A stretch of 49,546 nt of DNA from the NCBI RefSeq assembly GCF_000717345.1, contig NZ_JNZA01000048.1:1-49546 (forward strand), given 5' to 3'. The position numbers and the translations under genes were made by a program. Source of the DNA: Streptomyces lydicus (GTDB lineage Bacteria; Actinomycetota; Actinomycetes; Streptomycetales; Streptomycetaceae). Position 1 is the first letter of the stretch. Each line of letters begins with the position of its first letter. The notes beneath the pieces were generated by a model. The model worked only from the letters and a program-made list of their open reading frames with translations, was not told the DNA's origin and did not search any database. Of the stretch, positions 1-49,546 are shown one piece after another.

Positions 1-99
1 GAACCCCGCCGCCCGCGCGGCCGCCGGCCGCTCCAGCAACGGAAGCTCGGTGAACAGGATCGACAGATTGACGTTGAAGCGCGTGTCCGAGAAACCCAT
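1..99 (-). CDS. hyi: hydroxypyruvate isomerase, 5' part only
   Basis: Only the first 33 codons are in the window; the gene runs off the left edge. The N-terminus begins MGFSDTRFNVNLSILFTELP, then reads LLERPAAARAAGF, which matches the start of the TIM-barrel hydroxypyruvate isomerases. These interconvert hydroxypyruvate and tartronate semialdehyde downstream of glyoxylate carboligase. That role suits a purine/glyoxylate region, because ureidoglycolate breakdown yields glyoxylate. AGGAG lies 11 nt before the chosen ATG. An in-frame ATG at 153 would add 18 codons, but it sits inside the predicted -10 box, so I reject it. The promoter carries a palindrome shared with aceB and the racemase gene. 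Function is inferred from the N-terminus and context. Confidence 0.7.
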   Translation of the reverse strand, partial: MGFSDTRFNVNLSILFTELPLLERPAAARAAGF

Positions 100-135
100 G
101 AGGGCCGGCGCTCCTTCCGGATAGTGGAACTGTTT

Positions 136-179
136 TTCTGCGTAACGGAACATTGCCTGCCGTGCTCGGAGGCTGTCAA
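136..179 (-). promoter_or_regulatory. hyi promoter with 15-bp palindromic operator
   Basis: On the minus strand, TTGACA (179-174), an 18-nt spacer and CAATGT (155-150) form a good sigma-70-type promoter. The imperfect palindrome TTCCGTTACGCAGAA (150-136) begins at the last base of the -10 box. The same kind of palindrome lies at the same place relative to the -10 of the gene at 19440, and inside the aceB promoter spacer. I infer a repressor site, plausibly for AllR. Confidence 0.6.
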
Positions 180-226
180 GGGGGCCCCGGCGCAATTTCT
201 GGTGGCCGGGCCGAACCGCGCGTAGG

Positions 227-505
227 TTGAGCGACGTGCGATTGAGAGTGGAGTTCACGACGGAGCCGTTCGACCTGGACGAGGCGCCGGAACATGCGGT
301 GGTGGCCCGGGACGTCGTCACCGGCGCCGAGCTGGACGCCGTCGATGTCGGCCCGTTCGGCAACACGGCCGAAGGGGATGCCGAGCAGGTGCTCGGAGCG
401 GTCTCCGCGCTGCTGCGCGAATCCCTGCGGGCGGGCGCCACCCGGGTCTCCCTGCAGGTCAATGTGATCGGGGAAGCCGGGCGGGGCGAGGGGGACGCGA
501 CGTGA
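227..505 (+). CDS. small UPF0045/MTH1187-like protein (thiamine-binding-like fold)
   Basis: The protein has 92 residues and no membrane segment. The stretch around residues 41-78 (VGPFGNTAEGD, then a helix AVSALLRESLRAGATRVSL) follows the GPxGTxxEGDxxxVxxAVxxxxxxxxxAGAxRV pattern of the UPF0045/MTH1187 family, some members of which bind thiamine-like ligands. The N-terminal strand LRVEFTTEPF also fits that ferredoxin-like fold. The start is a TTG after a weak AGG; GTG at 236 is an alternative. The stop overlaps the next gene's GTG (GTGA), so the two are almost certainly co-translated. It is divergent from hyi. The family link is from pattern resemblance only. A role as a ligand-sensing partner of the following HTH protein is speculation. 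Confidence 0.6.
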   Translation: MSDVRLRVEFTTEPFDLDEAPEHAVVARDVVTGAELDAVDVGPFGNTAEGDAEQVLGAVSALLRESLRAGATRVSLQVNVIGEAGRGEGDAT

Positions 506-882
506 CCGAGCCCGCCGACCACCCGTTCGTCCAGGCGGTCAAGCCGCTGGTGGACGCGATGGGCGGACAGATGGTCGCCCCCGACCTGGCCCAGGGTGAC
601 GACGTCGTCCTCGCCTGGGAGGGGCAGGACCGGGTGGCCGTACGGCTCCCGCACCTGTCGGATTCGCTCGACCACATCCTGGCCGAGCTCCAGCGCCGGC
701 ACGGCATGCCGCTGGCGGAGCTGGACCGCAAGACCAAGCAGTCGGTGGTGCGCATCCTGGAGACGCGGGGCGCCTTCTCGGTGCGGCACGGGGTCGAGAC
801 CGTGGCCGGCGCCCTCGGCGTCAGCCGTTTCACCGTCTACAACTACTTGAACAGGGAGAATGCCGCGAAGGACGCCGACTGA
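502..882 (+). CDS. helix-turn-helix regulator with DauR/YheO-like C-terminus
   Basis: The protein has 126 residues. Residues about 74-119 (AELDRKTKQSVVRILETRG, AFSVRHGVETVAGALGVS, RFTVYNYLNR) look like the C-terminal HTH of DauR/YheO-type regulators. There DRxxKQxVVRxLxxRGxFxxRxAVxxVAxxLGVSRxTVYxYL is the hallmark. The N-terminal 70 residues are too short for a full YheO-PAS domain and may be a reduced ligand module. Its GTG overlaps the stop of the UPF0045-like gene, indicating coupling. It lies directly before a terminator and the uraD promoter, so it could regulate purine breakdown, but no target is proven. The DNA-binding call is secure; the ligand is unknown. Confidence 0.75.
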   Translation: MTEPADHPFVQAVKPLVDAMGGQMVAPDLAQGDDVVLAWEGQDRVAVRLPHLSDSLDHILAELQRRHGMPLAELDRKTKQSVVRILETRGAFSVRHGVETVAGALGVSRFTVYNYLNRENAAKDAD

Positions 883-916
883 GGCGAACTGCCCGAGTTC
901 CCCGCTCCGGTCGCCG

Positions 917-952
917 AAGCCGCCGTCCCGCAACCCCGGACGGCGGCTTTTG
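917..952 (+). terminator. intrinsic terminator after the HTH gene
   Basis: AAGCCGCCGTCC (917-928) pairs perfectly with GGACGGCGGCTT (938-949) across a 9-nt loop, followed by TTTTG. The 12-bp GC-rich stem ending in a short T run is a classical terminator. It separates the two-gene upstream unit from uraD. Confidence 0.85.
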
Positions 953-964
953 TGTCGCCGAGTT

Positions 965-982
965 TTCAACAAAGTGTTGACG
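965..982 (+). promoter_or_regulatory. uraD promoter -35 with TTCAAC-type palindrome
   Basis: The palindrome TTCAACAAAGTGTTGAC (965-981) has inverted arms TCAACA/TGTTGA. Its right arm overlaps a -35-like TTGACG (977-982). No convincing -10 hexamer is seen; CTTAGC or TTAGCT around 999-1005 is nearest. Near-identical 17-bp sites lie upstream of aceB (14451-14467) and allB (21873-21889). The overlap with the -35 suggests repression. Confidence 0.6.
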
Positions 983-1053
983 TGTTGTTGCCGGGGGTCT
1001 TAGCTGTTTCCAGCCAAGCAGAGCTGTCCAGCACCAGGCCACGGAGGCTTCCC

Positions 1054-1605
1054 GTGTCTTCGACCACCCAGCGTTCGACGGGGGTCACCCCCGAGCCCCC
1101 GTCGGGGCTCGCCCGGTTCAACACCGCCGACGACAGTACGGCGCGAGCCGTCCTGCACGAGGTGTGTGCCAGCCGGGTCTGGGGGAGCAAGGTCCTCGCC
1201 CGGCGCCCCTACGCCACCACCGACGCCCTGTTCGCCGCCAGCGACGCCGCCATGGCCGAGCTGACCGCGGAGGATCTGGCCGAGGCGATGGCCGGGCACC
1301 CGCCCATCGGCCGGCCGAAGCCCGGAGACCCGACCTCGTCCCGCGAGCAGAGCGGGATGGCCGGGGCCTCCGACGAGCTCAAGACGGAGATGCTCGAACT
1401 CAACCTGGCCTACCAGGAGAAGTTCGGGCATGTCTTCCTGATCTGCGCCTCCGGCCGTACCGGGGAGCAGATGCGCGATGCGGTCCGTAACCGGATCGAC
1501 AACACGCCGGAACAGGAACGAGAGATCGTTCGTGTGGAGCTCGGCAAGATCAACCGCATTCGCCTGACCCGTATCGCGGAACACGCAGAAGGAGACGCAG
1601 CATGA
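1054..1605 (+). CDS. uraD: 2-oxo-4-hydroxy-4-carboxy-5-ureidoimidazoline (OHCU) decarboxylase
   Basis: This enzyme decarboxylates OHCU to (S)-allantoin, the last step of the uricase pathway. The 183-residue protein shows the family's catalytic HPPIG motif (His82), the SREQ signature at 96-99 and the FGHVFLICASGR strand near 124-134. I chose GTG 1054 because GGAGG (1043-1047) is 6 nt upstream. The open frame extends back to 952, but that would run through the terminator tail and the promoter. It overlaps uraH by ATGA, and uricase follows directly, so the three genes are one operon. The call is firm from motif and context. Confidence 0.93.
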   Translation: MSSTTQRSTGVTPEPPSGLARFNTADDSTARAVLHEVCASRVWGSKVLARRPYATTDALFAASDAAMAELTAEDLAEAMAGHPPIGRPKPGDPTSSREQSGMAGASDELKTEMLELNLAYQEKFGHVFLICASGRTGEQMRDAVRNRIDNTPEQEREIVRVELGKINRIRLTRIAEHAEGDAA

Positions 1606-2015
1606 GCAGCGAGACGGCTGCACAGACGTCGGTGTCCACGCACATCCTGGACACCAGCGTGGGCCGCCCCGCGGAGGGCGTCGCCCTCACGCTCTCGGTG
1701 CGCTCCGGCAGCGACGGCACCTGGACCGCCCACGGCGCGTCCAAGACCGACGCGGACGGGCGCTGCAAGGACCTGCCGGCGCTGCCGGAAGGCACCACCC
1801 ACGTGCGCCTCGACTTCGAGACCGAGGCGTACTTCGTTTCCCATCAGCCCAGTTCCAACCAGCAAGCCGAGGAACAGCAGGACGCCCCCCGCGTAAGGGA
1901 CAGCGGAGCCTTCTTCCCGGAGGTGGCAATCACCTTTGCCGTCAAGCCGGGCGAGCACTACCACGTACCGCTGCTGCTCAACCCGTTCGGCTACTCCGTA
2001 TACCGAGGGAGCTAG
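1602..2015 (+). CDS. uraH: 5-hydroxyisourate hydrolase (transthyretin-like)
   Basis: The enzyme hydrolyses 5-hydroxyisourate, the product of uricase, to OHCU. The 137-residue protein opens with STHILDTSVGRPA (catalytic His14), has TDADGRC with the conserved Arg54, then HYHVPLLLNPFGYS with the second active-site His (119 or 121), and ends in the diagnostic YRGS tetrapeptide (134-137). A Gln/Glu-rich stretch at about 82-98 looks like a loop insertion relative to compact homologues of about 110-115 residues. It is translationally coupled to uraD (ATGA) and lies 7 nt before uricase, so intermediates can be passed on by co-made enzymes. Confidence 0.95.
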   Translation: MSSETAAQTSVSTHILDTSVGRPAEGVALTLSVRSGSDGTWTAHGASKTDADGRCKDLPALPEGTTHVRLDFETEAYFVSHQPSSNQQAEEQQDAPRVRDSGAFFPEVAITFAVKPGEHYHVPLLLNPFGYSVYRGS

Positions 2016-2022
2016 CACCGAC

Positions 2023-2946
2023 ATGCCCACGATTCTCGGCCAGAACCAATACGGCAAAGCGGAAAACCGCGTCGTCAAGATCACTCGCGACGGCGACACG
2101 CACCACATCAAGGACCTCAACGTCTCCGTCGCGCTCTCCGGCGACCTGGAGGAGGTCCACCTCTCCGGCTCCAACGCCCACTGCCTGCCCACCGACACGA
2201 CCAAGAACACCGTGTACGCCTTCGCCAAGGAGTACGGGATCGAGTCGGCCGAGCAGTTCGGCATCCACCTGGCCCGGCACTTCGTGACCAGCCAGGAGCC
2301 GATACACCGGGCCCGGATCCGCATCGAGGAGTACGCCTGGGAGCGGATCGCGACCTCCGACGCCAACTCCCGCTTCATCGGCTCCGACGAGGTCAAGCAC
2401 TCCTTCGTCCGCCAGGGCCAGGAGACCCGCCTGACCGAGATCACCTACGACGGTGAGCAGTGGCAGGTCATCTCCGGTCTGAAGGACCTCGTGGTGATGA
2501 ACTCCACCAACTCGGAGTTCTGGGGGTACATCAAGGACAAGTACACGACGCTGAAGGAGGCGTACGACCGCATCCTGGCCACCGAGGTATCGGGCCGCTG
2601 GCGGTTCAACTGGACCGACGACGACCAGCGGATGCCCAACTGGGAGCGTTCGTACGAGCAGGTGAAGAAGCACATGCTGCACGCCTTCGCCGAGACCTAC
2701 AGCCTCTCCCTCCAGCAGACCCTGTACCAGATGGGTTCGCGCATCATCAACAACCGCTCCGAGATCGACGAGGTGCGGTTCTCGCTCCCGAACAAGCACC
2801 ACTTCCTGGTGGACCTGGAGCCGTTCGGGCTCAAGAACGACAATGAGGTCTACTACGCGGCGGACCGCCCGTACGGCCTGATCGAAGCCACTGTTCTGCG
2901 CGACGGTGTCGAGCCCAAGATCCCGGTGGATCTGACGAACCTCTGA
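2023..2946 (+). CDS. pucL: uricase (urate oxidase, cofactor-free)
   Basis: The enzyme oxidises urate with O2 to 5-hydroxyisourate and H2O2. The 307-residue length is typical. Key features are the N-terminal QNQYGK with catalytic Lys12, the TDTTKNT motif at 57-63 carrying the Thr-Asp pair that binds urate, and the C-terminal NRSEIDEVRFSLPNKHH signature near 243-259. The frame is open back to 1936, but ATG 2023 gives the family N-terminus and follows GAGGGAG. It is the third gene of the uraD-uraH-uricase operon, and a 14-bp hairpin follows the stop. No catalase is encoded nearby in the window. Confidence 0.96.
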   Translation: MPTILGQNQYGKAENRVVKITRDGDTHHIKDLNVSVALSGDLEEVHLSGSNAHCLPTDTTKNTVYAFAKEYGIESAEQFGIHLARHFVTSQEPIHRARIRIEEYAWERIATSDANSRFIGSDEVKHSFVRQGQETRLTEITYDGEQWQVISGLKDLVVMNSTNSEFWGYIKDKYTTLKEAYDRILATEVSGRWRFNWTDDDQRMPNWERSYEQVKKHMLHAFAETYSLSLQQTLYQMGSRIINNRSEIDEVRFSLPNKHHFLVDLEPFGLKNDNEVYYAADRPYGLIEATVLRDGVEPKIPVDLTNL

Positions 2947-2971
2947 GCGGCTCCGACGCAACGCCGTGCCT

Positions 2972-3009
2972 CGCGTCCCCTCCCCACCCCGCAGCGGGGA
3001 GGGGACGCG
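2972..3009 (+). terminator. 14-bp perfect stem-loop after uricase
   Basis: CGCGTCCCCTCCCC (2972-2985) pairs perfectly with GGGGAGGGGACGCG (2996-3009) across a 10-nt loop. There is no T run, so it may be a weak terminator, an attenuator or an mRNA-stabilising hairpin between uricase and the permease gene at 3030. Confidence 0.55.
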
Positions 3010-3029
3010 GATCCTGAGGGGAACGACCC

Positions 3030-4406
3030 ATGGCACAGCCATCGCAAGTCCCGCACCACCCCCCGCCCGCGGTCCACCCGGTGGACGAGAAGCCGGCGGC
3101 CAAGCGGCTCGTCCCGGCCGCGCTCCAGCACATCGCCGCCATGTACGCGGGTGTCGTCACCCCTCCGCTCATCATCGGCCAGGCCGTCGGCCTGGACGCC
3201 GCGGGCCGGACCCGGCTGATCGCCGCCGGCCTGCTCATCGCCGGGCTCGCCACGCTCCTGCAGACGCTCGGCGTCCGTACGTTCGCCGGCAACCGGCTGC
3301 CGTTCGTCAACGCGGCCAGCTCCGCCGGCATCACGCCGATGCTCGCCATCGCCGAGACCACCGCCAAGGGCCACCAACTCCCCGCCATCTACGGGGCGGT
3401 GATGGTCGCCGGGGTCTTCTGCCTCGCCGTCGGACCGTTCTTCGGCAGACTGCTGCGTTTCTTCCCGCCGCTGGTCACCGGCGTCGTGATCACCCTCATC
3501 GGGGTCACCCTGATGCCCGTACCGGTCGGCTGGGCGCAGGGCGGCGACCAGCGCGCCGCCGACTTCGGCGACATGAGCAACCTGGCCCTCGCCGCCTTCA
3601 CACTCGTGGTGATCCTGCTCATCCAGCGCTTCACCCAGGGCTTCGTCAAGCAGATCGCGCTGCTGATCGGCCTGGTCGTCGGCACCCTCGCGGCGGTCCC
3701 CTTCGGCATGGCGAGCTTCGACGGGCTGCGCTCGGCCCCGGTCGCCGCGCTGCCCACCCCGTTCGCCTTCGGCCCGCCGGAGTTCCAGCCCGCCGCGATT
3801 CTCTCGCTGTGCATCGTGATGCTGGTGCTGATGACGGAGTCGGCGGCCGGCATGCTCGCCCTCGGCGAGATCTGCGACCGCCCGACCACCGGCGTCACCC
3901 TCACCCGCGGACTGCGCACCGACGGCATCGCCACCCTGCTCGGACCGGTCTTCGGCGGCTTCCCGACCAGCGCCTTCGCGCAGAACGTCGGAGTGGTCTC
4001 GCTGACCCGTGTGCGCAGCCGCTACGTCGTGGCGCTCGCCGGCGCCACCCTCCTGGTCCTCGGTGCCTTCCCCGTCCTGGGCGCCGTGGTCTCCCTGGTG
4101 CCGATGCCGGTGCTCGGCGGTGCGGGTATCGTCCTGTTCGGATCGATCGCGGTCAGCGGTATCCGTACGCTCTCCGAGGCCGGTCTCGACGACAGCTCCA
4201 ACATCATCCTGGTGGCCGTGTCGCTCGGCGCAGGCATCATCCCGCTCGCCGCGCCGACCTTCTACGCGGACTTCCCCGCCTGGGCACAGACCGTGCTCGG
4301 CTCCGGAATCAGTGCCGGAGCCCTGGTAGCGGTCCTGCTCAATCTCTTCTTCCACCATCTCGGCACCCGGAGTCGTTCCACGGTTCCGGCACTCAAATCT
4401 TCCTAG
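3030..4406 (+). CDS. NCS2 xanthine/urate-type permease (first copy)
   Basis: This is a 458-residue, roughly 14-helix transporter of the NCS2 (nucleobase:cation symporter-2) family. After a cytosolic proline-rich N-terminus it has LQHIAAMYAGVVTPPLIIG, the family's first helix with the conserved QH motif. The signature FAQNVGVVSLTRVRSR lies near residues 320-335. The acidic TESAAGMLALGE helix is part of the substrate site. It probably brings urate, xanthine or a related oxopurine into the cell with protons or sodium. GAGGGGAA sits 6 nt before the ATG. It lies between uricase and 8-oxoguanine deaminase and has a paralogue at 6125, so the two may differ in substrate. Exact substrate is not readable here. 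Confidence 0.88.
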   Translation: MAQPSQVPHHPPPAVHPVDEKPAAKRLVPAALQHIAAMYAGVVTPPLIIGQAVGLDAAGRTRLIAAGLLIAGLATLLQTLGVRTFAGNRLPFVNAASSAGITPMLAIAETTAKGHQLPAIYGAVMVAGVFCLAVGPFFGRLLRFFPPLVTGVVITLIGVTLMPVPVGWAQGGDQRAADFGDMSNLALAAFTLVVILLIQRFTQGFVKQIALLIGLVVGTLAAVPFGMASFDGLRSAPVAALPTPFAFGPPEFQPAAILSLCIVMLVLMTESAAGMLALGEICDRPTTGVTLTRGLRTDGIATLLGPVFGGFPTSAFAQNVGVVSLTRVRSRYVVALAGATLLVLGAFPVLGAVVSLVPMPVLGGAGIVLFGSIAVSGIRTLSEAGLDDSSNIILVAVSLGAGIIPLAAPTFYADFPAWAQTVLGSGISAGALVAVLLNLFFHHLGTRSRSTVPALKSS

Positions 4407-4448
4407 GGTCCTGCCGTGCCCACACCATCACCGGAAAGAGGAAGCACG

Positions 4449-5834
4449 ATGGCACCATCGGCAGCCCAGCGCATCGTCATCGAGAACTGTGCGATCGCGA
4501 CCGTCGACGCCGACGACACCGAGTACGCCACCGGCCATGTCGTCGTCGCCGGCAACATCATCGAGTCCATCGGCGCTGGCAAGGCACCCGAGGGCCTGGA
4601 GAACGTCGTCCGCCGCGTCGACGGCACCGGACACCTGGTCACCCCCGGCCTGGTGAATACCCATCACCACTTCTACCAGTGGATCACCCGGGGTCTGGCC
4701 ACCGACCACAACCTGTTCAACTGGCTGGTCGCGCTCTACCCGACCTGGGCCCGTATCGACGCCCCGATGCTCGCCGCGGCCACCCAGGGCTCGCTCGGCA
4801 TGATGGTCAGGGGTGGCGTCACCACCGCCTCCGACCACCACTACGTCTTCCCGCAGGGCTCCGGCGACCTGGTCGCCGCCGAGCTGGCCGCGGCCGCCGA
4901 GATCGGCGCCCGGATCACCCTGGCCCGCGGCTCGATGGACCGCAGCGAGAAGGACGGCGGGCTGCCCCCGGACTTCGCCGTGGAGACCACCGAGGGCGCC
5001 CTGCTGGCCACCGAGGAAGCCGTCGACAAGCACCACGACGCCTCCTTCGGCTCGATGGTGCACATCTCCGTGGCGCCCTGCTCGCCGTTCTCCGTCTCCA
5101 CCGAACTCTTGCGGGAGGGCGCCGTACTGGCCCGCCGTAAGGGCGTACGGATGCACACCCACGGCTCGGAGACCGTGGAGGAGGAGAAGTTCTGCCACGA
5201 GCTGTTCGGCATGGGCCCGACCGACTACTTCGAGTCGACCGGCTGGCTCGGTGACGACGTGTGGATGGCGCACTGCGTCCACATGAACGACTCCGACATC
5301 GCCGCCTTCGCCCGCACGGGCACCGGCGTGGCGCACTGCCCGTCCTCGAACGCGCGGCTGGCGGCCGGTATCGCCCGCGTCCCCGACATGCTCGCGGCCG
5401 GCGTCCCGGTCGGCCTCGGCGTCGACGGCACCGCCTCGAACGAGTCCGGCGAACTCCACACCGAGCTGCGCAACGCCCTGCTGATCAACCGCCTCGGTGC
5501 CCACCGGGAAGCCGCCCTCAACGCCCGCAAGGCGCTGCGGCTCGGCACCTACGGCGGCGCGCAGGTCCTCGGCCGGACCGCCGAGATCGGCTCGTTGGAG
5601 GCCGGCAAGCTCGCCGACCTGGTGCTGTGGAAGCTGGACGGCCTCGGCCACTCCTCCATCGCCGACCCGGTCACCGCGCTGGTCTTCGGCGCGGCCGCAC
5701 CGATCACGCTCTCCCTCGTGGGCGGCAAGCCGGTCGTCGAGGACAACCACCTCACGAACGTCGACGAGGACGCCATCGCCCGCACCGCGCGGGCCGAGGC
5801 ACAGCGTCTGGCCCGGATCGCCGCCGAGGGCTGA
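4449..5834 (+). CDS. 8-oxoguanine deaminase (amidohydrolase superfamily)
   Basis: The enzyme probably deaminates 8-oxoguanine to urate, feeding the uricase operon just upstream. The 461-residue protein has NTHHHFYQWITRGLA, which carries the N-terminal metal-binding histidines. Further on are MHTHGSETVEEEKFC, MAHCVHMND and GLGVDGTASNESGELHTELR, which contain the remaining metal ligands and the catalytic Asp. This set matches bacterial 8-oxoguanine deaminases within the TrzN/AtzB-like COG0402 group. ATG 4449 follows AGAGGAAG; GTG 4416 in the same frame is an alternative. Related guanine or hydroxy-triazine deaminases cannot be fully excluded, but location beside uricase and two oxopurine permeases supports the call. 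Confidence 0.85.
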   Translation: MAPSAAQRIVIENCAIATVDADDTEYATGHVVVAGNIIESIGAGKAPEGLENVVRRVDGTGHLVTPGLVNTHHHFYQWITRGLATDHNLFNWLVALYPTWARIDAPMLAAATQGSLGMMVRGGVTTASDHHYVFPQGSGDLVAAELAAAAEIGARITLARGSMDRSEKDGGLPPDFAVETTEGALLATEEAVDKHHDASFGSMVHISVAPCSPFSVSTELLREGAVLARRKGVRMHTHGSETVEEEKFCHELFGMGPTDYFESTGWLGDDVWMAHCVHMNDSDIAAFARTGTGVAHCPSSNARLAAGIARVPDMLAAGVPVGLGVDGTASNESGELHTELRNALLINRLGAHREAALNARKALRLGTYGGAQVLGRTAEIGSLEAGKLADLVLWKLDGLGHSSIADPVTALVFGAAAPITLSLVGGKPVVEDNHLTNVDEDAIARTARAEAQRLARIAAEG

Positions 5835-5872
5835 CCCCCTCGGCGCGGTCCACGACCGACGCCACCCCAGAC

Positions 5873-5967
5873 TCGGCCGGGAGGGACGGCTCCCGGCCGA
5901 TCTTGTGGATCCGAGCAGGATCCGCAAGAAGCCGGACCCCGGGGCGCGGGACCCCTCGCGCCCCGGG
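5873..5967 (+). terminator. three consecutive stem-loops after the deaminase gene
   Basis: The first stem is TCGGCCGGGAG (5873-5883) with CTCCCGGCCGA (5890-5900), followed by TCTTG. The second is CTTGTGGATCC (5902-5912) with GGATCCGCAAG (5918-5928), one G-T pair. The third is CCCGGGGCGCG (5938-5948) with CGCGCCCCGGG (5957-5967). They probably block transcription from the deaminase gene into the second permease gene. The rest of 5968-6124 shows no gene. Confidence 0.6.
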
Positions 5968-6124
5968 CCGGTCGGCCTCCCCCACCGCCGTTGACGCGCC
6001 ACAAGCGCCGCCCGCACCACACGCTCACCAGGCGACTTCTCGCACCACGCACCACATGGCAAGCCCTCCGTGACAGCCTCGCACCGCCGGCCCCGGCGCT
6101 GCAGAAATCGACAGGAGGCCCGCA

Positions 6125-7573
6125 GTGGCCGCAATTACCGGGCAGAAGTCGGAGGCGGACCGGAAGCACCCGGTCGATGAGACCCTCCCGCCCTTCAAGA
6201 TGTTCACCAGCGGCCTCCAGCACGTGGCCGCGATGTACGCGGGCGTGGTGGCCCCGCCGATGATCGTGGGGCCGGCCTGCGGGCTGAGCGCCACCGAGAC
6301 CGCCTTCCTGATGGGCGCCAGCCTCTTCACCGCGGGTATCGCCACCCTCCTCCAGACCCTCGGCTTCTGGAAGGTCGGCGCCAAGCTCCCCTTCGTCAAC
6401 GGCGTCTCGTTCGCCGGTGTCACCCCCATGGTCGCCATCGGCAAGGCGCAGAGCCCCCACAACGCCCTGCCGATCATCTTCGGTGCGGTGATCGTCGCCG
6501 GTGTGCTCGGCTTTCTGCTCGCCCCCTACTTCTCCAAGCTCGTACGCTTCTTCCCGCCGGTGGTCACCGGCACCGTCATCACCCTGATCGGTGTCTCGCT
6601 GCTGCCCGTCGCGTTCAACTGGTCCCAAGGGGGCAACTCCCGGGACCCCGCCTACGGTTCCCTGACGAACATCGGCATGGCGGCGCTGACGTTCCTGATC
6701 GTGCTGGTGCTGCGCCGGGTGCTGCGGGGCTTCCTCCAGCAGATCGCGATCCTGCTCGGCCTGATAGCCGGCACCCTGATCGCGATACCCGTCGGCATCA
6801 CCGACTTCGCCGCCCTCACCAAGGCCGACGTACTCGGCTTCCCGACGCCCTTCCACTTCGGCGCCCCGCAGTTCGACGTCGCCGCGATCGTCTCGATGTG
6901 CATCGTGATGCTGGTCTGCATGACCGAGTCGACGGCCGACATGCTCGCCCTCGGGAAGATCGTCGACCGCCCGGCGGACGAGCGCACCATCGAGGGCGGA
7001 CTGCGCGCCGACACCCTCGGCACGGCCCTCAGCCCGCTCTTCAACGGCTTCGCCAACAGCGCCTTCGCGCAGAACATCGGCCTGGTCGCGATGACCAAGG
7101 TGCGCAGCCGCTTCGTCGTGGCGACCAGCGGTCTGATCCTGATCGTGCTGGGACTGTGCCCGATGGCCGCGTCGGTCATCTCGCTGGTCCCGCTGCCGGT
7201 GCTGGGCGGCGCGGGCATCGTGCTCTTCGGGTCGGTGGCCGCCAGCGGCATCCAGACGCTGGCCTCCGCCGCGATGGAGAAGGGCGACAACGCGCTGATC
7301 GTCGCGGCCGCGGTCGGCATCGGGCTGATCCCGATCGCCGCGCCGGACTTCTACCACAGCCTCCCCAAGGACCTGTTGGTCGTCCTGGACTCCGGCATCA
7401 GCACCGGCTGTCTGGTCGCCATCGTCCTCAACCTCGCCTTCAACCACTTCGGCCGAAGGCCGCAGACGGGGGCGGAGGCCCTCGCGCCCGGCGGCGACCC
7501 GCAGATCCCGCTCCAGCCCGATCGCGGCACGGTGGACGACACCGACGAGCCCGCGTCGGCCCCCGCGCACTGA
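6125..7573 (+). CDS. NCS2 xanthine/urate-type permease (second copy)
   Basis: This 482-residue NCS2 transporter is clearly paralogous to the one at 3030. Both carry LQH.AAMYAGVV.PP, FFPP.VTG.VITLIGV, TES.A.MLALG and FAQN.G.V..TKVRSR (here FAQNIGLVAMTKVRSR). It starts at GTG 6125 with AGGAGG (6113-6118) 6 nt upstream. Its N- and C-terminal tails differ from the first copy. Three stem-loops separate it from the deaminase gene, so it may have its own promoter in 5968-6112, though none is obvious. A different oxopurine substrate is a reasonable inference. A strong terminator follows. Confidence 0.88.
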   Translation: MAAITGQKSEADRKHPVDETLPPFKMFTSGLQHVAAMYAGVVAPPMIVGPACGLSATETAFLMGASLFTAGIATLLQTLGFWKVGAKLPFVNGVSFAGVTPMVAIGKAQSPHNALPIIFGAVIVAGVLGFLLAPYFSKLVRFFPPVVTGTVITLIGVSLLPVAFNWSQGGNSRDPAYGSLTNIGMAALTFLIVLVLRRVLRGFLQQIAILLGLIAGTLIAIPVGITDFAALTKADVLGFPTPFHFGAPQFDVAAIVSMCIVMLVCMTESTADMLALGKIVDRPADERTIEGGLRADTLGTALSPLFNGFANSAFAQNIGLVAMTKVRSRFVVATSGLILIVLGLCPMAASVISLVPLPVLGGAGIVLFGSVAASGIQTLASAAMEKGDNALIVAAAVGIGLIPIAAPDFYHSLPKDLLVVLDSGISTGCLVAIVLNLAFNHFGRRPQTGAEALAPGGDPQIPLQPDRGTVDDTDEPASAPAH

Positions 7574-7588
7574 CCCCGGACACCGCAT

Positions 7589-7632
7589 CGGCCCGTAGGG
7601 GAGCGTCAACCAAGCTCCTCCTACGGGCCGTT
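7589..7632. terminator. bidirectional terminator between permease and chitosanase genes
   Basis: CGGCCCGTAGG (7589-7599) pairs with CCTACGGGCCG (7620-7630), and the inner GGAGC pairs with GCTCC, giving a 16-bp stem with one bulged T, followed by TTG. It lies between convergent genes and can serve both. Confidence 0.8.
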
Positions 7633-7661
7633 GCGCTGCGCGGCGGGCCGCGGCGTGCGGA

Positions 7662-8549
7662 TCAGCCGATGTGGTAGCTGTCCCCGTACACCTTCCAGTC
7701 CAGCGGGGTGTGCAGATCGAGGTTTCCCTTCTGGAGGAAGACCCGCTGTGCGGTGTCGACCCGGCTGGTGTCGCTGTGCGCCTCCTCCTGCTTCATCGCC
7801 CAGACCCGGGCGTCGAGGAAGGCGTTGAGGTAGGTCTTCTCGTCGCCGCCCTGGGCCGGCGGCTTGGCCTTGGCCAGCGCCCGCTTGCGGATGCTGGAGA
7901 AGCTGGTCGGGTCGCTGCCGTCACCGTGCATCACGATCGCGTCGTAGTACGCGAACTGGCCCAGCACGCCGATGCCGTCGGCCTTGCCCTGCTTGACCGC
8001 GGGGTTGAAGTACACCCGGTCCCGCTCGTCGTTCTGGGCCTTCTGGAACTCGGGGTCCTGGGCGGCCTTCTTCCAGTCCTTGGTGTAGTTGGGGTCCAGG
8101 CCCTCGTGCGAGTCGCTGCCGTCCACCTTGCGCAGCGCGGGGAGGTACTTGGCCAGGACGTTGCCGGGCTTGCGCTGCGTGTAGAGCTCGACGAGTTCGA
8201 GCATGTCGTGGGTGCCGGAACAGAAGCCGATGATGCCGCCCGTGTAGCCGCGGCCGTCACCGATGTCCTCGATGTACTTGTACTGGGCCTTCCAGTTCAG
8301 CGAGGAGTTCTCGGCGCTGGAGACCAGCTGCATCGCGATCTCCTTCTTCGCCGGGTCGTCGAGGCCGGACGCCGCCCGTGCGGCGTGCGGCGCGGAGTGC
8401 GCGGTGGCCGGGGCCGGGTGGTCGGCCGGTCCGGCGGTGGTGGCGAGGGCGGTCGCGGGCACGGCCAGCAGGGCGAGGCCGAGGGCGACGCGGGTGGCTG
8501 TCCTGGGCAGGGCCTTGGGCAGGGCCCTGCCTATCGATCGGGTGCGCAT
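7662..8549 (-). CDS. csn: secreted chitosanase, glycoside hydrolase family 46
   Basis: This is an exported endo-hydrolase of chitosan. A 295-residue precursor starts MRTRSIGRALPKALPRTATR, then a hydrophobic core VALGLALLAVPATALA and an Ala-X-Ala-type cleavage region, a Sec signal peptide. The mature domain shows the GH46 active site: SSAENSSLNWKAQYKYIED with the acid Glu, and EDIGDGRGYTGG with the nucleophile-activating Asp, followed by IIGFCSGTHDML. The frame is open to 8594, but ATG 8549 gives a proper signal peptide. A CsnR-box-like palindrome lies about 50 bp upstream, pointing to induction by chitosan oligomers. Confidence 0.93.
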   Translation of the reverse strand: MRTRSIGRALPKALPRTATRVALGLALLAVPATALATTAGPADHPAPATAHSAPHAARAASGLDDPAKKEIAMQLVSSAENSSLNWKAQYKYIEDIGDGRGYTGGIIGFCSGTHDMLELVELYTQRKPGNVLAKYLPALRKVDGSDSHEGLDPNYTKDWKKAAQDPEFQKAQNDERDRVYFNPAVKQGKADGIGVLGQFAYYDAIVMHGDGSDPTSFSSIRKRALAKAKPPAQGGDEKTYLNAFLDARVWAMKQEEAHSDTSRVDTAQRVFLQKGNLDLHTPLDWKVYGDSYHIG

Positions 8550-8597
8550 GGAGTCAGTCCTCCAGTTCGGAGCGAGCCGTGGGGGGTTCCCCAATCG

Positions 8598-8613
8598 TTA
8601 GGAAGCTTTCCTA
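8598..8613. promoter_or_regulatory. candidate CsnR-type operator for the chitosanase gene
   Basis: TTAGGAAGCTTTCCTA (8598-8613) has 6-bp arms TAGGAA/TTCCTA around GCT. Streptomyces chitosanase genes are known to be controlled by the ROK-family repressor CsnR through an AAGCTT-centred palindrome in the promoter. This sequence and position fit that. No csnR gene is adjacent, so a regulator encoded elsewhere is inferred. Confidence 0.55.
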
Positions 8614-8735
8614 CCAGACTTACGGGGTGCCGTATAGCCGTCGGGTCGAGCCGGCACGGGACGCCACGACCGCCGGGCGGCGACGGCCCGGTCCGTCCTG
8701 CCGTGCTCAACACGACCCGAAGGAACGGCAGTTGC

Positions 8736-9302
8736 TCACCCCGGCAGCTCGTTCAGCAGTCCGTTCAGCAGCCCGTGAATTCCCGGCCGCGGGTCGAAGT
8801 CCGCTGCGGGGAAGGTGAGTTGACGGAACGCGACCCCGTCCAGGTGGTCGAGGAGGATCTCGCAGTGCCGGCGCGGCGTGCGCGAACCGAGGCGCCGCAG
8901 CCACTCGGTACCCCGGTCGATGGTGGCCTCCCGGCCGCGGGCGAGGGCCGCGCGCAGTTCGGGCCGGGCCGTGGACTCCAGGGAGAGGGTGAAGCGGGCG
9001 GCGGTCCTGGCTCGCGCCGGGCCGGTCGCGTACCGGAGGAAGCGGGTGACCTCATCGGCGAGTTCACCGACGCCGGCCGGCGCGGGCCCCGCGCTGACGC
9101 GCTCCCAGTCGCGGCGCTCCAGGGCCCCCAGGTGGTCGACGAGGCCGTCGACCAGGGCCGCCCGGTTGCGGAAGTGGTTGGAGGTCGTACCGGACGGGAC
9201 CCCGGCCGCGGTGTCCACGGCCTGATAGGTGAGCCGCCGCGCCCCCTCGCTCCCGAGGACCTCCAGCGCCGCGTCCAGAACCTGCTCCCGCCGACGTGCC
9301 AC
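8736..9302 (-). CDS. TetR-family transcriptional regulator
   Basis: The N-terminal HTH runs RREQVLDAALEVLGSEGARR, then LTYQAVDTAAGVPSGTTSNHFRNRAALVDGL, the standard TetR layout, followed by an all-helical ligand domain (188 residues in total). I prefer GTG 9302 because AGAAGG is 8 nt upstream. In-frame GTGs at 9335 and 9350 would start inside a tandem repeat that looks like promoter/operator DNA. It is divergent from the M20 dipeptidase-YfcC pair and may control that pair as well as itself. The ligand is unknown. Confidence 0.85.
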   Translation of the reverse strand: MARRREQVLDAALEVLGSEGARRLTYQAVDTAAGVPSGTTSNHFRNRAALVDGLVDHLGALERRDWERVSAGPAPAGVGELADEVTRFLRYATGPARARTAARFTLSLESTARPELRAALARGREATIDRGTEWLRRLGSRTPRRHCEILLDHLDGVAFRQLTFPAADFDPRPGIHGLLNGLLNELPG

Positions 9303-9327
9303 TCCGTGCGCCCTTCTCGGTCTTGCC

Positions 9328-9357
9328 GGATCCACTATTTTTGGATCCACTATTTTT
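9328..9357. repeat. two tandem copies of a 15-bp repeat in the tetR promoter
   Basis: GGATCCACTATTTTT occurs twice head to tail (9328-9342 and 9343-9357) with no mismatch. On the minus strand TTTACA followed by AAATAG/AATAGT (17-18 nt spacing) overlaps the distal copy, so the repeats sit at the predicted tetR promoter. They may be operator half-sites or a recent duplication. The rest of 9358-9594 has only CTGACTCAACGTCAG (9521-9535), a possible short operator before the dipeptidase gene. Confidence 0.6.
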
Positions 9358-9594
9358 GTAGTGCGCGTTCACTGTAAACGTAGTCCCGGACCGTCGTGAC
9401 CAGGCGCTTCATCGCTGCCGCGCATCCTCGGAGTCCTGCCGCGCGGAGCACCCCCGCCCGCCGGACCCGACGGCGCCGCCGCCCCATACATCCCGTTACG
9501 CCCGATAAGCTGGCCTGCGTCTGACTCAACGTCAGGTACGGGCGATGGCGTCGAGGTGCGTGACACCGGCGGCGCCGAGGAGAGGGGTTCCGCG

Positions 9595-11013
9595 GTGAAC
9601 CAGGAAGCCAACGACCCGCACGTCCCGGGCACCGGCGCGGCGGCCGCCGCCCTGGAGTCCACCGTGGACGCACTGATGGACGGGGTGTGCGCGGACCTCA
9701 AGCGGCTCGCGGCCATCCCCTCGATCGCCTTTCCCGGCTTCTCGCCCGAACCGGTCCTCCAGGCCCGCGATCTGCTCGTCGCCCTGCTCAGGGACGCCGG
9801 CGTCGCCACCATCGGGGAGCTCAACCTCCCCGCCACCGCCCCCGTCATCACCGGGAGCATCCCGCCACCCACCCCCGACGCCCCCACCGTCCTGCTCTAC
9901 GGCCACTACGACGTCCAGCCGCCCGGCGACGAGCGGCTGTGGACCTCCGCGCCCTTCGAACCCGCCGACTTCCACGAACCGGCCGGCGGCCCCGCGATCC
10001 GTGCCCGCGGCATCGCCGACGACAAGGCCAACCTCATGGCCCACATCGGCGCCCTGCGGGCCTACCGCGGCCGTCCACCCGTCGGCATCAAGATCGTCTT
10101 CGAGGGTCAGGAGGAGTACGGCAGCGCCTTCGAGGCGTATCCGCCCAGCGAACCCGACCTCTTCGCCTGCGACGCGATGATCATCGCGGACACCGGCAAC
10201 ATCCGCCCCGGCACCCCCACCCTCACCACCGCCCTGCGCGGCTCCGCCGTCGTCCTCGTCGAGGTCCGCACCCTCAACTCCGCCGTCCACAGCGGCGAGT
10301 ACGGCGGCGCCGCCCCCGACGCCCTGCTCACCCTCCTCAAGGCACTCGGCACCCTCCACGACGTCCACGGCGACGTCGCCGTCGAAGGGCTGCGCCGGGA
10401 GCCCTGGCACGGCACCACCTTCACCGAGGAGGAGTTCCGCGACCTCGCCGGCGTCATCCCCGGCACCCCGCTCCCCGGCTCCGGCGGCCTCGGCGAACGC
10501 CTCTGGAACGGCCCCGCCCTCACCGTCGTCGGCCTGGACGCGCCGTCCGTCGACCGCGCCGCGTCCGCCGTCGTCCCGTACGCCCGCGCCAAGCTCAACC
10601 TCCGCGTGCACCCCCGGCAGGATCCCAAGGAGGCCCAGGCCGCCCTCGTCCGCCACCTTCAGCGCCTGCGCCCGTTCGGCATCCCGCTCACCGTCACACC
10701 CGGCGAGGCCGGCCCCGGCTACGAGGCCGCCACCGACGGCCCCGCCTACCGCGCGGCCCGCACCGCACTGCGCCGCGCCTGGGGCACCGACCCCGTCCAC
10801 TGCGCCAGCGGCGGTTCCATCCCCCTGGTCAACGGCCTGGCCGAGGCCGCCCCGAACGCCGAGATCCTGCTCTTCGGGGCCGAGGACAACCTCTGCAATC
10901 TGCACGGCCCGAACGAACGCGTGCTGCGGTCCGAACTCCGCGGCCACCTGCTCGCCGAGGCCGCCTTCCTCGCCGAATACGCCGCCGGCCACCGCACCGG
11001 ACCCACCCCGTGA
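9595..11013 (+). CDS. M20-family zinc dipeptidase
   Basis: This is a 472-residue cytosolic metallopeptidase. The zinc site is complete: YGHYDVQPPGD (His104), GIADDKANLMAH (bridging Asp near 142), GQEEYGS (catalytic Glu173 and Glu174), IADTGN (an Asp) and the final NLHGPNE (His437). The mid-protein dimerisation lid is present, so the length is normal for M20 dipeptidases of the carnosinase/CNDP group. GTG 9595 follows GAGAGGGG; the frame is open to 9556. The stop overlaps the start of the YfcC-type transporter (GTGA), so uptake and hydrolysis of a peptide or acylated amino acid are probably coupled. Substrate is not determined. Confidence 0.9.
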   Translation: MNQEANDPHVPGTGAAAAALESTVDALMDGVCADLKRLAAIPSIAFPGFSPEPVLQARDLLVALLRDAGVATIGELNLPATAPVITGSIPPPTPDAPTVLLYGHYDVQPPGDERLWTSAPFEPADFHEPAGGPAIRARGIADDKANLMAHIGALRAYRGRPPVGIKIVFEGQEEYGSAFEAYPPSEPDLFACDAMIIADTGNIRPGTPTLTTALRGSAVVLVEVRTLNSAVHSGEYGGAAPDALLTLLKALGTLHDVHGDVAVEGLRREPWHGTTFTEEEFRDLAGVIPGTPLPGSGGLGERLWNGPALTVVGLDAPSVDRAASAVVPYARAKLNLRVHPRQDPKEAQAALVRHLQRLRPFGIPLTVTPGEAGPGYEAATDGPAYRAARTALRRAWGTDPVHCASGGSIPLVNGLAEAAPNAEILLFGAEDNLCNLHGPNERVLRSELRGHLLAEAAFLAEYAAGHRTGPTP

Positions 11014-12572
11014 CGGCCCCCGACCCTGCCGGCACCACCCCGCCGACGGCAGGTCCCCCACCGGGCGAGGACCACCCGCCAGGCCGCCCCCGCTTCACCT
11101 TCCCCAGCGCCCTGACCGTCCTGGTCCTGGTCACCCTCGTGGTCTGGACCGTGGCGTTCTTCATCCCGTCCGGTACCTACACCCGCAATGCCGCCGGCGC
11201 CCCCGTCCAGGGCACCTACCACCGCACGCCCTCGGGCCTGACCTTCCTCGACCGCCTCGGCGACCTCTTCCTCTCCCCGGTCAACGGGCTCTACGGCATC
11301 AAGGACCCCAAGACCGGTCAGGTCGGCCCGGATCTGACCGGTGACCTCTACGGCAGCGCCGGCGTCTTCCTCTTCGTCCTCGCCATCGGCGCCTTCATCA
11401 CCGTCGTCTTCGCCACCGGAGCCCTCGACCGGGGGATCGGCCGCCTCGCCCACCGCCTCCGCGACCGCGGCGCGCTGCTCATCGCCGGCATCATGACGGT
11501 CTTCTCCCTCCTCGGCACCGTCGAGGGCTTCGCCGAGGAGACCCTGGGCTTCTACGGGCTGATCGTGCCCCTGATGCTGGCCCTCGGCTTCGACCGGCTG
11601 GTGGCCACCGGCACCATCATCCTGGGCGCGGGTGTCGGCGTCCTGTGCTCCACCGTCAACCCCTTCGCCACCGGCGTCGCCTCCTCCGCCGCCGACATCT
11701 CCCTCGGCGACGGCATCGCCCTGCGCTTCGCCATGTGGCTGGTCCTCACCGCCGTGACGATCGCGTACGTCATCCGCTACGCCCGCCGCGTCCGCGCCGT
11801 CCCCGAACGCTCCCTCTGCGGCTTCCTCCCCGGCGACCGCGACCATGCCCAGACCGCCGCCGACGCCCAGGAACCCCCGCCCCTCACGCCCCTCCACAAG
11901 ACGGTCCTGGTCACCGTCGCCCTGGTCTTCGCCTTCATGATCTTCTCGGTGATCCCCTGGTCCGGTGCCCTCACCGGCCGCGCGGACGCCGCCCCCTACG
12001 CCTTCGAACTCGGCTGGTCCTTCCCCCAGTTGGCGGCCCTGTTCCTGGTCGCGTCGGTCCTCGTCGGCCTGCTCGCCCGCATGCCCGAACCCCGACTCAG
12101 CGCGACCGTCGTCCAGGGCGCCGCGGACTTCATCTCACCGGCCCTGGTCATCGTCCTGGCCCGCGGCGTCACCGTCATCATGAACAACGCCAAGGTCACC
12201 GACACAGTCCTGCACTCCATCGAAGGCGTGGTCTCCGGCACCCCCTCCGCCGTCTTCGGCATCACGGTCTTCGTCGTCAACCTCCCGCTGGCCTTCCTGA
12301 TCCCCTCCACCTCCGGCCACGCCACCCTCGCCATGCCGATCCTGGCCCCCCTGGCCGACTTCGCCCACGTCCCCCGCGCCGTCGCCGTCACCGCCTGGCA
12401 GGCAGCCAGCGGCTGGATGAACCTGTGGGTCCCCACCACCGCCGTCATCATGGGCGGCATCTCCCTCGCCAAGGTCGGCTACAACACCTACCTCCGCTTC
12501 ATCTGGCCCCTCCTGGCCCTCCTCTTCCTCCTGATCTGCGCGTTCGTGGGGGCGGGGGCGGTGGTGACCTGA
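11010..12572 (+). CDS. YfcC/DcuC-family membrane transporter
   Basis: This is a 520-residue polytopic membrane protein with about 12 hydrophobic segments, starting after a proline-rich cytosolic N-terminus. FTFPSALTVLVLVTLVVWTV, then AFFIPSGTYTR, is the typical opening of YfcC-type (C4-dicarboxylate carrier-like) proteins. The conserved stretches FAEETLGFYGLIVPLMLALGFD and PSTSGHATLAMPILAPLADF also fit. The family includes uptake systems for amino acids and peptides. Translational coupling to the M20 dipeptidase (GTGA overlap) suggests it imports that enzyme's substrate, much as AbgT pairs with AbgAB. Substrate is an inference only. Confidence 0.82.
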   Translation: MTAPDPAGTTPPTAGPPPGEDHPPGRPRFTFPSALTVLVLVTLVVWTVAFFIPSGTYTRNAAGAPVQGTYHRTPSGLTFLDRLGDLFLSPVNGLYGIKDPKTGQVGPDLTGDLYGSAGVFLFVLAIGAFITVVFATGALDRGIGRLAHRLRDRGALLIAGIMTVFSLLGTVEGFAEETLGFYGLIVPLMLALGFDRLVATGTIILGAGVGVLCSTVNPFATGVASSAADISLGDGIALRFAMWLVLTAVTIAYVIRYARRVRAVPERSLCGFLPGDRDHAQTAADAQEPPPLTPLHKTVLVTVALVFAFMIFSVIPWSGALTGRADAAPYAFELGWSFPQLAALFLVASVLVGLLARMPEPRLSATVVQGAADFISPALVIVLARGVTVIMNNAKVTDTVLHSIEGVVSGTPSAVFGITVFVVNLPLAFLIPSTSGHATLAMPILAPLADFAHVPRAVAVTAWQAASGWMNLWVPTTAVIMGGISLAKVGYNTYLRFIWPLLALLFLLICAFVGAGAVVT

Positions 12573-12607
12573 CCACCGGCCGGCCGCGCGCCGACCGCCG
12601 TAGACGG

Positions 12608-12655
12608 CGCAGGGCCGGTACCGCCACCCGAGAGGGAGGAGGTACCGGCCCTGCG
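12608..12655. terminator. bidirectional stem-loop between yfcC-type gene and aceB
   Basis: CGCAGGGCCGGTACC (12608-12622) pairs perfectly with GGTACCGGCCCTGCG (12641-12655) across an 18-nt loop. It sits between the convergent transporter and malate synthase genes. It has no T run, as is common in this genus. Confidence 0.7.
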
Positions 12656-12672
12656 TGCGGTGCGAGCGGTGC

Positions 12673-14301
12673 TCAGCCCAGCAGTTCGTATGCCGGGAGG
12701 GTCAGGAAGTCCGCGTAGTCGGCGTCCAGGGAGACCTTCAGGAGGAGGTCGTGGGCCTGCTGCCACTTGCCGGAGGTGAAGGCTTCCTCGCCGAGTTCGG
12801 TGCGGAGGGCGGCCAGTTCGTCGGCGGCGATGGTGCGGACGAGGTCCGCCGTGGCCTTTTCGCCGTTCTCGAAGACGACGCCGGCGTCGACCCACTGCCA
12901 GATCTGGGAGCGGGAGATCTCCGCGGTGGCGGCGTCCTCCATGAGGCCGAAGATGGCGACCGCGCCGAGGCCGCGGAGCCAGGCTTCGATGTAGCGGGTG
13001 CCGACCTGGACGGCGTCGATCAGGCCCTGGTAGGTGGGCTTGGCGTCGAGGGAGTCGATGGCGATGAGGTCGGCGGCGGAGACCGAGACGTCCTCGCGCA
13101 GGCGGTGCTTCTGGTGGGGGGCGTCGCCGAGGACCGCGTCGAAGGAGGCGCGGGCGACCGGGACCAGGTCGGGGTGGGCGACCCAGGAGCCGTCGAAGCC
13201 GTCGCCGGCCTCGCGGTCCTTGTCGTTCTTGACCTTGGCCAGGGCCTGCTCGTTGGCCTCCGGGTCGCGGCGGTTGGGGATGAAGGCCGCCATGCCGCCG
13301 ATGGCGTGCGCGCCGCGCTTGTGGCAGGTGCGCACGAGGAGTTCGGTGTAGGCGCGCATGAACGGGGCGGTCATGGTGACCGCGTTGCGGTCCGGCAGGA
13401 CGAACTTGGCGCCGCCGTCGCGGAAGTTCTTGACGATGGAGAAGAGGTAGTCCCAGCGGCCGGCGTTGAGGCCGGAGGCGTGGTCGCGGAGCTCGTAGAG
13501 GATCTCCTCCATCTCGTACGCGGCCGTGATGGTCTCGATGAGGACCGTGGCGCGAACGGTGCCCTGAGGGATGCCCACGTAGTCCTGGGCGAAGACGAAG
13601 ATGTCGTTCCAGAGGCGGGCCTCCAGGTGCGACTCGGTCTTCGGGAGGTAGAAGTACGGGCCCTTGCCGAGGGAGAGCAGCCGCTTGGCGTTGTGGAAGA
13701 AGTAGAGGCCGAAGTCGACCAGCGCGCCGGGGACCGGGCGGCCCTCGAACTGCAGGTGGCGCTCCTCCAGGTGCCAGCCGCGCGGCCGCATCACGACGGT
13801 CGCCAGTTCCTCGGCGGGCTTGAGGGCGTACGACTTGCCGGAGGCCGGGTCGGTGAAGTCGATCCGGCGCTCGTAGGCGTCGATCAGGTTGAGCTGGCCG
13901 GTGACGACGTTCTCCCAGGTGGGGGCGGAGGCGTCCTCGAAGTCGGCGAGCCAGACCTTGGCACCCGAGTTGAGGGCGTTGATCGTCATCTTGCGGTCGG
14001 TGGGACCGGTGATCTCCACCCGGCGGTCGTTGAGCGCCTCGGGGGCCTCGGCGACCTTCCAGCTGTCGTCGGCGCGGACGGCCGCGGTCTCCGGGAGGAA
14101 GTCCAGCGTGCTGGTCCGCGCGATCTCGGCGCGGCGCTCGGCACGGCGCGCGAGCAGTTCGTCGCGACGCGGGGTGAACCGGCGGTGCAGCTCGGCGACG
14201 AAGGCGAGCGCGGCGTCGGTGAGGACCTCGTCCTGCCGTTCGGGGGTGTGGGCGGGGTCGACTTCGACGATGGCCAGCGGGGACGGCGCTGGTGCGGACA
14301 T
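12673..14301 (-). CDS. aceB: malate synthase A
   Basis: The enzyme condenses glyoxylate with acetyl-CoA to malate, routing the glyoxylate released from allantoin into central metabolism. The 542-residue protein is typical of the A isoform. The family signature [20 protein letters not shown] is present near the middle. [14 protein letters not shown] contains the catalytic Arg, and [13 protein letters not shown] lies in the C-terminal active-site half. GGAGT precedes the ATG. No isocitrate lyase is nearby. It sits between uricase and allantoinase genes and has both regulon palindromes in its promoter, so it belongs functionally to purine catabolism. Confidence 0.96.
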
Positions 14302-14426
14302 GAGCTGTCACTCCATTCAGCGGCGGTGCCTGGCGGCCGCCGGGGCGCCGGGGCGGCACGGGGTGCCGCGGGCTCCGAGATACGGTCGCGGGCGCCGTTC
14401 GGGTTCAGGGCGCTTCTGACCAGTGG

Positions 14427-14467
14427 AGACTAGTTTCCTTATCGCGGAACTTCAATGGTTTGTTGAT
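14427..14467 (-). promoter_or_regulatory. aceB promoter with two adjacent operators
   Basis: On the minus strand, TTGAAG (14455-14450), exactly 17 nt and TAGTCT (14432-14427) form a strong promoter about 120 nt before the start codon. The 15-bp palindrome TTCCGCGATAAGGAA fills the spacer (14449-14435). The 17-bp palindrome ATCAACAAACCATTGAA (14467-14451) overlaps the -35. Each palindrome recurs at other catabolic promoters in the window. This is the only promoter with both. Confidence 0.7.
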
Positions 14468-14525
14468 GTCGAGATTCTCTGGGTCGACACAAGTGGTGAT
14501 CGAATGGCGCTCGGTGCCATACCCG

Positions 14526-15203
14526 TCACTCTCCATCACCCCCGTCGCGCCCGCGCGGCGCCTGCTCCAGTCGGTGCAGGTCCTCCGGCGTGTCGATGTC
14601 GTACGGCGCGGCGATGTCGGAGCACTCGACGAGAGTGAGCGCGGCGGCGTGCCGCTGGAGGTAGGCGCGGGCGCCGCGGTCGCCCTCCGCGCTCGCCGCG
14701 ATGTCCGCCCAGCGGCCGGCGCCGAACAGCACGGGGTGGCCGCGGCGCCCGTCGTACGAGGCCGCCGCCAGGTCCGCGCCCGCGGCGTACGCGGCGATCA
14801 GCCGGGCGACCGCCGCGGCGCCGATACCGGGCTGGTCCACCAGGGACACCACCACCGCCCCGGCCCCCGAGCCGGCCAGCGCGGCCAGGCCCACCCGCAG
14901 GGAAGTGCCCATGCCCTGCTGCCAGTCGGGGTTCTCCGAGATGCCGTACGCCGAGAGGTCGGCCCGGGCGCGTACCGCGTCGGCGGCGGCGCCCAGTACG
15001 AGGTGCACGGGGTCGCAGCCGCCGTCCCGCAGGACCCGCGCGGCGTGCTCGACCAGCGGCCGTCCCCGGTGGTCGAGCAGTGCCTTGGGCCGTCCCCCCA
15101 GACGCCGGCCGCCGCCGGCGGCGAGCAGCAGACCGGCGACCCTCCCCTCGGGCCGTGGCGCGGCGGACGGTTCTCCCGGCGGTGTCGATGCTGTCGGTGC
15201 CAT
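14526..15203 (-). CDS. MobA-like nucleotidyltransferase (molybdenum cofactor cytidylyltransferase type)
   Basis: The 225-residue protein has the nucleotide-binding loop LLLAAGGGRRLGGRPKALL (LAAGxGxRxGxPK) near residues 25-43. SLVDQPG supplies the metal-binding Asp, and SYDGRRGHPVLFG is also conserved. This is the MocA/PucB-type family, which makes or installs the cytidylated molybdopterin cofactor used by xanthine dehydrogenase. Neighbouring purine genes support a role in maturing a xanthine dehydrogenase encoded elsewhere; none of its subunits is in this window. GAGGT lies upstream of the ATG. The exact nucleotide (CTP or GTP) cannot be told. Confidence 0.82.
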   Translation of the reverse strand: MAPTASTPPGEPSAAPRPEGRVAGLLLAAGGGRRLGGRPKALLDHRGRPLVEHAARVLRDGGCDPVHLVLGAAADAVRARADLSAYGISENPDWQQGMGTSLRVGLAALAGSGAGAVVVSLVDQPGIGAAAVARLIAAYAAGADLAAASYDGRRGHPVLFGAGRWADIAASAEGDRGARAYLQRHAAALTLVECSDIAAPYDIDTPEDLHRLEQAPRGRDGGDGE

Positions 15204-15284
15204 GGGGACTGCTTACCTCATGGCGCCGTGTGACGCGTCGCCCTGGCGGGTGCCGCCCGCGGTGCCGGTGCGCGGTGCCGTCGC

Positions 15285-15509
15285 TCAGGCCGCGTCGTCG
15301 GACGCGCGCGGGCGGGGGATGCTCGGCCGGAAGCGCTCCCGCAGGTGGTGCGTCCGCTCCTCCACGCGCCGCCGCTCGGCGACGTAGCGGTGTATGTGCT
15401 CCAGGGTGATTTCCGACGCATCGGAAAGGCCGTACGCGCGACAGATGAGCTGGACGACGCTGACGCCGCGGCGGTTCGGGCCGGTGCCGGGACCGGTGTT
15501 GGGCTCCAT
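15285..15509 (-). CDS. small hypothetical protein
   Basis: This is a 74-residue soluble protein with a helical, charged core (VVQLICRAYGLSDASEITL, then EHIHRYVAERRRVEER). I recognise no family. GGAGA lies about 6 nt before the ATG and the third codon positions are GC-rich, so it looks like a real gene. It lies 81 nt upstream of the MobA-like gene in the same direction and may be co-transcribed. AT-rich inverted bases (gatatgccggatat) just upstream may belong to its promoter. Confidence 0.6.
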   Translation of the reverse strand: MEPNTGPGTGPNRRGVSVVQLICRAYGLSDASEITLEHIHRYVAERRRVEERTHHLRERFRPSIPRPRASDDAA

Positions 15510-15896
15510 GGCAGTCTCCGATCCAGTGATATGCCGGATATTTCCTTAGAAGGGAGAATGCTCCGTTCCGCCACCGCCTACGCATCGAATTCGCGACGAA
15601 CATGCCAATGGGTGCCGGGGAGAACGCACGTACTGACACATCATCAGGCCGAAAACGGGTACCGCGTGTGGGGGAGTGGTCGATGGGGCGTGTGGGGTGC
15701 GAGTGGGGGTGGTGCGGCCCTGGTGACGCCCCAATTGCCGTCGCGAAACCGGCTCTTCGGACAAGGCGTCCCGTTCGCCCGCCGGCGATGTCACGGCCGG
15801 GCGTGTGGCCGGATAAGGTTCTGCCCCGTTGCGGACATCGTGGCTGCCCGCCGGTGCGGCGGGTGAGGCGCATGTTTTTCTGAGTCGGGGGACGTC
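15510..15896. other. 387-bp intergenic region, no gene seen
   Basis: This gap separates the divergent small gene and the kinase gene. Open frames here have poor third-position bias and no ribosome site. Apart from the AT-rich element near 15527-15542 I see no repeat, hairpin or strong promoter pair. Confidence 0.5.
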
Positions 15897-17792
15897 GTGG
15901 TGAACAGTGTGGGCTCGTCCGGGATCTTCCAGCCGCTGGAGGGGGACGACCCCCGGGTGATCGCGGGTTACCGCCTCACCGCACGGCTCGGCGCCGGCGG
16001 CATGGGCAAGGTGTACCTCTCCTACACGCCCGGCGGACGCCCGGTGGCCATCAAGGTGATCCGCCCCGAGTTCAGCGAGGACGCGGAGTTCCGGCGCCGG
16101 TTCAAGCAGGAAGTGCAGTCCGCGCAGCGGGTGCAGGGGCTGTTCACCGCGCCGGTCATCGACAGCGACGCGGACGGCCCGAGCCCCTGGCTCGCCACCG
16201 CGTACGTCCCCGGCCCCTCGCTCGCCGCGGCGGTCGCCGAGCACGGCAAGCTGCCGGTGCCGACCGTGCTGCTGCTGGTCGCCGGGATCGCCGAGGCGCT
16301 CCAGGTGATCCATGGCGCGGGCATCGTCCACCGGGACCTGAAGCCGTCCAACGTGCTGCTGGCCGCCGACGGCCCGCGGGTCATCGACTTCGGTATCGCC
16401 CGCGCCGCCGACGCGACCTCGCTGACCAGCAGCGGCGTCACCGTCGGCACCCCCACCTTCATGGCGCCGGAGCAGGCCGCGGGCAGCACCATCACCCCGG
16501 CCACCGACATCTTCGCGCTCGGCCAGGTCGCGGCGTACGCGGCCATCGGCACACCGGCGTTCGGCGAGGGCACCTCGCACGGCGTGCTCTACCGCATCGT
16601 CCACGAAGAGCCCGATCTGACCGGACTGCCGGAAGAACTGCGCGAGTTGGTCTCCCGCTGCCTGGCCAAGGACGCGTCGGAGCGGCCGTCCATCGCCGAG
16701 GTGATCGCGCTGTGCGGCGCGGCCTCCGGCCAGACCCAGCTGCGCCGCCCCGAGGAGTGGCTGCCCACCGCCGTCGCCGCGGACATCACCACCCGCGCGG
16801 CGGCGCCGGCCCCCGCGCAGGCGCCGCCGCCCCCGCTGGAGGCGCCCACCGCGGGCGCTCCGGTCCAGCCGCCCACCGTGCCCGCGCAGCCGGCCCAGGC
16901 CCCGGCGCAGCCACCGGCCGCCGTTCCCGCGCAGCCGCCGACCGTCCCGCCGGTGCCGACCGAGCTGAATCACCCGCAGACCCCGCCGCCGGGCTTCGGT
17001 CCCGCGTACGCGCCGACCGTCGGCACCCCGGCGCAGGGCACCGCGACGCACGCCGGCGCGGCCGCGACCGGTCCGCACGGCACCGGCCCGCACCCCACCG
17101 GCCCGGCCGTCGCCCACCCCGCGGCCGGCGCACCGGGTCCGCAGCCGCCGAAGAAGAAGCGCAAGGGGCTGATCACGGCCCTGGTGGTGGTCTGCCTGCT
17201 GGTCTTCGCGGGCGCCGGCGGCGCCGTCGTCTACACCTTCATGAAGGACGACGGCCGGAAGAAGAGCGACCAGGCCACCAGCAACAACAAGGCGGAGAAC
17301 AGCGACGCCTCGCCGACGCCCACCCCGGCCGGGACGGCGAGCCCCGACGGCGCGACGAACACCCCCGCCGCGCCCCAGCAGGACCCGACCCCGGTCGACT
17401 TCAAGAACATCAATCTGCCCGACGACTACCACCTGTCGATGGCCGACGAGGCGATGAAGCCGACGAACACGGACACCGACACCGACACCGACTTCGCGTA
17501 CCAGGACAACAGCTACTCGGACGACCAGGTCAACACCGAGAACGGCAAGCTGGTGCTGCTCAACGCCGGTGAGGAGGGCTCGCTCGACACCTGCCGCAAC
17601 GAGACCCGCTTCACCGAGACCATCCTCGCCAAGCAGCTCACCAAGGGCTCGCAGATCTGCCTGACCACCGACTACGGCCACGTCGCCCTGATCACCTTCA
17701 AGGGCTTCGCGCCGAAGTCGGACCCCAGCAGCTACATGACCGTCGACGTCCGGGTGTGGCGCAACGCGGTGCAGCCCAAGCAGGACTCCTGA
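15897..17792 (+). CDS. membrane serine/threonine protein kinase (PknB/Hanks type)
   Basis: The 631-residue protein has an N-terminal kinase domain at about 23-280. It shows a glycine loop LGAGGMGKVY, VAIK with Lys53, HRDLKPSN (His145), DFG and MAPEQ, so catalysis is intact. A Pro/Ala-rich linker (about 295-420) leads to a basic KKKRK stop and one transmembrane helix (about 424-446). The C-terminal 185 residues are outside and have no PASTA repeats. They are Ser/Asp/Asn-rich, include a short TDTDTDTD run and carry two cysteines near the end that could form a disulfide. GTG 15897 and GTG 15900 are equivalent starts. Likely a sensor kinase of unknown signal. Confidence 0.92.
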   Translation: MVNSVGSSGIFQPLEGDDPRVIAGYRLTARLGAGGMGKVYLSYTPGGRPVAIKVIRPEFSEDAEFRRRFKQEVQSAQRVQGLFTAPVIDSDADGPSPWLATAYVPGPSLAAAVAEHGKLPVPTVLLLVAGIAEALQVIHGAGIVHRDLKPSNVLLAADGPRVIDFGIARAADATSLTSSGVTVGTPTFMAPEQAAGSTITPATDIFALGQVAAYAAIGTPAFGEGTSHGVLYRIVHEEPDLTGLPEELRELVSRCLAKDASERPSIAEVIALCGAASGQTQLRRPEEWLPTAVAADITTRAAAPAPAQAPPPPLEAPTAGAPVQPPTVPAQPAQAPAQPPAAVPAQPPTVPPVPTELNHPQTPPPGFGPAYAPTVGTPAQGTATHAGAAATGPHGTGPHPTGPAVAHPAAGAPGPQPPKKKRKGLITALVVVCLLVFAGAGGAVVYTFMKDDGRKKSDQATSNNKAENSDASPTPTPAGTASPDGATNTPAAPQQDPTPVDFKNINLPDDYHLSMADEAMKPTNTDTDTDTDFAYQDNSYSDDQVNTENGKLVLLNAGEEGSLDTCRNETRFTETILAKQLTKGSQICLTTDYGHVALITFKGFAPKSDPSSYMTVDVRVWRNAVQPKQDS

Positions 17793-18010
17793 GACGGGAG
17801 TCCCGGGCCGGGGCTCCCGAGACGCGGGTGCTCGATACGCGGGGCGCGTTCCCTCAGGGGATCGCGCCCCGACCGCGCCGGTGATCCGGGGATTTTCGCT
17901 CTCCGTATGGCGCGAGCAGCGCAGAGTGGCGTTAACTGTCCCGCATTGTGGAACGGGCAACGGCCATGGAGGACGCCGTCGTTGTGGAACAACTGCGGAG
18001 GAACGGACGA

Positions 18011-18301
18011 GTGACCGCGGTCGACGGCGACCCGCGCGTCCAGGAGCTGCGCGGTGCGGTCGCCCGGCTGCGTCGTCAGCTGGCCGTGCTCCCCGGGGAG
18101 TTACCGGACCGGGGCGCCGCCGATGACGAGTTGGCGGCGCTGGACGCGATGGTCAGCCACGGGCTGCCGGAGGTGCCCCGGCTGCGCCGGTCGCTGCTGC
18201 TGATCGCCGGGGCGGTGGGCTCGGTGAGCGCGCTGTCGCCCGCGCTGAGCGACGTGCGCGAGGGCATCGACCGCTTCGGTCAGCTGCCGCCCGGCCGCTG
18301 A
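18011..18301 (+). CDS. small conserved protein, likely DUF5955
   Basis: The 96-residue protein reads VTAVDGDPRVQELRGAVARL, then RRQLAVLPGELPDRG.ADDELAALDAM and PEVPRLRRSLLLIAGAVGSV and SALSPAL. The second half is a hydrophobic helix. From memory this matches Streptomyces proteins called DUF5955; no function is known. I chose GTG 18011 because GGAGG (17997-18001) is 9 nt upstream. The frame is open to 17948 without a better site. It stands alone between the kinase gene and convergent allR. Confidence 0.6.
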   Translation: MTAVDGDPRVQELRGAVARLRRQLAVLPGELPDRGAADDELAALDAMVSHGLPEVPRLRRSLLLIAGAVGSVSALSPALSDVREGIDRFGQLPPGR

Positions 18302-18369
18302 CCGGGGGATCGTGGCGGCCTGCGAGGTCCGCACCGCCGGCCGTCCCCCCGGCCCCTTCGTCCGGTTCG

Positions 18370-19170
18370 TCAGGCGGGCGTCTGGTTGGCGAGCGCCACC
18401 GACAGCTGCGCCGCGACGTCCTGCAGCACCGGCACGATCTTGTCCGTGGCGTCCTCGGTCACCCGGCCGGTCGGGCCGGAGATGGAGATGGCGGCGGAGG
18501 TGGGGGAGTTGGGGACCGGCACGGCGAGGCAGCGGACGCCGATCTCCTGCTCGTTGTCGTCGACGGCGTAGCCGATCCGGCGGACGTCGGCCAGCGCCTC
18601 CAGGAAGCGCTCCGGGTCGGTGATCGTCTTGTCGGTCGCGGCGGGCATCCCGGTACGGCCGAGGAGCGCGCGGACCTCCTCCGGCGGGTGGTTGGCCAGC
18701 AGGGCCTTGCCGACGCCGGTGGAGTGCGGCAGCACCCGGCGGCCGACCTCGGTGAACATCCGCACCGCGTGCCGGGAGGGCACCTGCGCGACGTACACGA
18801 TCTCGTCGCCGTCGAGCAGCGCCATGTTGGCGGTCTCGCCGGTCTCCTCCACCAGGCGGGCCAGGAACGGCCGGGCCCAGGTGCCCAGCAGGCGCGAGGC
18901 GCTCTCGCCGAGGCGGATCAGCCGGGGGCCGAGCGCGTACCGGCGGTTGGGCTGCTGGCGTACGTAACCGCAGGCGACGAGCGTGCGCATCAGCCGGTGG
19001 ATGGTGGGCAGCGGCAGGCCGCTGCTGCCGGACAGCTCGCTCAGACCGACCTCGCCGCCGGCGTCGGCCATCCGCTCCAGCAGGTCGAAGGCGCGCTCGA
19101 GGGACTGGACGCCGCCGGCGCCTGCGGGCTTGGCTTCGGCGGCGGAGGTGCTGGCGCTGGACGGCGGCAC
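18370..19170 (-). CDS. allR: IclR-family regulator of allantoin catabolism (AllR-like)
   Basis: The 266-residue protein has an N-terminal winged HTH (SLERAFDLLERMADAGGEVG, LSELSGSSGLPLPTIHRLM, RTLVACGYVRQ) at about 22-85. The IclR effector domain follows (TGETANMALLDGDEIVYVAQ, STGVGKALLANHP, EQEIGVRCLAVPVPN). In S. coelicolor an IclR protein named AllR represses the allantoin pathway genes and responds to pathway intermediates such as allantoate and glyoxylate; position and sequence fit that protein. It starts at GTG 19170 with AGGA upstream and is divergent from the racemase-permease-allB-alc genes. It is the prime candidate to bind one of the two recurrent palindromes. Confidence 0.88.
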   Translation of the reverse strand: MPPSSASTSAAEAKPAGAGGVQSLERAFDLLERMADAGGEVGLSELSGSSGLPLPTIHRLMRTLVACGYVRQQPNRRYALGPRLIRLGESASRLLGTWARPFLARLVEETGETANMALLDGDEIVYVAQVPSRHAVRMFTEVGRRVLPHSTGVGKALLANHPPEEVRALLGRTGMPAATDKTITDPERFLEALADVRRIGYAVDDNEQEIGVRCLAVPVPNSPTSAAISISGPTGRVTEDATDKIVPVLQDVAAQLSVALANQTPA

Positions 19171-19354
19171 GTCGCGTTCCTTTCAGGGCGGGTCAGATCG
19201 GTCTCGGCTCGGGACTAACGGGCGCCGGGCCCGACCGGAGCAGCCTACCGGTCCCCCTACGGTGACACACGGTCTCTCGCACACTCGTTCTCGCCGGTCA
19301 GCCCCTCTTTGTCCCACCGTGCGAGATGCCGGGCAACTGGGTAGCCGTGATCCC

Positions 19355-19396
19355 TTGACGGTGCCAGTGGCCGTAGCTACGTTCTGCTGCGCGAAA
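19355..19396 (+). promoter_or_regulatory. promoter and palindromic operator of the racemase-permease genes
   Basis: TTGACG (19355-19360), 17 nt and TACGTT (19378-19383) form a good promoter. The palindrome TTCTGCTGCGCGAAA (19382-19396) starts on the last two bases of the -10, the same geometry as at hyi. A further small inverted repeat ATTCTGTGGAAT (19407-19418) lies in the leader. The rest of the 269-bp gap to allR shows nothing clear for allR itself. Confidence 0.6.
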
Positions 19397-19439
19397 CCTA
19401 CTGTCCATTCTGTGGAATCCTCCAAATCGCTGGAGTGTC

Positions 19440-20228
19440 ATGCGCATTCTCGTCATGAACCCGAACACCACGGTTTCCATGACCGCCTCGATCCGCGCCA
19501 CCGCAACCGCAGCCGCCGCACCGGGCACCGAGATCCTCGCCACCGAACCCCTGTGGGGTCCGGAATCCATTGAGGGGCACTTCGAGGGCTACCTGAGCGC
19601 CGCGGCCGTCCTGGACCGGCTCGCCACCCTCGGCATCCCCTTCGACGCGCTGGTCATGGCCGGCTTCGGCGAACCGGGCCGGGAGGGTGCCCAGGAACTG
19701 CTGGACGTCCCCGTGCTGGACATCACCGAGAGCGCCGCCCAGATGGCGATGATGCTCGGGCACGCCTACGGGGTCGTGACCACGCTCGACCGCGCCGTAC
19801 CGCAGATCCAGGACCGGCTGCTGACCGCCGGGCTGCTCCAGCGCTGCGCCGCGGTGCGCGGCACCGGGCTCGGGGTGCTGGAACTGGAGGAGGACCCCGC
19901 GCGGACCGTCGAGGTGATCATCGAGACCGCCCGCGAGGTAGTCCGGGCCGGTGCTGAGGTGATCTGCCTGGGCTGCGGCGGGATGGCCGGGCTGGACGCC
20001 GAGGTCGCGGCGGCGCTCGGGGTGCCGGTCGTCGACGGGGTCGCCGCGGCGGTGAAGTTCGCCGAGGCGGTCGTCGGTCTCGGGCTCACCACCAGTACGG
20101 CGCGCAGCTTCGCGCCGCCGCGCCCGAAGGTCATCGGTGCGTGGCCGCTGAGCAGGCATTTGTCCTCGGGGCGCGCCGCGGACCCGCTCCGTGCCGCTGA
20201 ATTTTCCGCACAGACATCAGACATCTGA
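19440..20228 (+). CDS. Asp/Glu/hydantoin racemase superfamily protein with a single catalytic cysteine
   Basis: The 262-residue protein opens MRILVMNPNTTVSMTASI, the typical start of hydantoin and allantoin racemases. Those enzymes have two catalytic cysteines. The second is present here in ICLGCGGMAGL. The first, normally in ACFGDPG, is replaced by Gly in MAGFGEPGREG. A Gly/Cys pair at these positions is what arylmalonate decarboxylase has, so plain racemisation is doubtful. Context next to an allantoin-type permease, allantoinase and AllR suggests it acts on allantoin or a ureido intermediate. GGAG precedes the ATG. The family is certain; the reaction is open. Confidence 0.8.
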   Translation: MRILVMNPNTTVSMTASIRATATAAAAPGTEILATEPLWGPESIEGHFEGYLSAAAVLDRLATLGIPFDALVMAGFGEPGREGAQELLDVPVLDITESAAQMAMMLGHAYGVVTTLDRAVPQIQDRLLTAGLLQRCAAVRGTGLGVLELEEDPARTVEVIIETAREVVRAGAEVICLGCGGMAGLDAEVAAALGVPVVDGVAAAVKFAEAVVGLGLTTSTARSFAPPRPKVIGAWPLSRHLSSGRAADPLRAAEFSAQTSDI

Positions 20229-20306
20229 CAACTGGTGTCCTTCTGACCCTTCTGAGCCCTCCGACCCTCGCTCTCCAAGCTCCACCCAACCTGCCTGGGA
20301 GGACCC

Positions 20307-21845
20307 GTGACCACACCCCCGCAACCGGACCCGCGGCTGTTCAACGAGGATCTCGCGCCGGCCCCCGAGCGCAAATGGGGCACGTACAGCATCTTCGCGC
20401 TGTGGATGTCCGACACTCACGCGATCAGCAACTACGCCTTCGCCTCCAGCCTGTTCGTGCTGGGCCTGCCGGCCTGGGAGGTGTTCGTCGCGCTGCTGGC
20501 CGGCATCACGATCGTCTACTGGCTGATGAACCGCATGGGGCACGCGGGGCACCGGACCGGTGTGCCCTACCCGGTGCTCGCCCGCGCCAGCTGGGGGGTG
20601 TACGGAGCCAACATCCCGGCGCTGTTGCGCGCGGTGATGGCCGTCGCCTGGTACGGCATCCAGACCTGGCTGGCCTCCACCGCCGTCGTGCTGCTGACCC
20701 TCCAGCTCGCGCCCGGTCTGGACGCGTACAACCACAACTCCGTGCTGGGCCTGTCGACGCTGGGCTGGGTCGCGTTCATGGTGATGTGGGGGCTCCAGGC
20801 GGCCCTGCTGACCCGGGGGATGGAGTTCATCCGCAAGGTGCAGGACTTCGCGACCGGGCCGGTGGTCTGGCTGGTGGTGCTCGCCCTCGCGCTCTATCTG
20901 GTCATCAGGGCCGGCGGGGACATCTCGCTGACCCGCAGCATCACCGGCCTCAGCGGCGCCGAGCAGGCCCGGCAGAGCCTCATCGCGGTCAGCCTGACCG
21001 TCGCCACCTTCCTGACCCTGGTGCTCAACTACGCGGACTTCGCCCGCTTCACGCCCGACCACCGCTCCTACCGGCGCGGCAATCTGATCGGGCTGCCGGT
21101 GAACTTCACCGCCTTCGCCGTGGTCGCCGTGCTGGTCACCGCCGGCACCATCTCGGTGTTCGGCGAGGCGATCTACGACCCGGTGAAGGTGATCCAGAAG
21201 ATCGACAACCCGGTGGTCACCGTCATCGGCGCGCTGGCCTTCATCGTCGCCACCATCGGCATCAACGTCGTCGCCAACTTCGTCTCGCCCGCCTACGACT
21301 TCGCCAACCTCGCGCCGAAGTATCTGAACTTCAAGCGCGGCGGCATGATCACCGCGGTGCTGGCCGTCGTCGTCATGCCCTGGAAGCTGTACTCCTCGGC
21401 GCTGGTGATCCAGTACTTCCTGGGCGCGCTGGGCGCCTTCCTCGGGCCGCTGGTGGCGATTCTGCTCGTCGACTACTACCTCGTGCGGCGCGGCCGGATC
21501 GACGTCGACGCGCTGTTCTCCGCCGACGCCGCGGGCGCGTACTTCTACCGCAGGGGCTACAACCCCAAGGCCGTGATCGCCTTCCTCCCGGCCGCCGCGG
21601 TCTCGGCCGCGGTCGCGCTGGTGCCGGCCTTCGGGGCGGTGGCGCCGTTCTCCTGGATCTTCGGGATGGCGCTCGCCGGCGGGCTGCACGCCCTGGTCTC
21701 GGGCCGGGGCAGGGGCGCCGCGGGTGCCGGGCCGATTCCGGACGAGATCATCCCGTCCCAGGTCAGGGCCGTGGCGGCGGAGGAGCGGGGGCCGGCGCCC
21801 CACCTCGGGGTGACGTCCGCGCCGGTGCCGGCGGAGGGGTCTTGA
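20307..21845 (+). CDS. NCS1-family permease, probably allantoin
   Basis: This is a 512-residue polytopic protein of the nucleobase:cation symporter-1 family. It carries the early motif ERKWGTYSIFALWMSDTHAI, then ARASWGVYGANIPALLRAV, ATFLTLVLNYADFARFTP and NVVANFVSPAYDFANL. The region also contains DYYLVRRGRIDVDALF. This set is typical of PucI-like allantoin/hydantoin permeases. GTG 20307 has GGGAGGA about 4 nt upstream. It lies 78 nt behind the racemase gene, same strand, and before allB, so it likely imports allantoin for the enzymes that follow. The very C-terminus (after about 470) is a low-complexity Ala/Pro/Gly tail. Confidence 0.88.
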   Translation: MTTPPQPDPRLFNEDLAPAPERKWGTYSIFALWMSDTHAISNYAFASSLFVLGLPAWEVFVALLAGITIVYWLMNRMGHAGHRTGVPYPVLARASWGVYGANIPALLRAVMAVAWYGIQTWLASTAVVLLTLQLAPGLDAYNHNSVLGLSTLGWVAFMVMWGLQAALLTRGMEFIRKVQDFATGPVVWLVVLALALYLVIRAGGDISLTRSITGLSGAEQARQSLIAVSLTVATFLTLVLNYADFARFTPDHRSYRRGNLIGLPVNFTAFAVVAVLVTAGTISVFGEAIYDPVKVIQKIDNPVVTVIGALAFIVATIGINVVANFVSPAYDFANLAPKYLNFKRGGMITAVLAVVVMPWKLYSSALVIQYFLGALGAFLGPLVAILLVDYYLVRRGRIDVDALFSADAAGAYFYRRGYNPKAVIAFLPAAAVSAAVALVPAFGAVAPFSWIFGMALAGGLHALVSGRGRGAAGAGPIPDEIIPSQVRAVAAEERGPAPHLGVTSAPVPAEGS

Positions 21846-21871
21846 CGGGCCGGGATCCGGAGTGAAGACTC

Positions 21872-21890
21872 ATTCAACAGACTGTTGAAT
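21872..21890 (+). promoter_or_regulatory. perfect 19-bp palindromic operator upstream of allB
   Basis: ATTCAACAGACTGTTGAAT is a perfect inverted repeat about a central A. It ends 155 bp before the allB start, and its right arm contains TTGAAT, a possible -35; no convincing -10 follows. It is the best copy of the motif also found before uraD and aceB. The remaining DNA to 22045 is GC-rich with no other element. Confidence 0.7.
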
Positions 21891-22045
21891 TCGCTCGCCG
21901 GGGAGTCGGACCGGCGGATTCCGGTCCGGGAGTCCGCCCGGACCACGCTCCGGTGCGGGCCCCGCGCGGCGGGCCGCGGCCCGACGGCCGTGCGTCCCCC
22001 GCGCCGCCACGCAACGATGAAGACACGAAACGAGGAGGGGACCGG

Positions 22046-23389
22046 GTGTCCGAAATTGAGCTGGTGCTGCGTTCCACGCGGGTCGTCACCCCGCAGGGGA
22101 CACGCGCCGCGTCCGTCACCGTCAAGGACGGCCGGATCGACGCGGTGCTGCCGCACGACGCCGAGGTCCCGGCCGGGGCACGGATCGAGGACCTCGGGGA
22201 CGACGTCCTGCTGCCCGGCCTCGTCGACACCCACGTCCACGTCAACGACCCCGGCCGCACCGAGTGGGAGGGCTTCTGGACCGCCACCCGCGCGGCCGCG
22301 GCCGGCGGCATCACCACCCTCGTGGACATGCCGCTCAACAGCCTGCCGCCCACGACCACCACGGCCCACCTCGACACCAAGCGCGAGGTGGCCCGCAGCA
22401 AGGCCCACATCGACGTCGGCTTCTGGGGCGGTGCCATCCCCGGCAACGTCAAGGACCTGCGCCCGCTGCACGACGCCGGCGTCTTCGGCTTCAAGTGCTT
22501 CCTGTCGCCCTCCGGCGTGGACGAGTTCCCCGAGGTCGACCAGGAGCAGCTCGCCGCCGCCCTCGGGGAGATCGCCGGCTTCGACGGTCTGCTGATCGTG
22601 CACGCCGAGGATCCCGGCCACCTGGACGAGGCGCCCGAGCCGCACGGCCCCAGGTACGCCGACTTCCTCGCCTCCCGCCCCCGCATCTCCGAGAACGACG
22701 CCATCGCCGGCCTCATCGTCCTCGCCAAGCGACTCGACGCCCGGGTGCACGTCCTGCACCTGTCCTCCAGCGACGCGCTGCCGCTGATCGCCGCGGCCAA
22801 GCGCGAGGGCGTGAAGATCACCGTCGAGACCTGCCCGCACTTCCTGACCCTGACCGCCGAGGAAGTCCCGGACGGCGCGACGGAGTTCAAGTGCTGTCCG
22901 CCGATCCGCGAGGCCGCCAACCAGGACGCGCTGTGGGAGGGCCTGGCCGACGGCACCATCGACTGCATCGTCTCCGACCACTCGCCCTCCACCGCCGACC
23001 TCAAGACCGCCGACTTCGGCGCGGCCTGGGGCGGCATCTCCTCCCTCCAGCTGGGCCTGCCCGCCATCTGGACCGAGGCCCGGGAACGCGGCCACTCCCT
23101 CGACGACGTCGTGCGCTGGATGGCCACCGCGCCGGCCGCCCTGGTCGGCCTCGGCCGGAAGGGCGCCATCGAGCCCGGCCGGGACGCCGACTTCGCGGTC
23201 CTCGCGCCCGACGAGACCTTCACCGTCGACCCGCAGGCCCTCCAGCACCGCAACAAGATCACCGCATACGCCGGCAAGACCCTGTACGGCGTCGTACGGT
23301 CCACCTGGCTGCGCGGCCGACGGATCAACGACGGCACCACCCTCGCCGAACCCACCGGCGAACTGCTCGAACGGACCCCCCAGGCATGA
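22046..23389 (+). CDS. allB: allantoinase
   Basis: The enzyme hydrolyses allantoin to allantoate. The 447-residue dihydroorotase-like amidohydrolase has [20 protein letters not shown] with metal ligands His63 and His65. [14 protein letters not shown] holds the lysine (Lys150) that is carboxylated to bridge the two metals. [18 protein letters not shown] and CIVSDHSPS supply the remaining His/Asp ligands. [17 protein letters not shown] is also typical. GTG 22046 follows AGGAGGGG by 5 nt; the frame is open to 21953. It overlaps alc by ATGA. The 19-bp palindrome upstream suggests its own control point within the cluster. Confidence 0.96.
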
Positions 23390-24516
23390 CCACCGACGGC
23401 ATACCCCGCTACACCGGCGACGCGAGCCCGTACGGCGGCGGCGACCCGTACGCCGACTACCGCACCCCCGGCGCCGCCGGCTTCCCCTTCACCCACCTCC
23501 CCGACCTCGCCGACCGCCGGCTGGGCGCGGGCGTGATCGCCGCGAACGACGAGTTCTTCGCCGAGCGGGAGAACCTCCTCAAGCCCGAGCCCGCCCACTT
23601 CGACCCCGAGCTCTTCGGCCACAAGGGCAAGGTCATGGACGGCTGGGAGACCCGCAGACGGCGCGGCACCGACGGCGCCCACCCGTTCCCGGCGGACGAC
23701 GACCACGACTGGGCACTGGTCCGCCTCGGCGCACCCGGCGTCATCCACGGCATCGTCGTCGACACCGCCCACTTCCGCGGCAACTACCCGCAGTCCGTGA
23801 GCGTCGAGGGTGCCTGCGTCGACGGTTCCCCGTCGCCCGACGACCTCCTGGCCGGCGACGTGACGTGGACGACCCTCGTGCCGCGCACCGCCATCGGCGG
23901 TCACGCGGCCAACGGCTTCGCCGTCGACGCCGGGCGGCGCTTCACCCACCTGCGCCTCAACCAGCACCCCGACGGCGGCGTCGCCCGCCTGCGGGTGCAC
24001 GGCGAGGTCGTCCCGGCGCCCGGCTGGCTGGCCGCACTGGGCACCTTCGACCTCGTCGCGCTGGAGAACGGCGGCCGGGTCGAGGACGCCTCGGACCGCT
24101 TCTACTCCTCGCCGACGCACACCATCCAGCCGGGGCGCTCCCGCAAGATGGACGACGGCTGGGAGACCCGCCGCCGTCGCGGCACCGGCAACGACTGGGT
24201 GCGCTACCGCCTCGCCGAACAGTCCCGGATCCGCGCGGTGGAGATCGACACCGGCTACCTCAAGGGCAACGCGGCCGGCTGGGCGAGCCTGTCCGGACGC
24301 GACGGCGACAGCGGCGCGTGGGTCGAACTGCTGCCCCGTACGCGGCTGCAGCCCGACACCGTCCACCGGTTCCTGCTCGACGACGCGCCCGCCACCACCC
24401 ACGTCCGGATCGACATCTTCCCGGACGGCGGCATCGCCCGGCTGCGGCTGCACGGCTCGCTCACCGAGGAGGGGGCGCGCCGACTGGCGTCCCGTCACGA
24501 GGAGTTGGGCGGCTGA
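23386..24516 (+). CDS. alc: allantoicase
   Basis: The enzyme splits allantoate into urea and ureidoglycolate. The 376-residue protein contains two copies of the allantoicase fold. Each has a GWETRRRRG motif ([13 protein letters not shown] near 84-96 and [14 protein letters not shown] near 260-273). Each also has a HxRxxxxPDGGxARLRxHG motif: the first reads [19 protein letters not shown], the second [19 protein letters not shown]. The ATG overlaps the allB stop, so the two are coupled. No ureidoglycolate lyase or urease is in the window, so the final cleavage must be made elsewhere. Confidence 0.95.
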
Positions 24517-24596
24517 CTGCCGTGCGTCCGGCGGGGCGGCAGGAGATCCCCGGCCCGCCGGACGCCCGCCGGACGGCCGGTGTCATGATGCGAGCC

Positions 24597-25130
24597 ATGA
24601 CCGACACCCTCTCGTCCGCGTCGCCCTCGGTGGTACGGCTCACGCGGTACACGGCGACGGAGCAGAGCGAGATCCTCGGAGACGGCGCCGACCCCTTCGG
24701 AGTCGCGGACGCCGGCCTGAGCTGGCTGCCCAAGGACGAGCACTTCGGCATCAGGCGGAACGGCCGACTGGTCGCGCACGCCGGGCTGTTGCGGGTGCCG
24801 CTGTCGGTCGGCGGGGCCGCGACACCGGCCGTGGGGCTCGGCGGGGTGGCCGTCGCACCGGACCTGCGGGGGCACGGCCTGGCCCGGCTGGTGGTCACCG
24901 CCGCGCTGGCACACGCCCGCACGCTGGGGCCGCGTTACGGTCTGCTGTTCTGCCGGCCGCCGCTGGTCGCGCTCTACCAGCGGCTCGGGTGGCACACCGT
25001 CCCGGTCGACGTCCAAGTCGAGCAGCCCGCGGGGCCCGTCGTCATGCCGCTGCGGACCATGTGGACGCCCCTCCACGACGGCGCCGCCTGGCCGGCCGGC
25101 CCGGTGCGGCTGCTCTCCCTGCCCATGTGA
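24597..25130 (+). CDS. GNAT-family N-acetyltransferase
   Basis: The 177-residue protein shows the acetyl-CoA-binding motif A GLGGVAVAPDLRGHGLARLV with VAPxxRGxGLA, preceded by a strand and followed by a helix, as in Eis-like and other GNAT enzymes. Three ATGs (24585, 24588, 24597) are possible; none has a clear ribosome site, and I give the last. It lies 80 nt behind alc and may be read through from it, but no catabolic role is evident. Substrate unknown. A short 8-bp hairpin (25135-25155) follows. Confidence 0.8.
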   Translation: MTDTLSSASPSVVRLTRYTATEQSEILGDGADPFGVADAGLSWLPKDEHFGIRRNGRLVAHAGLLRVPLSVGGAATPAVGLGGVAVAPDLRGHGLARLVVTAALAHARTLGPRYGLLFCRPPLVALYQRLGWHTVPVDVQVEQPAGPVVMPLRTMWTPLHDGAAWPAGPVRLLSLPM

Positions 25131-25164
25131 ACCGGCCGGTCCCGCGCGGACCGGCGCCGCGCGG

Positions 25165-25371
25165 TCAGTCCGCCACGGAGTTCCAGAACATCAGCTCGTA
25201 CGCCTGGAGGAGGGGTACGCCTGGCAGCCCGGCCGCGGCAGGTAGTCGGCGAGGGCGCGGGCGGTCAGCCCGCAGGTGTCCGCCAGCCCGGCCAGCCGCT
25301 CCAGGGCCAGCGTCTCCCCCTGGGCCAGCAGGTCGAAGAAGTGGCGGGGCGGCGGGCGCGGGACGGGCCAT
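25165..25371 (-). pseudogene. small ORF broken by two compensating frameshifts
   Basis: GGAGGAG stands 7 nt before ATG 25371. The start (MARP) and the tail (PLLQAYELMFWNSVAD) share one frame. The middle, with perfect GC3 codon use (HFFDLLAQGETLALERLAGL, then ADTCGLTARALADYLPRPGC), is in another frame. An indel near 25340-25365 and a one-base loss near 25218 would explain this. If repaired, the protein would have about 68 residues. I recognise no family. Either it is a decayed gene or the sequence has errors here. Confidence 0.5.
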
Positions 25372-25422
25372 GGACGGTCTCCTCCGGGGTGCGGCACGAG
25401 GCGGCGGCCAGGCCCTCACAGT

Positions 25423-25479
25423 AGGGGCGGGGGCGCCGCGCGGCCGGTCACCGAGCCGCGCCACGGCGCCCCCGCCCCT
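25423..25479 (-). terminator. terminator-like stem after the GH84 gene
   Basis: AGGGGCGGGGGCGCCG (25423-25438) pairs perfectly with CGGCGCCCCCGCCCCT (25464-25479), a 16-bp stem with a 25-nt loop, right behind the stop of the N-acetylglucosaminidase gene at 25484. Confidence 0.65.
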
Positions 25480-25483
25480 CCGT

Positions 25484-28153
25484 TCACCGCAGAATCACCT
25501 CATTGACGGCGGGCGCCGCCGTCCCCGCCCGCCACACCAGCCGTACGCCCTCGATCGCGCCGTCCCCGGCCGCGAAGCGCGTCAGGGCACCGGACAGCGT
25601 GCCGAGCGTGCGCCAGGAGCCGCCCGTACGGACCTCCACCCGCGCCGCCCCCGCCGGAGCGCCCTGCGGCCGCAGCACGGTCACCGAGTGTGCGGTGCGC
25701 GGCGTGTCCGGGGTGAGCTCCAGCGCCTCGCCGGGCTGCGCCGCCCGCGCCGCGCGGTAGACGGTGGCCGGGTCGCCGTCCGCCGCGGACCGCAGCGCGC
25801 TGTCCGGTGCCGCGGGCGGGCCGCCGGCCACCGTCACCCGGTCCGTCCCGGCGACCGCGAACTCCCGTACCACCAGCCAGTTGTCCTGTGCCCGGGTGGC
25901 CCGGGCGCGTACGTACCGGGCGGTGGTGCCGGCCGGCGGCTCGGCGGTCACCGCCGGCTTCCCGTCGAAGGCCGCCAGCGGTTGCCAGGTCTTGTTGTCC
26001 GTGGAGTACTCCAGCACGCCGTGGTGCAGATAGTCCTCCGGGCTGCCACTCTTTCCCATCGTCAGGGTGACGGTGCCCAGTGGACGCTCGGCGTGCAGGT
26101 CCAGCCCGACGAACGCACCGGCCGCGGGCCCCGCCCCGCTCCAGAAGTACGTCGCGTCGTCGCCGTCGGTCATCCGGGAGAGCGCGTTGTCCTGATAGAC
26201 GGACAGGTCCGTCGACGCCTTGGGACGGCCGACGACGCCCAGCGCCCGGTCGTACCCGGCAAGCGCGTCGTCCACGAAGGTGTCCAGCACCCCGTCGGCC
26301 ACCAGGACCGGAATCCGCTTCCCCGTCAGATCGACGTACACGAACGAGGTGGCGGTCCGCACCAGCTCCGGGACCTGCTGCCGCAGCCGCCACGCCTCGG
26401 CATCGTGACCCGTCCTGGTCGCCTCGATCAGCCGCAGGGCGGTGCGCGCAGCCACCCCCCAGGCGTGGGCCGCGTCCAGCCAGGGCCCGCTGTCCTCGAC
26501 GAAGCCACGGTCGGGCAGCCGGTCGCGCAGCACCCCGGGGGCGTCCTGAAGGGTCCGCAGCACCGCGTCCAGCTTGCGCGCCGCCCCGTCCTTGCCGAAC
26601 TCCTCGATGGCGGCGGCGAGTTCGGGTGCCTGCTTCGGGTTGAGCGACGAGGAGTAGCCGGTGTCCGCGAAGGCCCGCAGCGCCTCGGCCGTACGGGCGT
26701 CGCCGCCGGCCAGCTCCTCGATCGCCGCGCCCCAGGAGGCGCGGGCGTCGTAGGCGGTGTCGTTCCACGCGTAGTCGGCCACGGTGTGCAGCGCCAGCTT
26801 CGAGGCCGCCGGCTGGATCATGGGGTTCGCGGTGATCCCCGCCAGCTGCGCCGGCAGCCCCTTCTCCCGTCCGTTGAACGGCCCGAGCAGCAGCCGGTTG
26901 GTCACGTAGTCGTTGACCGGGTAGTTGTCCCAGGTCAGGATCGGGTGCCCGAAGACCTCCCGGGCCTGCCGTGCCTGGGCGACGGTCATCGTCGGCGCGA
27001 TCACCCCCACCCCCGTCCACTCCACCAGCACGTCCTTGTCCAACTGGGCGGCGAGCGCCTTCTTGTACGGGGACGGCTTCACGTCGTAGTACTCGGTCGG
27101 CACCATCTGGAGCGGCTGGGCGCCGGGGTGGGTGGCGATGAACTCGCGGTTGACGCGGTTGAGCAGATGGGCCTGCGCGGCACCGGCCGCCCCGCCGCCG
27201 GTCCCGAACCGGTCCTTGTCCGCCGCGCAGTTCCAGTCCGTGTAGCTGATGTCGTCCAGTGGCACGGCGAAGGTCCGTACGCCGATGTCCCACAGCGTCC
27301 GGAACTTGGCGGTCAGCGCCGTGAGGTCGGCGTCGGAGCTGTAGCAGACGGAGAGCCCGGGCGAGAGCGCGTAGGTGAACTCCACGTGCCGCTCGCGGGC
27401 CCGGTCCACCAGATCCTTGATCTGCGCGAGCCGGTCGGCGGGGTACGGGTCGCGCCACTTCTCCCGCAGGTAGGCGTCGTCCTTGGGGGAGTACACGTAG
27501 AGGTTCATCTTGTGCGCGCCGTAGAAGTCGAGCTGGTCGAGGCGGGCCCGGTGGGACCACGGTGTGCCGTAGAAGCCCTCGATGACGCCGCGCAGCGGGG
27601 TGGCCGGCCAGTCCCGTACGGCGGTGCCCCGGATCTGCGCGCCCGGGTGGTCGCGGTGCGGCAGCAGCTGCCGCAGCGACTGCGCGGCGTAGTACGTGCC
27701 GGTGGCGTCCCGGCCGGACAGGGCGATCCGGCCGTCACCGACGGCCAGCGCGTAGCCCTCGGCGGGCAGCCCGTCGCTGCCCCGCGCGCCCAGCTCCGCG
27801 AGGGCCCGCGCGGCGCCCGTACCGTCCACGTACACCGTCAACTGCCGCCCGGCAGGGGCCTGCTCGGCCCGTACGACCCGGTCGGCGCCGGCGTCGTGCA
27901 GCGACTTCTCGACCAGCGCGACGGCGGCGGGGTCGGCCTTCGGGCCCGCGACGACGGTGACGGCCGGGGTGACGGTGACCCGGTCGGCGCGCGGGTGGAC
28001 GGACTGCGGGGTGGGGGAGACGGCCGGGGCGGATCCGGCCCGGGAGGTGTCGGCGTGGGCGGCGGCGCCCGGCGGCCCCGACATGCCCAGCAGGGGGACC
28101 ACGGCGAGGGCCAGGGCCAGAGCGGTGGCCGCCGCGGTGCGCGAACGGTGCAT
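25484..28153 (-). CDS. secreted beta-N-acetylglucosaminidase, GH84 type
   Basis: This is an 889-residue exported enzyme. MHRSRTAAATALALALAVVP, then LLGMSGPPGAAAHA, is a Sec signal. A GH20b-like N-terminal domain (about 50-165) is followed by the catalytic barrel: LRGVIEGFYGTPWSHRARLD, MNLYVYSPKDDAYLREKWRD and FAVPLDDISYTDWN with the catalytic Asp pair at 300-301. It is the O-GlcNAcase/hyaluronidase-like GH84 pattern of substrate-assisted catalysis. The C-terminal part has discoidin-like (F5/8C) modules that may bind sugar (ALSRMTDGDDATYFWSG.. and ..LRSAADGDPATVYRAAR). The frame is open to 28249, but ATG 28153 has GGAGG 8 nt upstream and gives the signal peptide. Likely acts on host-, insect- or fungus-derived GlcNAc glycans. 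Confidence 0.9.
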   Translation of the reverse strand: MHRSRTAAATALALALAVVPLLGMSGPPGAAAHADTSRAGSAPAVSPTPQSVHPRADRVTVTPAVTVVAGPKADPAAVALVEKSLHDAGADRVVRAEQAPAGRQLTVYVDGTGAARALAELGARGSDGLPAEGYALAVGDGRIALSGRDATGTYYAAQSLRQLLPHRDHPGAQIRGTAVRDWPATPLRGVIEGFYGTPWSHRARLDQLDFYGAHKMNLYVYSPKDDAYLREKWRDPYPADRLAQIKDLVDRARERHVEFTYALSPGLSVCYSSDADLTALTAKFRTLWDIGVRTFAVPLDDISYTDWNCAADKDRFGTGGGAAGAAQAHLLNRVNREFIATHPGAQPLQMVPTEYYDVKPSPYKKALAAQLDKDVLVEWTGVGVIAPTMTVAQARQAREVFGHPILTWDNYPVNDYVTNRLLLGPFNGREKGLPAQLAGITANPMIQPAASKLALHTVADYAWNDTAYDARASWGAAIEELAGGDARTAEALRAFADTGYSSSLNPKQAPELAAAIEEFGKDGAARKLDAVLRTLQDAPGVLRDRLPDRGFVEDSGPWLDAAHAWGVAARTALRLIEATRTGHDAEAWRLRQQVPELVRTATSFVYVDLTGKRIPVLVADGVLDTFVDDALAGYDRALGVVGRPKASTDLSVYQDNALSRMTDGDDATYFWSGAGPAAGAFVGLDLHAERPLGTVTLTMGKSGSPEDYLHHGVLEYSTDNKTWQPLAAFDGKPAVTAEPPAGTTARYVRARATRAQDNWLVVREFAVAGTDRVTVAGGPPAAPDSALRSAADGDPATVYRAARAAQPGEALELTPDTPRTAHSVTVLRPQGAPAGAARVEVRTGGSWRTLGTLSGALTRFAAGDGAIEGVRLVWRAGTAAPAVNEVILR

Positions 28154-28308
28154 CCTTCGGTCCTCCTCGGTACGGCGAGGGACGGGGTGAGGCGCGCTGC
28201 GAGCGCTTCGCGGCAGCAAGGCTTCACCCCGGCGGCGCACCGGGGCCATGGACTTTCAGGACGGGGTGATGGACGGTCCCACGGGCCGCCCGCGGCGGCG
28301 GGGAGGCG

Positions 28309-28512
28309 CTACTTGGACTTCGCCATGAGGACCACCAGGCTCATCATGGCCAGCAGCACATGGGTCGCCACGACGTAGATGAACACCCGCACGTAGACCC
28401 CGCGGGGTGCCTTGGTCTCGACGTAGCGCCGGGTGGCCGGGGCGCCTGCCTCGGTGCTCCCGGGGGAGCCGGCGGCGGTCTCCGTCGGCGAAGGGATGGT
28501 GTGGTCGGGCAC
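28309..28512 (-). CDS. small single-span membrane protein, DUF6126-like
   Basis: The 67-residue protein has a polar N-terminus, then ETKAPRGVYVRVFIYVVATH, then VLLAMMSLVVLMAKSK, one transmembrane helix close to the C-terminus. This matches the short proteins that follow XRE-cupin regulators in Streptomyces (DUF6126). It starts at GTG 28512, 19 nt behind the regulator's stop, with GGAAGGA upstream, so it is in the regulator's operon. The longer frame to 28581 overlaps the regulator and is unlikely. No function is known. Confidence 0.7.
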   Translation of the reverse strand: MPDHTIPSPTETAAGSPGSTEAGAPATRRYVETKAPRGVYVRVFIYVVATHVLLAMMSLVVLMAKSK

Positions 28513-28531
28513 GGCGGACGATCCTTCCAGC

Positions 28532-29164
28532 TCACAGGCCACGGCGCGGTGCGTCGTCGCCGAGGCACAGCTCGGCGGCACCGCTCTGCAGCAGGGTGTG
28601 TACGAACAGCAGCTCCGCCCCGCCCGGCGAGGCGGCGGCGATGCGGTGCGGGGTCAGCGAGTCGAAGTGCGCCGCGTCGCCCGGGCCCAGCAGATGCGCC
28701 GCGGCCCCCAGCGTCAGCCGCAGCTGACCGGTGAGGACGTACAGCCACTCCTCGCCGGGGTGCACCCGCACCAGCTCGCCCTGCGCCTGCGCCCGCCGCG
28801 GCACGTGCACCCGCAGCGCCTGCATGGCCCGCCCGGGGCCGCCGACGGTCCAGTACGTCCAGCCGCCGGCCTGTGACGGCTCGGTGCGGCCGGCCCGGAC
28901 GACGGGGTCCCGCTCGGGAACGGTCTCGCCGAGCAGGTCGGATACCGTTGTTCCGTAGGTACGCGCGAGGGCCAGCAGCATCGGCAGCGAGGGCTGGCGT
29001 TGATTGGTCTCCAGCCGGGACAGGTGCGCGGGCGAGAGCCCCACCAGCCGCGCCGCGGTCTCCAGCGTGAGACCACTGCGTCGTCGCAGGTCACGCAGGC
29101 GCGGCGCGACGGTGGGGAGCTCCTCCGGCGGAGCGCCGGAGGGCTCTTCGGGGAGCTCGGTCAT
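28532..29164 (-). CDS. XRE-family regulator with C-terminal cupin domain
   Basis: The 210-residue protein has a Cro/C1-type HTH at about 22-77 (LRDLRRRSGLTLETAARLVG, LSPAHLSRLETNQRQPS) and a C-terminal cupin barrel (ELVRVHPGEEWLYVLTGQLR, then LTLGAAAHLLGPGDAAHFD and PHRIAAASPGGAEL). Such proteins sense small molecules through the cupin. The ATG follows the -10 box by only 6 nt and has no ribosome site, so the mRNA appears leaderless. Two palindromic boxes overlap the promoter and suggest autoregulation. The operon continues with the DUF6126-like gene and possibly the GH84 gene. Confidence 0.88.
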   Translation of the reverse strand: MTELPEEPSGAPPEELPTVAPRLRDLRRRSGLTLETAARLVGLSPAHLSRLETNQRQPSLPMLLALARTYGTTVSDLLGETVPERDPVVRAGRTEPSQAGGWTYWTVGGPGRAMQALRVHVPRRAQAQGELVRVHPGEEWLYVLTGQLRLTLGAAAHLLGPGDAAHFDSLTPHRIAAASPGGAELLFVHTLLQSGAAELCLGDDAPRRGL

Positions 29165-29170
29165 GTACCC

Positions 29171-29220
29171 GGTATAGCCAGCTTTCGCCTCTCGGGCAAA
29201 AGTTTTGCCTCTGAGGCAAA
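29171..29220 (-). promoter_or_regulatory. leaderless promoter with two operator boxes for the XRE gene
   Basis: On the minus strand TTGCCC (29199-29194), 17 nt and TATACC (29176-29171) place the start of transcription at the A of ATG 29164. TTTGCCTCTGAGGCAAA (29204-29220) is a perfect 17-bp palindrome. A diverged second copy, TTTCGCCTCTCGGGCAAA (29183-29200), lies about two helical turns away and covers the -35 and spacer. Confidence 0.7.
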
Positions 29221-29228
29221 CCGCCCGT

Positions 29229-29624
29229 TTACCGCTCGGCGTCCTGCGGGTACCAGCGCAGCTCGACGGTGAAGCCGTCCGGGTCCGCCACGTAGATCGA
29301 CTGCGCCCCGCCCCGCGCGCCGTAGCGCTCCACCGGGCCCTCCAGCACGGTGAGGGCGCCGGAGTCGATGACCTCCTGCCAGTCCAGCGGGTCCACGACG
29401 AGGCAGAGGTGGTCCACGTTGGAGTCGCCGGACTCCTCCTCGGGGCGGACGATCAGGTCGATGATCGCGTTCGGGCTGATCCGTACCGACGGGAACGGGG
29501 CGGCGCCGGCGCGCCACTCCTCCACCCGGACCGGCTCCAGGCCGAGCGGACCGGTGTAGAACGCCAGCGAGCGCTCGATGTCCCGCACCTTGAGCACCAG
29601 GTGGTCGAAGTCCTTGACGCGCAT
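29229..29624 (-). CDS. VOC (glyoxalase/dioxygenase fold) protein
   Basis: This 131-residue protein has paired beta-alpha-beta-beta-beta modules. VKDFDHLVLKVRDIERSLAF with His8, VDHLCLVV with a second His, and DGFTVELRWYP with a Glu form the usual three-ligand metal site of the vicinal oxygen chelate superfamily. The fold is shared by glyoxalase I, dioxygenases and resistance proteins, so the reaction cannot be named. GGAGG lies 7 nt before the ATG. It lies just upstream of the XRE gene on the same strand but is separated by that gene's promoter. Confidence 0.85.
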   Translation of the reverse strand: MRVKDFDHLVLKVRDIERSLAFYTGPLGLEPVRVEEWRAGAAPFPSVRISPNAIIDLIVRPEEESGDSNVDHLCLVVDPLDWQEVIDSGALTVLEGPVERYGARGGAQSIYVADPDGFTVELRWYPQDAER

Positions 29625-29770
29625 GGTTGTTCCTCCGTTGTGTGAGACGGGGGCCGTCTCGTGTGATCAGATTCAACCCCGCCCGCCGGCCGGCCCCGTA
29701 GTCGGGGTTACCAATTGGGGTGGCCGGTGGGGGTTCTTGTGAACTCCCGGGAAACTTCCTTCACTTGGCA

Positions 29771-29795
29771 TTGACAGGGTCATGTCTACGCGCGT
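29771..29795 (+). promoter_or_regulatory. promoter of the secreted RNase gene
   Basis: A consensus -35 TTGACA (29771-29776) is followed by CATGTCTACGCGCGTCATG (29781-29799), which contains the palindrome ACGCGCGT (29788-29795). Similar TCTACGCGCG elements occur before several secreted-protein genes of this genus (from memory). The -10 is not distinct. Confidence 0.45.
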
Positions 29796-29808
29796 CATGC
29801 TGTAAGGC

Positions 29809-30237
29809 ATGAGAATCCCCCCACGGATCACCAGGATGGGCGCTGCCGGCGCCCTCGTTTCGGCCCTTCTCATCGGCGGGACCGCGGTCGCCGCCACCCC
29901 CGCCACGGCGCGGCCGGCCACGACGTACGCCACGGCCGTGCACGTCCAGAGCGTCGGCAACGTCTGCTATTCCAAGCTGCCTTCGCAGGCACACGACACC
30001 CTCGACCTGATCGCGAAGGGTGGGCCGTACCCGTACCCGAAGGACGGCACGGTCTTCGACAACCGCGAGGGCAGCCTGCCGGCGCAGAGCACCGGCTACT
30101 ACCACGAGTACACCGTCATCACGCCGGGCTCGCCCGACCGCGGTGCGCGCCGGATCGTGGCCGGTGAGAAGAAGGACGAGGACTACTACACCGCCGACCA
30201 CTACTCCACGTTCGACCTCGTCGACCGCAGCTGCTGA
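29809..30237 (+). CDS. secreted guanyl-specific ribonuclease (RNase Sa type)
   Basis: The 142-residue precursor has a signal peptide (about 1-35) with cleavage after an Ala-rich stretch. The mature part aligns with RNase Sa. It has VCYSKLPSQAHDTLDLIAKG, then GPYPYPKDGTVFDNREGSLP, and YYHEYTVITPGSPDRGARRI with catalytic Glu100, Arg111 and Arg115. DHYSTFDLVDRSC follows with catalytic His131. Cys53 and Cys142 correspond to the single disulfide. All catalytic residues are intact, so it should cleave RNA after guanosine outside the cell. No barstar-like inhibitor gene is in the window. A strong terminator follows. Confidence 0.95.
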   Translation: MRIPPRITRMGAAGALVSALLIGGTAVAATPATARPATTYATAVHVQSVGNVCYSKLPSQAHDTLDLIAKGGPYPYPKDGTVFDNREGSLPAQSTGYYHEYTVITPGSPDRGARRIVAGEKKDEDYYTADHYSTFDLVDRSC

Positions 30238-30264
30238 CGTCCCGCCACATACCGGCACATCTTG

Positions 30265-30299
30265 GCGGCCGGGGTGCCCACGCACCCCGGCCGCTTTGC
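30265..30299 (+). terminator. intrinsic terminator after the RNase gene
   Basis: GCGGCCGGGGTGC (30265-30277) pairs perfectly with GCACCCCGGCCGC (30282-30294) over a CCAC loop, followed by TTTGCT. It has a 13-bp stem. Confidence 0.85.
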
Positions 30300-30545
30300 T
30301 GTGCGCCCCCTCCCACCTGCCACTTCGGGCGTTCTGTGCAGAAGGGGCGCGCGGGGCGCACCCCCCGGGGGACGATTGTCAGTGGTTCCCGGTAGCGTTT
30401 CGGTAGAAACGAGGAGCGGGCGGGCATCGGCGGACAAGGGACCATGTGAGGTCAGCTGCTGCGGCGCGCCCCGGAAAGTGCCGCGTCCGCCGTGGGGACG
30501 GCGCCGGCACGAGACGTCGGAGACGAGGAAGGACGGCGAACTGCC
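30300..30545. other. intergenic region before the aldolase gene
   Basis: No gene is supported here. The inverted repeat CGTTTCGGTAGAAACG (30396-30411, 6-bp arms, GGTA centre) follows a -35-like TTGTCA (30376-30381) and may be the operator and promoter of the aldolase gene. A clear -10 is missing. Confidence 0.45.
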
Positions 30546-31214
30546 GTGTATCGCTGGGAGATCACCCGGGCAGCACTGGCGCAGCGTGTTTTCGCCATCG
30601 TTCGCAGCAAGACCTATGACGAGGCGAGCGCCACCGCCGACACCCTGCTGTCGGCCGGCATCACGAGCCTGGAGATATCCCTGACCACCCCCTTCGCACT
30701 GGAGGCGGTCACCACGCTGACCCGCGAGCTGGGCGACGACGCGGTCATCGGCGCGGGCACGGTCCTTGACGCGGTGTCGGCCCGGATGGCGGTCGACGCG
30801 GGAGCCCGCTACCTGGTCTCACCGAGCCTCGACGCCGAGGTCATCGCCACCGGCCACCGCTACGGCGTCCCGGTCTTCCCCGGGGTGGCGACGCCGACCG
30901 AGATGGTCCGCGCGCTCGAACTGGGCGCGGACGCGGTCAAGCTGTTCCCCGCCTCGGCGTACGACCCGTCCTGGCTCAGGGACGTACGCGCCGCCCTGCC
31001 GCAGGTGCCGGTGCTGCCGACGGGCGGGGTGACGGTCGACAGCGCGCCGGAGTGGATCGCCGCGGGCGCGGTCGCCGTCGGCATGGGCGCGGCGCTCTCC
31101 GAGGGCGACCGCGACACCGTCGCCAAGCGCGCCGCCGAGCTGCTGACCCGTCTCGCCGACGCGGCCCCGGAGCCGATGGACGGCGCGGAGCTCGTGGGCG
31201 GCTTCCACCGCTGA
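30546..31214 (+). CDS. eda: 2-dehydro-3-deoxy-phosphogluconate (KDPG/KHG) aldolase
   Basis: This class I aldolase of 222 residues cleaves KDPG (or 4-hydroxy-2-oxoglutarate, giving pyruvate and glyoxylate). The catalytic Glu43 is in SLEISLTTP, the glycine loop is GAGTVLD, and the Schiff-base Lys132 is in DAVKLFPAS. SPSLDAEVI and PTGGV complete the phosphate site. GTG 30546 follows AGGAAGG; the frame is open to 30492. It stands alone. No KDG kinase or dehydratase is adjacent, so the sugar-acid pathway served is not visible. The glyoxylate-producing KHG activity would suit the region but is speculative. Confidence 0.92.
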   Translation: MYRWEITRAALAQRVFAIVRSKTYDEASATADTLLSAGITSLEISLTTPFALEAVTTLTRELGDDAVIGAGTVLDAVSARMAVDAGARYLVSPSLDAEVIATGHRYGVPVFPGVATPTEMVRALELGADAVKLFPASAYDPSWLRDVRAALPQVPVLPTGGVTVDSAPEWIAAGAVAVGMGAALSEGDRDTVAKRAAELLTRLADAAPEPMDGAELVGGFHR

Positions 31215-31414
31215 GGGGCCGGGGGCGAACTCCCGCTCCGGCGGCCGCCGTTGCCGCGTCCAGCAGCCGGGCAGGGGGTTCACCGGCGCCGTCGGCTCTG
31301 CCACGCTGAGCGCTGCGGTCACGTGATCATTGCCGCCGGGTCGCCGCCGTACCGGACCCGGCGCGCCGCGTCCGGCCACGTGCCCCGCCCCGCCCAGCAG
31401 CCACAGGAGCCCCC

Positions 31415-32242
31415 ATGAAGCGTGCCGCCGCCCTCTCCGCCCTCGCCTGTCTGCTCGCCGTCACCGCCGCCGCACCGGCGTCCTCCGCCGCCCCCGCGGC
31501 CGTACGGGGCCCTGTCCACCCCGCCGGCACCAAGGCGTCGGCCCTGGACACCGTCCCGCGGCGCGGGGTGCTGCGGGTCTGCACCACCGGCGACTACCGC
31601 CCCTTCAGTTACCGCGACCCCAGGACCGGCGGCTACCGCGGTGTGGACATCGACATGGCCCGGGACCTCGCCCAGAGCCTGGACGCCACGCCGCGCTATG
31701 TCCCCACCACGTGGGCCGAGTTGGTCGGCGACCTCGCCGCCGGCCGCTGCGACATCGCCATGGGCGGCGTCTCCATTACCCTCCCGCGCGCCCGTTCCGT
31801 GTACTTCAGCGAGCCGACCCGCACCGACGGCAAGACGCCGATCGTGCGCTGCGCGGACAAGGACAAATTCCGGACGCTCCAGCAGATCGACCGGCCCGGT
31901 ACGACCGTCATCGTCAACCCCGGCGGCACCAACGAGCAGTTCGCCCGCGCCCACATCAAGCAGGCCACCCTCAAGGTCCACCCCGACAACACCACGATCT
32001 TCGACGAGATCATCGCGGGCCGGGCCGACGTGATGATGACGGACGCCAGCGAGACCCGCTACCAGGCCAAGATCCACCCCGAACTCTGCTCGGTGCACCC
32101 GGACCAGCCCTTCACCTTCTCCGAGAAGGCGTACGCCCTGCCCCGCGGCGACGACGAGTTCAAGGCGTACGTGGACCAGTGGGTACACCTGGCCACGCAC
32201 GACGGCACGTACGCGAAGTACGAGGCCGCGTGGATGAAGTAG
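31415..32242 (+). CDS. exported cyclohexadienyl dehydratase-like protein (family 3 solute-binding fold)
   Basis: The 275-residue precursor has a Sec signal (MKRAAALSALACLLAVTAAA). The mature part aligns closely with the periplasmic cyclohexadienyl dehydratase PheC of Pseudomonas. It shares CTTGDYRPFSYRDPRTGGYR, DIAMGGVSITLPRARSVYFS, DGKTPI, VIVNPGGTNEQFARAHIKQA, VHPDNTTIFDEI, MMTDASETRYQ, HPELCSVHP and FSEKAYALPR. Glu213 sits where I recall the catalytic Glu of PheC. PheC converts prephenate or arogenate to phenylpyruvate or phenylalanine. AGGAG precedes the ATG by 5 nt. No ABC permease or ATPase is adjacent, which argues for enzyme rather than transport function. An amino-acid-binding protein remains the alternative. 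Confidence 0.75.
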   Translation: MKRAAALSALACLLAVTAAAPASSAAPAAVRGPVHPAGTKASALDTVPRRGVLRVCTTGDYRPFSYRDPRTGGYRGVDIDMARDLAQSLDATPRYVPTTWAELVGDLAAGRCDIAMGGVSITLPRARSVYFSEPTRTDGKTPIVRCADKDKFRTLQQIDRPGTTVIVNPGGTNEQFARAHIKQATLKVHPDNTTIFDEIIAGRADVMMTDASETRYQAKIHPELCSVHPDQPFTFSEKAYALPRGDDEFKAYVDQWVHLATHDGTYAKYEAAWMK

Positions 32243-32256
32243 CCGGGGCGGATGTG

Positions 32257-32850
32257 TCACACCATCAGCGCGGCGGCTGCCTGACGTGCCTGGCGCAGCC
32301 AGGAGGCGCGCAATGCGTCGGCCGAGTCGGTGACCGTACGGAAGACGATGCGGCGGACGTCGGCGACACCCACGTACGGCAGGACGCATGCCGCCCAGAT
32401 CCTCTGCAGCGGGTCGCCGAACTCGCTCTCCTCGCGGTCGGCCGGGGTGTCGGAGGTGTTCAGAACGAGCGCCCGGCCGGCCTTCAGCAGCCCTGCGGGC
32501 TCCCCGTCCGCGGTGCCCAGCTTGTACGCGACACCGGGCGCGAGCACACGCTGCACCCAGCCCGTGAGGACGGCGGGCGGCATGCCCCACCAGTTCGGAT
32601 GGACCAGCACCATGGCATCAAGGGTGGCCACCTCCGACCGGTGCAGCTCCACCTGCACGTCACGGGCGGGGGTGGCCGACCGGACCGTCTCCGTCTCGTC
32701 GGCGGTCAGCACCGGGGCGAATCCCTCGGCGTAGAGGTCGTGCGCGAGTACGTGACACCCCCGGTCGCGCAGTTCTTCCACGACGGCAGTGAACACCGCG
32801 TGGTTGAAGCTGCCCGGACACGGGTGCGCGAGGTAGACCCCGATGCGCAT
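32257..32850 (-). CDS. NAD(P)H:quinone oxidoreductase, flavodoxin-2 fold
   Basis: This 197-residue flavoprotein opens MRIGVYLAHPCPGSFNHAVF, the FMN/FAD phosphate-binding start of the KefF/MdaB/NQO-type family. HDLYAEGFAPVL, LVHPNWWGMPPAVLTGWVQR and VLAPGVAYKL form the flavin and quinone site. It probably reduces quinones or similar electrophiles with two electrons. GGGAGA lies 6 nt before the ATG. It is downstream of a VOC gene on the same strand (51 nt apart), a pairing that suits detoxification. Confidence 0.85.
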   Translation of the reverse strand: MRIGVYLAHPCPGSFNHAVFTAVVEELRDRGCHVLAHDLYAEGFAPVLTADETETVRSATPARDVQVELHRSEVATLDAMVLVHPNWWGMPPAVLTGWVQRVLAPGVAYKLGTADGEPAGLLKAGRALVLNTSDTPADREESEFGDPLQRIWAACVLPYVGVADVRRIVFRTVTDSADALRASWLRQARQAAAALMV

Positions 32851-32901
32851 GGTTTCTCCCTGATCGATGGCTGGTGTACGGCATCAGCGGTCTTGCCGGC
32901 G

Positions 32902-33267
32902 TCAGGCCGTGTCGCCGGCCGCCGCGTGCCCCAGGACGTTGACGATCCGGCCGTTCGGGTCCTTCACGAAGAAGCGGCGCACGCCCCACTCCTCGTCCCT
33001 GAGGGGCCGGACGATCTCACCGCCGGCGGCCAGTACTGAGGCGTACACCGCGTCGACGTCCTCGACCTCGATGCTGAGGTCGGGGGCGACCGGGGCGGTG
33101 CGGTCCTCGGTCATGAGGGTGAGCTGCGCGGTGGGGTTGCCGGGCGACGCGAGCGTCATCACCCACCCCTGGTTCATCACCTCTTGGAGCCCCAGCAGGC
33201 CGTAGAAGGCGCGGCTCTCCTCCAGGGCGTCGGAGGTGATGTCGGGGACGACGCGGCGTACGGACAC
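32902..33267 (-). CDS. VOC-family protein
   Basis: The 121-residue protein reads VSVRRVVPDITSDALEESRA, then FYGLLGLQEVMNQGWVMTLA and DLSIEVEDVDAVYASVLAAG, then FFVKDPNGRIVNVLGH, two halves of the glyoxalase/bleomycin-resistance fold. The classical first-strand metal His is not evident, as in the ligand-binding rather than enzymatic VOC members. I chose GTG 33267, which has GAGGAG 5 nt upstream. It is probably co-transcribed with the quinone reductase. Confidence 0.8.
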   Translation of the reverse strand: MSVRRVVPDITSDALEESRAFYGLLGLQEVMNQGWVMTLASPGNPTAQLTLMTEDRTAPVAPDLSIEVEDVDAVYASVLAAGGEIVRPLRDEEWGVRRFFVKDPNGRIVNVLGHAAAGDTA

Positions 33268-33439
33268 GGGGGCTCCTCGGGTCGGGATCTCCCTGGCTAC
33301 CACCCGGCGGCCGCCGAGCGGGGCTGAACCCCTGATTCCGCGTTCGTCGCACACCGGTGGCCCACCGGCGCGGGCCCTTGTCCGGACAATGTGACCTCCG
33401 GGCTTCCCGTCATCTGCCGGGCCGGATACGCTCGCCAAC

Positions 33440-34216
33440 GTGGGGAAACGCGAGACACAACAAGCCCTCGGCGCCGAGAGTCCGGTCCAGTTCAGCGTGG
33501 ACCGGAGCAGTCCGGTGCCGCTGTACTTCCAGCTGTCCCAGCAGCTGGAGGCGGCGATCGAGAACGGCGGGCTGGCTCCCGGCAGTCTGCTCGGCAACGA
33601 GATCGAACTCGCCGGCCGACTCGGGCTGTCCCGGCCGACCGTGCGGCAGGCGATCCAGTCGCTGGTGGACAAGGGGCTGCTGGTGCGTCGCCGCGGCATC
33701 GGCACCCAGGTCGTGCACAGCCAGGTCAAGCGGCCGCTGGAGCTGAGCAGCCTCTACGACGACCTGGAGGCGGCCGGCCAGAAGCCGGCCACCCGGGTGC
33801 TGCTCAACACCACCACCGAGGCCGATGCCGAGGTCGCCGCCGCCCTGGGCATCGCCGAGGGCGTCGAGGTCGCGCTGGTCGAGCGGCTGCGGCTGGCCCA
33901 CGGTGAGCCGGTGGCGCATCTGCGCAACCACCTCCCCGCCGGACTGCTCACGCTGGAGACCGCGGAGCTGGAGGAGACCGGCCTGTACCGGCTGATGCGG
34001 TCGGCCGGGATCACGCTGCACAGCGCGCGGCAGGCCGTGGGTGCCCGCGCCGCGACCGCGGAGGAGGGGCAGCGGCTCGACGAGCCCGAGGGCGCTCCGC
34101 TGCTCACGATGCAGCGGACGACCTTCGACGACACCGGGCGCGCGGTCGAATTCGGCTCGCACGTCTACCGCGCGTCCCGCTACGCCTTCGAATTCCAGCT
34201 GCTCGTACGGCCCTGA
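33440..34216 (+). CDS. GntR-family regulator, HutC (UTRA) subfamily
   Basis: The 258-residue protein has a winged HTH at about 25-92 (VPLYFQLSQQLEAAIENGGL, APGSLLGNEIELAGRLGLSR, PTVRQAIQSLVDKGLLVRRR). The UTRA effector domain follows, ending SHVYRASRYAFEFQLLVRP as HutC-type members do. It starts at GTG 33440. It lies immediately upstream of the sugar ABC operon, whose promoter carries the perfect inverted repeat GTCAGAA-TG-TTCTGAC, so it very likely controls that operon in response to a sugar or sugar phosphate. Confidence 0.88.
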   Translation: MGKRETQQALGAESPVQFSVDRSSPVPLYFQLSQQLEAAIENGGLAPGSLLGNEIELAGRLGLSRPTVRQAIQSLVDKGLLVRRRGIGTQVVHSQVKRPLELSSLYDDLEAAGQKPATRVLLNTTTEADAEVAAALGIAEGVEVALVERLRLAHGEPVAHLRNHLPAGLLTLETAELEETGLYRLMRSAGITLHSARQAVGARAATAEEGQRLDEPEGAPLLTMQRTTFDDTGRAVEFGSHVYRASRYAFEFQLLVRP

Positions 34217-34293
34217 GGGTCCTCGGCCAGGGCCGTGGCGGGTGGTTTTCGCCCGCTATGGCCCGCTGAGGAAGGGTGCTGAGACGTCCGATC

Positions 34294-34345
34294 GTCAGAA
34301 TGTTCTGACAAAGTATTGACGCGGTCGAGCGCACGCCGTTAGAAC
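34294..34345 (+). promoter_or_regulatory. promoter and operator of the sugar ABC operon
   Basis: GTCAGAATGTTCTGAC (34294-34309) is a perfect inverted repeat with 7-bp arms. It is followed 6 nt later by TTGACG (34316-34321) and TAGAAC (34340-34345, 18-nt spacing). An activator or repressor could bind here; the adjacent GntR protein is the obvious candidate. Confidence 0.65.
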
Positions 34346-34391
34346 TCCTCCAGCCGCACTCCGGCGGCCGTGGAGAAAAGGCGGTTCCACG

Positions 34392-35384
34392 ATGATCAGC
34401 GTGCGTACGACCGGCGCCCGGCGGCTCACCGTCCGCAGCGCCGCCGCTTTACTGACCACCGTCGCACTGGTCGCCGGCTGCAGCGCCACCGGGGGCCAGG
34501 ACGCCAAGGGCGGGGGCACCGGCAGCCGCATGACCATCGGGATGGTCAGCCACGCCGGGGACGGTGACACCTTCTGGGACATCGTGCAGAACGGCGCCCA
34601 GCAGGCCGCCGCCAAGGATCATGTGACGTTCCTCTACGCCCACGACAAGGAGGGCGGGCAGCAGGCCCAGCTGATCCAGTCGTACATCGACCAGAAGGTC
34701 GACGGGCTGATCGTCACCCTCGCCAAGCCGCAGGCCGTCAAGGCGGCGGTCCGCAAGGCCGAGGCGCAGGGCATACCCGTGATCACGATCAACTCGGGCG
34801 GCGAGTTCTCCAAGGCGTACGGGGCGCTGACCCACATCGGGCAGGACGAGTCGGTGGCCGGCGAGGCGGTCGGCGCGGAGCTGAACAAGCGGCACGTCAA
34901 GAAGACCCTCTGCGTCCTCCACGAGCAGGGCAACGTGTCGCTGGAGGACCGCTGCGCGGGCGTGCGCAAGTCCTTCCACGGGACCGTCGAGAACCTCAAC
35001 GTCGACGGCACCAACGCGCCGTCCGCCCAGTCCTCGGTCGAGGCCAAGCTCCAGTCCGACAAGTCCATCGACGCGATCGTCACGCTCGGCGCCCCGATGG
35101 CGGCGATCTCGGTGCAGGCCAGGAAGGAGGCCGGCAGCGCGGCGCAGATCGCGACCTTCGATCTGAACGCCGCCGTGGTCAAGCTCCTCAAGGCGAAGGA
35201 CGTGACCTTCGCCGTCGACCAGCAGCCCTACCTCCAGGGCTACGAGGCGGTCGACCTGCTCTGGCTGCACAAGGCCAACGCCGACGTGCTCGGCGGCGGC
35301 AAGCCGGTGCTCACCGGGCCCGCCCTGGTGACGCAGAAGGACGTACCCAAGCTGACCGAGTACACCGGGCGAGGCACCAGATGA
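34392..35384 (+). CDS. sugar ABC transporter substrate-binding lipoprotein (first copy)
   Basis: The 330-residue protein has a lipobox VAGC (Cys30) after a hydrophobic helix, so it is anchored outside the membrane. The mature part is a type 1 periplasmic-binding fold of the ribose/fructose group. It has [60 protein letters not shown] and [20 protein letters not shown]. It shares most of its sequence with the next gene, from which it is separated by an ATGA overlap or, as I prefer, a 194-nt spacer. The sugar bound is not known. It feeds the permease at 36589 and the ATPase at 37629. Confidence 0.9.
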   Translation: MISVRTTGARRLTVRSAAALLTTVALVAGCSATGGQDAKGGGTGSRMTIGMVSHAGDGDTFWDIVQNGAQQAAAKDHVTFLYAHDKEGGQQAQLIQSYIDQKVDGLIVTLAKPQAVKAAVRKAEAQGIPVITINSGGEFSKAYGALTHIGQDESVAGEAVGAELNKRHVKKTLCVLHEQGNVSLEDRCAGVRKSFHGTVENLNVDGTNAPSAQSSVEAKLQSDKSIDAIVTLGAPMAAISVQARKEAGSAAQIATFDLNAAVVKLLKAKDVTFAVDQQPYLQGYEAVDLLWLHKANADVLGGGKPVLTGPALVTQKDVPKLTEYTGRGTR

Positions 35385-35578
35385 GACCACAGGGGAGACC
35401 GGACCCCATCAACCGGGACAGATCACCGGTAACGGATACTTGTTCGGTCGGTCCCGGCCGGCCGTCACTGTACGACACCAGGGGTGTACGGACCGGGAAG
35501 TCCACACAGCGCAGACAACCGACGCGGATACAGGCAACGCAGCCGACACGGCAACAACAGCGGGAAGGGCGAGTCCTC

Positions 35579-36592
35579 GTGGCAAGGGTTCGGAGAAGGG
35601 GACGCGTCGTCAGCGCCGTGCTGGTGGCGGTGCTCGGCGCCTCCCTGGCGGGGTGCAGCAGTACCGGAGGCAAGCGCGCCGAGGACGCGCGTCTCGCCAG
35701 GACCGCCGGCGGCAAGGCCGCGGTGAACACCCCCAGGTGGACGTTCGCGATGGTCACCCACTCGGGAGACGGCGACACCTTCTGGGACATCGTGCAGAAC
35801 GGCGCCCAGCAGGCCGCCGCCAAGGACAACATCAAGTTCGTCTACGGGCACGACGAGGAGGCGTCACGGCAGAGCCAGCTGGTGCAGTCCTACATCGACC
35901 AGAAGGTCGACGGACTGATCGTCTCGCTCGCCAAGCCCAACGCCATGAAGGACGTCGTCGCCAAGGCCGAGAAGGCCGGCATCCCGGTGATCACGGTGAA
36001 CTCCGGCGCCGAGGAGTCCAAGGCGTTCGGCGCGCTCAGCCACATCGGGCAGGACGAGACGGTGGCCGGTGAGGCGGTCGGCGAGGAGCTGAACAAGCGC
36101 GGCCGCAAGAAGGCCCTCTGCGTCCTGCACGAGCAGGGCAACGTCGGGCACGAGCAGCGCTGCGACGGGGCGAAGAAGACCTTCAAGGGCGATCTGCAGA
36201 AGCTCTACGTCGAAGGCACCAACATGCCCGACGTGCAGTCCTCCATCGAGTCCAAGCTCCAGGCCGACCCGTCCATCGACGCCGTCGTCACCCTCGGCGC
36301 GCCGTTCGCCCCCACCGCGGTCAAGGCCGCGCAGCAGGCCGGCAGCAAGGCCGAGGTCGACACCTTCGACCTCAACGCGCAGGTCGCGACCGGCCTGAAG
36401 GACGGCTCCCTCGGCTTCGCCGTCGACCAGCAGCCCTACCTCCAGGGCTACGAGGCGGTCGACCTGCTCTGGCTGTACAAGTACAACGCGGACATGCTCG
36501 GTGGCGGCAAGCCCGTGCTCACCGGTCCCCAGGTGATCACCAAGAAGGACGCCGCGGCCCTGCAGGACTACACGAAGCGGGGAACGCGATGA
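35579..36592 (+). CDS. sugar ABC transporter substrate-binding lipoprotein (second copy)
   Basis: This is the tandem paralogue of the preceding gene, 337 residues from GTG 35579. It starts [20 protein letters not shown], then ASLAGC with lipobox Cys26. [20 protein letters not shown] and [18 protein letters not shown] are identical to the first copy, and the DNA there is nearly identical too. The frame is open back to ATG 35381, overlapping the first copy's stop, but that 66-residue extension is hydrophilic and would bury the signal peptide. GGAAGGG about 10 nt before GTG 35579 supports the short form. Differences in the middle suggest a different affinity or ligand. Confidence 0.9.
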
Positions 36593-37632
36593 CCACCACC
36601 CTCAAGGCACCCGCCCAGGACGAACGGCTGCTGCACCGCTCGCTGGCCCGCCGGCTGATGGGCCGCCCCGAACTGGGCTCGATCGTCGGCGCCGCCGCCG
36701 TCTTCGTCTTCTTCTCCGTCGTCGCCGAGCCCTTCCTGCGGGCCTCCAGCCTCTCCACCGTGCTCTACGCGTCCTCCACCATCGGCATCATGGCCGTCCC
36801 GGTGGCGCTGCTGATGATCGGCGGGGAATTCGATCTGTCGGCCGGCGTCATGGTCGTCAGCTCGGCGCTGATCTCGTCGATGTTCAGCTACCAGATGACC
36901 GCCAACACCTGGGTCGGCGTCGGGGTGTCCCTGCTGGTCACCCTCGCGATCGGGGCGTTCAACGGCTTCCTGCTGACCCGTACGAAACTGCCCAGCTTCA
37001 TCATCACGCTCGGCACCTTCTTCATGCTCACCGGCCTCAACCTCGGCTTCACCAAGCTGATCGACGGCACCGTCTCGACGAAGTCCATCGCCGACATGGA
37101 GGGCTTCGACTCGGCCCGGACGCTCTTCGCCTCGCACCTGAGCCTCGGCAGCGTCGACATCCAGATCACCATCCTGTGGTGGATCGTGCTGGTCGCCGTC
37201 GCGACCTGGATCCTGCTGCGCACCCGCGTCGGCAACTGGATCTTCGCGGTGGGCGGCAACGCCGACGCCGCGCGGGCGGTCGGCGTCCCGGTCACCAAGA
37301 CCAAGATCGGCCTCTACATGGGCGTCGCCTTCGCCGCCTGGGTCTCCGGACAGCACCTGCTGTTCTCGTACGACGCGATCCAGTCCGGCGACGGCGTGGG
37401 CAACGAATTCCTCTACATCATCGCGGCGGCGGTCGGCGGCTGCCTGATGACCGGCGGCTTCGGCTCGGCGATCGGCGCCGCCGTCGGCGCCTTCATCTTC
37501 GGCATGGCCAGCAAGGGCATCGTGTACGCGCAGTGGAACCCGGACTGGTACAAGTTCTTCCTCGGCGCGATGCTGCTGCTCGCCACACTTCTGAACGCAT
37601 GGGTCCGCAAGCGGGCGGAGGCACAGGCATGA
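36589..37632 (+). CDS. sugar ABC transporter permease (RbsC/FrcC type)
   Basis: This is a 347-residue membrane protein with about 8-10 helices of the BPD_transp_2 family. It has [53 protein letters not shown] and [20 protein letters not shown], the last being the conserved coupling-helix region. It overlaps the binding-protein gene by ATGA and the ATPase gene by ATGA, so the three are tightly coupled. As the only permease in the operon it presumably works as a homodimer and serves both binding proteins. Confidence 0.93.
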
Positions 37633-38438
37633 CCGCGCTGGTCGAGCTGACGGACGTCAGCAAGTACTACGGCAACGTCCGGGCACTGGAGGGCGTGTCC
37701 CTGGAGGTGCACGCGGGCGAGATCTCCTGCGTGCTCGGCGACAACGGCGCCGGCAAATCCACCCTCATCAAGATCATCGCGGGGCTGCACCGGCACGACG
37801 CCGGCTCCTTCACCATCGACGGCGAGGAGACCACCCTCTCCTCCCCGCGCGAGGCCCTGGACCGCGGGATCGCCACCGTCTACCAGGACCTCGCCGTCGT
37901 CCCCCTGATGCCGGTGTGGCGGAACTTCTTCCTCGGCTCCGAGCCCACCACCGGCATCGGCCCCTTCAAGCGGCTCGACGTCGCCACGATGCGCGAGACC
38001 ACCCGCAGCGAGCTGCTGCGGATGGGCATCGACCTGCGGGACGTCGACCAGCCCATCGGCACCCTCTCGGGCGGCGAGCGGCAGTGCGTCGCCATCGCCC
38101 GCGCCGTGTACTTCGGGGCCAAGGTCCTCGTCCTGGACGAGCCGACGGCGGCGCTCGGCGTCAAGCAGTCCGGCGTCGTCCTGAAGTACGTCGCGGCCGC
38201 CCGGGACGCCGGCCTCGGCGTGGTGTTGATCACGCACAATCCGCACCACGCCTACCTCGTGGGTGACCGCTTCGTCCTCCTCAAGCGGGGCGCCATGGCC
38301 GGCAGCCACACCAAGGCGGAGATCGCCCTGGAGGAGCTGACCCGGCAGATGGCGGGCGGCAGTGAGCTGGAACAGCTCAGCCACGAGCTGGCCCGCACCG
38401 CCACCCCGGAATTCCCCGGCGGACACCGGCCCGACTGA
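37629..38438 (+). CDS. sugar ABC transporter ATP-binding protein (single domain, FrcA type)
   Basis: The 269-residue ATPase has Walker [11 protein letters not shown], the Q-loop region [20 protein letters not shown], signature LSGGERQ, Walker [13 protein letters not shown] and the switch His in [10 protein letters not shown]. It has one nucleotide-binding domain, whereas RbsA/XylG proteins have two in tandem, so it must dimerise, as in FrcBCA fructose systems. It overlaps the permease gene by ATGA. The operon continues after a 228-nt gap (no clear feature; GC-rich) with a ROK kinase. Confidence 0.93.
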
Positions 38439-38666
38439 CCGCCGGCACGGTACGCCGCGCCCCGCGCCGCAGGTGCGATGCGGGGTGCGGCCGTCCCGTG
38501 CGCCATGCGCCGTAAGGCCCGGATGATGCACAATCGCTGCGAACCCGCACATCGAGGCCCCGGCCTCCCGAGACCGCGCAGGGACGAGACGACTCTTGCG
38601 AGCACGCAGCCGCCGCGACCGGACCGGCGAACAGGGCCGCGACCGTAACGCCGAAGAGGTGGGTCG

Positions 38667-39788
38667 ATGAGCATGTACCGGGACCGGGTGCACCGGGGAT
38701 CGGCCAGAGCGACCGTGCTGCGCACGGTCGGCACCCGCGAGCGGCGCTCGCACCTGACCGCGCCCCGCGTGCCCACCGTCGGCATCGACATCGGCGGCAC
38801 CAAGGTCATGGCGGGCGTCGTCGACGCCGACGGCACGATCCTGGAGAAGGTCCGCACCGAGACGCCGGACAAGTCCAAGAGCCCCAAGGTCGTCGAGGAC
38901 ACCATCACCGAGCTGGTGCTCGACCTCTCCGACCGGCACGACGTGCACGCGGTCGGCATCGGCGCGGCCGGCTGGGTCGACGCGGACCGCTCCAACGTGC
39001 TCTTCGCGCCGCACCTGAACTGGCGCAACGAGCCGCTGCGCGACCGGCTGGCCGGCCGGCTGGCCGTCCCCGTCATGGTCGACAACGACGCCAACACCGC
39101 CGCCTGGGCGGAATGGCGCTTCGGCGCCGGACGGGGCGAGGACCACCTCGTCATGATCACGCTGGGGACGGGCATCGGCGGCGCCATCCTGGAGGACGGC
39201 GCGGTCAAGCGCGGCAAATACGGCGTGGCGGGCGAATTCGGTCATATGCAGGTCGTGCCCGGCGGCCACCGCTGCCCGTGCGGCAACCGCGGCTGCTGGG
39301 AGCAGTACAGCTCCGGCAACGCCCTCGTCCGCGAGGCCCGGGAACTGGCCGCCGCCGACTCCCCGGTCGCGTACAACATCATCGAGCGGGTCGGCGGCCG
39401 GATCGGCGACATCACCGGCCCGCTGATCACCGAGCTGGCCCGGGAGGGCGACGCGATGTGCGTCGAGCTCCTCCAGGAGATCGGCCAGTGGCTCGGCGTG
39501 GGCATCGCCAACCTCGCGGCCGCGCTCGACCCGTCCTGCTTCGTCATCGGCGGGGGCGTCAGCGCCGCCGACGACCTGCTGATCGCCCCGGCCAGGGATG
39601 CCTTCCGGCGCCATCTCACCGGCCGTGGCTACCGCCCCGAAGCCACCCTCGCCAAGGCCCAGCTGGGCCCCGAGGCCGGTATGGTCGGCGCCGCCGACCT
39701 CGCCCGGTTGGTGGCCCGCCGCTTCCGCCGCGCCAACCGCCGTCGCGTCGAGCGCTACGAGCGCTACGAACGGACCGGCCGCCGATGA
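38667..39788 (+). CDS. ROK-family sugar kinase (glucokinase-like)
   Basis: The 373-residue protein has a 35-residue basic N-terminal extension that is not an HTH, so this is a kinase rather than a ROK repressor. The phosphate-binding loop is VGIDIGGTKVMAGVV. The catalytic Asp is in VDNDANTAAW, followed by ITLGTGIGGAIL and GEFGHMQV. The ROK zinc site CPCGNRGCWEQ is intact. It likely phosphorylates the sugar imported by the ABC system upstream. Sugar specificity (glucose, fructose, other) is not readable. AGAGG lies 8 nt before the ATG. Confidence 0.9.
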   Translation: MSMYRDRVHRGSARATVLRTVGTRERRSHLTAPRVPTVGIDIGGTKVMAGVVDADGTILEKVRTETPDKSKSPKVVEDTITELVLDLSDRHDVHAVGIGAAGWVDADRSNVLFAPHLNWRNEPLRDRLAGRLAVPVMVDNDANTAAWAEWRFGAGRGEDHLVMITLGTGIGGAILEDGAVKRGKYGVAGEFGHMQVVPGGHRCPCGNRGCWEQYSSGNALVREARELAAADSPVAYNIIERVGGRIGDITGPLITELAREGDAMCVELLQEIGQWLGVGIANLAAALDPSCFVIGGGVSAADDLLIAPARDAFRRHLTGRGYRPEATLAKAQLGPEAGMVGAADLARLVARRFRRANRRRVERYERYERTGRR

Positions 39789-40357
39789 CCGAAACCGAGT
39801 CCCACGCCATGCACGACGACCACCTCGCCGCCGCCCCGCCCCGGGTCAAGCGCCGCCGCCCCCTGCTGATGGCGCTGATCGTCTTCCTGCTGATCGCCAT
39901 CCCGGCCGGCTACATCGTCATCTCCGCCGAGCAGAGCCGCGACAGCGGCGAGGGCAAGGAGGCCGAGGCCGCCGCCACCGGCCTGACCAACGCCTTCCCC
40001 ACCAAGGTCCAGCAGCGGATCTACAACGTTCCGGTACCGATCGGCTCCACCCCGGTCTACTACTACGAGACCAACTCCTGGCAGACCAGCTCGCTGTTCG
40101 TGCAGTTCCGGACGAACGAGTGGGGCCTGGAGCACTACCTCGCGGCCATCGGCACCAGCACCGCCGCGCTGAAGAAGGACCGGCAGACCATCCCGCCCGC
40201 CCAGGCGGCGAAGGTCGGCTGGGACTTCAGCGTCGACTGGCCCTGGGCGGGCACGACGACCAGCACCAAGGCACCGCATCCGGCGCAGCGGATCATGGTC
40301 AGCTACGACGAGCCGGGGCACCCCGTCGTGTACACGGTCTCGACCGTCAACTTCTGA
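39785..40357 (+). CDS. membrane-anchored hypothetical protein
   Basis: The 190-residue protein has a basic cytosolic start (KRRRP), one transmembrane helix at about 28-50 (LLMALIVFLLIAIPAGYIVI) and an outside domain of about 140 residues. I recognise no family. The domain reads FPTKVQQRIYNVPVPIGSTP, VYYYETNSWQTSSLFVQFRT and QRIMVSYDEPGHPVVYTVST. The ATG overlaps the kinase stop (ATGA), so it is the last gene of the sugar operon and may have an accessory surface role in it. Confidence 0.75.
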   Translation: MTETESHAMHDDHLAAAPPRVKRRRPLLMALIVFLLIAIPAGYIVISAEQSRDSGEGKEAEAAATGLTNAFPTKVQQRIYNVPVPIGSTPVYYYETNSWQTSSLFVQFRTNEWGLEHYLAAIGTSTAALKKDRQTIPPAQAAKVGWDFSVDWPWAGTTTSTKAPHPAQRIMVSYDEPGHPVVYTVSTVNF

Positions 40358-40718
40358 CCGGAGCGCGCCCGGGGCCGGTCCCTTCCTGACCCGGGTGTCA
40401 GGACCGGGTCCGCGAGTCGGTGCCGTGGCCGGGTGAGTGAGGAACCCCCGTCGGACGGCTCCGGCGGGGGTTTCTGCGTCAGCCGCTTGAGCGCCGGCGT
40501 CGTACCGGGTGTGGTGCGGGGCTGCTGTCGGACGTGCGCGCCCGTCGTACGTGCCACCGGCCGACCGCCAACCGCCGACCCAGCCTGCCACTTCGAGCGC
40601 TCGTACCGCTATCGGTGAGATGACCGATGTGCGGTGGGTGGGCGCACGGCCATAGTCCTCGAAAGATCGTTCGCGGGTGACTGCTGTGCGCCCGCCGCCT
40701 TTCGAAAGGACTCCTTCT
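40358..40718 (+). other. 361-bp intergenic region with a strong terminator
   Basis: The terminator AACCCCCG (40443-40450) / CGGGGGTT (40465-40472) with an inner CGGA/TCCG stem ends the sugar operon. Further on, CTTTCGAAAG (40699-40708) is a short perfect palindrome beside the ribosome site of the next gene. No gene is supported. Confidence 0.75.
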
Positions 40719-42211
40719 GTGGACACGTACGCGGACCTGGTATTTCTCGGCGGGCGGGTCGTCACGGTTGATGCGCGGTTCACCGTCGCCTCGGCCCTGG
40801 CGGTGACCGGGGGGACCATCAGTGCCGTGGGAGGGCGGGCTGACATCGCGCCGCTCGTCGGCCCGGGCACCCGCGTCATCGACCTGCGCGGGGCGACGCT
40901 GCTTCCCGGTATCAACGATTCCCATCTCCACGGATGCGCCTTCGGCATGGCCAGCCCGCCGCTCTCGCTCGACCTCGGGCACCCCGCCGTCTCCTCGCTC
41001 GCGGACGTGGCCGAGGCGGTACGGCAGGCCGTCGGGCGGGCCCCGGACGGGCAGTGGATCACAGGCCACGGCTGGGACACCGGTTACCTCGACGAATGCG
41101 TCACCGATTCCTCGCGGCAGCCCTCGCGGCACGACCTCGACACCGTGAGCCGGGACCACCCGGTCGTCCTGTACTCCTTCTCCGGCCACGCCACGTGGGT
41201 CAACTCCAAGGCGCTGGAGCTCCTCGGCGTCGACCGGTACACCGTCGCACCACCCGGCGGGGCCATCGTCACGGACGACGCCGGGGAGCCGACCGGACTG
41301 CTGCACGAGGGGGCCCAGGCCCTCGTCCAGAATGCCCTGCCGCCGCTCAGCCGGCAGGAGCGGACCGACGCCATCCGGTCGACCCTCGCCACCCTCGCCC
41401 GGCGACCGCCGATCCGCGCCGCCTGGCGATCCACGGCGTCAAAATATTCGCCGACGGCATCGTCCCCAACAAGACGGCCTGGATGCACGAGCCGTACGTC
41501 GGCGGCGGCTGCGGTTGCCTGTGCGTCGGCGGCGGGACCGACGCCGAGCGGATCACCGAGATCGACGCCATGATCCGGCATGCGCACGTCGCCGGGCACC
41601 AAATGGGCGTCCACGTCACCGGCGACCGGGCCATCGACACCGTGGCGGACGCCTTCGCCGCGGCCATGGCCGCACACCCGCGTCCCGACGCCCGCCACTA
41701 CCTCATCCACGGCGACTTCCTCACCGCGCACAGCATGAAGGTGCTGGCCGCGCACGGCTTCGGCGTGAACATGAACCCCACCATCAAGTGGACCGTCGCC
41801 GACATGGAGGAGGACTTCGTCGGCGCCGGACGTGCCGCGTACGCATGGCCCTACCGGGACGCCCTCGACGCCGGCGTGCGGGTCGCCAGCGGATCCGACG
41901 CTCCCGTCACCCACCCGGACTGGCGCCAGGGCATCGCCACCATGATGCTCCGCGAGTCGAAGGCCACCGGCCGGGTCAGCGGCCCCGAACAGCGCATCGG
42001 CCTTGCCGAAGCGGTCCGCACATACACCATCGACGCGGCCTGGCAGGACTTCGCCGACGACTGGAAGGGCTCCCTGGAGCCCGGCAAGGTCGCCGACCTC
42101 TGTGTGCTCGACGGGGATCTGCTCGCCGCCGACCCCCACGACATCCCGGAGATGCCCGTCGTCCTGACCGTCATGGACGGGCAGGTCGTGCACGACACCC
42201 TCCGCGATTGA
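40719..42211 (+). pseudogene. YtcJ-type amidohydrolase (Amidohydro_3) with frameshift and internal loss
   Basis: The 5' part in one frame reads VDTYADLVFLGGRVVTVDAR through NDSHLHG (first metal site) to AIRSTLATLA near 41400. The rest, from RLAIHGVKIFADGIVPNKTA near 41415, is in another frame. It carries HVTGDRAID, YLIHGDF, ASGSDAPVTHPDW and a normal C-terminus. YtcJ proteins are usually about 540 residues. Here about 60-80 residues between the halves are missing, and the phase is changed, so a non-triplet deletion is likely. GTG 40719 follows AAAGGA by 8 nt. All metal ligands survive on the two sides, so the decay may be recent. Confidence 0.75.
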
Positions 42212-42242
42212 CCTACCCCCTCCACATGATCATCCTTGGAGG

Positions 42243-43016
42243 ATGGCAGCCAACCGGAGCACGGCAGACATCCTGGACGCGGCCGTGCACGTCCGCCAGG
42301 CCGCCAGGAGCGCCACGAGCGGCACGGCCGGCCTCGACGCGGTCCTGGCGGCGCTGTCGGAGGTGATGGAGTACGACCATGCCTCCCTGACCCGGTGGGA
42401 TCCGCTGCGCCGGCGCCACACCACCCTGGCCGGAAGCTACCCGGACGACGCCACGGCCTACATCGAGACCCGCCTCCACCACGACCCGGTCTTCCCGGTC
42501 CTCCGCAGCCCGGCCCGAGGCGGTCTCTGGCTCAGGGACGTTCCCAGGCACCTCCTGGCAGCCTCACCGGGCTTTCTGGAGGTGCTGTCTCCCCTCGGCA
42601 TCCAGGACGGGGTGGCCCAGTGCCTGTTCGGCGCCGACGGCCGGTACGTCGGCATGCTGAACGTCAGCACCCGCCGACCACGGCGCACCCCCGACCCGGC
42701 GCGCGCCGTGGTCACCCTCCTCACCGAGTCCCTCGCCGCTGCCGTCGCTCCCCGCACCACCCCGCAATGCCCGGAGGCCGCCGCAGACCACGCCGCCGTT
42801 CCTCCGCGGCGGCCGGGCGGCCTCTCACCACGGGAACTCCAGGTACTGGCCGAACTGACCACCGGCCGCACCAACCGCGAGATCGCCGAACGCCTCTACA
42901 TCACACCGCGCACCGTCGCCACCCACATCGAGCACATCCTCACCAAGCTCGACCTCCCCAACCGCGCGGCCGCCGCCGCCCGAGCCGCCACGTGGGGAAT
43001 CGCACCTTCAGCCTGA
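42243..43016 (+). CDS. LuxR-type regulator with N-terminal GAF-like domain
   Basis: The 257-residue protein has an N-terminal alpha/beta domain at about 15-165 with GAF-like features (LDAVLAALSEVMEYDHASLT, PLGIQDGVAQCLFGADGRYV, GMLNVS). A C-terminal GerE/LuxR HTH follows at about 190-250 (LSPRELQVLAELTTGRTNRE, then IAERLYITPRTVATHIEHIL). GGAGG directly abuts the ATG with no spacer, which is unusual; GTG 42286 downstream is possible but less conserved-looking. It follows the broken amidohydrolase gene on the same strand and may have regulated it. The ligand is unknown. Confidence 0.82.
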   Translation: MAANRSTADILDAAVHVRQAARSATSGTAGLDAVLAALSEVMEYDHASLTRWDPLRRRHTTLAGSYPDDATAYIETRLHHDPVFPVLRSPARGGLWLRDVPRHLLAASPGFLEVLSPLGIQDGVAQCLFGADGRYVGMLNVSTRRPRRTPDPARAVVTLLTESLAAAVAPRTTPQCPEAAADHAAVPPRRPGGLSPRELQVLAELTTGRTNREIAERLYITPRTVATHIEHILTKLDLPNRAAAAARAATWGIAPSA

Positions 43017-43148
43017 CCCGGCCGGGGTGCCGACCGGCCTGCCGGCCGAGTCCGGTTATGCGTCCGCTCCACGCCTCCACGTTCCGTCAACTGCCGCCAT
43101 ACTGGAGGCATTTGGTCGCCACGCAGGGATGAACGACGAGGGGGCAAC

Positions 43149-43400
43149 GTGGTGCCGCAGGACTCCGGGCACAGACCGGACTTACGGACCGACACCGAGA
43201 CCGGGACCACGACCGGCATCGAATCCACGACCACCGTCGACGCCGGCCCCTCCCTCGTCCGTTTCTCGCGCGACGAGTACGCCCGGCGAGTGGTGGCCCG
43301 GGTCGCGCCCGAGGAGCTGCCGGCCTTGGTGCTCGCCGATGCCGTGGCCGGCGAACTGGCGCTGCTGAGACCCGGCGGGGATGAGGAGCCGACGCAGTGA
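43149..43400 (+). CDS. small acidic protein coupled to the M48 protease gene
   Basis: The 83-residue protein has a Thr-rich, low-complexity N-terminus (TDTETGTTTGIESTTTVDAG) and a helical second half (LVRFSRDEYARRVVARVAPE, then ELPALVLADAVAGELALLRP). It has no transmembrane segment. I recognise no family, and it is too short for a BlaI-type repressor. The stop overlaps the protease start (GTGA), so the two proteins are made together. GAGGGGG precedes GTG 43149. It could be a substrate, inhibitor or adaptor of the protease; this is inference from coupling only. Confidence 0.6.
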   Translation: MVPQDSGHRPDLRTDTETGTTTGIESTTTVDAGPSLVRFSRDEYARRVVARVAPEELPALVLADAVAGELALLRPGGDEEPTQ

Positions 43401-45037
43401 AGCCCGCTGCCTCGCGCCCTCCGCGCCCGTCGGGCCCTTCCGGCTCCCTCGACATCGAAGCGTTCCCCTCCGATCTGTCGCTGATGCTGCTCCTGCTGGT
43501 GGTCTCGGTCCTGGCCCAGGACCTGTTCTTCGCCCTGTGGATGGCCACGTTGCAGGCGCCCGTGACGGAGCTGTGCACGGGCTCGGCGCTGGACTGTCCC
43601 AGGGATGCCGGCGCGATGGTCAGCGGCACGGTGAACTACCTTCTGATGCTGCTCACGCCCGGGCTCGCGATCGGGGCGAGCACCGGCCGGCGCCGGCGCC
43701 GGCGTGCCACGCCGCTGGCCGAGACACCGTTCCACGGGGCCGCAGAGGCGGTGGGGAACCTCATCCGGGAGGCCCGACTGAGCCGGAAACCGGTGGTGAT
43801 GCTGGACCCGCGGCTGGCGTCGGCAGCGTACGTCACCGGTCAGCAACACCGGCCCCTGCTGATGCTCGGCCCGGAACTGCTGGTGCTGCGCGGGAAGGGC
43901 GACCACGGACGGCGGATCTTCGACACGGTGGTCCGGCACGAGCTGGCGCATCTGCGCGGCAGGGACCTGCAGACGTACCACGTGCTGACGGTGTTCCGCC
44001 GCTCCAACCTGGTCGCCGGGGCCTTCATCGTCTTCGCCATCACCCTGGACGTGCTCAACCTCAACTCCACGCCGGGCGCGCTGGTGGTCACCCTGCTCCG
44101 GGCCCTCCTGCTCACTCTGCTCGGCGAGTTGATCTCCCGCGCCTACCTGCGGGTCCGCGAACACCATGCCGACCTGCACGCCGGCAGGACCGACCGCGAC
44201 GGACTGCTCGCCGCCCTCGGTGCGAACAGCGGCCGGGCGGACGGAACGGGCGCGGCACGGCTGCGGTCCTGGCTGCGCCACCACCCCCTGGGCGACGAAC
44301 GGCTGGGCGTGGCCAGGACCCCGGGCCGGATGCTGGCCTCCTCGCCGGGGCGGGTGTTCCTCGGTGCGACCGTCGCCGGTGTGCTGCTGCCGACGCTCCA
44401 GGACATGCTGCTGCGGTTCTACGGACCCGAGCACGGGGCCCTCACGATGATTCTGTGCGGGCTGCTCGTCGGGGTGGCTCTGACGCTGTTCGTGGGGTTC
44501 ACGCTGTGGCGTCACCAGTGGTACGCGGCAGGTCCGGCCCGGCTCGGCCGGTCTGCGCTCACCGGCCTGATCGTGGCGGTGGGGGTGGTGGCGGGCGGTT
44601 GGCTCGCCCTCTACACGCGGGTGTCCGGCTACGGTCTCTCCGGTATGCCGCTGGAACCTTCGTTCCTCGCCGTGGTGGTCGTCGCGGCCGTGCTGCTGTG
44701 CGGCTGGCTCACGGTCGTCGGGGCGCAGTGGTACCGGGGCGACCCCGAGGCGCAACGCATGCCCCGGTTCCTGAAGTTGGCCGTGGTGCCGGCGTGCCTG
44801 CTCGGAGGGTGGCTGATGGCCGGTGTCTGGGTGTGGGGAGTGACCCTTCAGGGCGTCCTGACCGCGTGCTCGATGAAGGGCTACCGGTGTGTGACGAACC
44901 CGGACCGGGCTGTTGCCGAGGCGGTGACCGGGTTCATCGCACCCGGCCCGGTGCTGGTGGCGGTCATGCTCATCGCTCTGGCCGTCCCGCTGGCCGCCCG
45001 TTTCGCCGCACCGGTCACCGACAGGATCTCGCGATGA
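43397..45037 (+). CDS. multispanning M48-type metalloprotease
   Basis: The 546-residue membrane protein has about 9-10 hydrophobic segments on both sides of a cytosolic catalytic domain. The zinc motif is VVRHELAHLRGRD (HExxH, His181, Glu182, His185), and AYLRVREHHADLHA supplies the third ligand, as in HtpX/M48 proteases. It is longer than HtpX (about 290 residues) because of an extended C-terminal membrane part. It starts at GTG 43397 inside the preceding small gene. It may cleave membrane or membrane-proximal substrates; targets are unknown. Confidence 0.82.
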   Translation: MKPAASRPPRPSGPSGSLDIEAFPSDLSLMLLLLVVSVLAQDLFFALWMATLQAPVTELCTGSALDCPRDAGAMVSGTVNYLLMLLTPGLAIGASTGRRRRRRATPLAETPFHGAAEAVGNLIREARLSRKPVVMLDPRLASAAYVTGQQHRPLLMLGPELLVLRGKGDHGRRIFDTVVRHELAHLRGRDLQTYHVLTVFRRSNLVAGAFIVFAITLDVLNLNSTPGALVVTLLRALLLTLLGELISRAYLRVREHHADLHAGRTDRDGLLAALGANSGRADGTGAARLRSWLRHHPLGDERLGVARTPGRMLASSPGRVFLGATVAGVLLPTLQDMLLRFYGPEHGALTMILCGLLVGVALTLFVGFTLWRHQWYAAGPARLGRSALTGLIVAVGVVAGGWLALYTRVSGYGLSGMPLEPSFLAVVVVAAVLLCGWLTVVGAQWYRGDPEAQRMPRFLKLAVVPACLLGGWLMAGVWVWGVTLQGVLTACSMKGYRCVTNPDRAVAEAVTGFIAPGPVLVAVMLIALAVPLAARFAAPVTDRISR

Positions 45038-45162
45038 GGAGCGGAACTCCTCCGTGCCACCTCGACGGCACCGCCGCCCCGCGGGCCGCCCAGTGAGCCC
45101 GTGCGGGCGCCCCGGACTCGTCCCATGCTGGACACGAGGGGGTTCGGGCGACGGAGGAAGTG

Positions 45163-45378
45163 GTGAGCATGCAGACCGTTGTGGATCTCACGCGCTGCCA
45201 GGGCTACGCGCAGTGCGTGTTCCTCGCGCCGGACGTGTTCCAGCTGCACGGGGAAGAGGGGCTGCTGTACGCCACGGCCGTCCCCGACGACCAGGTCGAA
45301 CGGGTGCGCCGGGCCGCTGCGGCCTGCCCGGTACAGGCGATTCTCCTCGGCGAGGAGGTGAGCACCGGTGCCCGGTGA
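45163..45378 (+). CDS. ferredoxin of the P450-partner type (probably 3Fe-4S)
   Basis: The 71-residue protein has MQTVVDLTRCQGYAQCVFLA, then PDVF at the start and AAACPVQAI at the end. This gives three cluster cysteines (Cys12, Cys18 and about Cys55). The place of the fourth cysteine is Tyr15 (C-x2-Y-x2-C). Such ferredoxins feed electrons to cytochromes P450. GGAGG (45153-45157) is 5 nt before GTG 45163; ATG 45169 is an alternative. The stop overlaps the reductase start by 11 nt. Confidence 0.87.
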   Translation: MSMQTVVDLTRCQGYAQCVFLAPDVFQLHGEEGLLYATAVPDDQVERVRRAAAACPVQAILLGEEVSTGAR

Positions 45379-46741
45379 CCTCAAGGACGGGCGCATCGTC
45401 ATCGTCGGCGCGTCGCTGGCCGGATTGCGGGCCGCGGAGGCGCTGCGTACGGAGGGCTTCACCGGCTCACTGACCGTGGTCGGGGACGAGCCCCATCCGC
45501 CCTACGACCGGCCGCCACTGTCCAAACAGGTACTCCTCGGCCAGGCAGCGGCGCACACCACCGGACTGCCGATGCGGTGCGACCCGGAAGCCGACTGGCG
45601 GCTGGGAGTGCGTGCCACCGGACTGGACCCCCTCGCGAAGCGGGTGCAGCTGGAGAACGGCGAGGCACTCCCGTTCGACCGGGTGCTGATCGCCACCGGG
45701 ACCCGGGCGCGGCCCTGGCCGAACCCGGAGGAGGCCGCCCTGGACGGGGTGTTCACGCTGCGTACCAGGGATGAAGCCGGGAGCCTGACCGAGCGGCTGG
45801 CGGCCGGGCCGCAGCGGGTGCTGGTGATCGGTGGCGGCTTCACCGGCTCGGAGATCGCCTCGGCCTGCCGCGAGCGCGGGCTGGAGGTCACGGTCGCCGA
45901 ACGCGGCCCCGCGCCCCTGGTGGGCGCGCTCGGCGGCACCCTGTCGAAGCTGGCCGCCGTCATGCAGCGCAATCACGGCGTTGACCTGCGGTGCGGGGTC
46001 ACGGTGACCACCCTGCGCGGGGACGGGAACGGCCGGTTCACCGGTGCGGAGCTGTCCGACGGGAGCCGCGTCGACGCGGATGTGTGCGTCGTGGCGCTGG
46101 GCGCCGTGCGGAACGTGGAGTGGCTCGCGGAGTGCGGGCTGGCCGCGGGCCCGCGCGGGATCGCCTGCGACGCCGGCTGCCGGGCCTTCACCATGTACGG
46201 GATCGTCACCGACGACGTCTTCGTGGCCGGCGACGTGTCCCGCTTCCCCCACCCGCTGTTCGGCTACCAGATGCTGTCCCTGGAGCACTGGGGCAACGCC
46301 GTCGCCCAGGCCGACGTGGCGGCCCACAACATGGTCAACCCGGGTCCGCTGCGGCGCCCGCACCTCGCCATCCCGACGTTCTGGTCGACCCAGTTCGGAT
46401 TCAACATCAAGTCGGTGGGCGTGCCCACCTTCTCCGACCACGTGGTCATCGCCCAGGGCTCCCTGGAGGCGCGCCGGCTGGTGATGGCCTACGGCTACCA
46501 GGGGCGGATCACCGCCGCGGTCACCGTCGACATGGCCAAGTCGCTCGACTACTACCGGCACCTGATCGAGACGGCCGCTCCGTTCCCGCCCCCGCCCGGG
46601 GCGGCGGACCGTGCGCTCGCCGCCGAGATCCCGATCCCTTCCGACGTGCCGGACCCGAAGGTGCTCTCCCACGGGCCCACCGTGGCGCTCACCGGATACC
46701 TGCCCGATCGCCGACTGACCGTGGTGCAGCCCTCGCGCTGA
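45368..46741 (+). CDS. FAD-dependent ferredoxin reductase
   Basis: The 457-residue protein is of the pyridine nucleotide-disulfide oxidoreductase family. The FAD-binding Rossmann motif is IVIVGASLAGLRAAEALR. DRPPLSKQVLLG is conserved, the NAD(P)-binding motif is VLVIGGGFTGSEIASACRER, and VFVAGDVSRFPHPLFG is the second FAD site. This matches putidaredoxin-reductase-like enzymes, which pass electrons from NAD(P)H to a ferredoxin. GTG 45368 lies inside the ferredoxin gene. With the ferredoxin and P450 on either side it completes a class I electron chain. Confidence 0.93.
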   Translation: MPGDLKDGRIVIVGASLAGLRAAEALRTEGFTGSLTVVGDEPHPPYDRPPLSKQVLLGQAAAHTTGLPMRCDPEADWRLGVRATGLDPLAKRVQLENGEALPFDRVLIATGTRARPWPNPEEAALDGVFTLRTRDEAGSLTERLAAGPQRVLVIGGGFTGSEIASACRERGLEVTVAERGPAPLVGALGGTLSKLAAVMQRNHGVDLRCGVTVTTLRGDGNGRFTGAELSDGSRVDADVCVVALGAVRNVEWLAECGLAAGPRGIACDAGCRAFTMYGIVTDDVFVAGDVSRFPHPLFGYQMLSLEHWGNAVAQADVAAHNMVNPGPLRRPHLAIPTFWSTQFGFNIKSVGVPTFSDHVVIAQGSLEARRLVMAYGYQGRITAAVTVDMAKSLDYYRHLIETAAPFPPPPGAADRALAAEIPIPSDVPDPKVLSHGPTVALTGYLPDRRLTVVQPSR

Positions 46742-46774
46742 GCCACGCCCCGCCCCACCCCGAGGAGCGCCACC

Positions 46775-47998
46775 ATGGACTCCGGCACCCTGGACTCCCA
46801 GACCCTGCTGGCACGGATCACCGACTACGCCAGCCGTCCCGATCCCTACCCGCTGTACGCGGAACTCCGCAGCGCCGGTCCGGCGGTGCGGCAGACCGAC
46901 GGCAGCTATCTGGTCGGCACGTATCACGAGATCGCCGCCCTGCTCCACGACCCGCGCATGAGTGCCGACCCCCGCTCCCGCGGCGAGAGCGAGATGACCC
47001 ACAAGCCGCCCTTCCTACGGCTCGACGATCCCGAGCACCACCGGCTGCGCACCCTGGCCATGCGACCGTTCGGCCCGCCGCACAGCCCGGGCCGGGTCGA
47101 GGCCATGCGCGGCGAGATCGACGAGATCACCAAGGAGTTGATGGGTTCCTTCCAGGCGGGGCGCCAGGTCGACATCGTCGACGACTTCGCCTACCCGCTG
47201 CCCGTCACCGTCATCTGCCGGTTGCTCGGCGTGCCGCGCGAGGACGAGCCGCGCTTCCGGGAATGGTCCAACACCCTCGTCGCATCCGCCGACGTGCGGC
47301 CGGAAGACGACTCCACCGACCCGGCCCGGGCGGGCGACCAGGCACGGATCGAGATGGGCGGGTACCTGGTCGACCTCGCCGAACAGCGCCGTGGCCACCC
47401 GACCGGCGACATGCTGTCCGACTTCGTCAACGAGCCGGACCCCGCCCTGCGGCTCACCCAGGAGGAACTCGCGGGAACCGCCGTGCTGTTGCTCATCGCG
47501 GGCCACGAGACCACGGTCAACCTCATCACCAACGGGGCGCTCACCCTGCTGCGCCACCCCGAGCACCTGGACCGGCTGCGGCGCGAGCCCGACCTGATGC
47601 CGCGGGTGGTGGAGGAACTGCTGCGCTACGAACCGCCGGTCCACATGCGGGAGCGCATCCCCCTCGACGACATCGAGGTCACCGGCACCACGATCGCGCA
47701 GGGCACGCCCGTGGTACTGGTGTTGGCTTCCGGTAACCGTGACCCGATGCGGTTCCACGAGCCCGACCGGTTCGACCCCACCCGCCCGGACAACGAGCAC
47801 TTCGGCTTCGGCAGTGGCATCCATCTCTGCTACGGCGGTCCCCTGGCCCGCATCGAGGCCGAGTCCGCACTGCGCGCGCTGGTCCCGTACCTCGGCACCG
47901 CCCGCCTGGGCCAGGACCCGCCCCCGTACCGGCAGAACGCCATGCTCCGCGGCCCCCGCCACCTGCCGGTCGACCTGAAGGTACCCGTCCCGCACTGA
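46775..47998 (+). CDS. cytochrome P450
   Basis: The 407-residue protein has the I-helix LLLIAGHETTVN with the acid-alcohol type pair (Glu-Thr), the ExxR motif in VEELLRYEPPVHM and the heme loop HFGFGSGIHLCYGGPLARIE with axial Cys352. Length and sequence are those of soluble bacterial monooxygenases. It lies 33 nt behind the ferredoxin reductase gene. No biosynthetic genes adjoin, so the substrate is unknown. A 10-bp stem (48086-48095 with 48106-48115) lies after the stop. Confidence 0.95.
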   Translation: MDSGTLDSQTLLARITDYASRPDPYPLYAELRSAGPAVRQTDGSYLVGTYHEIAALLHDPRMSADPRSRGESEMTHKPPFLRLDDPEHHRLRTLAMRPFGPPHSPGRVEAMRGEIDEITKELMGSFQAGRQVDIVDDFAYPLPVTVICRLLGVPREDEPRFREWSNTLVASADVRPEDDSTDPARAGDQARIEMGGYLVDLAEQRRGHPTGDMLSDFVNEPDPALRLTQEELAGTAVLLLIAGHETTVNLITNGALTLLRHPEHLDRLRREPDLMPRVVEELLRYEPPVHMRERIPLDDIEVTGTTIAQGTPVVLVLASGNRDPMRFHEPDRFDPTRPDNEHFGFGSGIHLCYGGPLARIEAESALRALVPYLGTARLGQDPPPYRQNAMLRGPRHLPVDLKVPVPH

Positions 47999-48085
47999 GC
48001 AGGCCGTCGGCCTGTGAACCTGCCTGGACACCCGGGGCCAACCCCGCGGGCGCCGGCACGCGTCGACGCCGCCGGCGAGTGGCTG

Positions 48086-48115
48086 CACGCGGGCTGCCGG
48101 AGCGGAGCCCGCGTG
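48086..48115. terminator. stem-loop between the P450 and PIG-L genes
   Basis: CACGCGGGCT (48086-48095) pairs perfectly with AGCCCGCGTG (48106-48115) over a 10-nt loop. It sits between convergent genes. There is no T run. Confidence 0.5.
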
Positions 48116-48192
48116 GACAAGCCTCCGGGTGTGTCCGCTCGATCGCGCCGGGCGGCCGATGAGCTTTTCCGGGCCTCGGTCGGACGGTCGGA

Positions 48193-49026
48193 TCAGCGCA
48201 GTCCGGCGAAGAGATCGTTCTCCGGTACGGCCGTGCCGGTGGCGTCCTGGACACGTACGAAGGTCTCCATGCCCATCAACTCGCCGAACCTCTCCTTGCC
48301 CATCTTGAGGAAGAAGATGTTCTCGCCCTGACTGGCGTGCGCGGCCAGGGCATCGAATTTCTGACCGCTGAATGCGGTGGTGTCCACCCACGTGGTGATC
48401 TCATCGTCGGGGAGGCCGATTTCGGCTATCGCGGCGGCCTCGGCAGGATCCGGCTCCGGCACGTCCTCCTGAAACTCGCGCATGGTCTCCCCGAACCGCT
48501 GCATCATCGAGCGGGGCATCGTCGTCCAGTACACCTTCGGTGTCAGCGCGGTCATCTCCAGCGCCGCCATCGTGATGCGGTGGGCCTGGATGTGGTCGGG
48601 GTGGCCGTAGAAGCCGTTCTCGTCGTAGGTGACGACCACATCGGGTCGGTAGTGCCGCATGAGTTCTGCGAGTCGGGCGGCGCCTTCCTCCACGGGGGTC
48701 TGCCAGAAGGATCCGGGGGCGTCGTTGCTCGGCCAGCCGATCATCCCGGAGTCGGCATAGTCCAGCATCTCCAGATCGCTGACCTTCAGGACGTCACAAC
48801 TCGCCTCAAGTTCTTGACGGCGCATCAAAGCGACGGTCGCCGGATCGTGCCCGGGGTCGCCCGGCTTGGCACCCCCTGGTCCGTCACCGCAACCGCCGTC
48901 GGTACACGTCACGAGAACCGTGCGGATGCCCTCGGCCGCGTACCGCGCGAGGACCCCTCCGGTTCCGGTGGCCTCGTCGTCGGGGTGGGCGTGTACTGCC
49001 ATGAGCGTCAAGGGCCGGTCAGTCAT
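48193..49026 (-). CDS. mca: PIG-L deacetylase family, mycothiol S-conjugate amidase-like
   Basis: The 277-residue protein has VHAHPDDEATGTGGVLARYA with the zinc ligands His14 and Asp17 of the AHPDDE motif, and YGHPDHIQAHRIT with the third ligand. The start MAVHAHPDDE and the C-terminal half resemble mycothiol S-conjugate amidase (Mca) more than short PIG-L enzymes. Mca removes toxin-mycothiol adducts by amide cleavage; MshB, the GlcNAc-inositol deacetylase of mycothiol synthesis, is the alternative. It stands alone on the minus strand. Confidence 0.8.
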   Translation of the reverse strand: MTDRPLTLMAVHAHPDDEATGTGGVLARYAAEGIRTVLVTCTDGGCGDGPGGAKPGDPGHDPATVALMRRQELEASCDVLKVSDLEMLDYADSGMIGWPSNDAPGSFWQTPVEEGAARLAELMRHYRPDVVVTYDENGFYGHPDHIQAHRITMAALEMTALTPKVYWTTMPRSMMQRFGETMREFQEDVPEPDPAEAAAIAEIGLPDDEITTWVDTTAFSGQKFDALAAHASQGENIFFLKMGKERFGELMGMETFVRVQDATGTAVPENDLFAGLR

Positions 49027-49361
49027 GAAACAGTCCTCCTGCAGAAAAGCGTCTTGTCCGAGGGCGCGGCGGGTGTACCGCGATCCCGGGACCGGATCCT
49101 GGTGGGACGGACGACCTTGTGGTCTCCGTGTTCCCCGCCTTGCGGCTCCGGTCCCTCGGTCGATGCAACCGTGCCGACCGGCCTGGCTGTTCCCGGCGCG
49201 CGGTGGCTTTCCAGGCTTCGGGATTCAACGCGAACGAGGTGCAGGCGCGACTGCCGTCCTGTGGAGGCGCCTTACGTGTGGTGGGTTGCTGACTGCTGAA
49301 TCTGCGGCTGCCCCGGGTGGTCGGCCGAGAGCTAGTGGGACCGGCCGCGCCCGGTACGGCA
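49027..49361. other. intergenic region, no gene seen
   Basis: No open frame here has good third-position bias with a ribosome site. I see no operator-like repeat. It presumably carries the promoter of the PIG-L gene. Confidence 0.5.
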
Positions 49362-49398
49362 GCAGGGCCCGGACCGCGTGTCGCGGTCCGGGCCCTGC
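49362..49398 (-). terminator. 17-bp perfect terminator hairpin
   Basis: GCAGGGCCCGGACCGCG (49362-49378) pairs perfectly with CGCGGTCCGGGCCCTGC (49382-49398) over TGT. It lies just behind the stop of the minus-strand gene at the right edge. Confidence 0.8.
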
Positions 49399-49430
49399 CT
49401 CGTGCGGTGCCGCCCTGCGGCGGCGGTGCG

Positions 49431-49546
49431 TCAGCTCTGTGCGGTGTCGTCGCCCGTCTGCCCGGCGCCCTCAGCTGCGCCTGCCTTCTCGCGCATCTTG
49501 CGCACCAGCTCCGCCTTCTGGTCGGCGGCACCCTGGCGGTCGAGGT
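49431..49546 (-). CDS. 3' end of an unidentified gene
   Basis: The last 37 codons, ending at TGA (49433-49431), read LDRQGAADQKAELVRKMREK, then AGAAEGAGQTGDDTAQS. It is a charged helix followed by an Ala/Gly/Asp tail. Codon use is good and a terminator follows. The rest of the gene is beyond the window, and I do not recognise it. Confidence 0.65.
   Translation of the reverse strand, partial: LDRQGAADQKAELVRKMREKAGAAEGAGQTGDDTAQS

What the first reader, a model, noticed from the sequence alone, without database searches (positions are those of the whole stretch)
965..21890. A 17-19 bp TTCAAC-type palindrome shared by uraD, aceB and allB promoters
Seen directly: TTCAACAAAGTGTTGAC (965-981), TTCAATGGTTTGTTGAT (14451-14467) and TTCAACAGACTGTTGAA (21873-21889, extendable to a perfect 19-mer). 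In each, one arm supplies a -35-like TTGAxx. A chance match at three promoters of one pathway is unlikely. I infer a common repressor that coordinates urate breakdown, allantoin breakdown and glyoxylate use. AllR (IclR family, encoded at 18370-19170) is the first candidate; the DauR-like protein at 502 is another.
Basis: partly seen in the sequence, partly recalled or inferred. Interest (0 to 1): 0.7.

Follow-up and report, generated by a model that had tools for sequence, protein, structure and literature searches.

The report
Shared operator of purine-breakdown genes
A 17-base DNA palindrome sits in front of urate, allantoin, glyoxylate and catalase genes in Streptomyces and its relatives, and it looks like the landing site of a small uncharacterised DNA-binding protein encoded next to the urate genes, not of the known allantoin repressor AllR.

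Summary
The three palindromes are real. TTCAAC-N5-GTTGAA ("B") is a selective operator-like element: 94 perfect copies in 61 Streptomyces-genus genomes (reversed control 18). Of 75 copies examined, 39 precede allB, 18 a cyclophilin-like gene, 6 urease ureA; 7 have no recognised gene. Near-perfect copies precede uraD (74 of 78 genomes), catalase (15 of 15) and aceB (24 of 30).

AllR is probably not the binder. A second palindrome, TTCC-N7-GGAA ("A"), marks gcl (23 of 24), hyi (38 of 45), aceB (28 of 30) and many allR-allB promoters, but no uraD, ureA or cyclophilin-like promoter. Its targets (AllR targets are recalled) and IclR-like half-sites make A the better AllR operator. B is absent from gcl (0 of 24) and remains at uraD in 4 of 5 genomes without detectable AllR.

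B follows the 126-aa HTH_22 (PF13309) gene at 502-882. Two genomes without it beside uraD, and one where it is frameshifted, show no B in 34-60 kb of purine loci. One genome breaks the rule: HTH_22 intact, B absent.

Best model: HTH_22, perhaps with its DUF77-fold partner (227-505), binds B; AllR acts separately through A. No binding was shown.

The parts
965..981 (+). Motif B copy before uraD-hiuH-uricase; its right arm gives the -35-like TTGACG (977-982)
   Evidence: conserved in 74 of 78 genomes; information 1.90 bits per base over 17 bp against 0.25 and 0.65 in the 20 bp on either side, n=74
14451..14467 (-). Motif B copy before aceB (malate synthase, minus strand); right arm on the aceB strand is the -35-like TTGAAG
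   Evidence: B in 24 of 30 aceB promoters
14435..14449 (-). Motif A copy (TTCC-N7-GGAA) abutting motif B, lying between the -35-like and -10-like elements of aceB
   Evidence: A in 28 of 30 aceB promoters; A and B cores 17 bp apart in 22 of 22 promoters that have both
21873..21889 (+). Perfect motif B copy before allB-allantoicase
   Evidence: at most 1 mismatch in 24 of 30 allB loci, 78 of 78 named Streptomyces loci with enough upstream
115..129 (-). Motif A copy between hyi (minus strand, cut by the window edge) and gene 227; assigned to hyi
   Evidence: in relatives exact A is present in 38 of 45 loci with divergent hyi and 0 of 25 without
19403..19417 (.). Motif A-like sequence with 1 mismatch between allR and the divergent racemase gene
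   Evidence: GTCCATTCTGTGGAA
1..99 (-). Start of hyi (hydroxypyruvate isomerase), runs off the window
   Evidence: Translation; relatives' hyi matches TIGR03234 (305.6 bits, below its cut-off 353)
227..505 (+). Small protein (92 aa) with a DUF77/MTH1187-like predicted fold, always next to HTH_22 where seen except G022
   Evidence: Pfam PF01910 20.3 bits, below cut-off 24.9; predicted fold best match 1yqh DUF77 E 2.7e-5
502..882 (+). HTH_22 (PF13309) protein, 126 aa; candidate binder of motif B
   Evidence: 71.4 bits, cut-off 29.6; beside uraD in 73 of 74 B-bearing loci, the other being cut by a contig end
1054..1605 (+). uraD
   Evidence: TIGR03180 and PRK13798 over cut-off (scanned from 952)
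1602..2015 (+). hiuH, hydroxyisourate hydrolase
   Evidence: TIGR02962 over cut-off
1936..2946 (+). ORF holding uricase; the true start lies further in
   Evidence: PF01014
12673..14301 (-). aceB, malate synthase
   Evidence: PF01274, PF20659, PF20656
18370..19170 (-). allR, IclR family regulator; probable binder of motif A
   Evidence: PF01614, PF09339; no NCBIfam cut-off reached
22046..23389 (+). allB, allantoinase (start chosen at 22046)
   Evidence: TIGR03178 over cut-off
23389..24516 (+). alc, allantoicase
   Evidence: PF03561

Best explanation
The palindrome TTCAAC-N5-GTTGAA (motif B) is the operator of one transcription factor whose targets are the urate operon (uraD-hiuH-uricase), allB-allantoicase, aceB, a catalase, a cyclophilin-like gene and, in some species, urease and a few others. 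The most likely factor is the 126-aa HTH_22 (PF13309) protein encoded just upstream of uraD (502-882), acting as a dimer on the two arms, possibly together with the co-encoded DUF77-fold protein (227-505) as a ligand-binding partner. AllR works in parallel through a different palindrome, TTCC-N7-GGAA (motif A), at gcl, hyi, aceB and allR-allB; at aceB the two operators abut, B over the -35-like element and A in the spacer. Shown here: both motifs, their target sets, conservation, positions, and the link of B with an intact HTH_22 gene. Inferred: that HTH_22 binds B, that AllR binds A, the dimer, the partner's role, the ligand, and the sign of control (a site 9-27 bp before the start codon of most cyclophilin-like genes suggests repression).
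For: Genome-wide selectivity: 94 perfect copies in 61 genomes, 18 for the reversed control (summed and by eye); of the 75 listed copies that were read, allB 39, cyclophilin-like 18, ureA 6, DUF6986 3, purine-type permease 1, catalase 1, other 7. Two motifs with different targets: B in uraD 57 of 60, allR set 51 of 60, allB 24 of 30, aceB 24 of 30, cyclophilin-like 13 of 13, ureA 10 of 30, gcl 0 of 24; A in gcl 23 of 24, aceB 28 of 30, allR set 34 of 60, allB 16 of 30, and 0 of 60, 0 of 13, 0 of 30 for uraD, cyclophilin-like, ureA. A also follows hyi: 38 of 45 with hyi, 0 of 25 without. Catalase promoters: B in 15 of 15 (5 of 20 regions held no full catalase). HTH_22 link: 73 of 74 genomes with intact HTH_22 next to uraD keep B there, 0 of 3 without do (Fisher 5e-5, not corrected for kinship); G070 has HTH_22 split between two frames and no B with at most 1 mismatch in 60 kb though A stays at aceB; G008 and G025 have no HTH_22 and no B in 34 and 40 kb. 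AllR is dispensable for B: 4 of 5 genomes with uraD and no AllR orthologue found keep B. uraD B is a conservation island.
Against: No binding or expression test. G022 has an intact HTH_22 gene but no B at uraD or allB; it also lacks gene 227 and AllR on that contig and any AllR match in the genome at the cut-off. G023 and G047 have intact HTH_22 and keep B at uraD but not in the allR-allB gap. Absence of HTH_22 in G008 and G025 was seen only in the stretches fetched, not genome-wide, and those genomes also lack exact A sites although AllR is present, so both motifs may have drifted there. The G070 frameshift could be an assembly error. The HTH_22 gene and the uraD site are neighbours, so loss of one could carry the other away, though B is lost at distant genes too. 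The whole-model fold search found no confident match (best E 0.97). Seven of 75 perfect copies lie at unrelated genes.
Confidence: 0.7

Rival explanations
1. AllR (18370-19170) binds motif B, as the reader first proposed; motif A is bound by something else.
For: B lies in most allR-allB gaps (51 of 60 in the allR set), as expected for an autoregulated local repressor. AllR and B co-occur in most genomes of the genus. The published AllR motif could not be read here, so it cannot be ruled out that it equals B.
Against: gcl promoters lack B (0 of 24) and carry A (23 of 24); hyi likewise carries A (38 of 45). gcl and hyi as AllR targets is recalled, not from a call. B stays at uraD in 4 of 5 genomes without AllR. 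AllR is present in G070, G008 and G025, where B is gone. IclR-family A/T-rich motifs with GGAA and TTCC half-sites (PMC8222616, passages) resemble A, not B.
Confidence: 0.15
2. A third, unlinked transcription factor binds motif B; HTH_22 is only a hitchhiking neighbour of uraD.
For: No direct evidence ties HTH_22 to B; targets are scattered over the genome, and G022 keeps HTH_22 without B. Only one purine region per genome was read for candidates.
Against: Three separate genomes that lost or broke HTH_22 have no B in the purine loci inspected, and HTH_22 is next to uraD in 73 of 74 B-bearing loci (the other is cut by a contig end), also in genera where B is left at uraD alone, G047 and G015 in the stretches read.
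Confidence: 0.13
3. The palindromes are only chance or -35 promoter sequence without a shared regulator.
For: One arm overlaps a -35-like TTGA at all three window sites, and the aceB copy has 2 mismatches.
Against: Both arms and the spacing are conserved: 1.90 bits per base over 17 bp at uraD against 0.25 and 0.65 beside it. Reversed control pattern gives 18 copies against 94. At the cyclophilin-like gene the site sits 9-27 bp before the start codon in 17 of 18 (55 in the other), where a -35 cannot be.
Confidence: 0.02

Closest known systems
AllR regulon of Streptomyces coelicolor (Navone et al. 2015, recalled; seen here only as a reference in PMC12772271)
   Same: Same pathway and overlapping targets: allB, aceB, gcl and hyi (recalled).
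   Different: Motif B is missing from gcl and reaches uraD, catalase and a cyclophilin-like gene; motif A fits the AllR target set better.
E. coli AllR and IclR operators (PMC8222616 Table 1, passages)
   Same: A/T-rich palindromes bound by IclR-family dimers; motif A shares the GGAA and TTCC half-sites.
   Different: In E. coli the half-sites face as GGAA-N-TTCC; motif A is TTCC-N7-GGAA. Motif B shares neither.
DauR/YheO-type regulators (HTH_22, PF13309; description recalled)
   Same: The candidate protein carries the PF13309 domain over its cut-off.
   Different: It is 126 aa and no PAS-like N-terminal domain was found by Pfam; instead the predicted N-terminus is a short alpha-beta unit and it is encoded with a DUF77-fold protein.
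MTH1187/DUF77/YkoF thiamine-binding fold
   Same: Predicted fold of gene 227 matches 1yqh, 1lxj, 2eky, 1vk8, 1lxn; 14 matches at E <= 0.001.
   Different: Sequence score is below the Pfam cut-off (20.3 against 24.9); ligand unknown.

Membership tests
Motif B as an AllR operator | Present at promoters of the AllR target gcl (target recalled) | tested here: not met
   0 of 24 gcl promoters
Motif B as an AllR operator | Disappears when AllR is absent | tested here: not met
   Kept at uraD in 4 of 5 genomes without AllR orthologue at E <= 1e-44 (G010, G011, G017, G034 keep it; G022 does not). G034 has a 41%-identity paralogue only
Motif B as an AllR operator | Direct binding by AllR | not testable with these tools
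   Needs gel shift or footprint
Motif A as the AllR operator | Present at gcl, hyi, aceB and allR-allB | tested here: met
   gcl 23 of 24, aceB 28 of 30, allR set 34 of 60; hyi 38 of 45
Motif A as the AllR operator | Presence follows AllR across genomes | tested here: inconclusive
   G010 has A near hyi but no AllR found; G008, G025 and G047 have AllR but no exact A in the stretches read
Motif B as the operator of the HTH_22 protein | Presence follows an intact HTH_22 gene | tested here: met
   73 of 74 with intact gene keep B at uraD, 0 of 3 without; one exception G022
Motif B as the operator of the HTH_22 protein | Direct binding | not testable with these tools
   Needs gel shift or DAP-seq
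DauR/YheO regulators | HTH_22 domain (PF13309) | tested here: met
   71.4 bits, cut-off 29.6
DauR/YheO regulators | N-terminal PAS-like domain (recalled) | tested here: not met
   Only PF13309 matched at E <= 0.001
Thiamine_BP/DUF77 (gene 227) | Pfam PF01910 over its cut-off | tested here: not met
   20.3 bits against 24.9
Thiamine_BP/DUF77 (gene 227) | MTH1187-like fold | tested here: met
   Model pLDDT 81; Foldseek 1yqh E 2.7e-5, 14 matches at E <= 0.001

The most novel reading that the evidence does not exclude
The 92-aa DUF77-fold protein and the 126-aa HTH_22 protein form a split one-component regulator: the first binds a purine-breakdown intermediate, the second binds DNA. Together they own motif B and run a regulon that couples uricase (an H2O2 producer) to catalase and carries the nitrogen through allantoin to glyoxylate and, in some species, urease, in parallel with AllR on motif A. 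In favour: the two genes sit together in the loci where both could be seen, and in the one genome with HTH_22 intact but no gene 227 nearby (G022) B is gone.
Probability: 0.25. Interest if true: 0.75.

Novelty: new variant of a known kind. Interest (0 to 1): 0.6.

Why it matters
If right, purine breakdown in Streptomyces has two layers of control, not one, and the second regulator is an unstudied 126-aa protein. It would explain how uricase, which makes hydrogen peroxide, is switched on together with a catalase. It gives a ready-made set of promoters, several without any AllR-type site, for finding the regulator and its ligand, and it links a cyclophilin-like gene of unknown role and, in some species, urease to purine use.

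Tried and rejected
AllR as the binder of B: rejected on gcl and hyi promoters and on AllR-less genomes.

A cascade in which AllR controls the 227-HTH_22 operon through the A site at 115-129: first suggested by 26 of 57 loci, then rejected, because A there occurs only with a divergent hyi (38 of 45 against 0 of 25).

Co-occurrence of AllR and B within the genus: uninformative, because an AllR orthologue of 74% identity or more was found in 32 of the 33 genomes searched; G109, 82% complete, showed only matches of at most 39% identity.

Searches read minus-strand loci in the wrong orientation; one search replaces both. In one search the B site of G010 fell outside the start-based limit; include it.

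Literature: ten searches of the CC-licensed PMC library listed no paper whose title or abstract start describes motif B, or an HTH_22 regulator of urate genes, in Streptomyces. Listings are partial and subscription papers are not held, so absence from print is not shown. Dropped before counts: loci with short upstream sequence (1 of 30 uraD; 1 of 25 gcl; 3 short and 5 without gene 227 of 78); 19 of the 94 perfect copies were not read.
Full report
Observation. Against TTCAAC-N5-GTTGAA (motif B) they carry 1, 2 and 0 mismatches. The whole genome has 2 perfect places: allB in the window, and one 10 bp before the start of a cyclophilin-like (PF04126) gene on another contig. With one mismatch allowed there are 11 places against 2 for the reversed pattern; these add the uraD site and one about 70 bp before a catalase gene (PF00199).

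Unbiased census. A scan of 61 genomes of the genus for perfect copies found 94, in 56 genomes, against 18 for the reversed pattern (sums and by eye). I read the 75 places that the call listed. Within 420 bp of a start, 39 lie before allB (mostly the allR-allB gap), 18 before the cyclophilin-like gene, 6 before ureA, 3 before a DUF6986 gene (PF22484), 1 before a purine-type permease, 1 before catalase; 7 have no recognised gene nearby. So the motif is highly selective for purine breakdown plus a few recurrent extra genes.

Promoter by promoter. With correct orientation (searches had minus-strand loci the wrong way round), allB has the site at up to 1 mismatch in 24 of the 30 best loci of 61 family genomes, uraD at 1 mismatch in 29 of 29, aceB at up to 3 mismatches in 24 of 30 and ureA in 11 of 30; gcl has 1 of 25 at 3 mismatches (L205, and that hit lies inside the gene). 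The reversed pattern gave 3 or more mismatches in every promoter; 1 ureA and 4 gcl sequences reached 3 with it. In other genera uraD has the site in 27 of 30 loci. Over 74 of 78 genomes the 17 bp at uraD hold 1.90 bits per base, against 0.25 and 0.65 in the 20 bp on either side. In 80 named Streptomyces loci, B lies before allB in 78 of 78 and before aceB in 49 of 51 with enough sequence. In the present genome ureA has no B site.

A second operator. Promoters of allR lacking B showed a different palindrome, TTCC-N7-GGAA (motif A). Counts (2-base block shuffles expect 0.1-0.2): gcl 23 of 24, aceB 28 of 30, allR set 34 of 60, allB set 16 of 30, but uraD 0 of 60, cyclophilin-like 0 of 13, ureA 0 of 30. 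B in the same sets: gcl 0 of 24, aceB 24 of 30, allR 51 of 60, allB 24 of 30, uraD 57 of 60, cyclophilin-like 13 of 13, ureA 10 of 30. Spacings of 5, 6 or 8 gave 0 or 1 per set. At aceB the two are in strict register, cores 17 bp apart in 22 of 22 promoters with both; four allB promoters have them 16 bp apart. On the aceB consensus the right arm of B is TTGAAC, 17 bp before TANTAT, and A fills the spacer. In the window A lies at 14435-14449, abutting the aceB B site, and at 115-129.

What A is. A also lies between gene 227 and the divergent hyi gene. It is there in 38 of 45 loci with hyi and 0 of 25 without, so it belongs to hyi. gcl and hyi are targets of AllR in S. coelicolor as I recall the abstract of Navone et al. 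2015; the paper is not held. IclR-family operators with GGAA and TTCC half-sites are listed in PMC8222616 (passages seen). I therefore take A as the AllR operator, at about 0.75. Against: G010 has A near hyi but no AllR match, and G008, G025 and G047 have AllR without an exact A in the stretches read.

What binds B. Six of 51 non-Streptomyces family genomes have no AllR match at E <= 1e-44 and a seventh (G034) only a 41% paralogue. Five of these have uraD (G010, G011, G017, G022, G034); four keep B there. In contrast B follows the HTH_22 gene (PF13309) that sits beside uraD. It is visible in 73 of the 74 B-bearing loci; the other is cut by a contig end. Of four genomes without B at uraD, G008 and G025 show no HTH_22 in the stretches read and G070 has the gene split between two reading frames; G022 has it intact but lacks gene 227 and AllR. 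In G070 (60 kb), G008 (34 kb) and G025 (40 kb) of purine loci no B with at most one mismatch remains, while G070 still has A at aceB. Counting genomes as independent, 73 of 74 against 0 of 3 gives Fisher 5e-5; kinship is not corrected for. G047 and G015 keep B only at uraD, and G023 only at uraD and aceB, in the stretches read, which suggests that uraD is the oldest target; this last step is inference.

Regulon logic. Catalase promoters near gcl carry B in 15 of 15 regions with a full catalase gene (5 of 20 regions had none). Uricase makes hydrogen peroxide (established knowledge), so joint control with catalase is sensible. The cyclophilin-like gene has B 9-27 bp before its start in 17 of 18 cases (55 bp in the other), a position that suits a repressor. 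In an S. coelicolor comparison SCO6209 (uraD), SCO6247 and SCO6248 rise together (log2 changes 3.11, 2.92, 2.43; PMC6629963, table passages seen), which agrees with shared control but does not name the factor.

Verdict. The inference of a common regulator is supported; AllR as that regulator is not; the neighbouring HTH_22 protein is the best candidate, at about 0.7. Nothing here shows binding.

Noticed in passing
L009 (G000:C47) 1620-2699, minus strand: A 359-aa gcl-like TPP enzyme, matching glyoxylate carboligase models far below cut-off, sits beside the catalase gene in this genome, while a full gcl lies on another contig (C79).
   Followed up: partly
window 19440-21845: A hydantoin-racemase-type gene and an NCS1 permease separate allR from allB here, whereas most relatives have allR and allB divergent with one shared gap.
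   Followed up: partly
window 7662-8594: A glycoside hydrolase family 46 (chitosanase-type) gene with a TetR regulator next to it (8736-9350) lies within the purine gene region.
   Followed up: no
L087 1532-2830, L060, L106: A DUF6986 gene (distantly like malyl-CoA lyase) has a perfect B site 15-44 bp before its start in three genomes; a possible extra regulon member in glyoxylate metabolism.
   Followed up: partly
L295 and L450: B sites just upstream of gene 227 in two genomes, possible autoregulation of the 227-HTH_22 pair.
   Followed up: no
L103 (G113:C1) 1501-1517: A perfect B site lies downstream of an amidase gene (over the cut-off of PRK06061) and before a methyltransferase-like gene; purpose unknown.
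   Followed up: no
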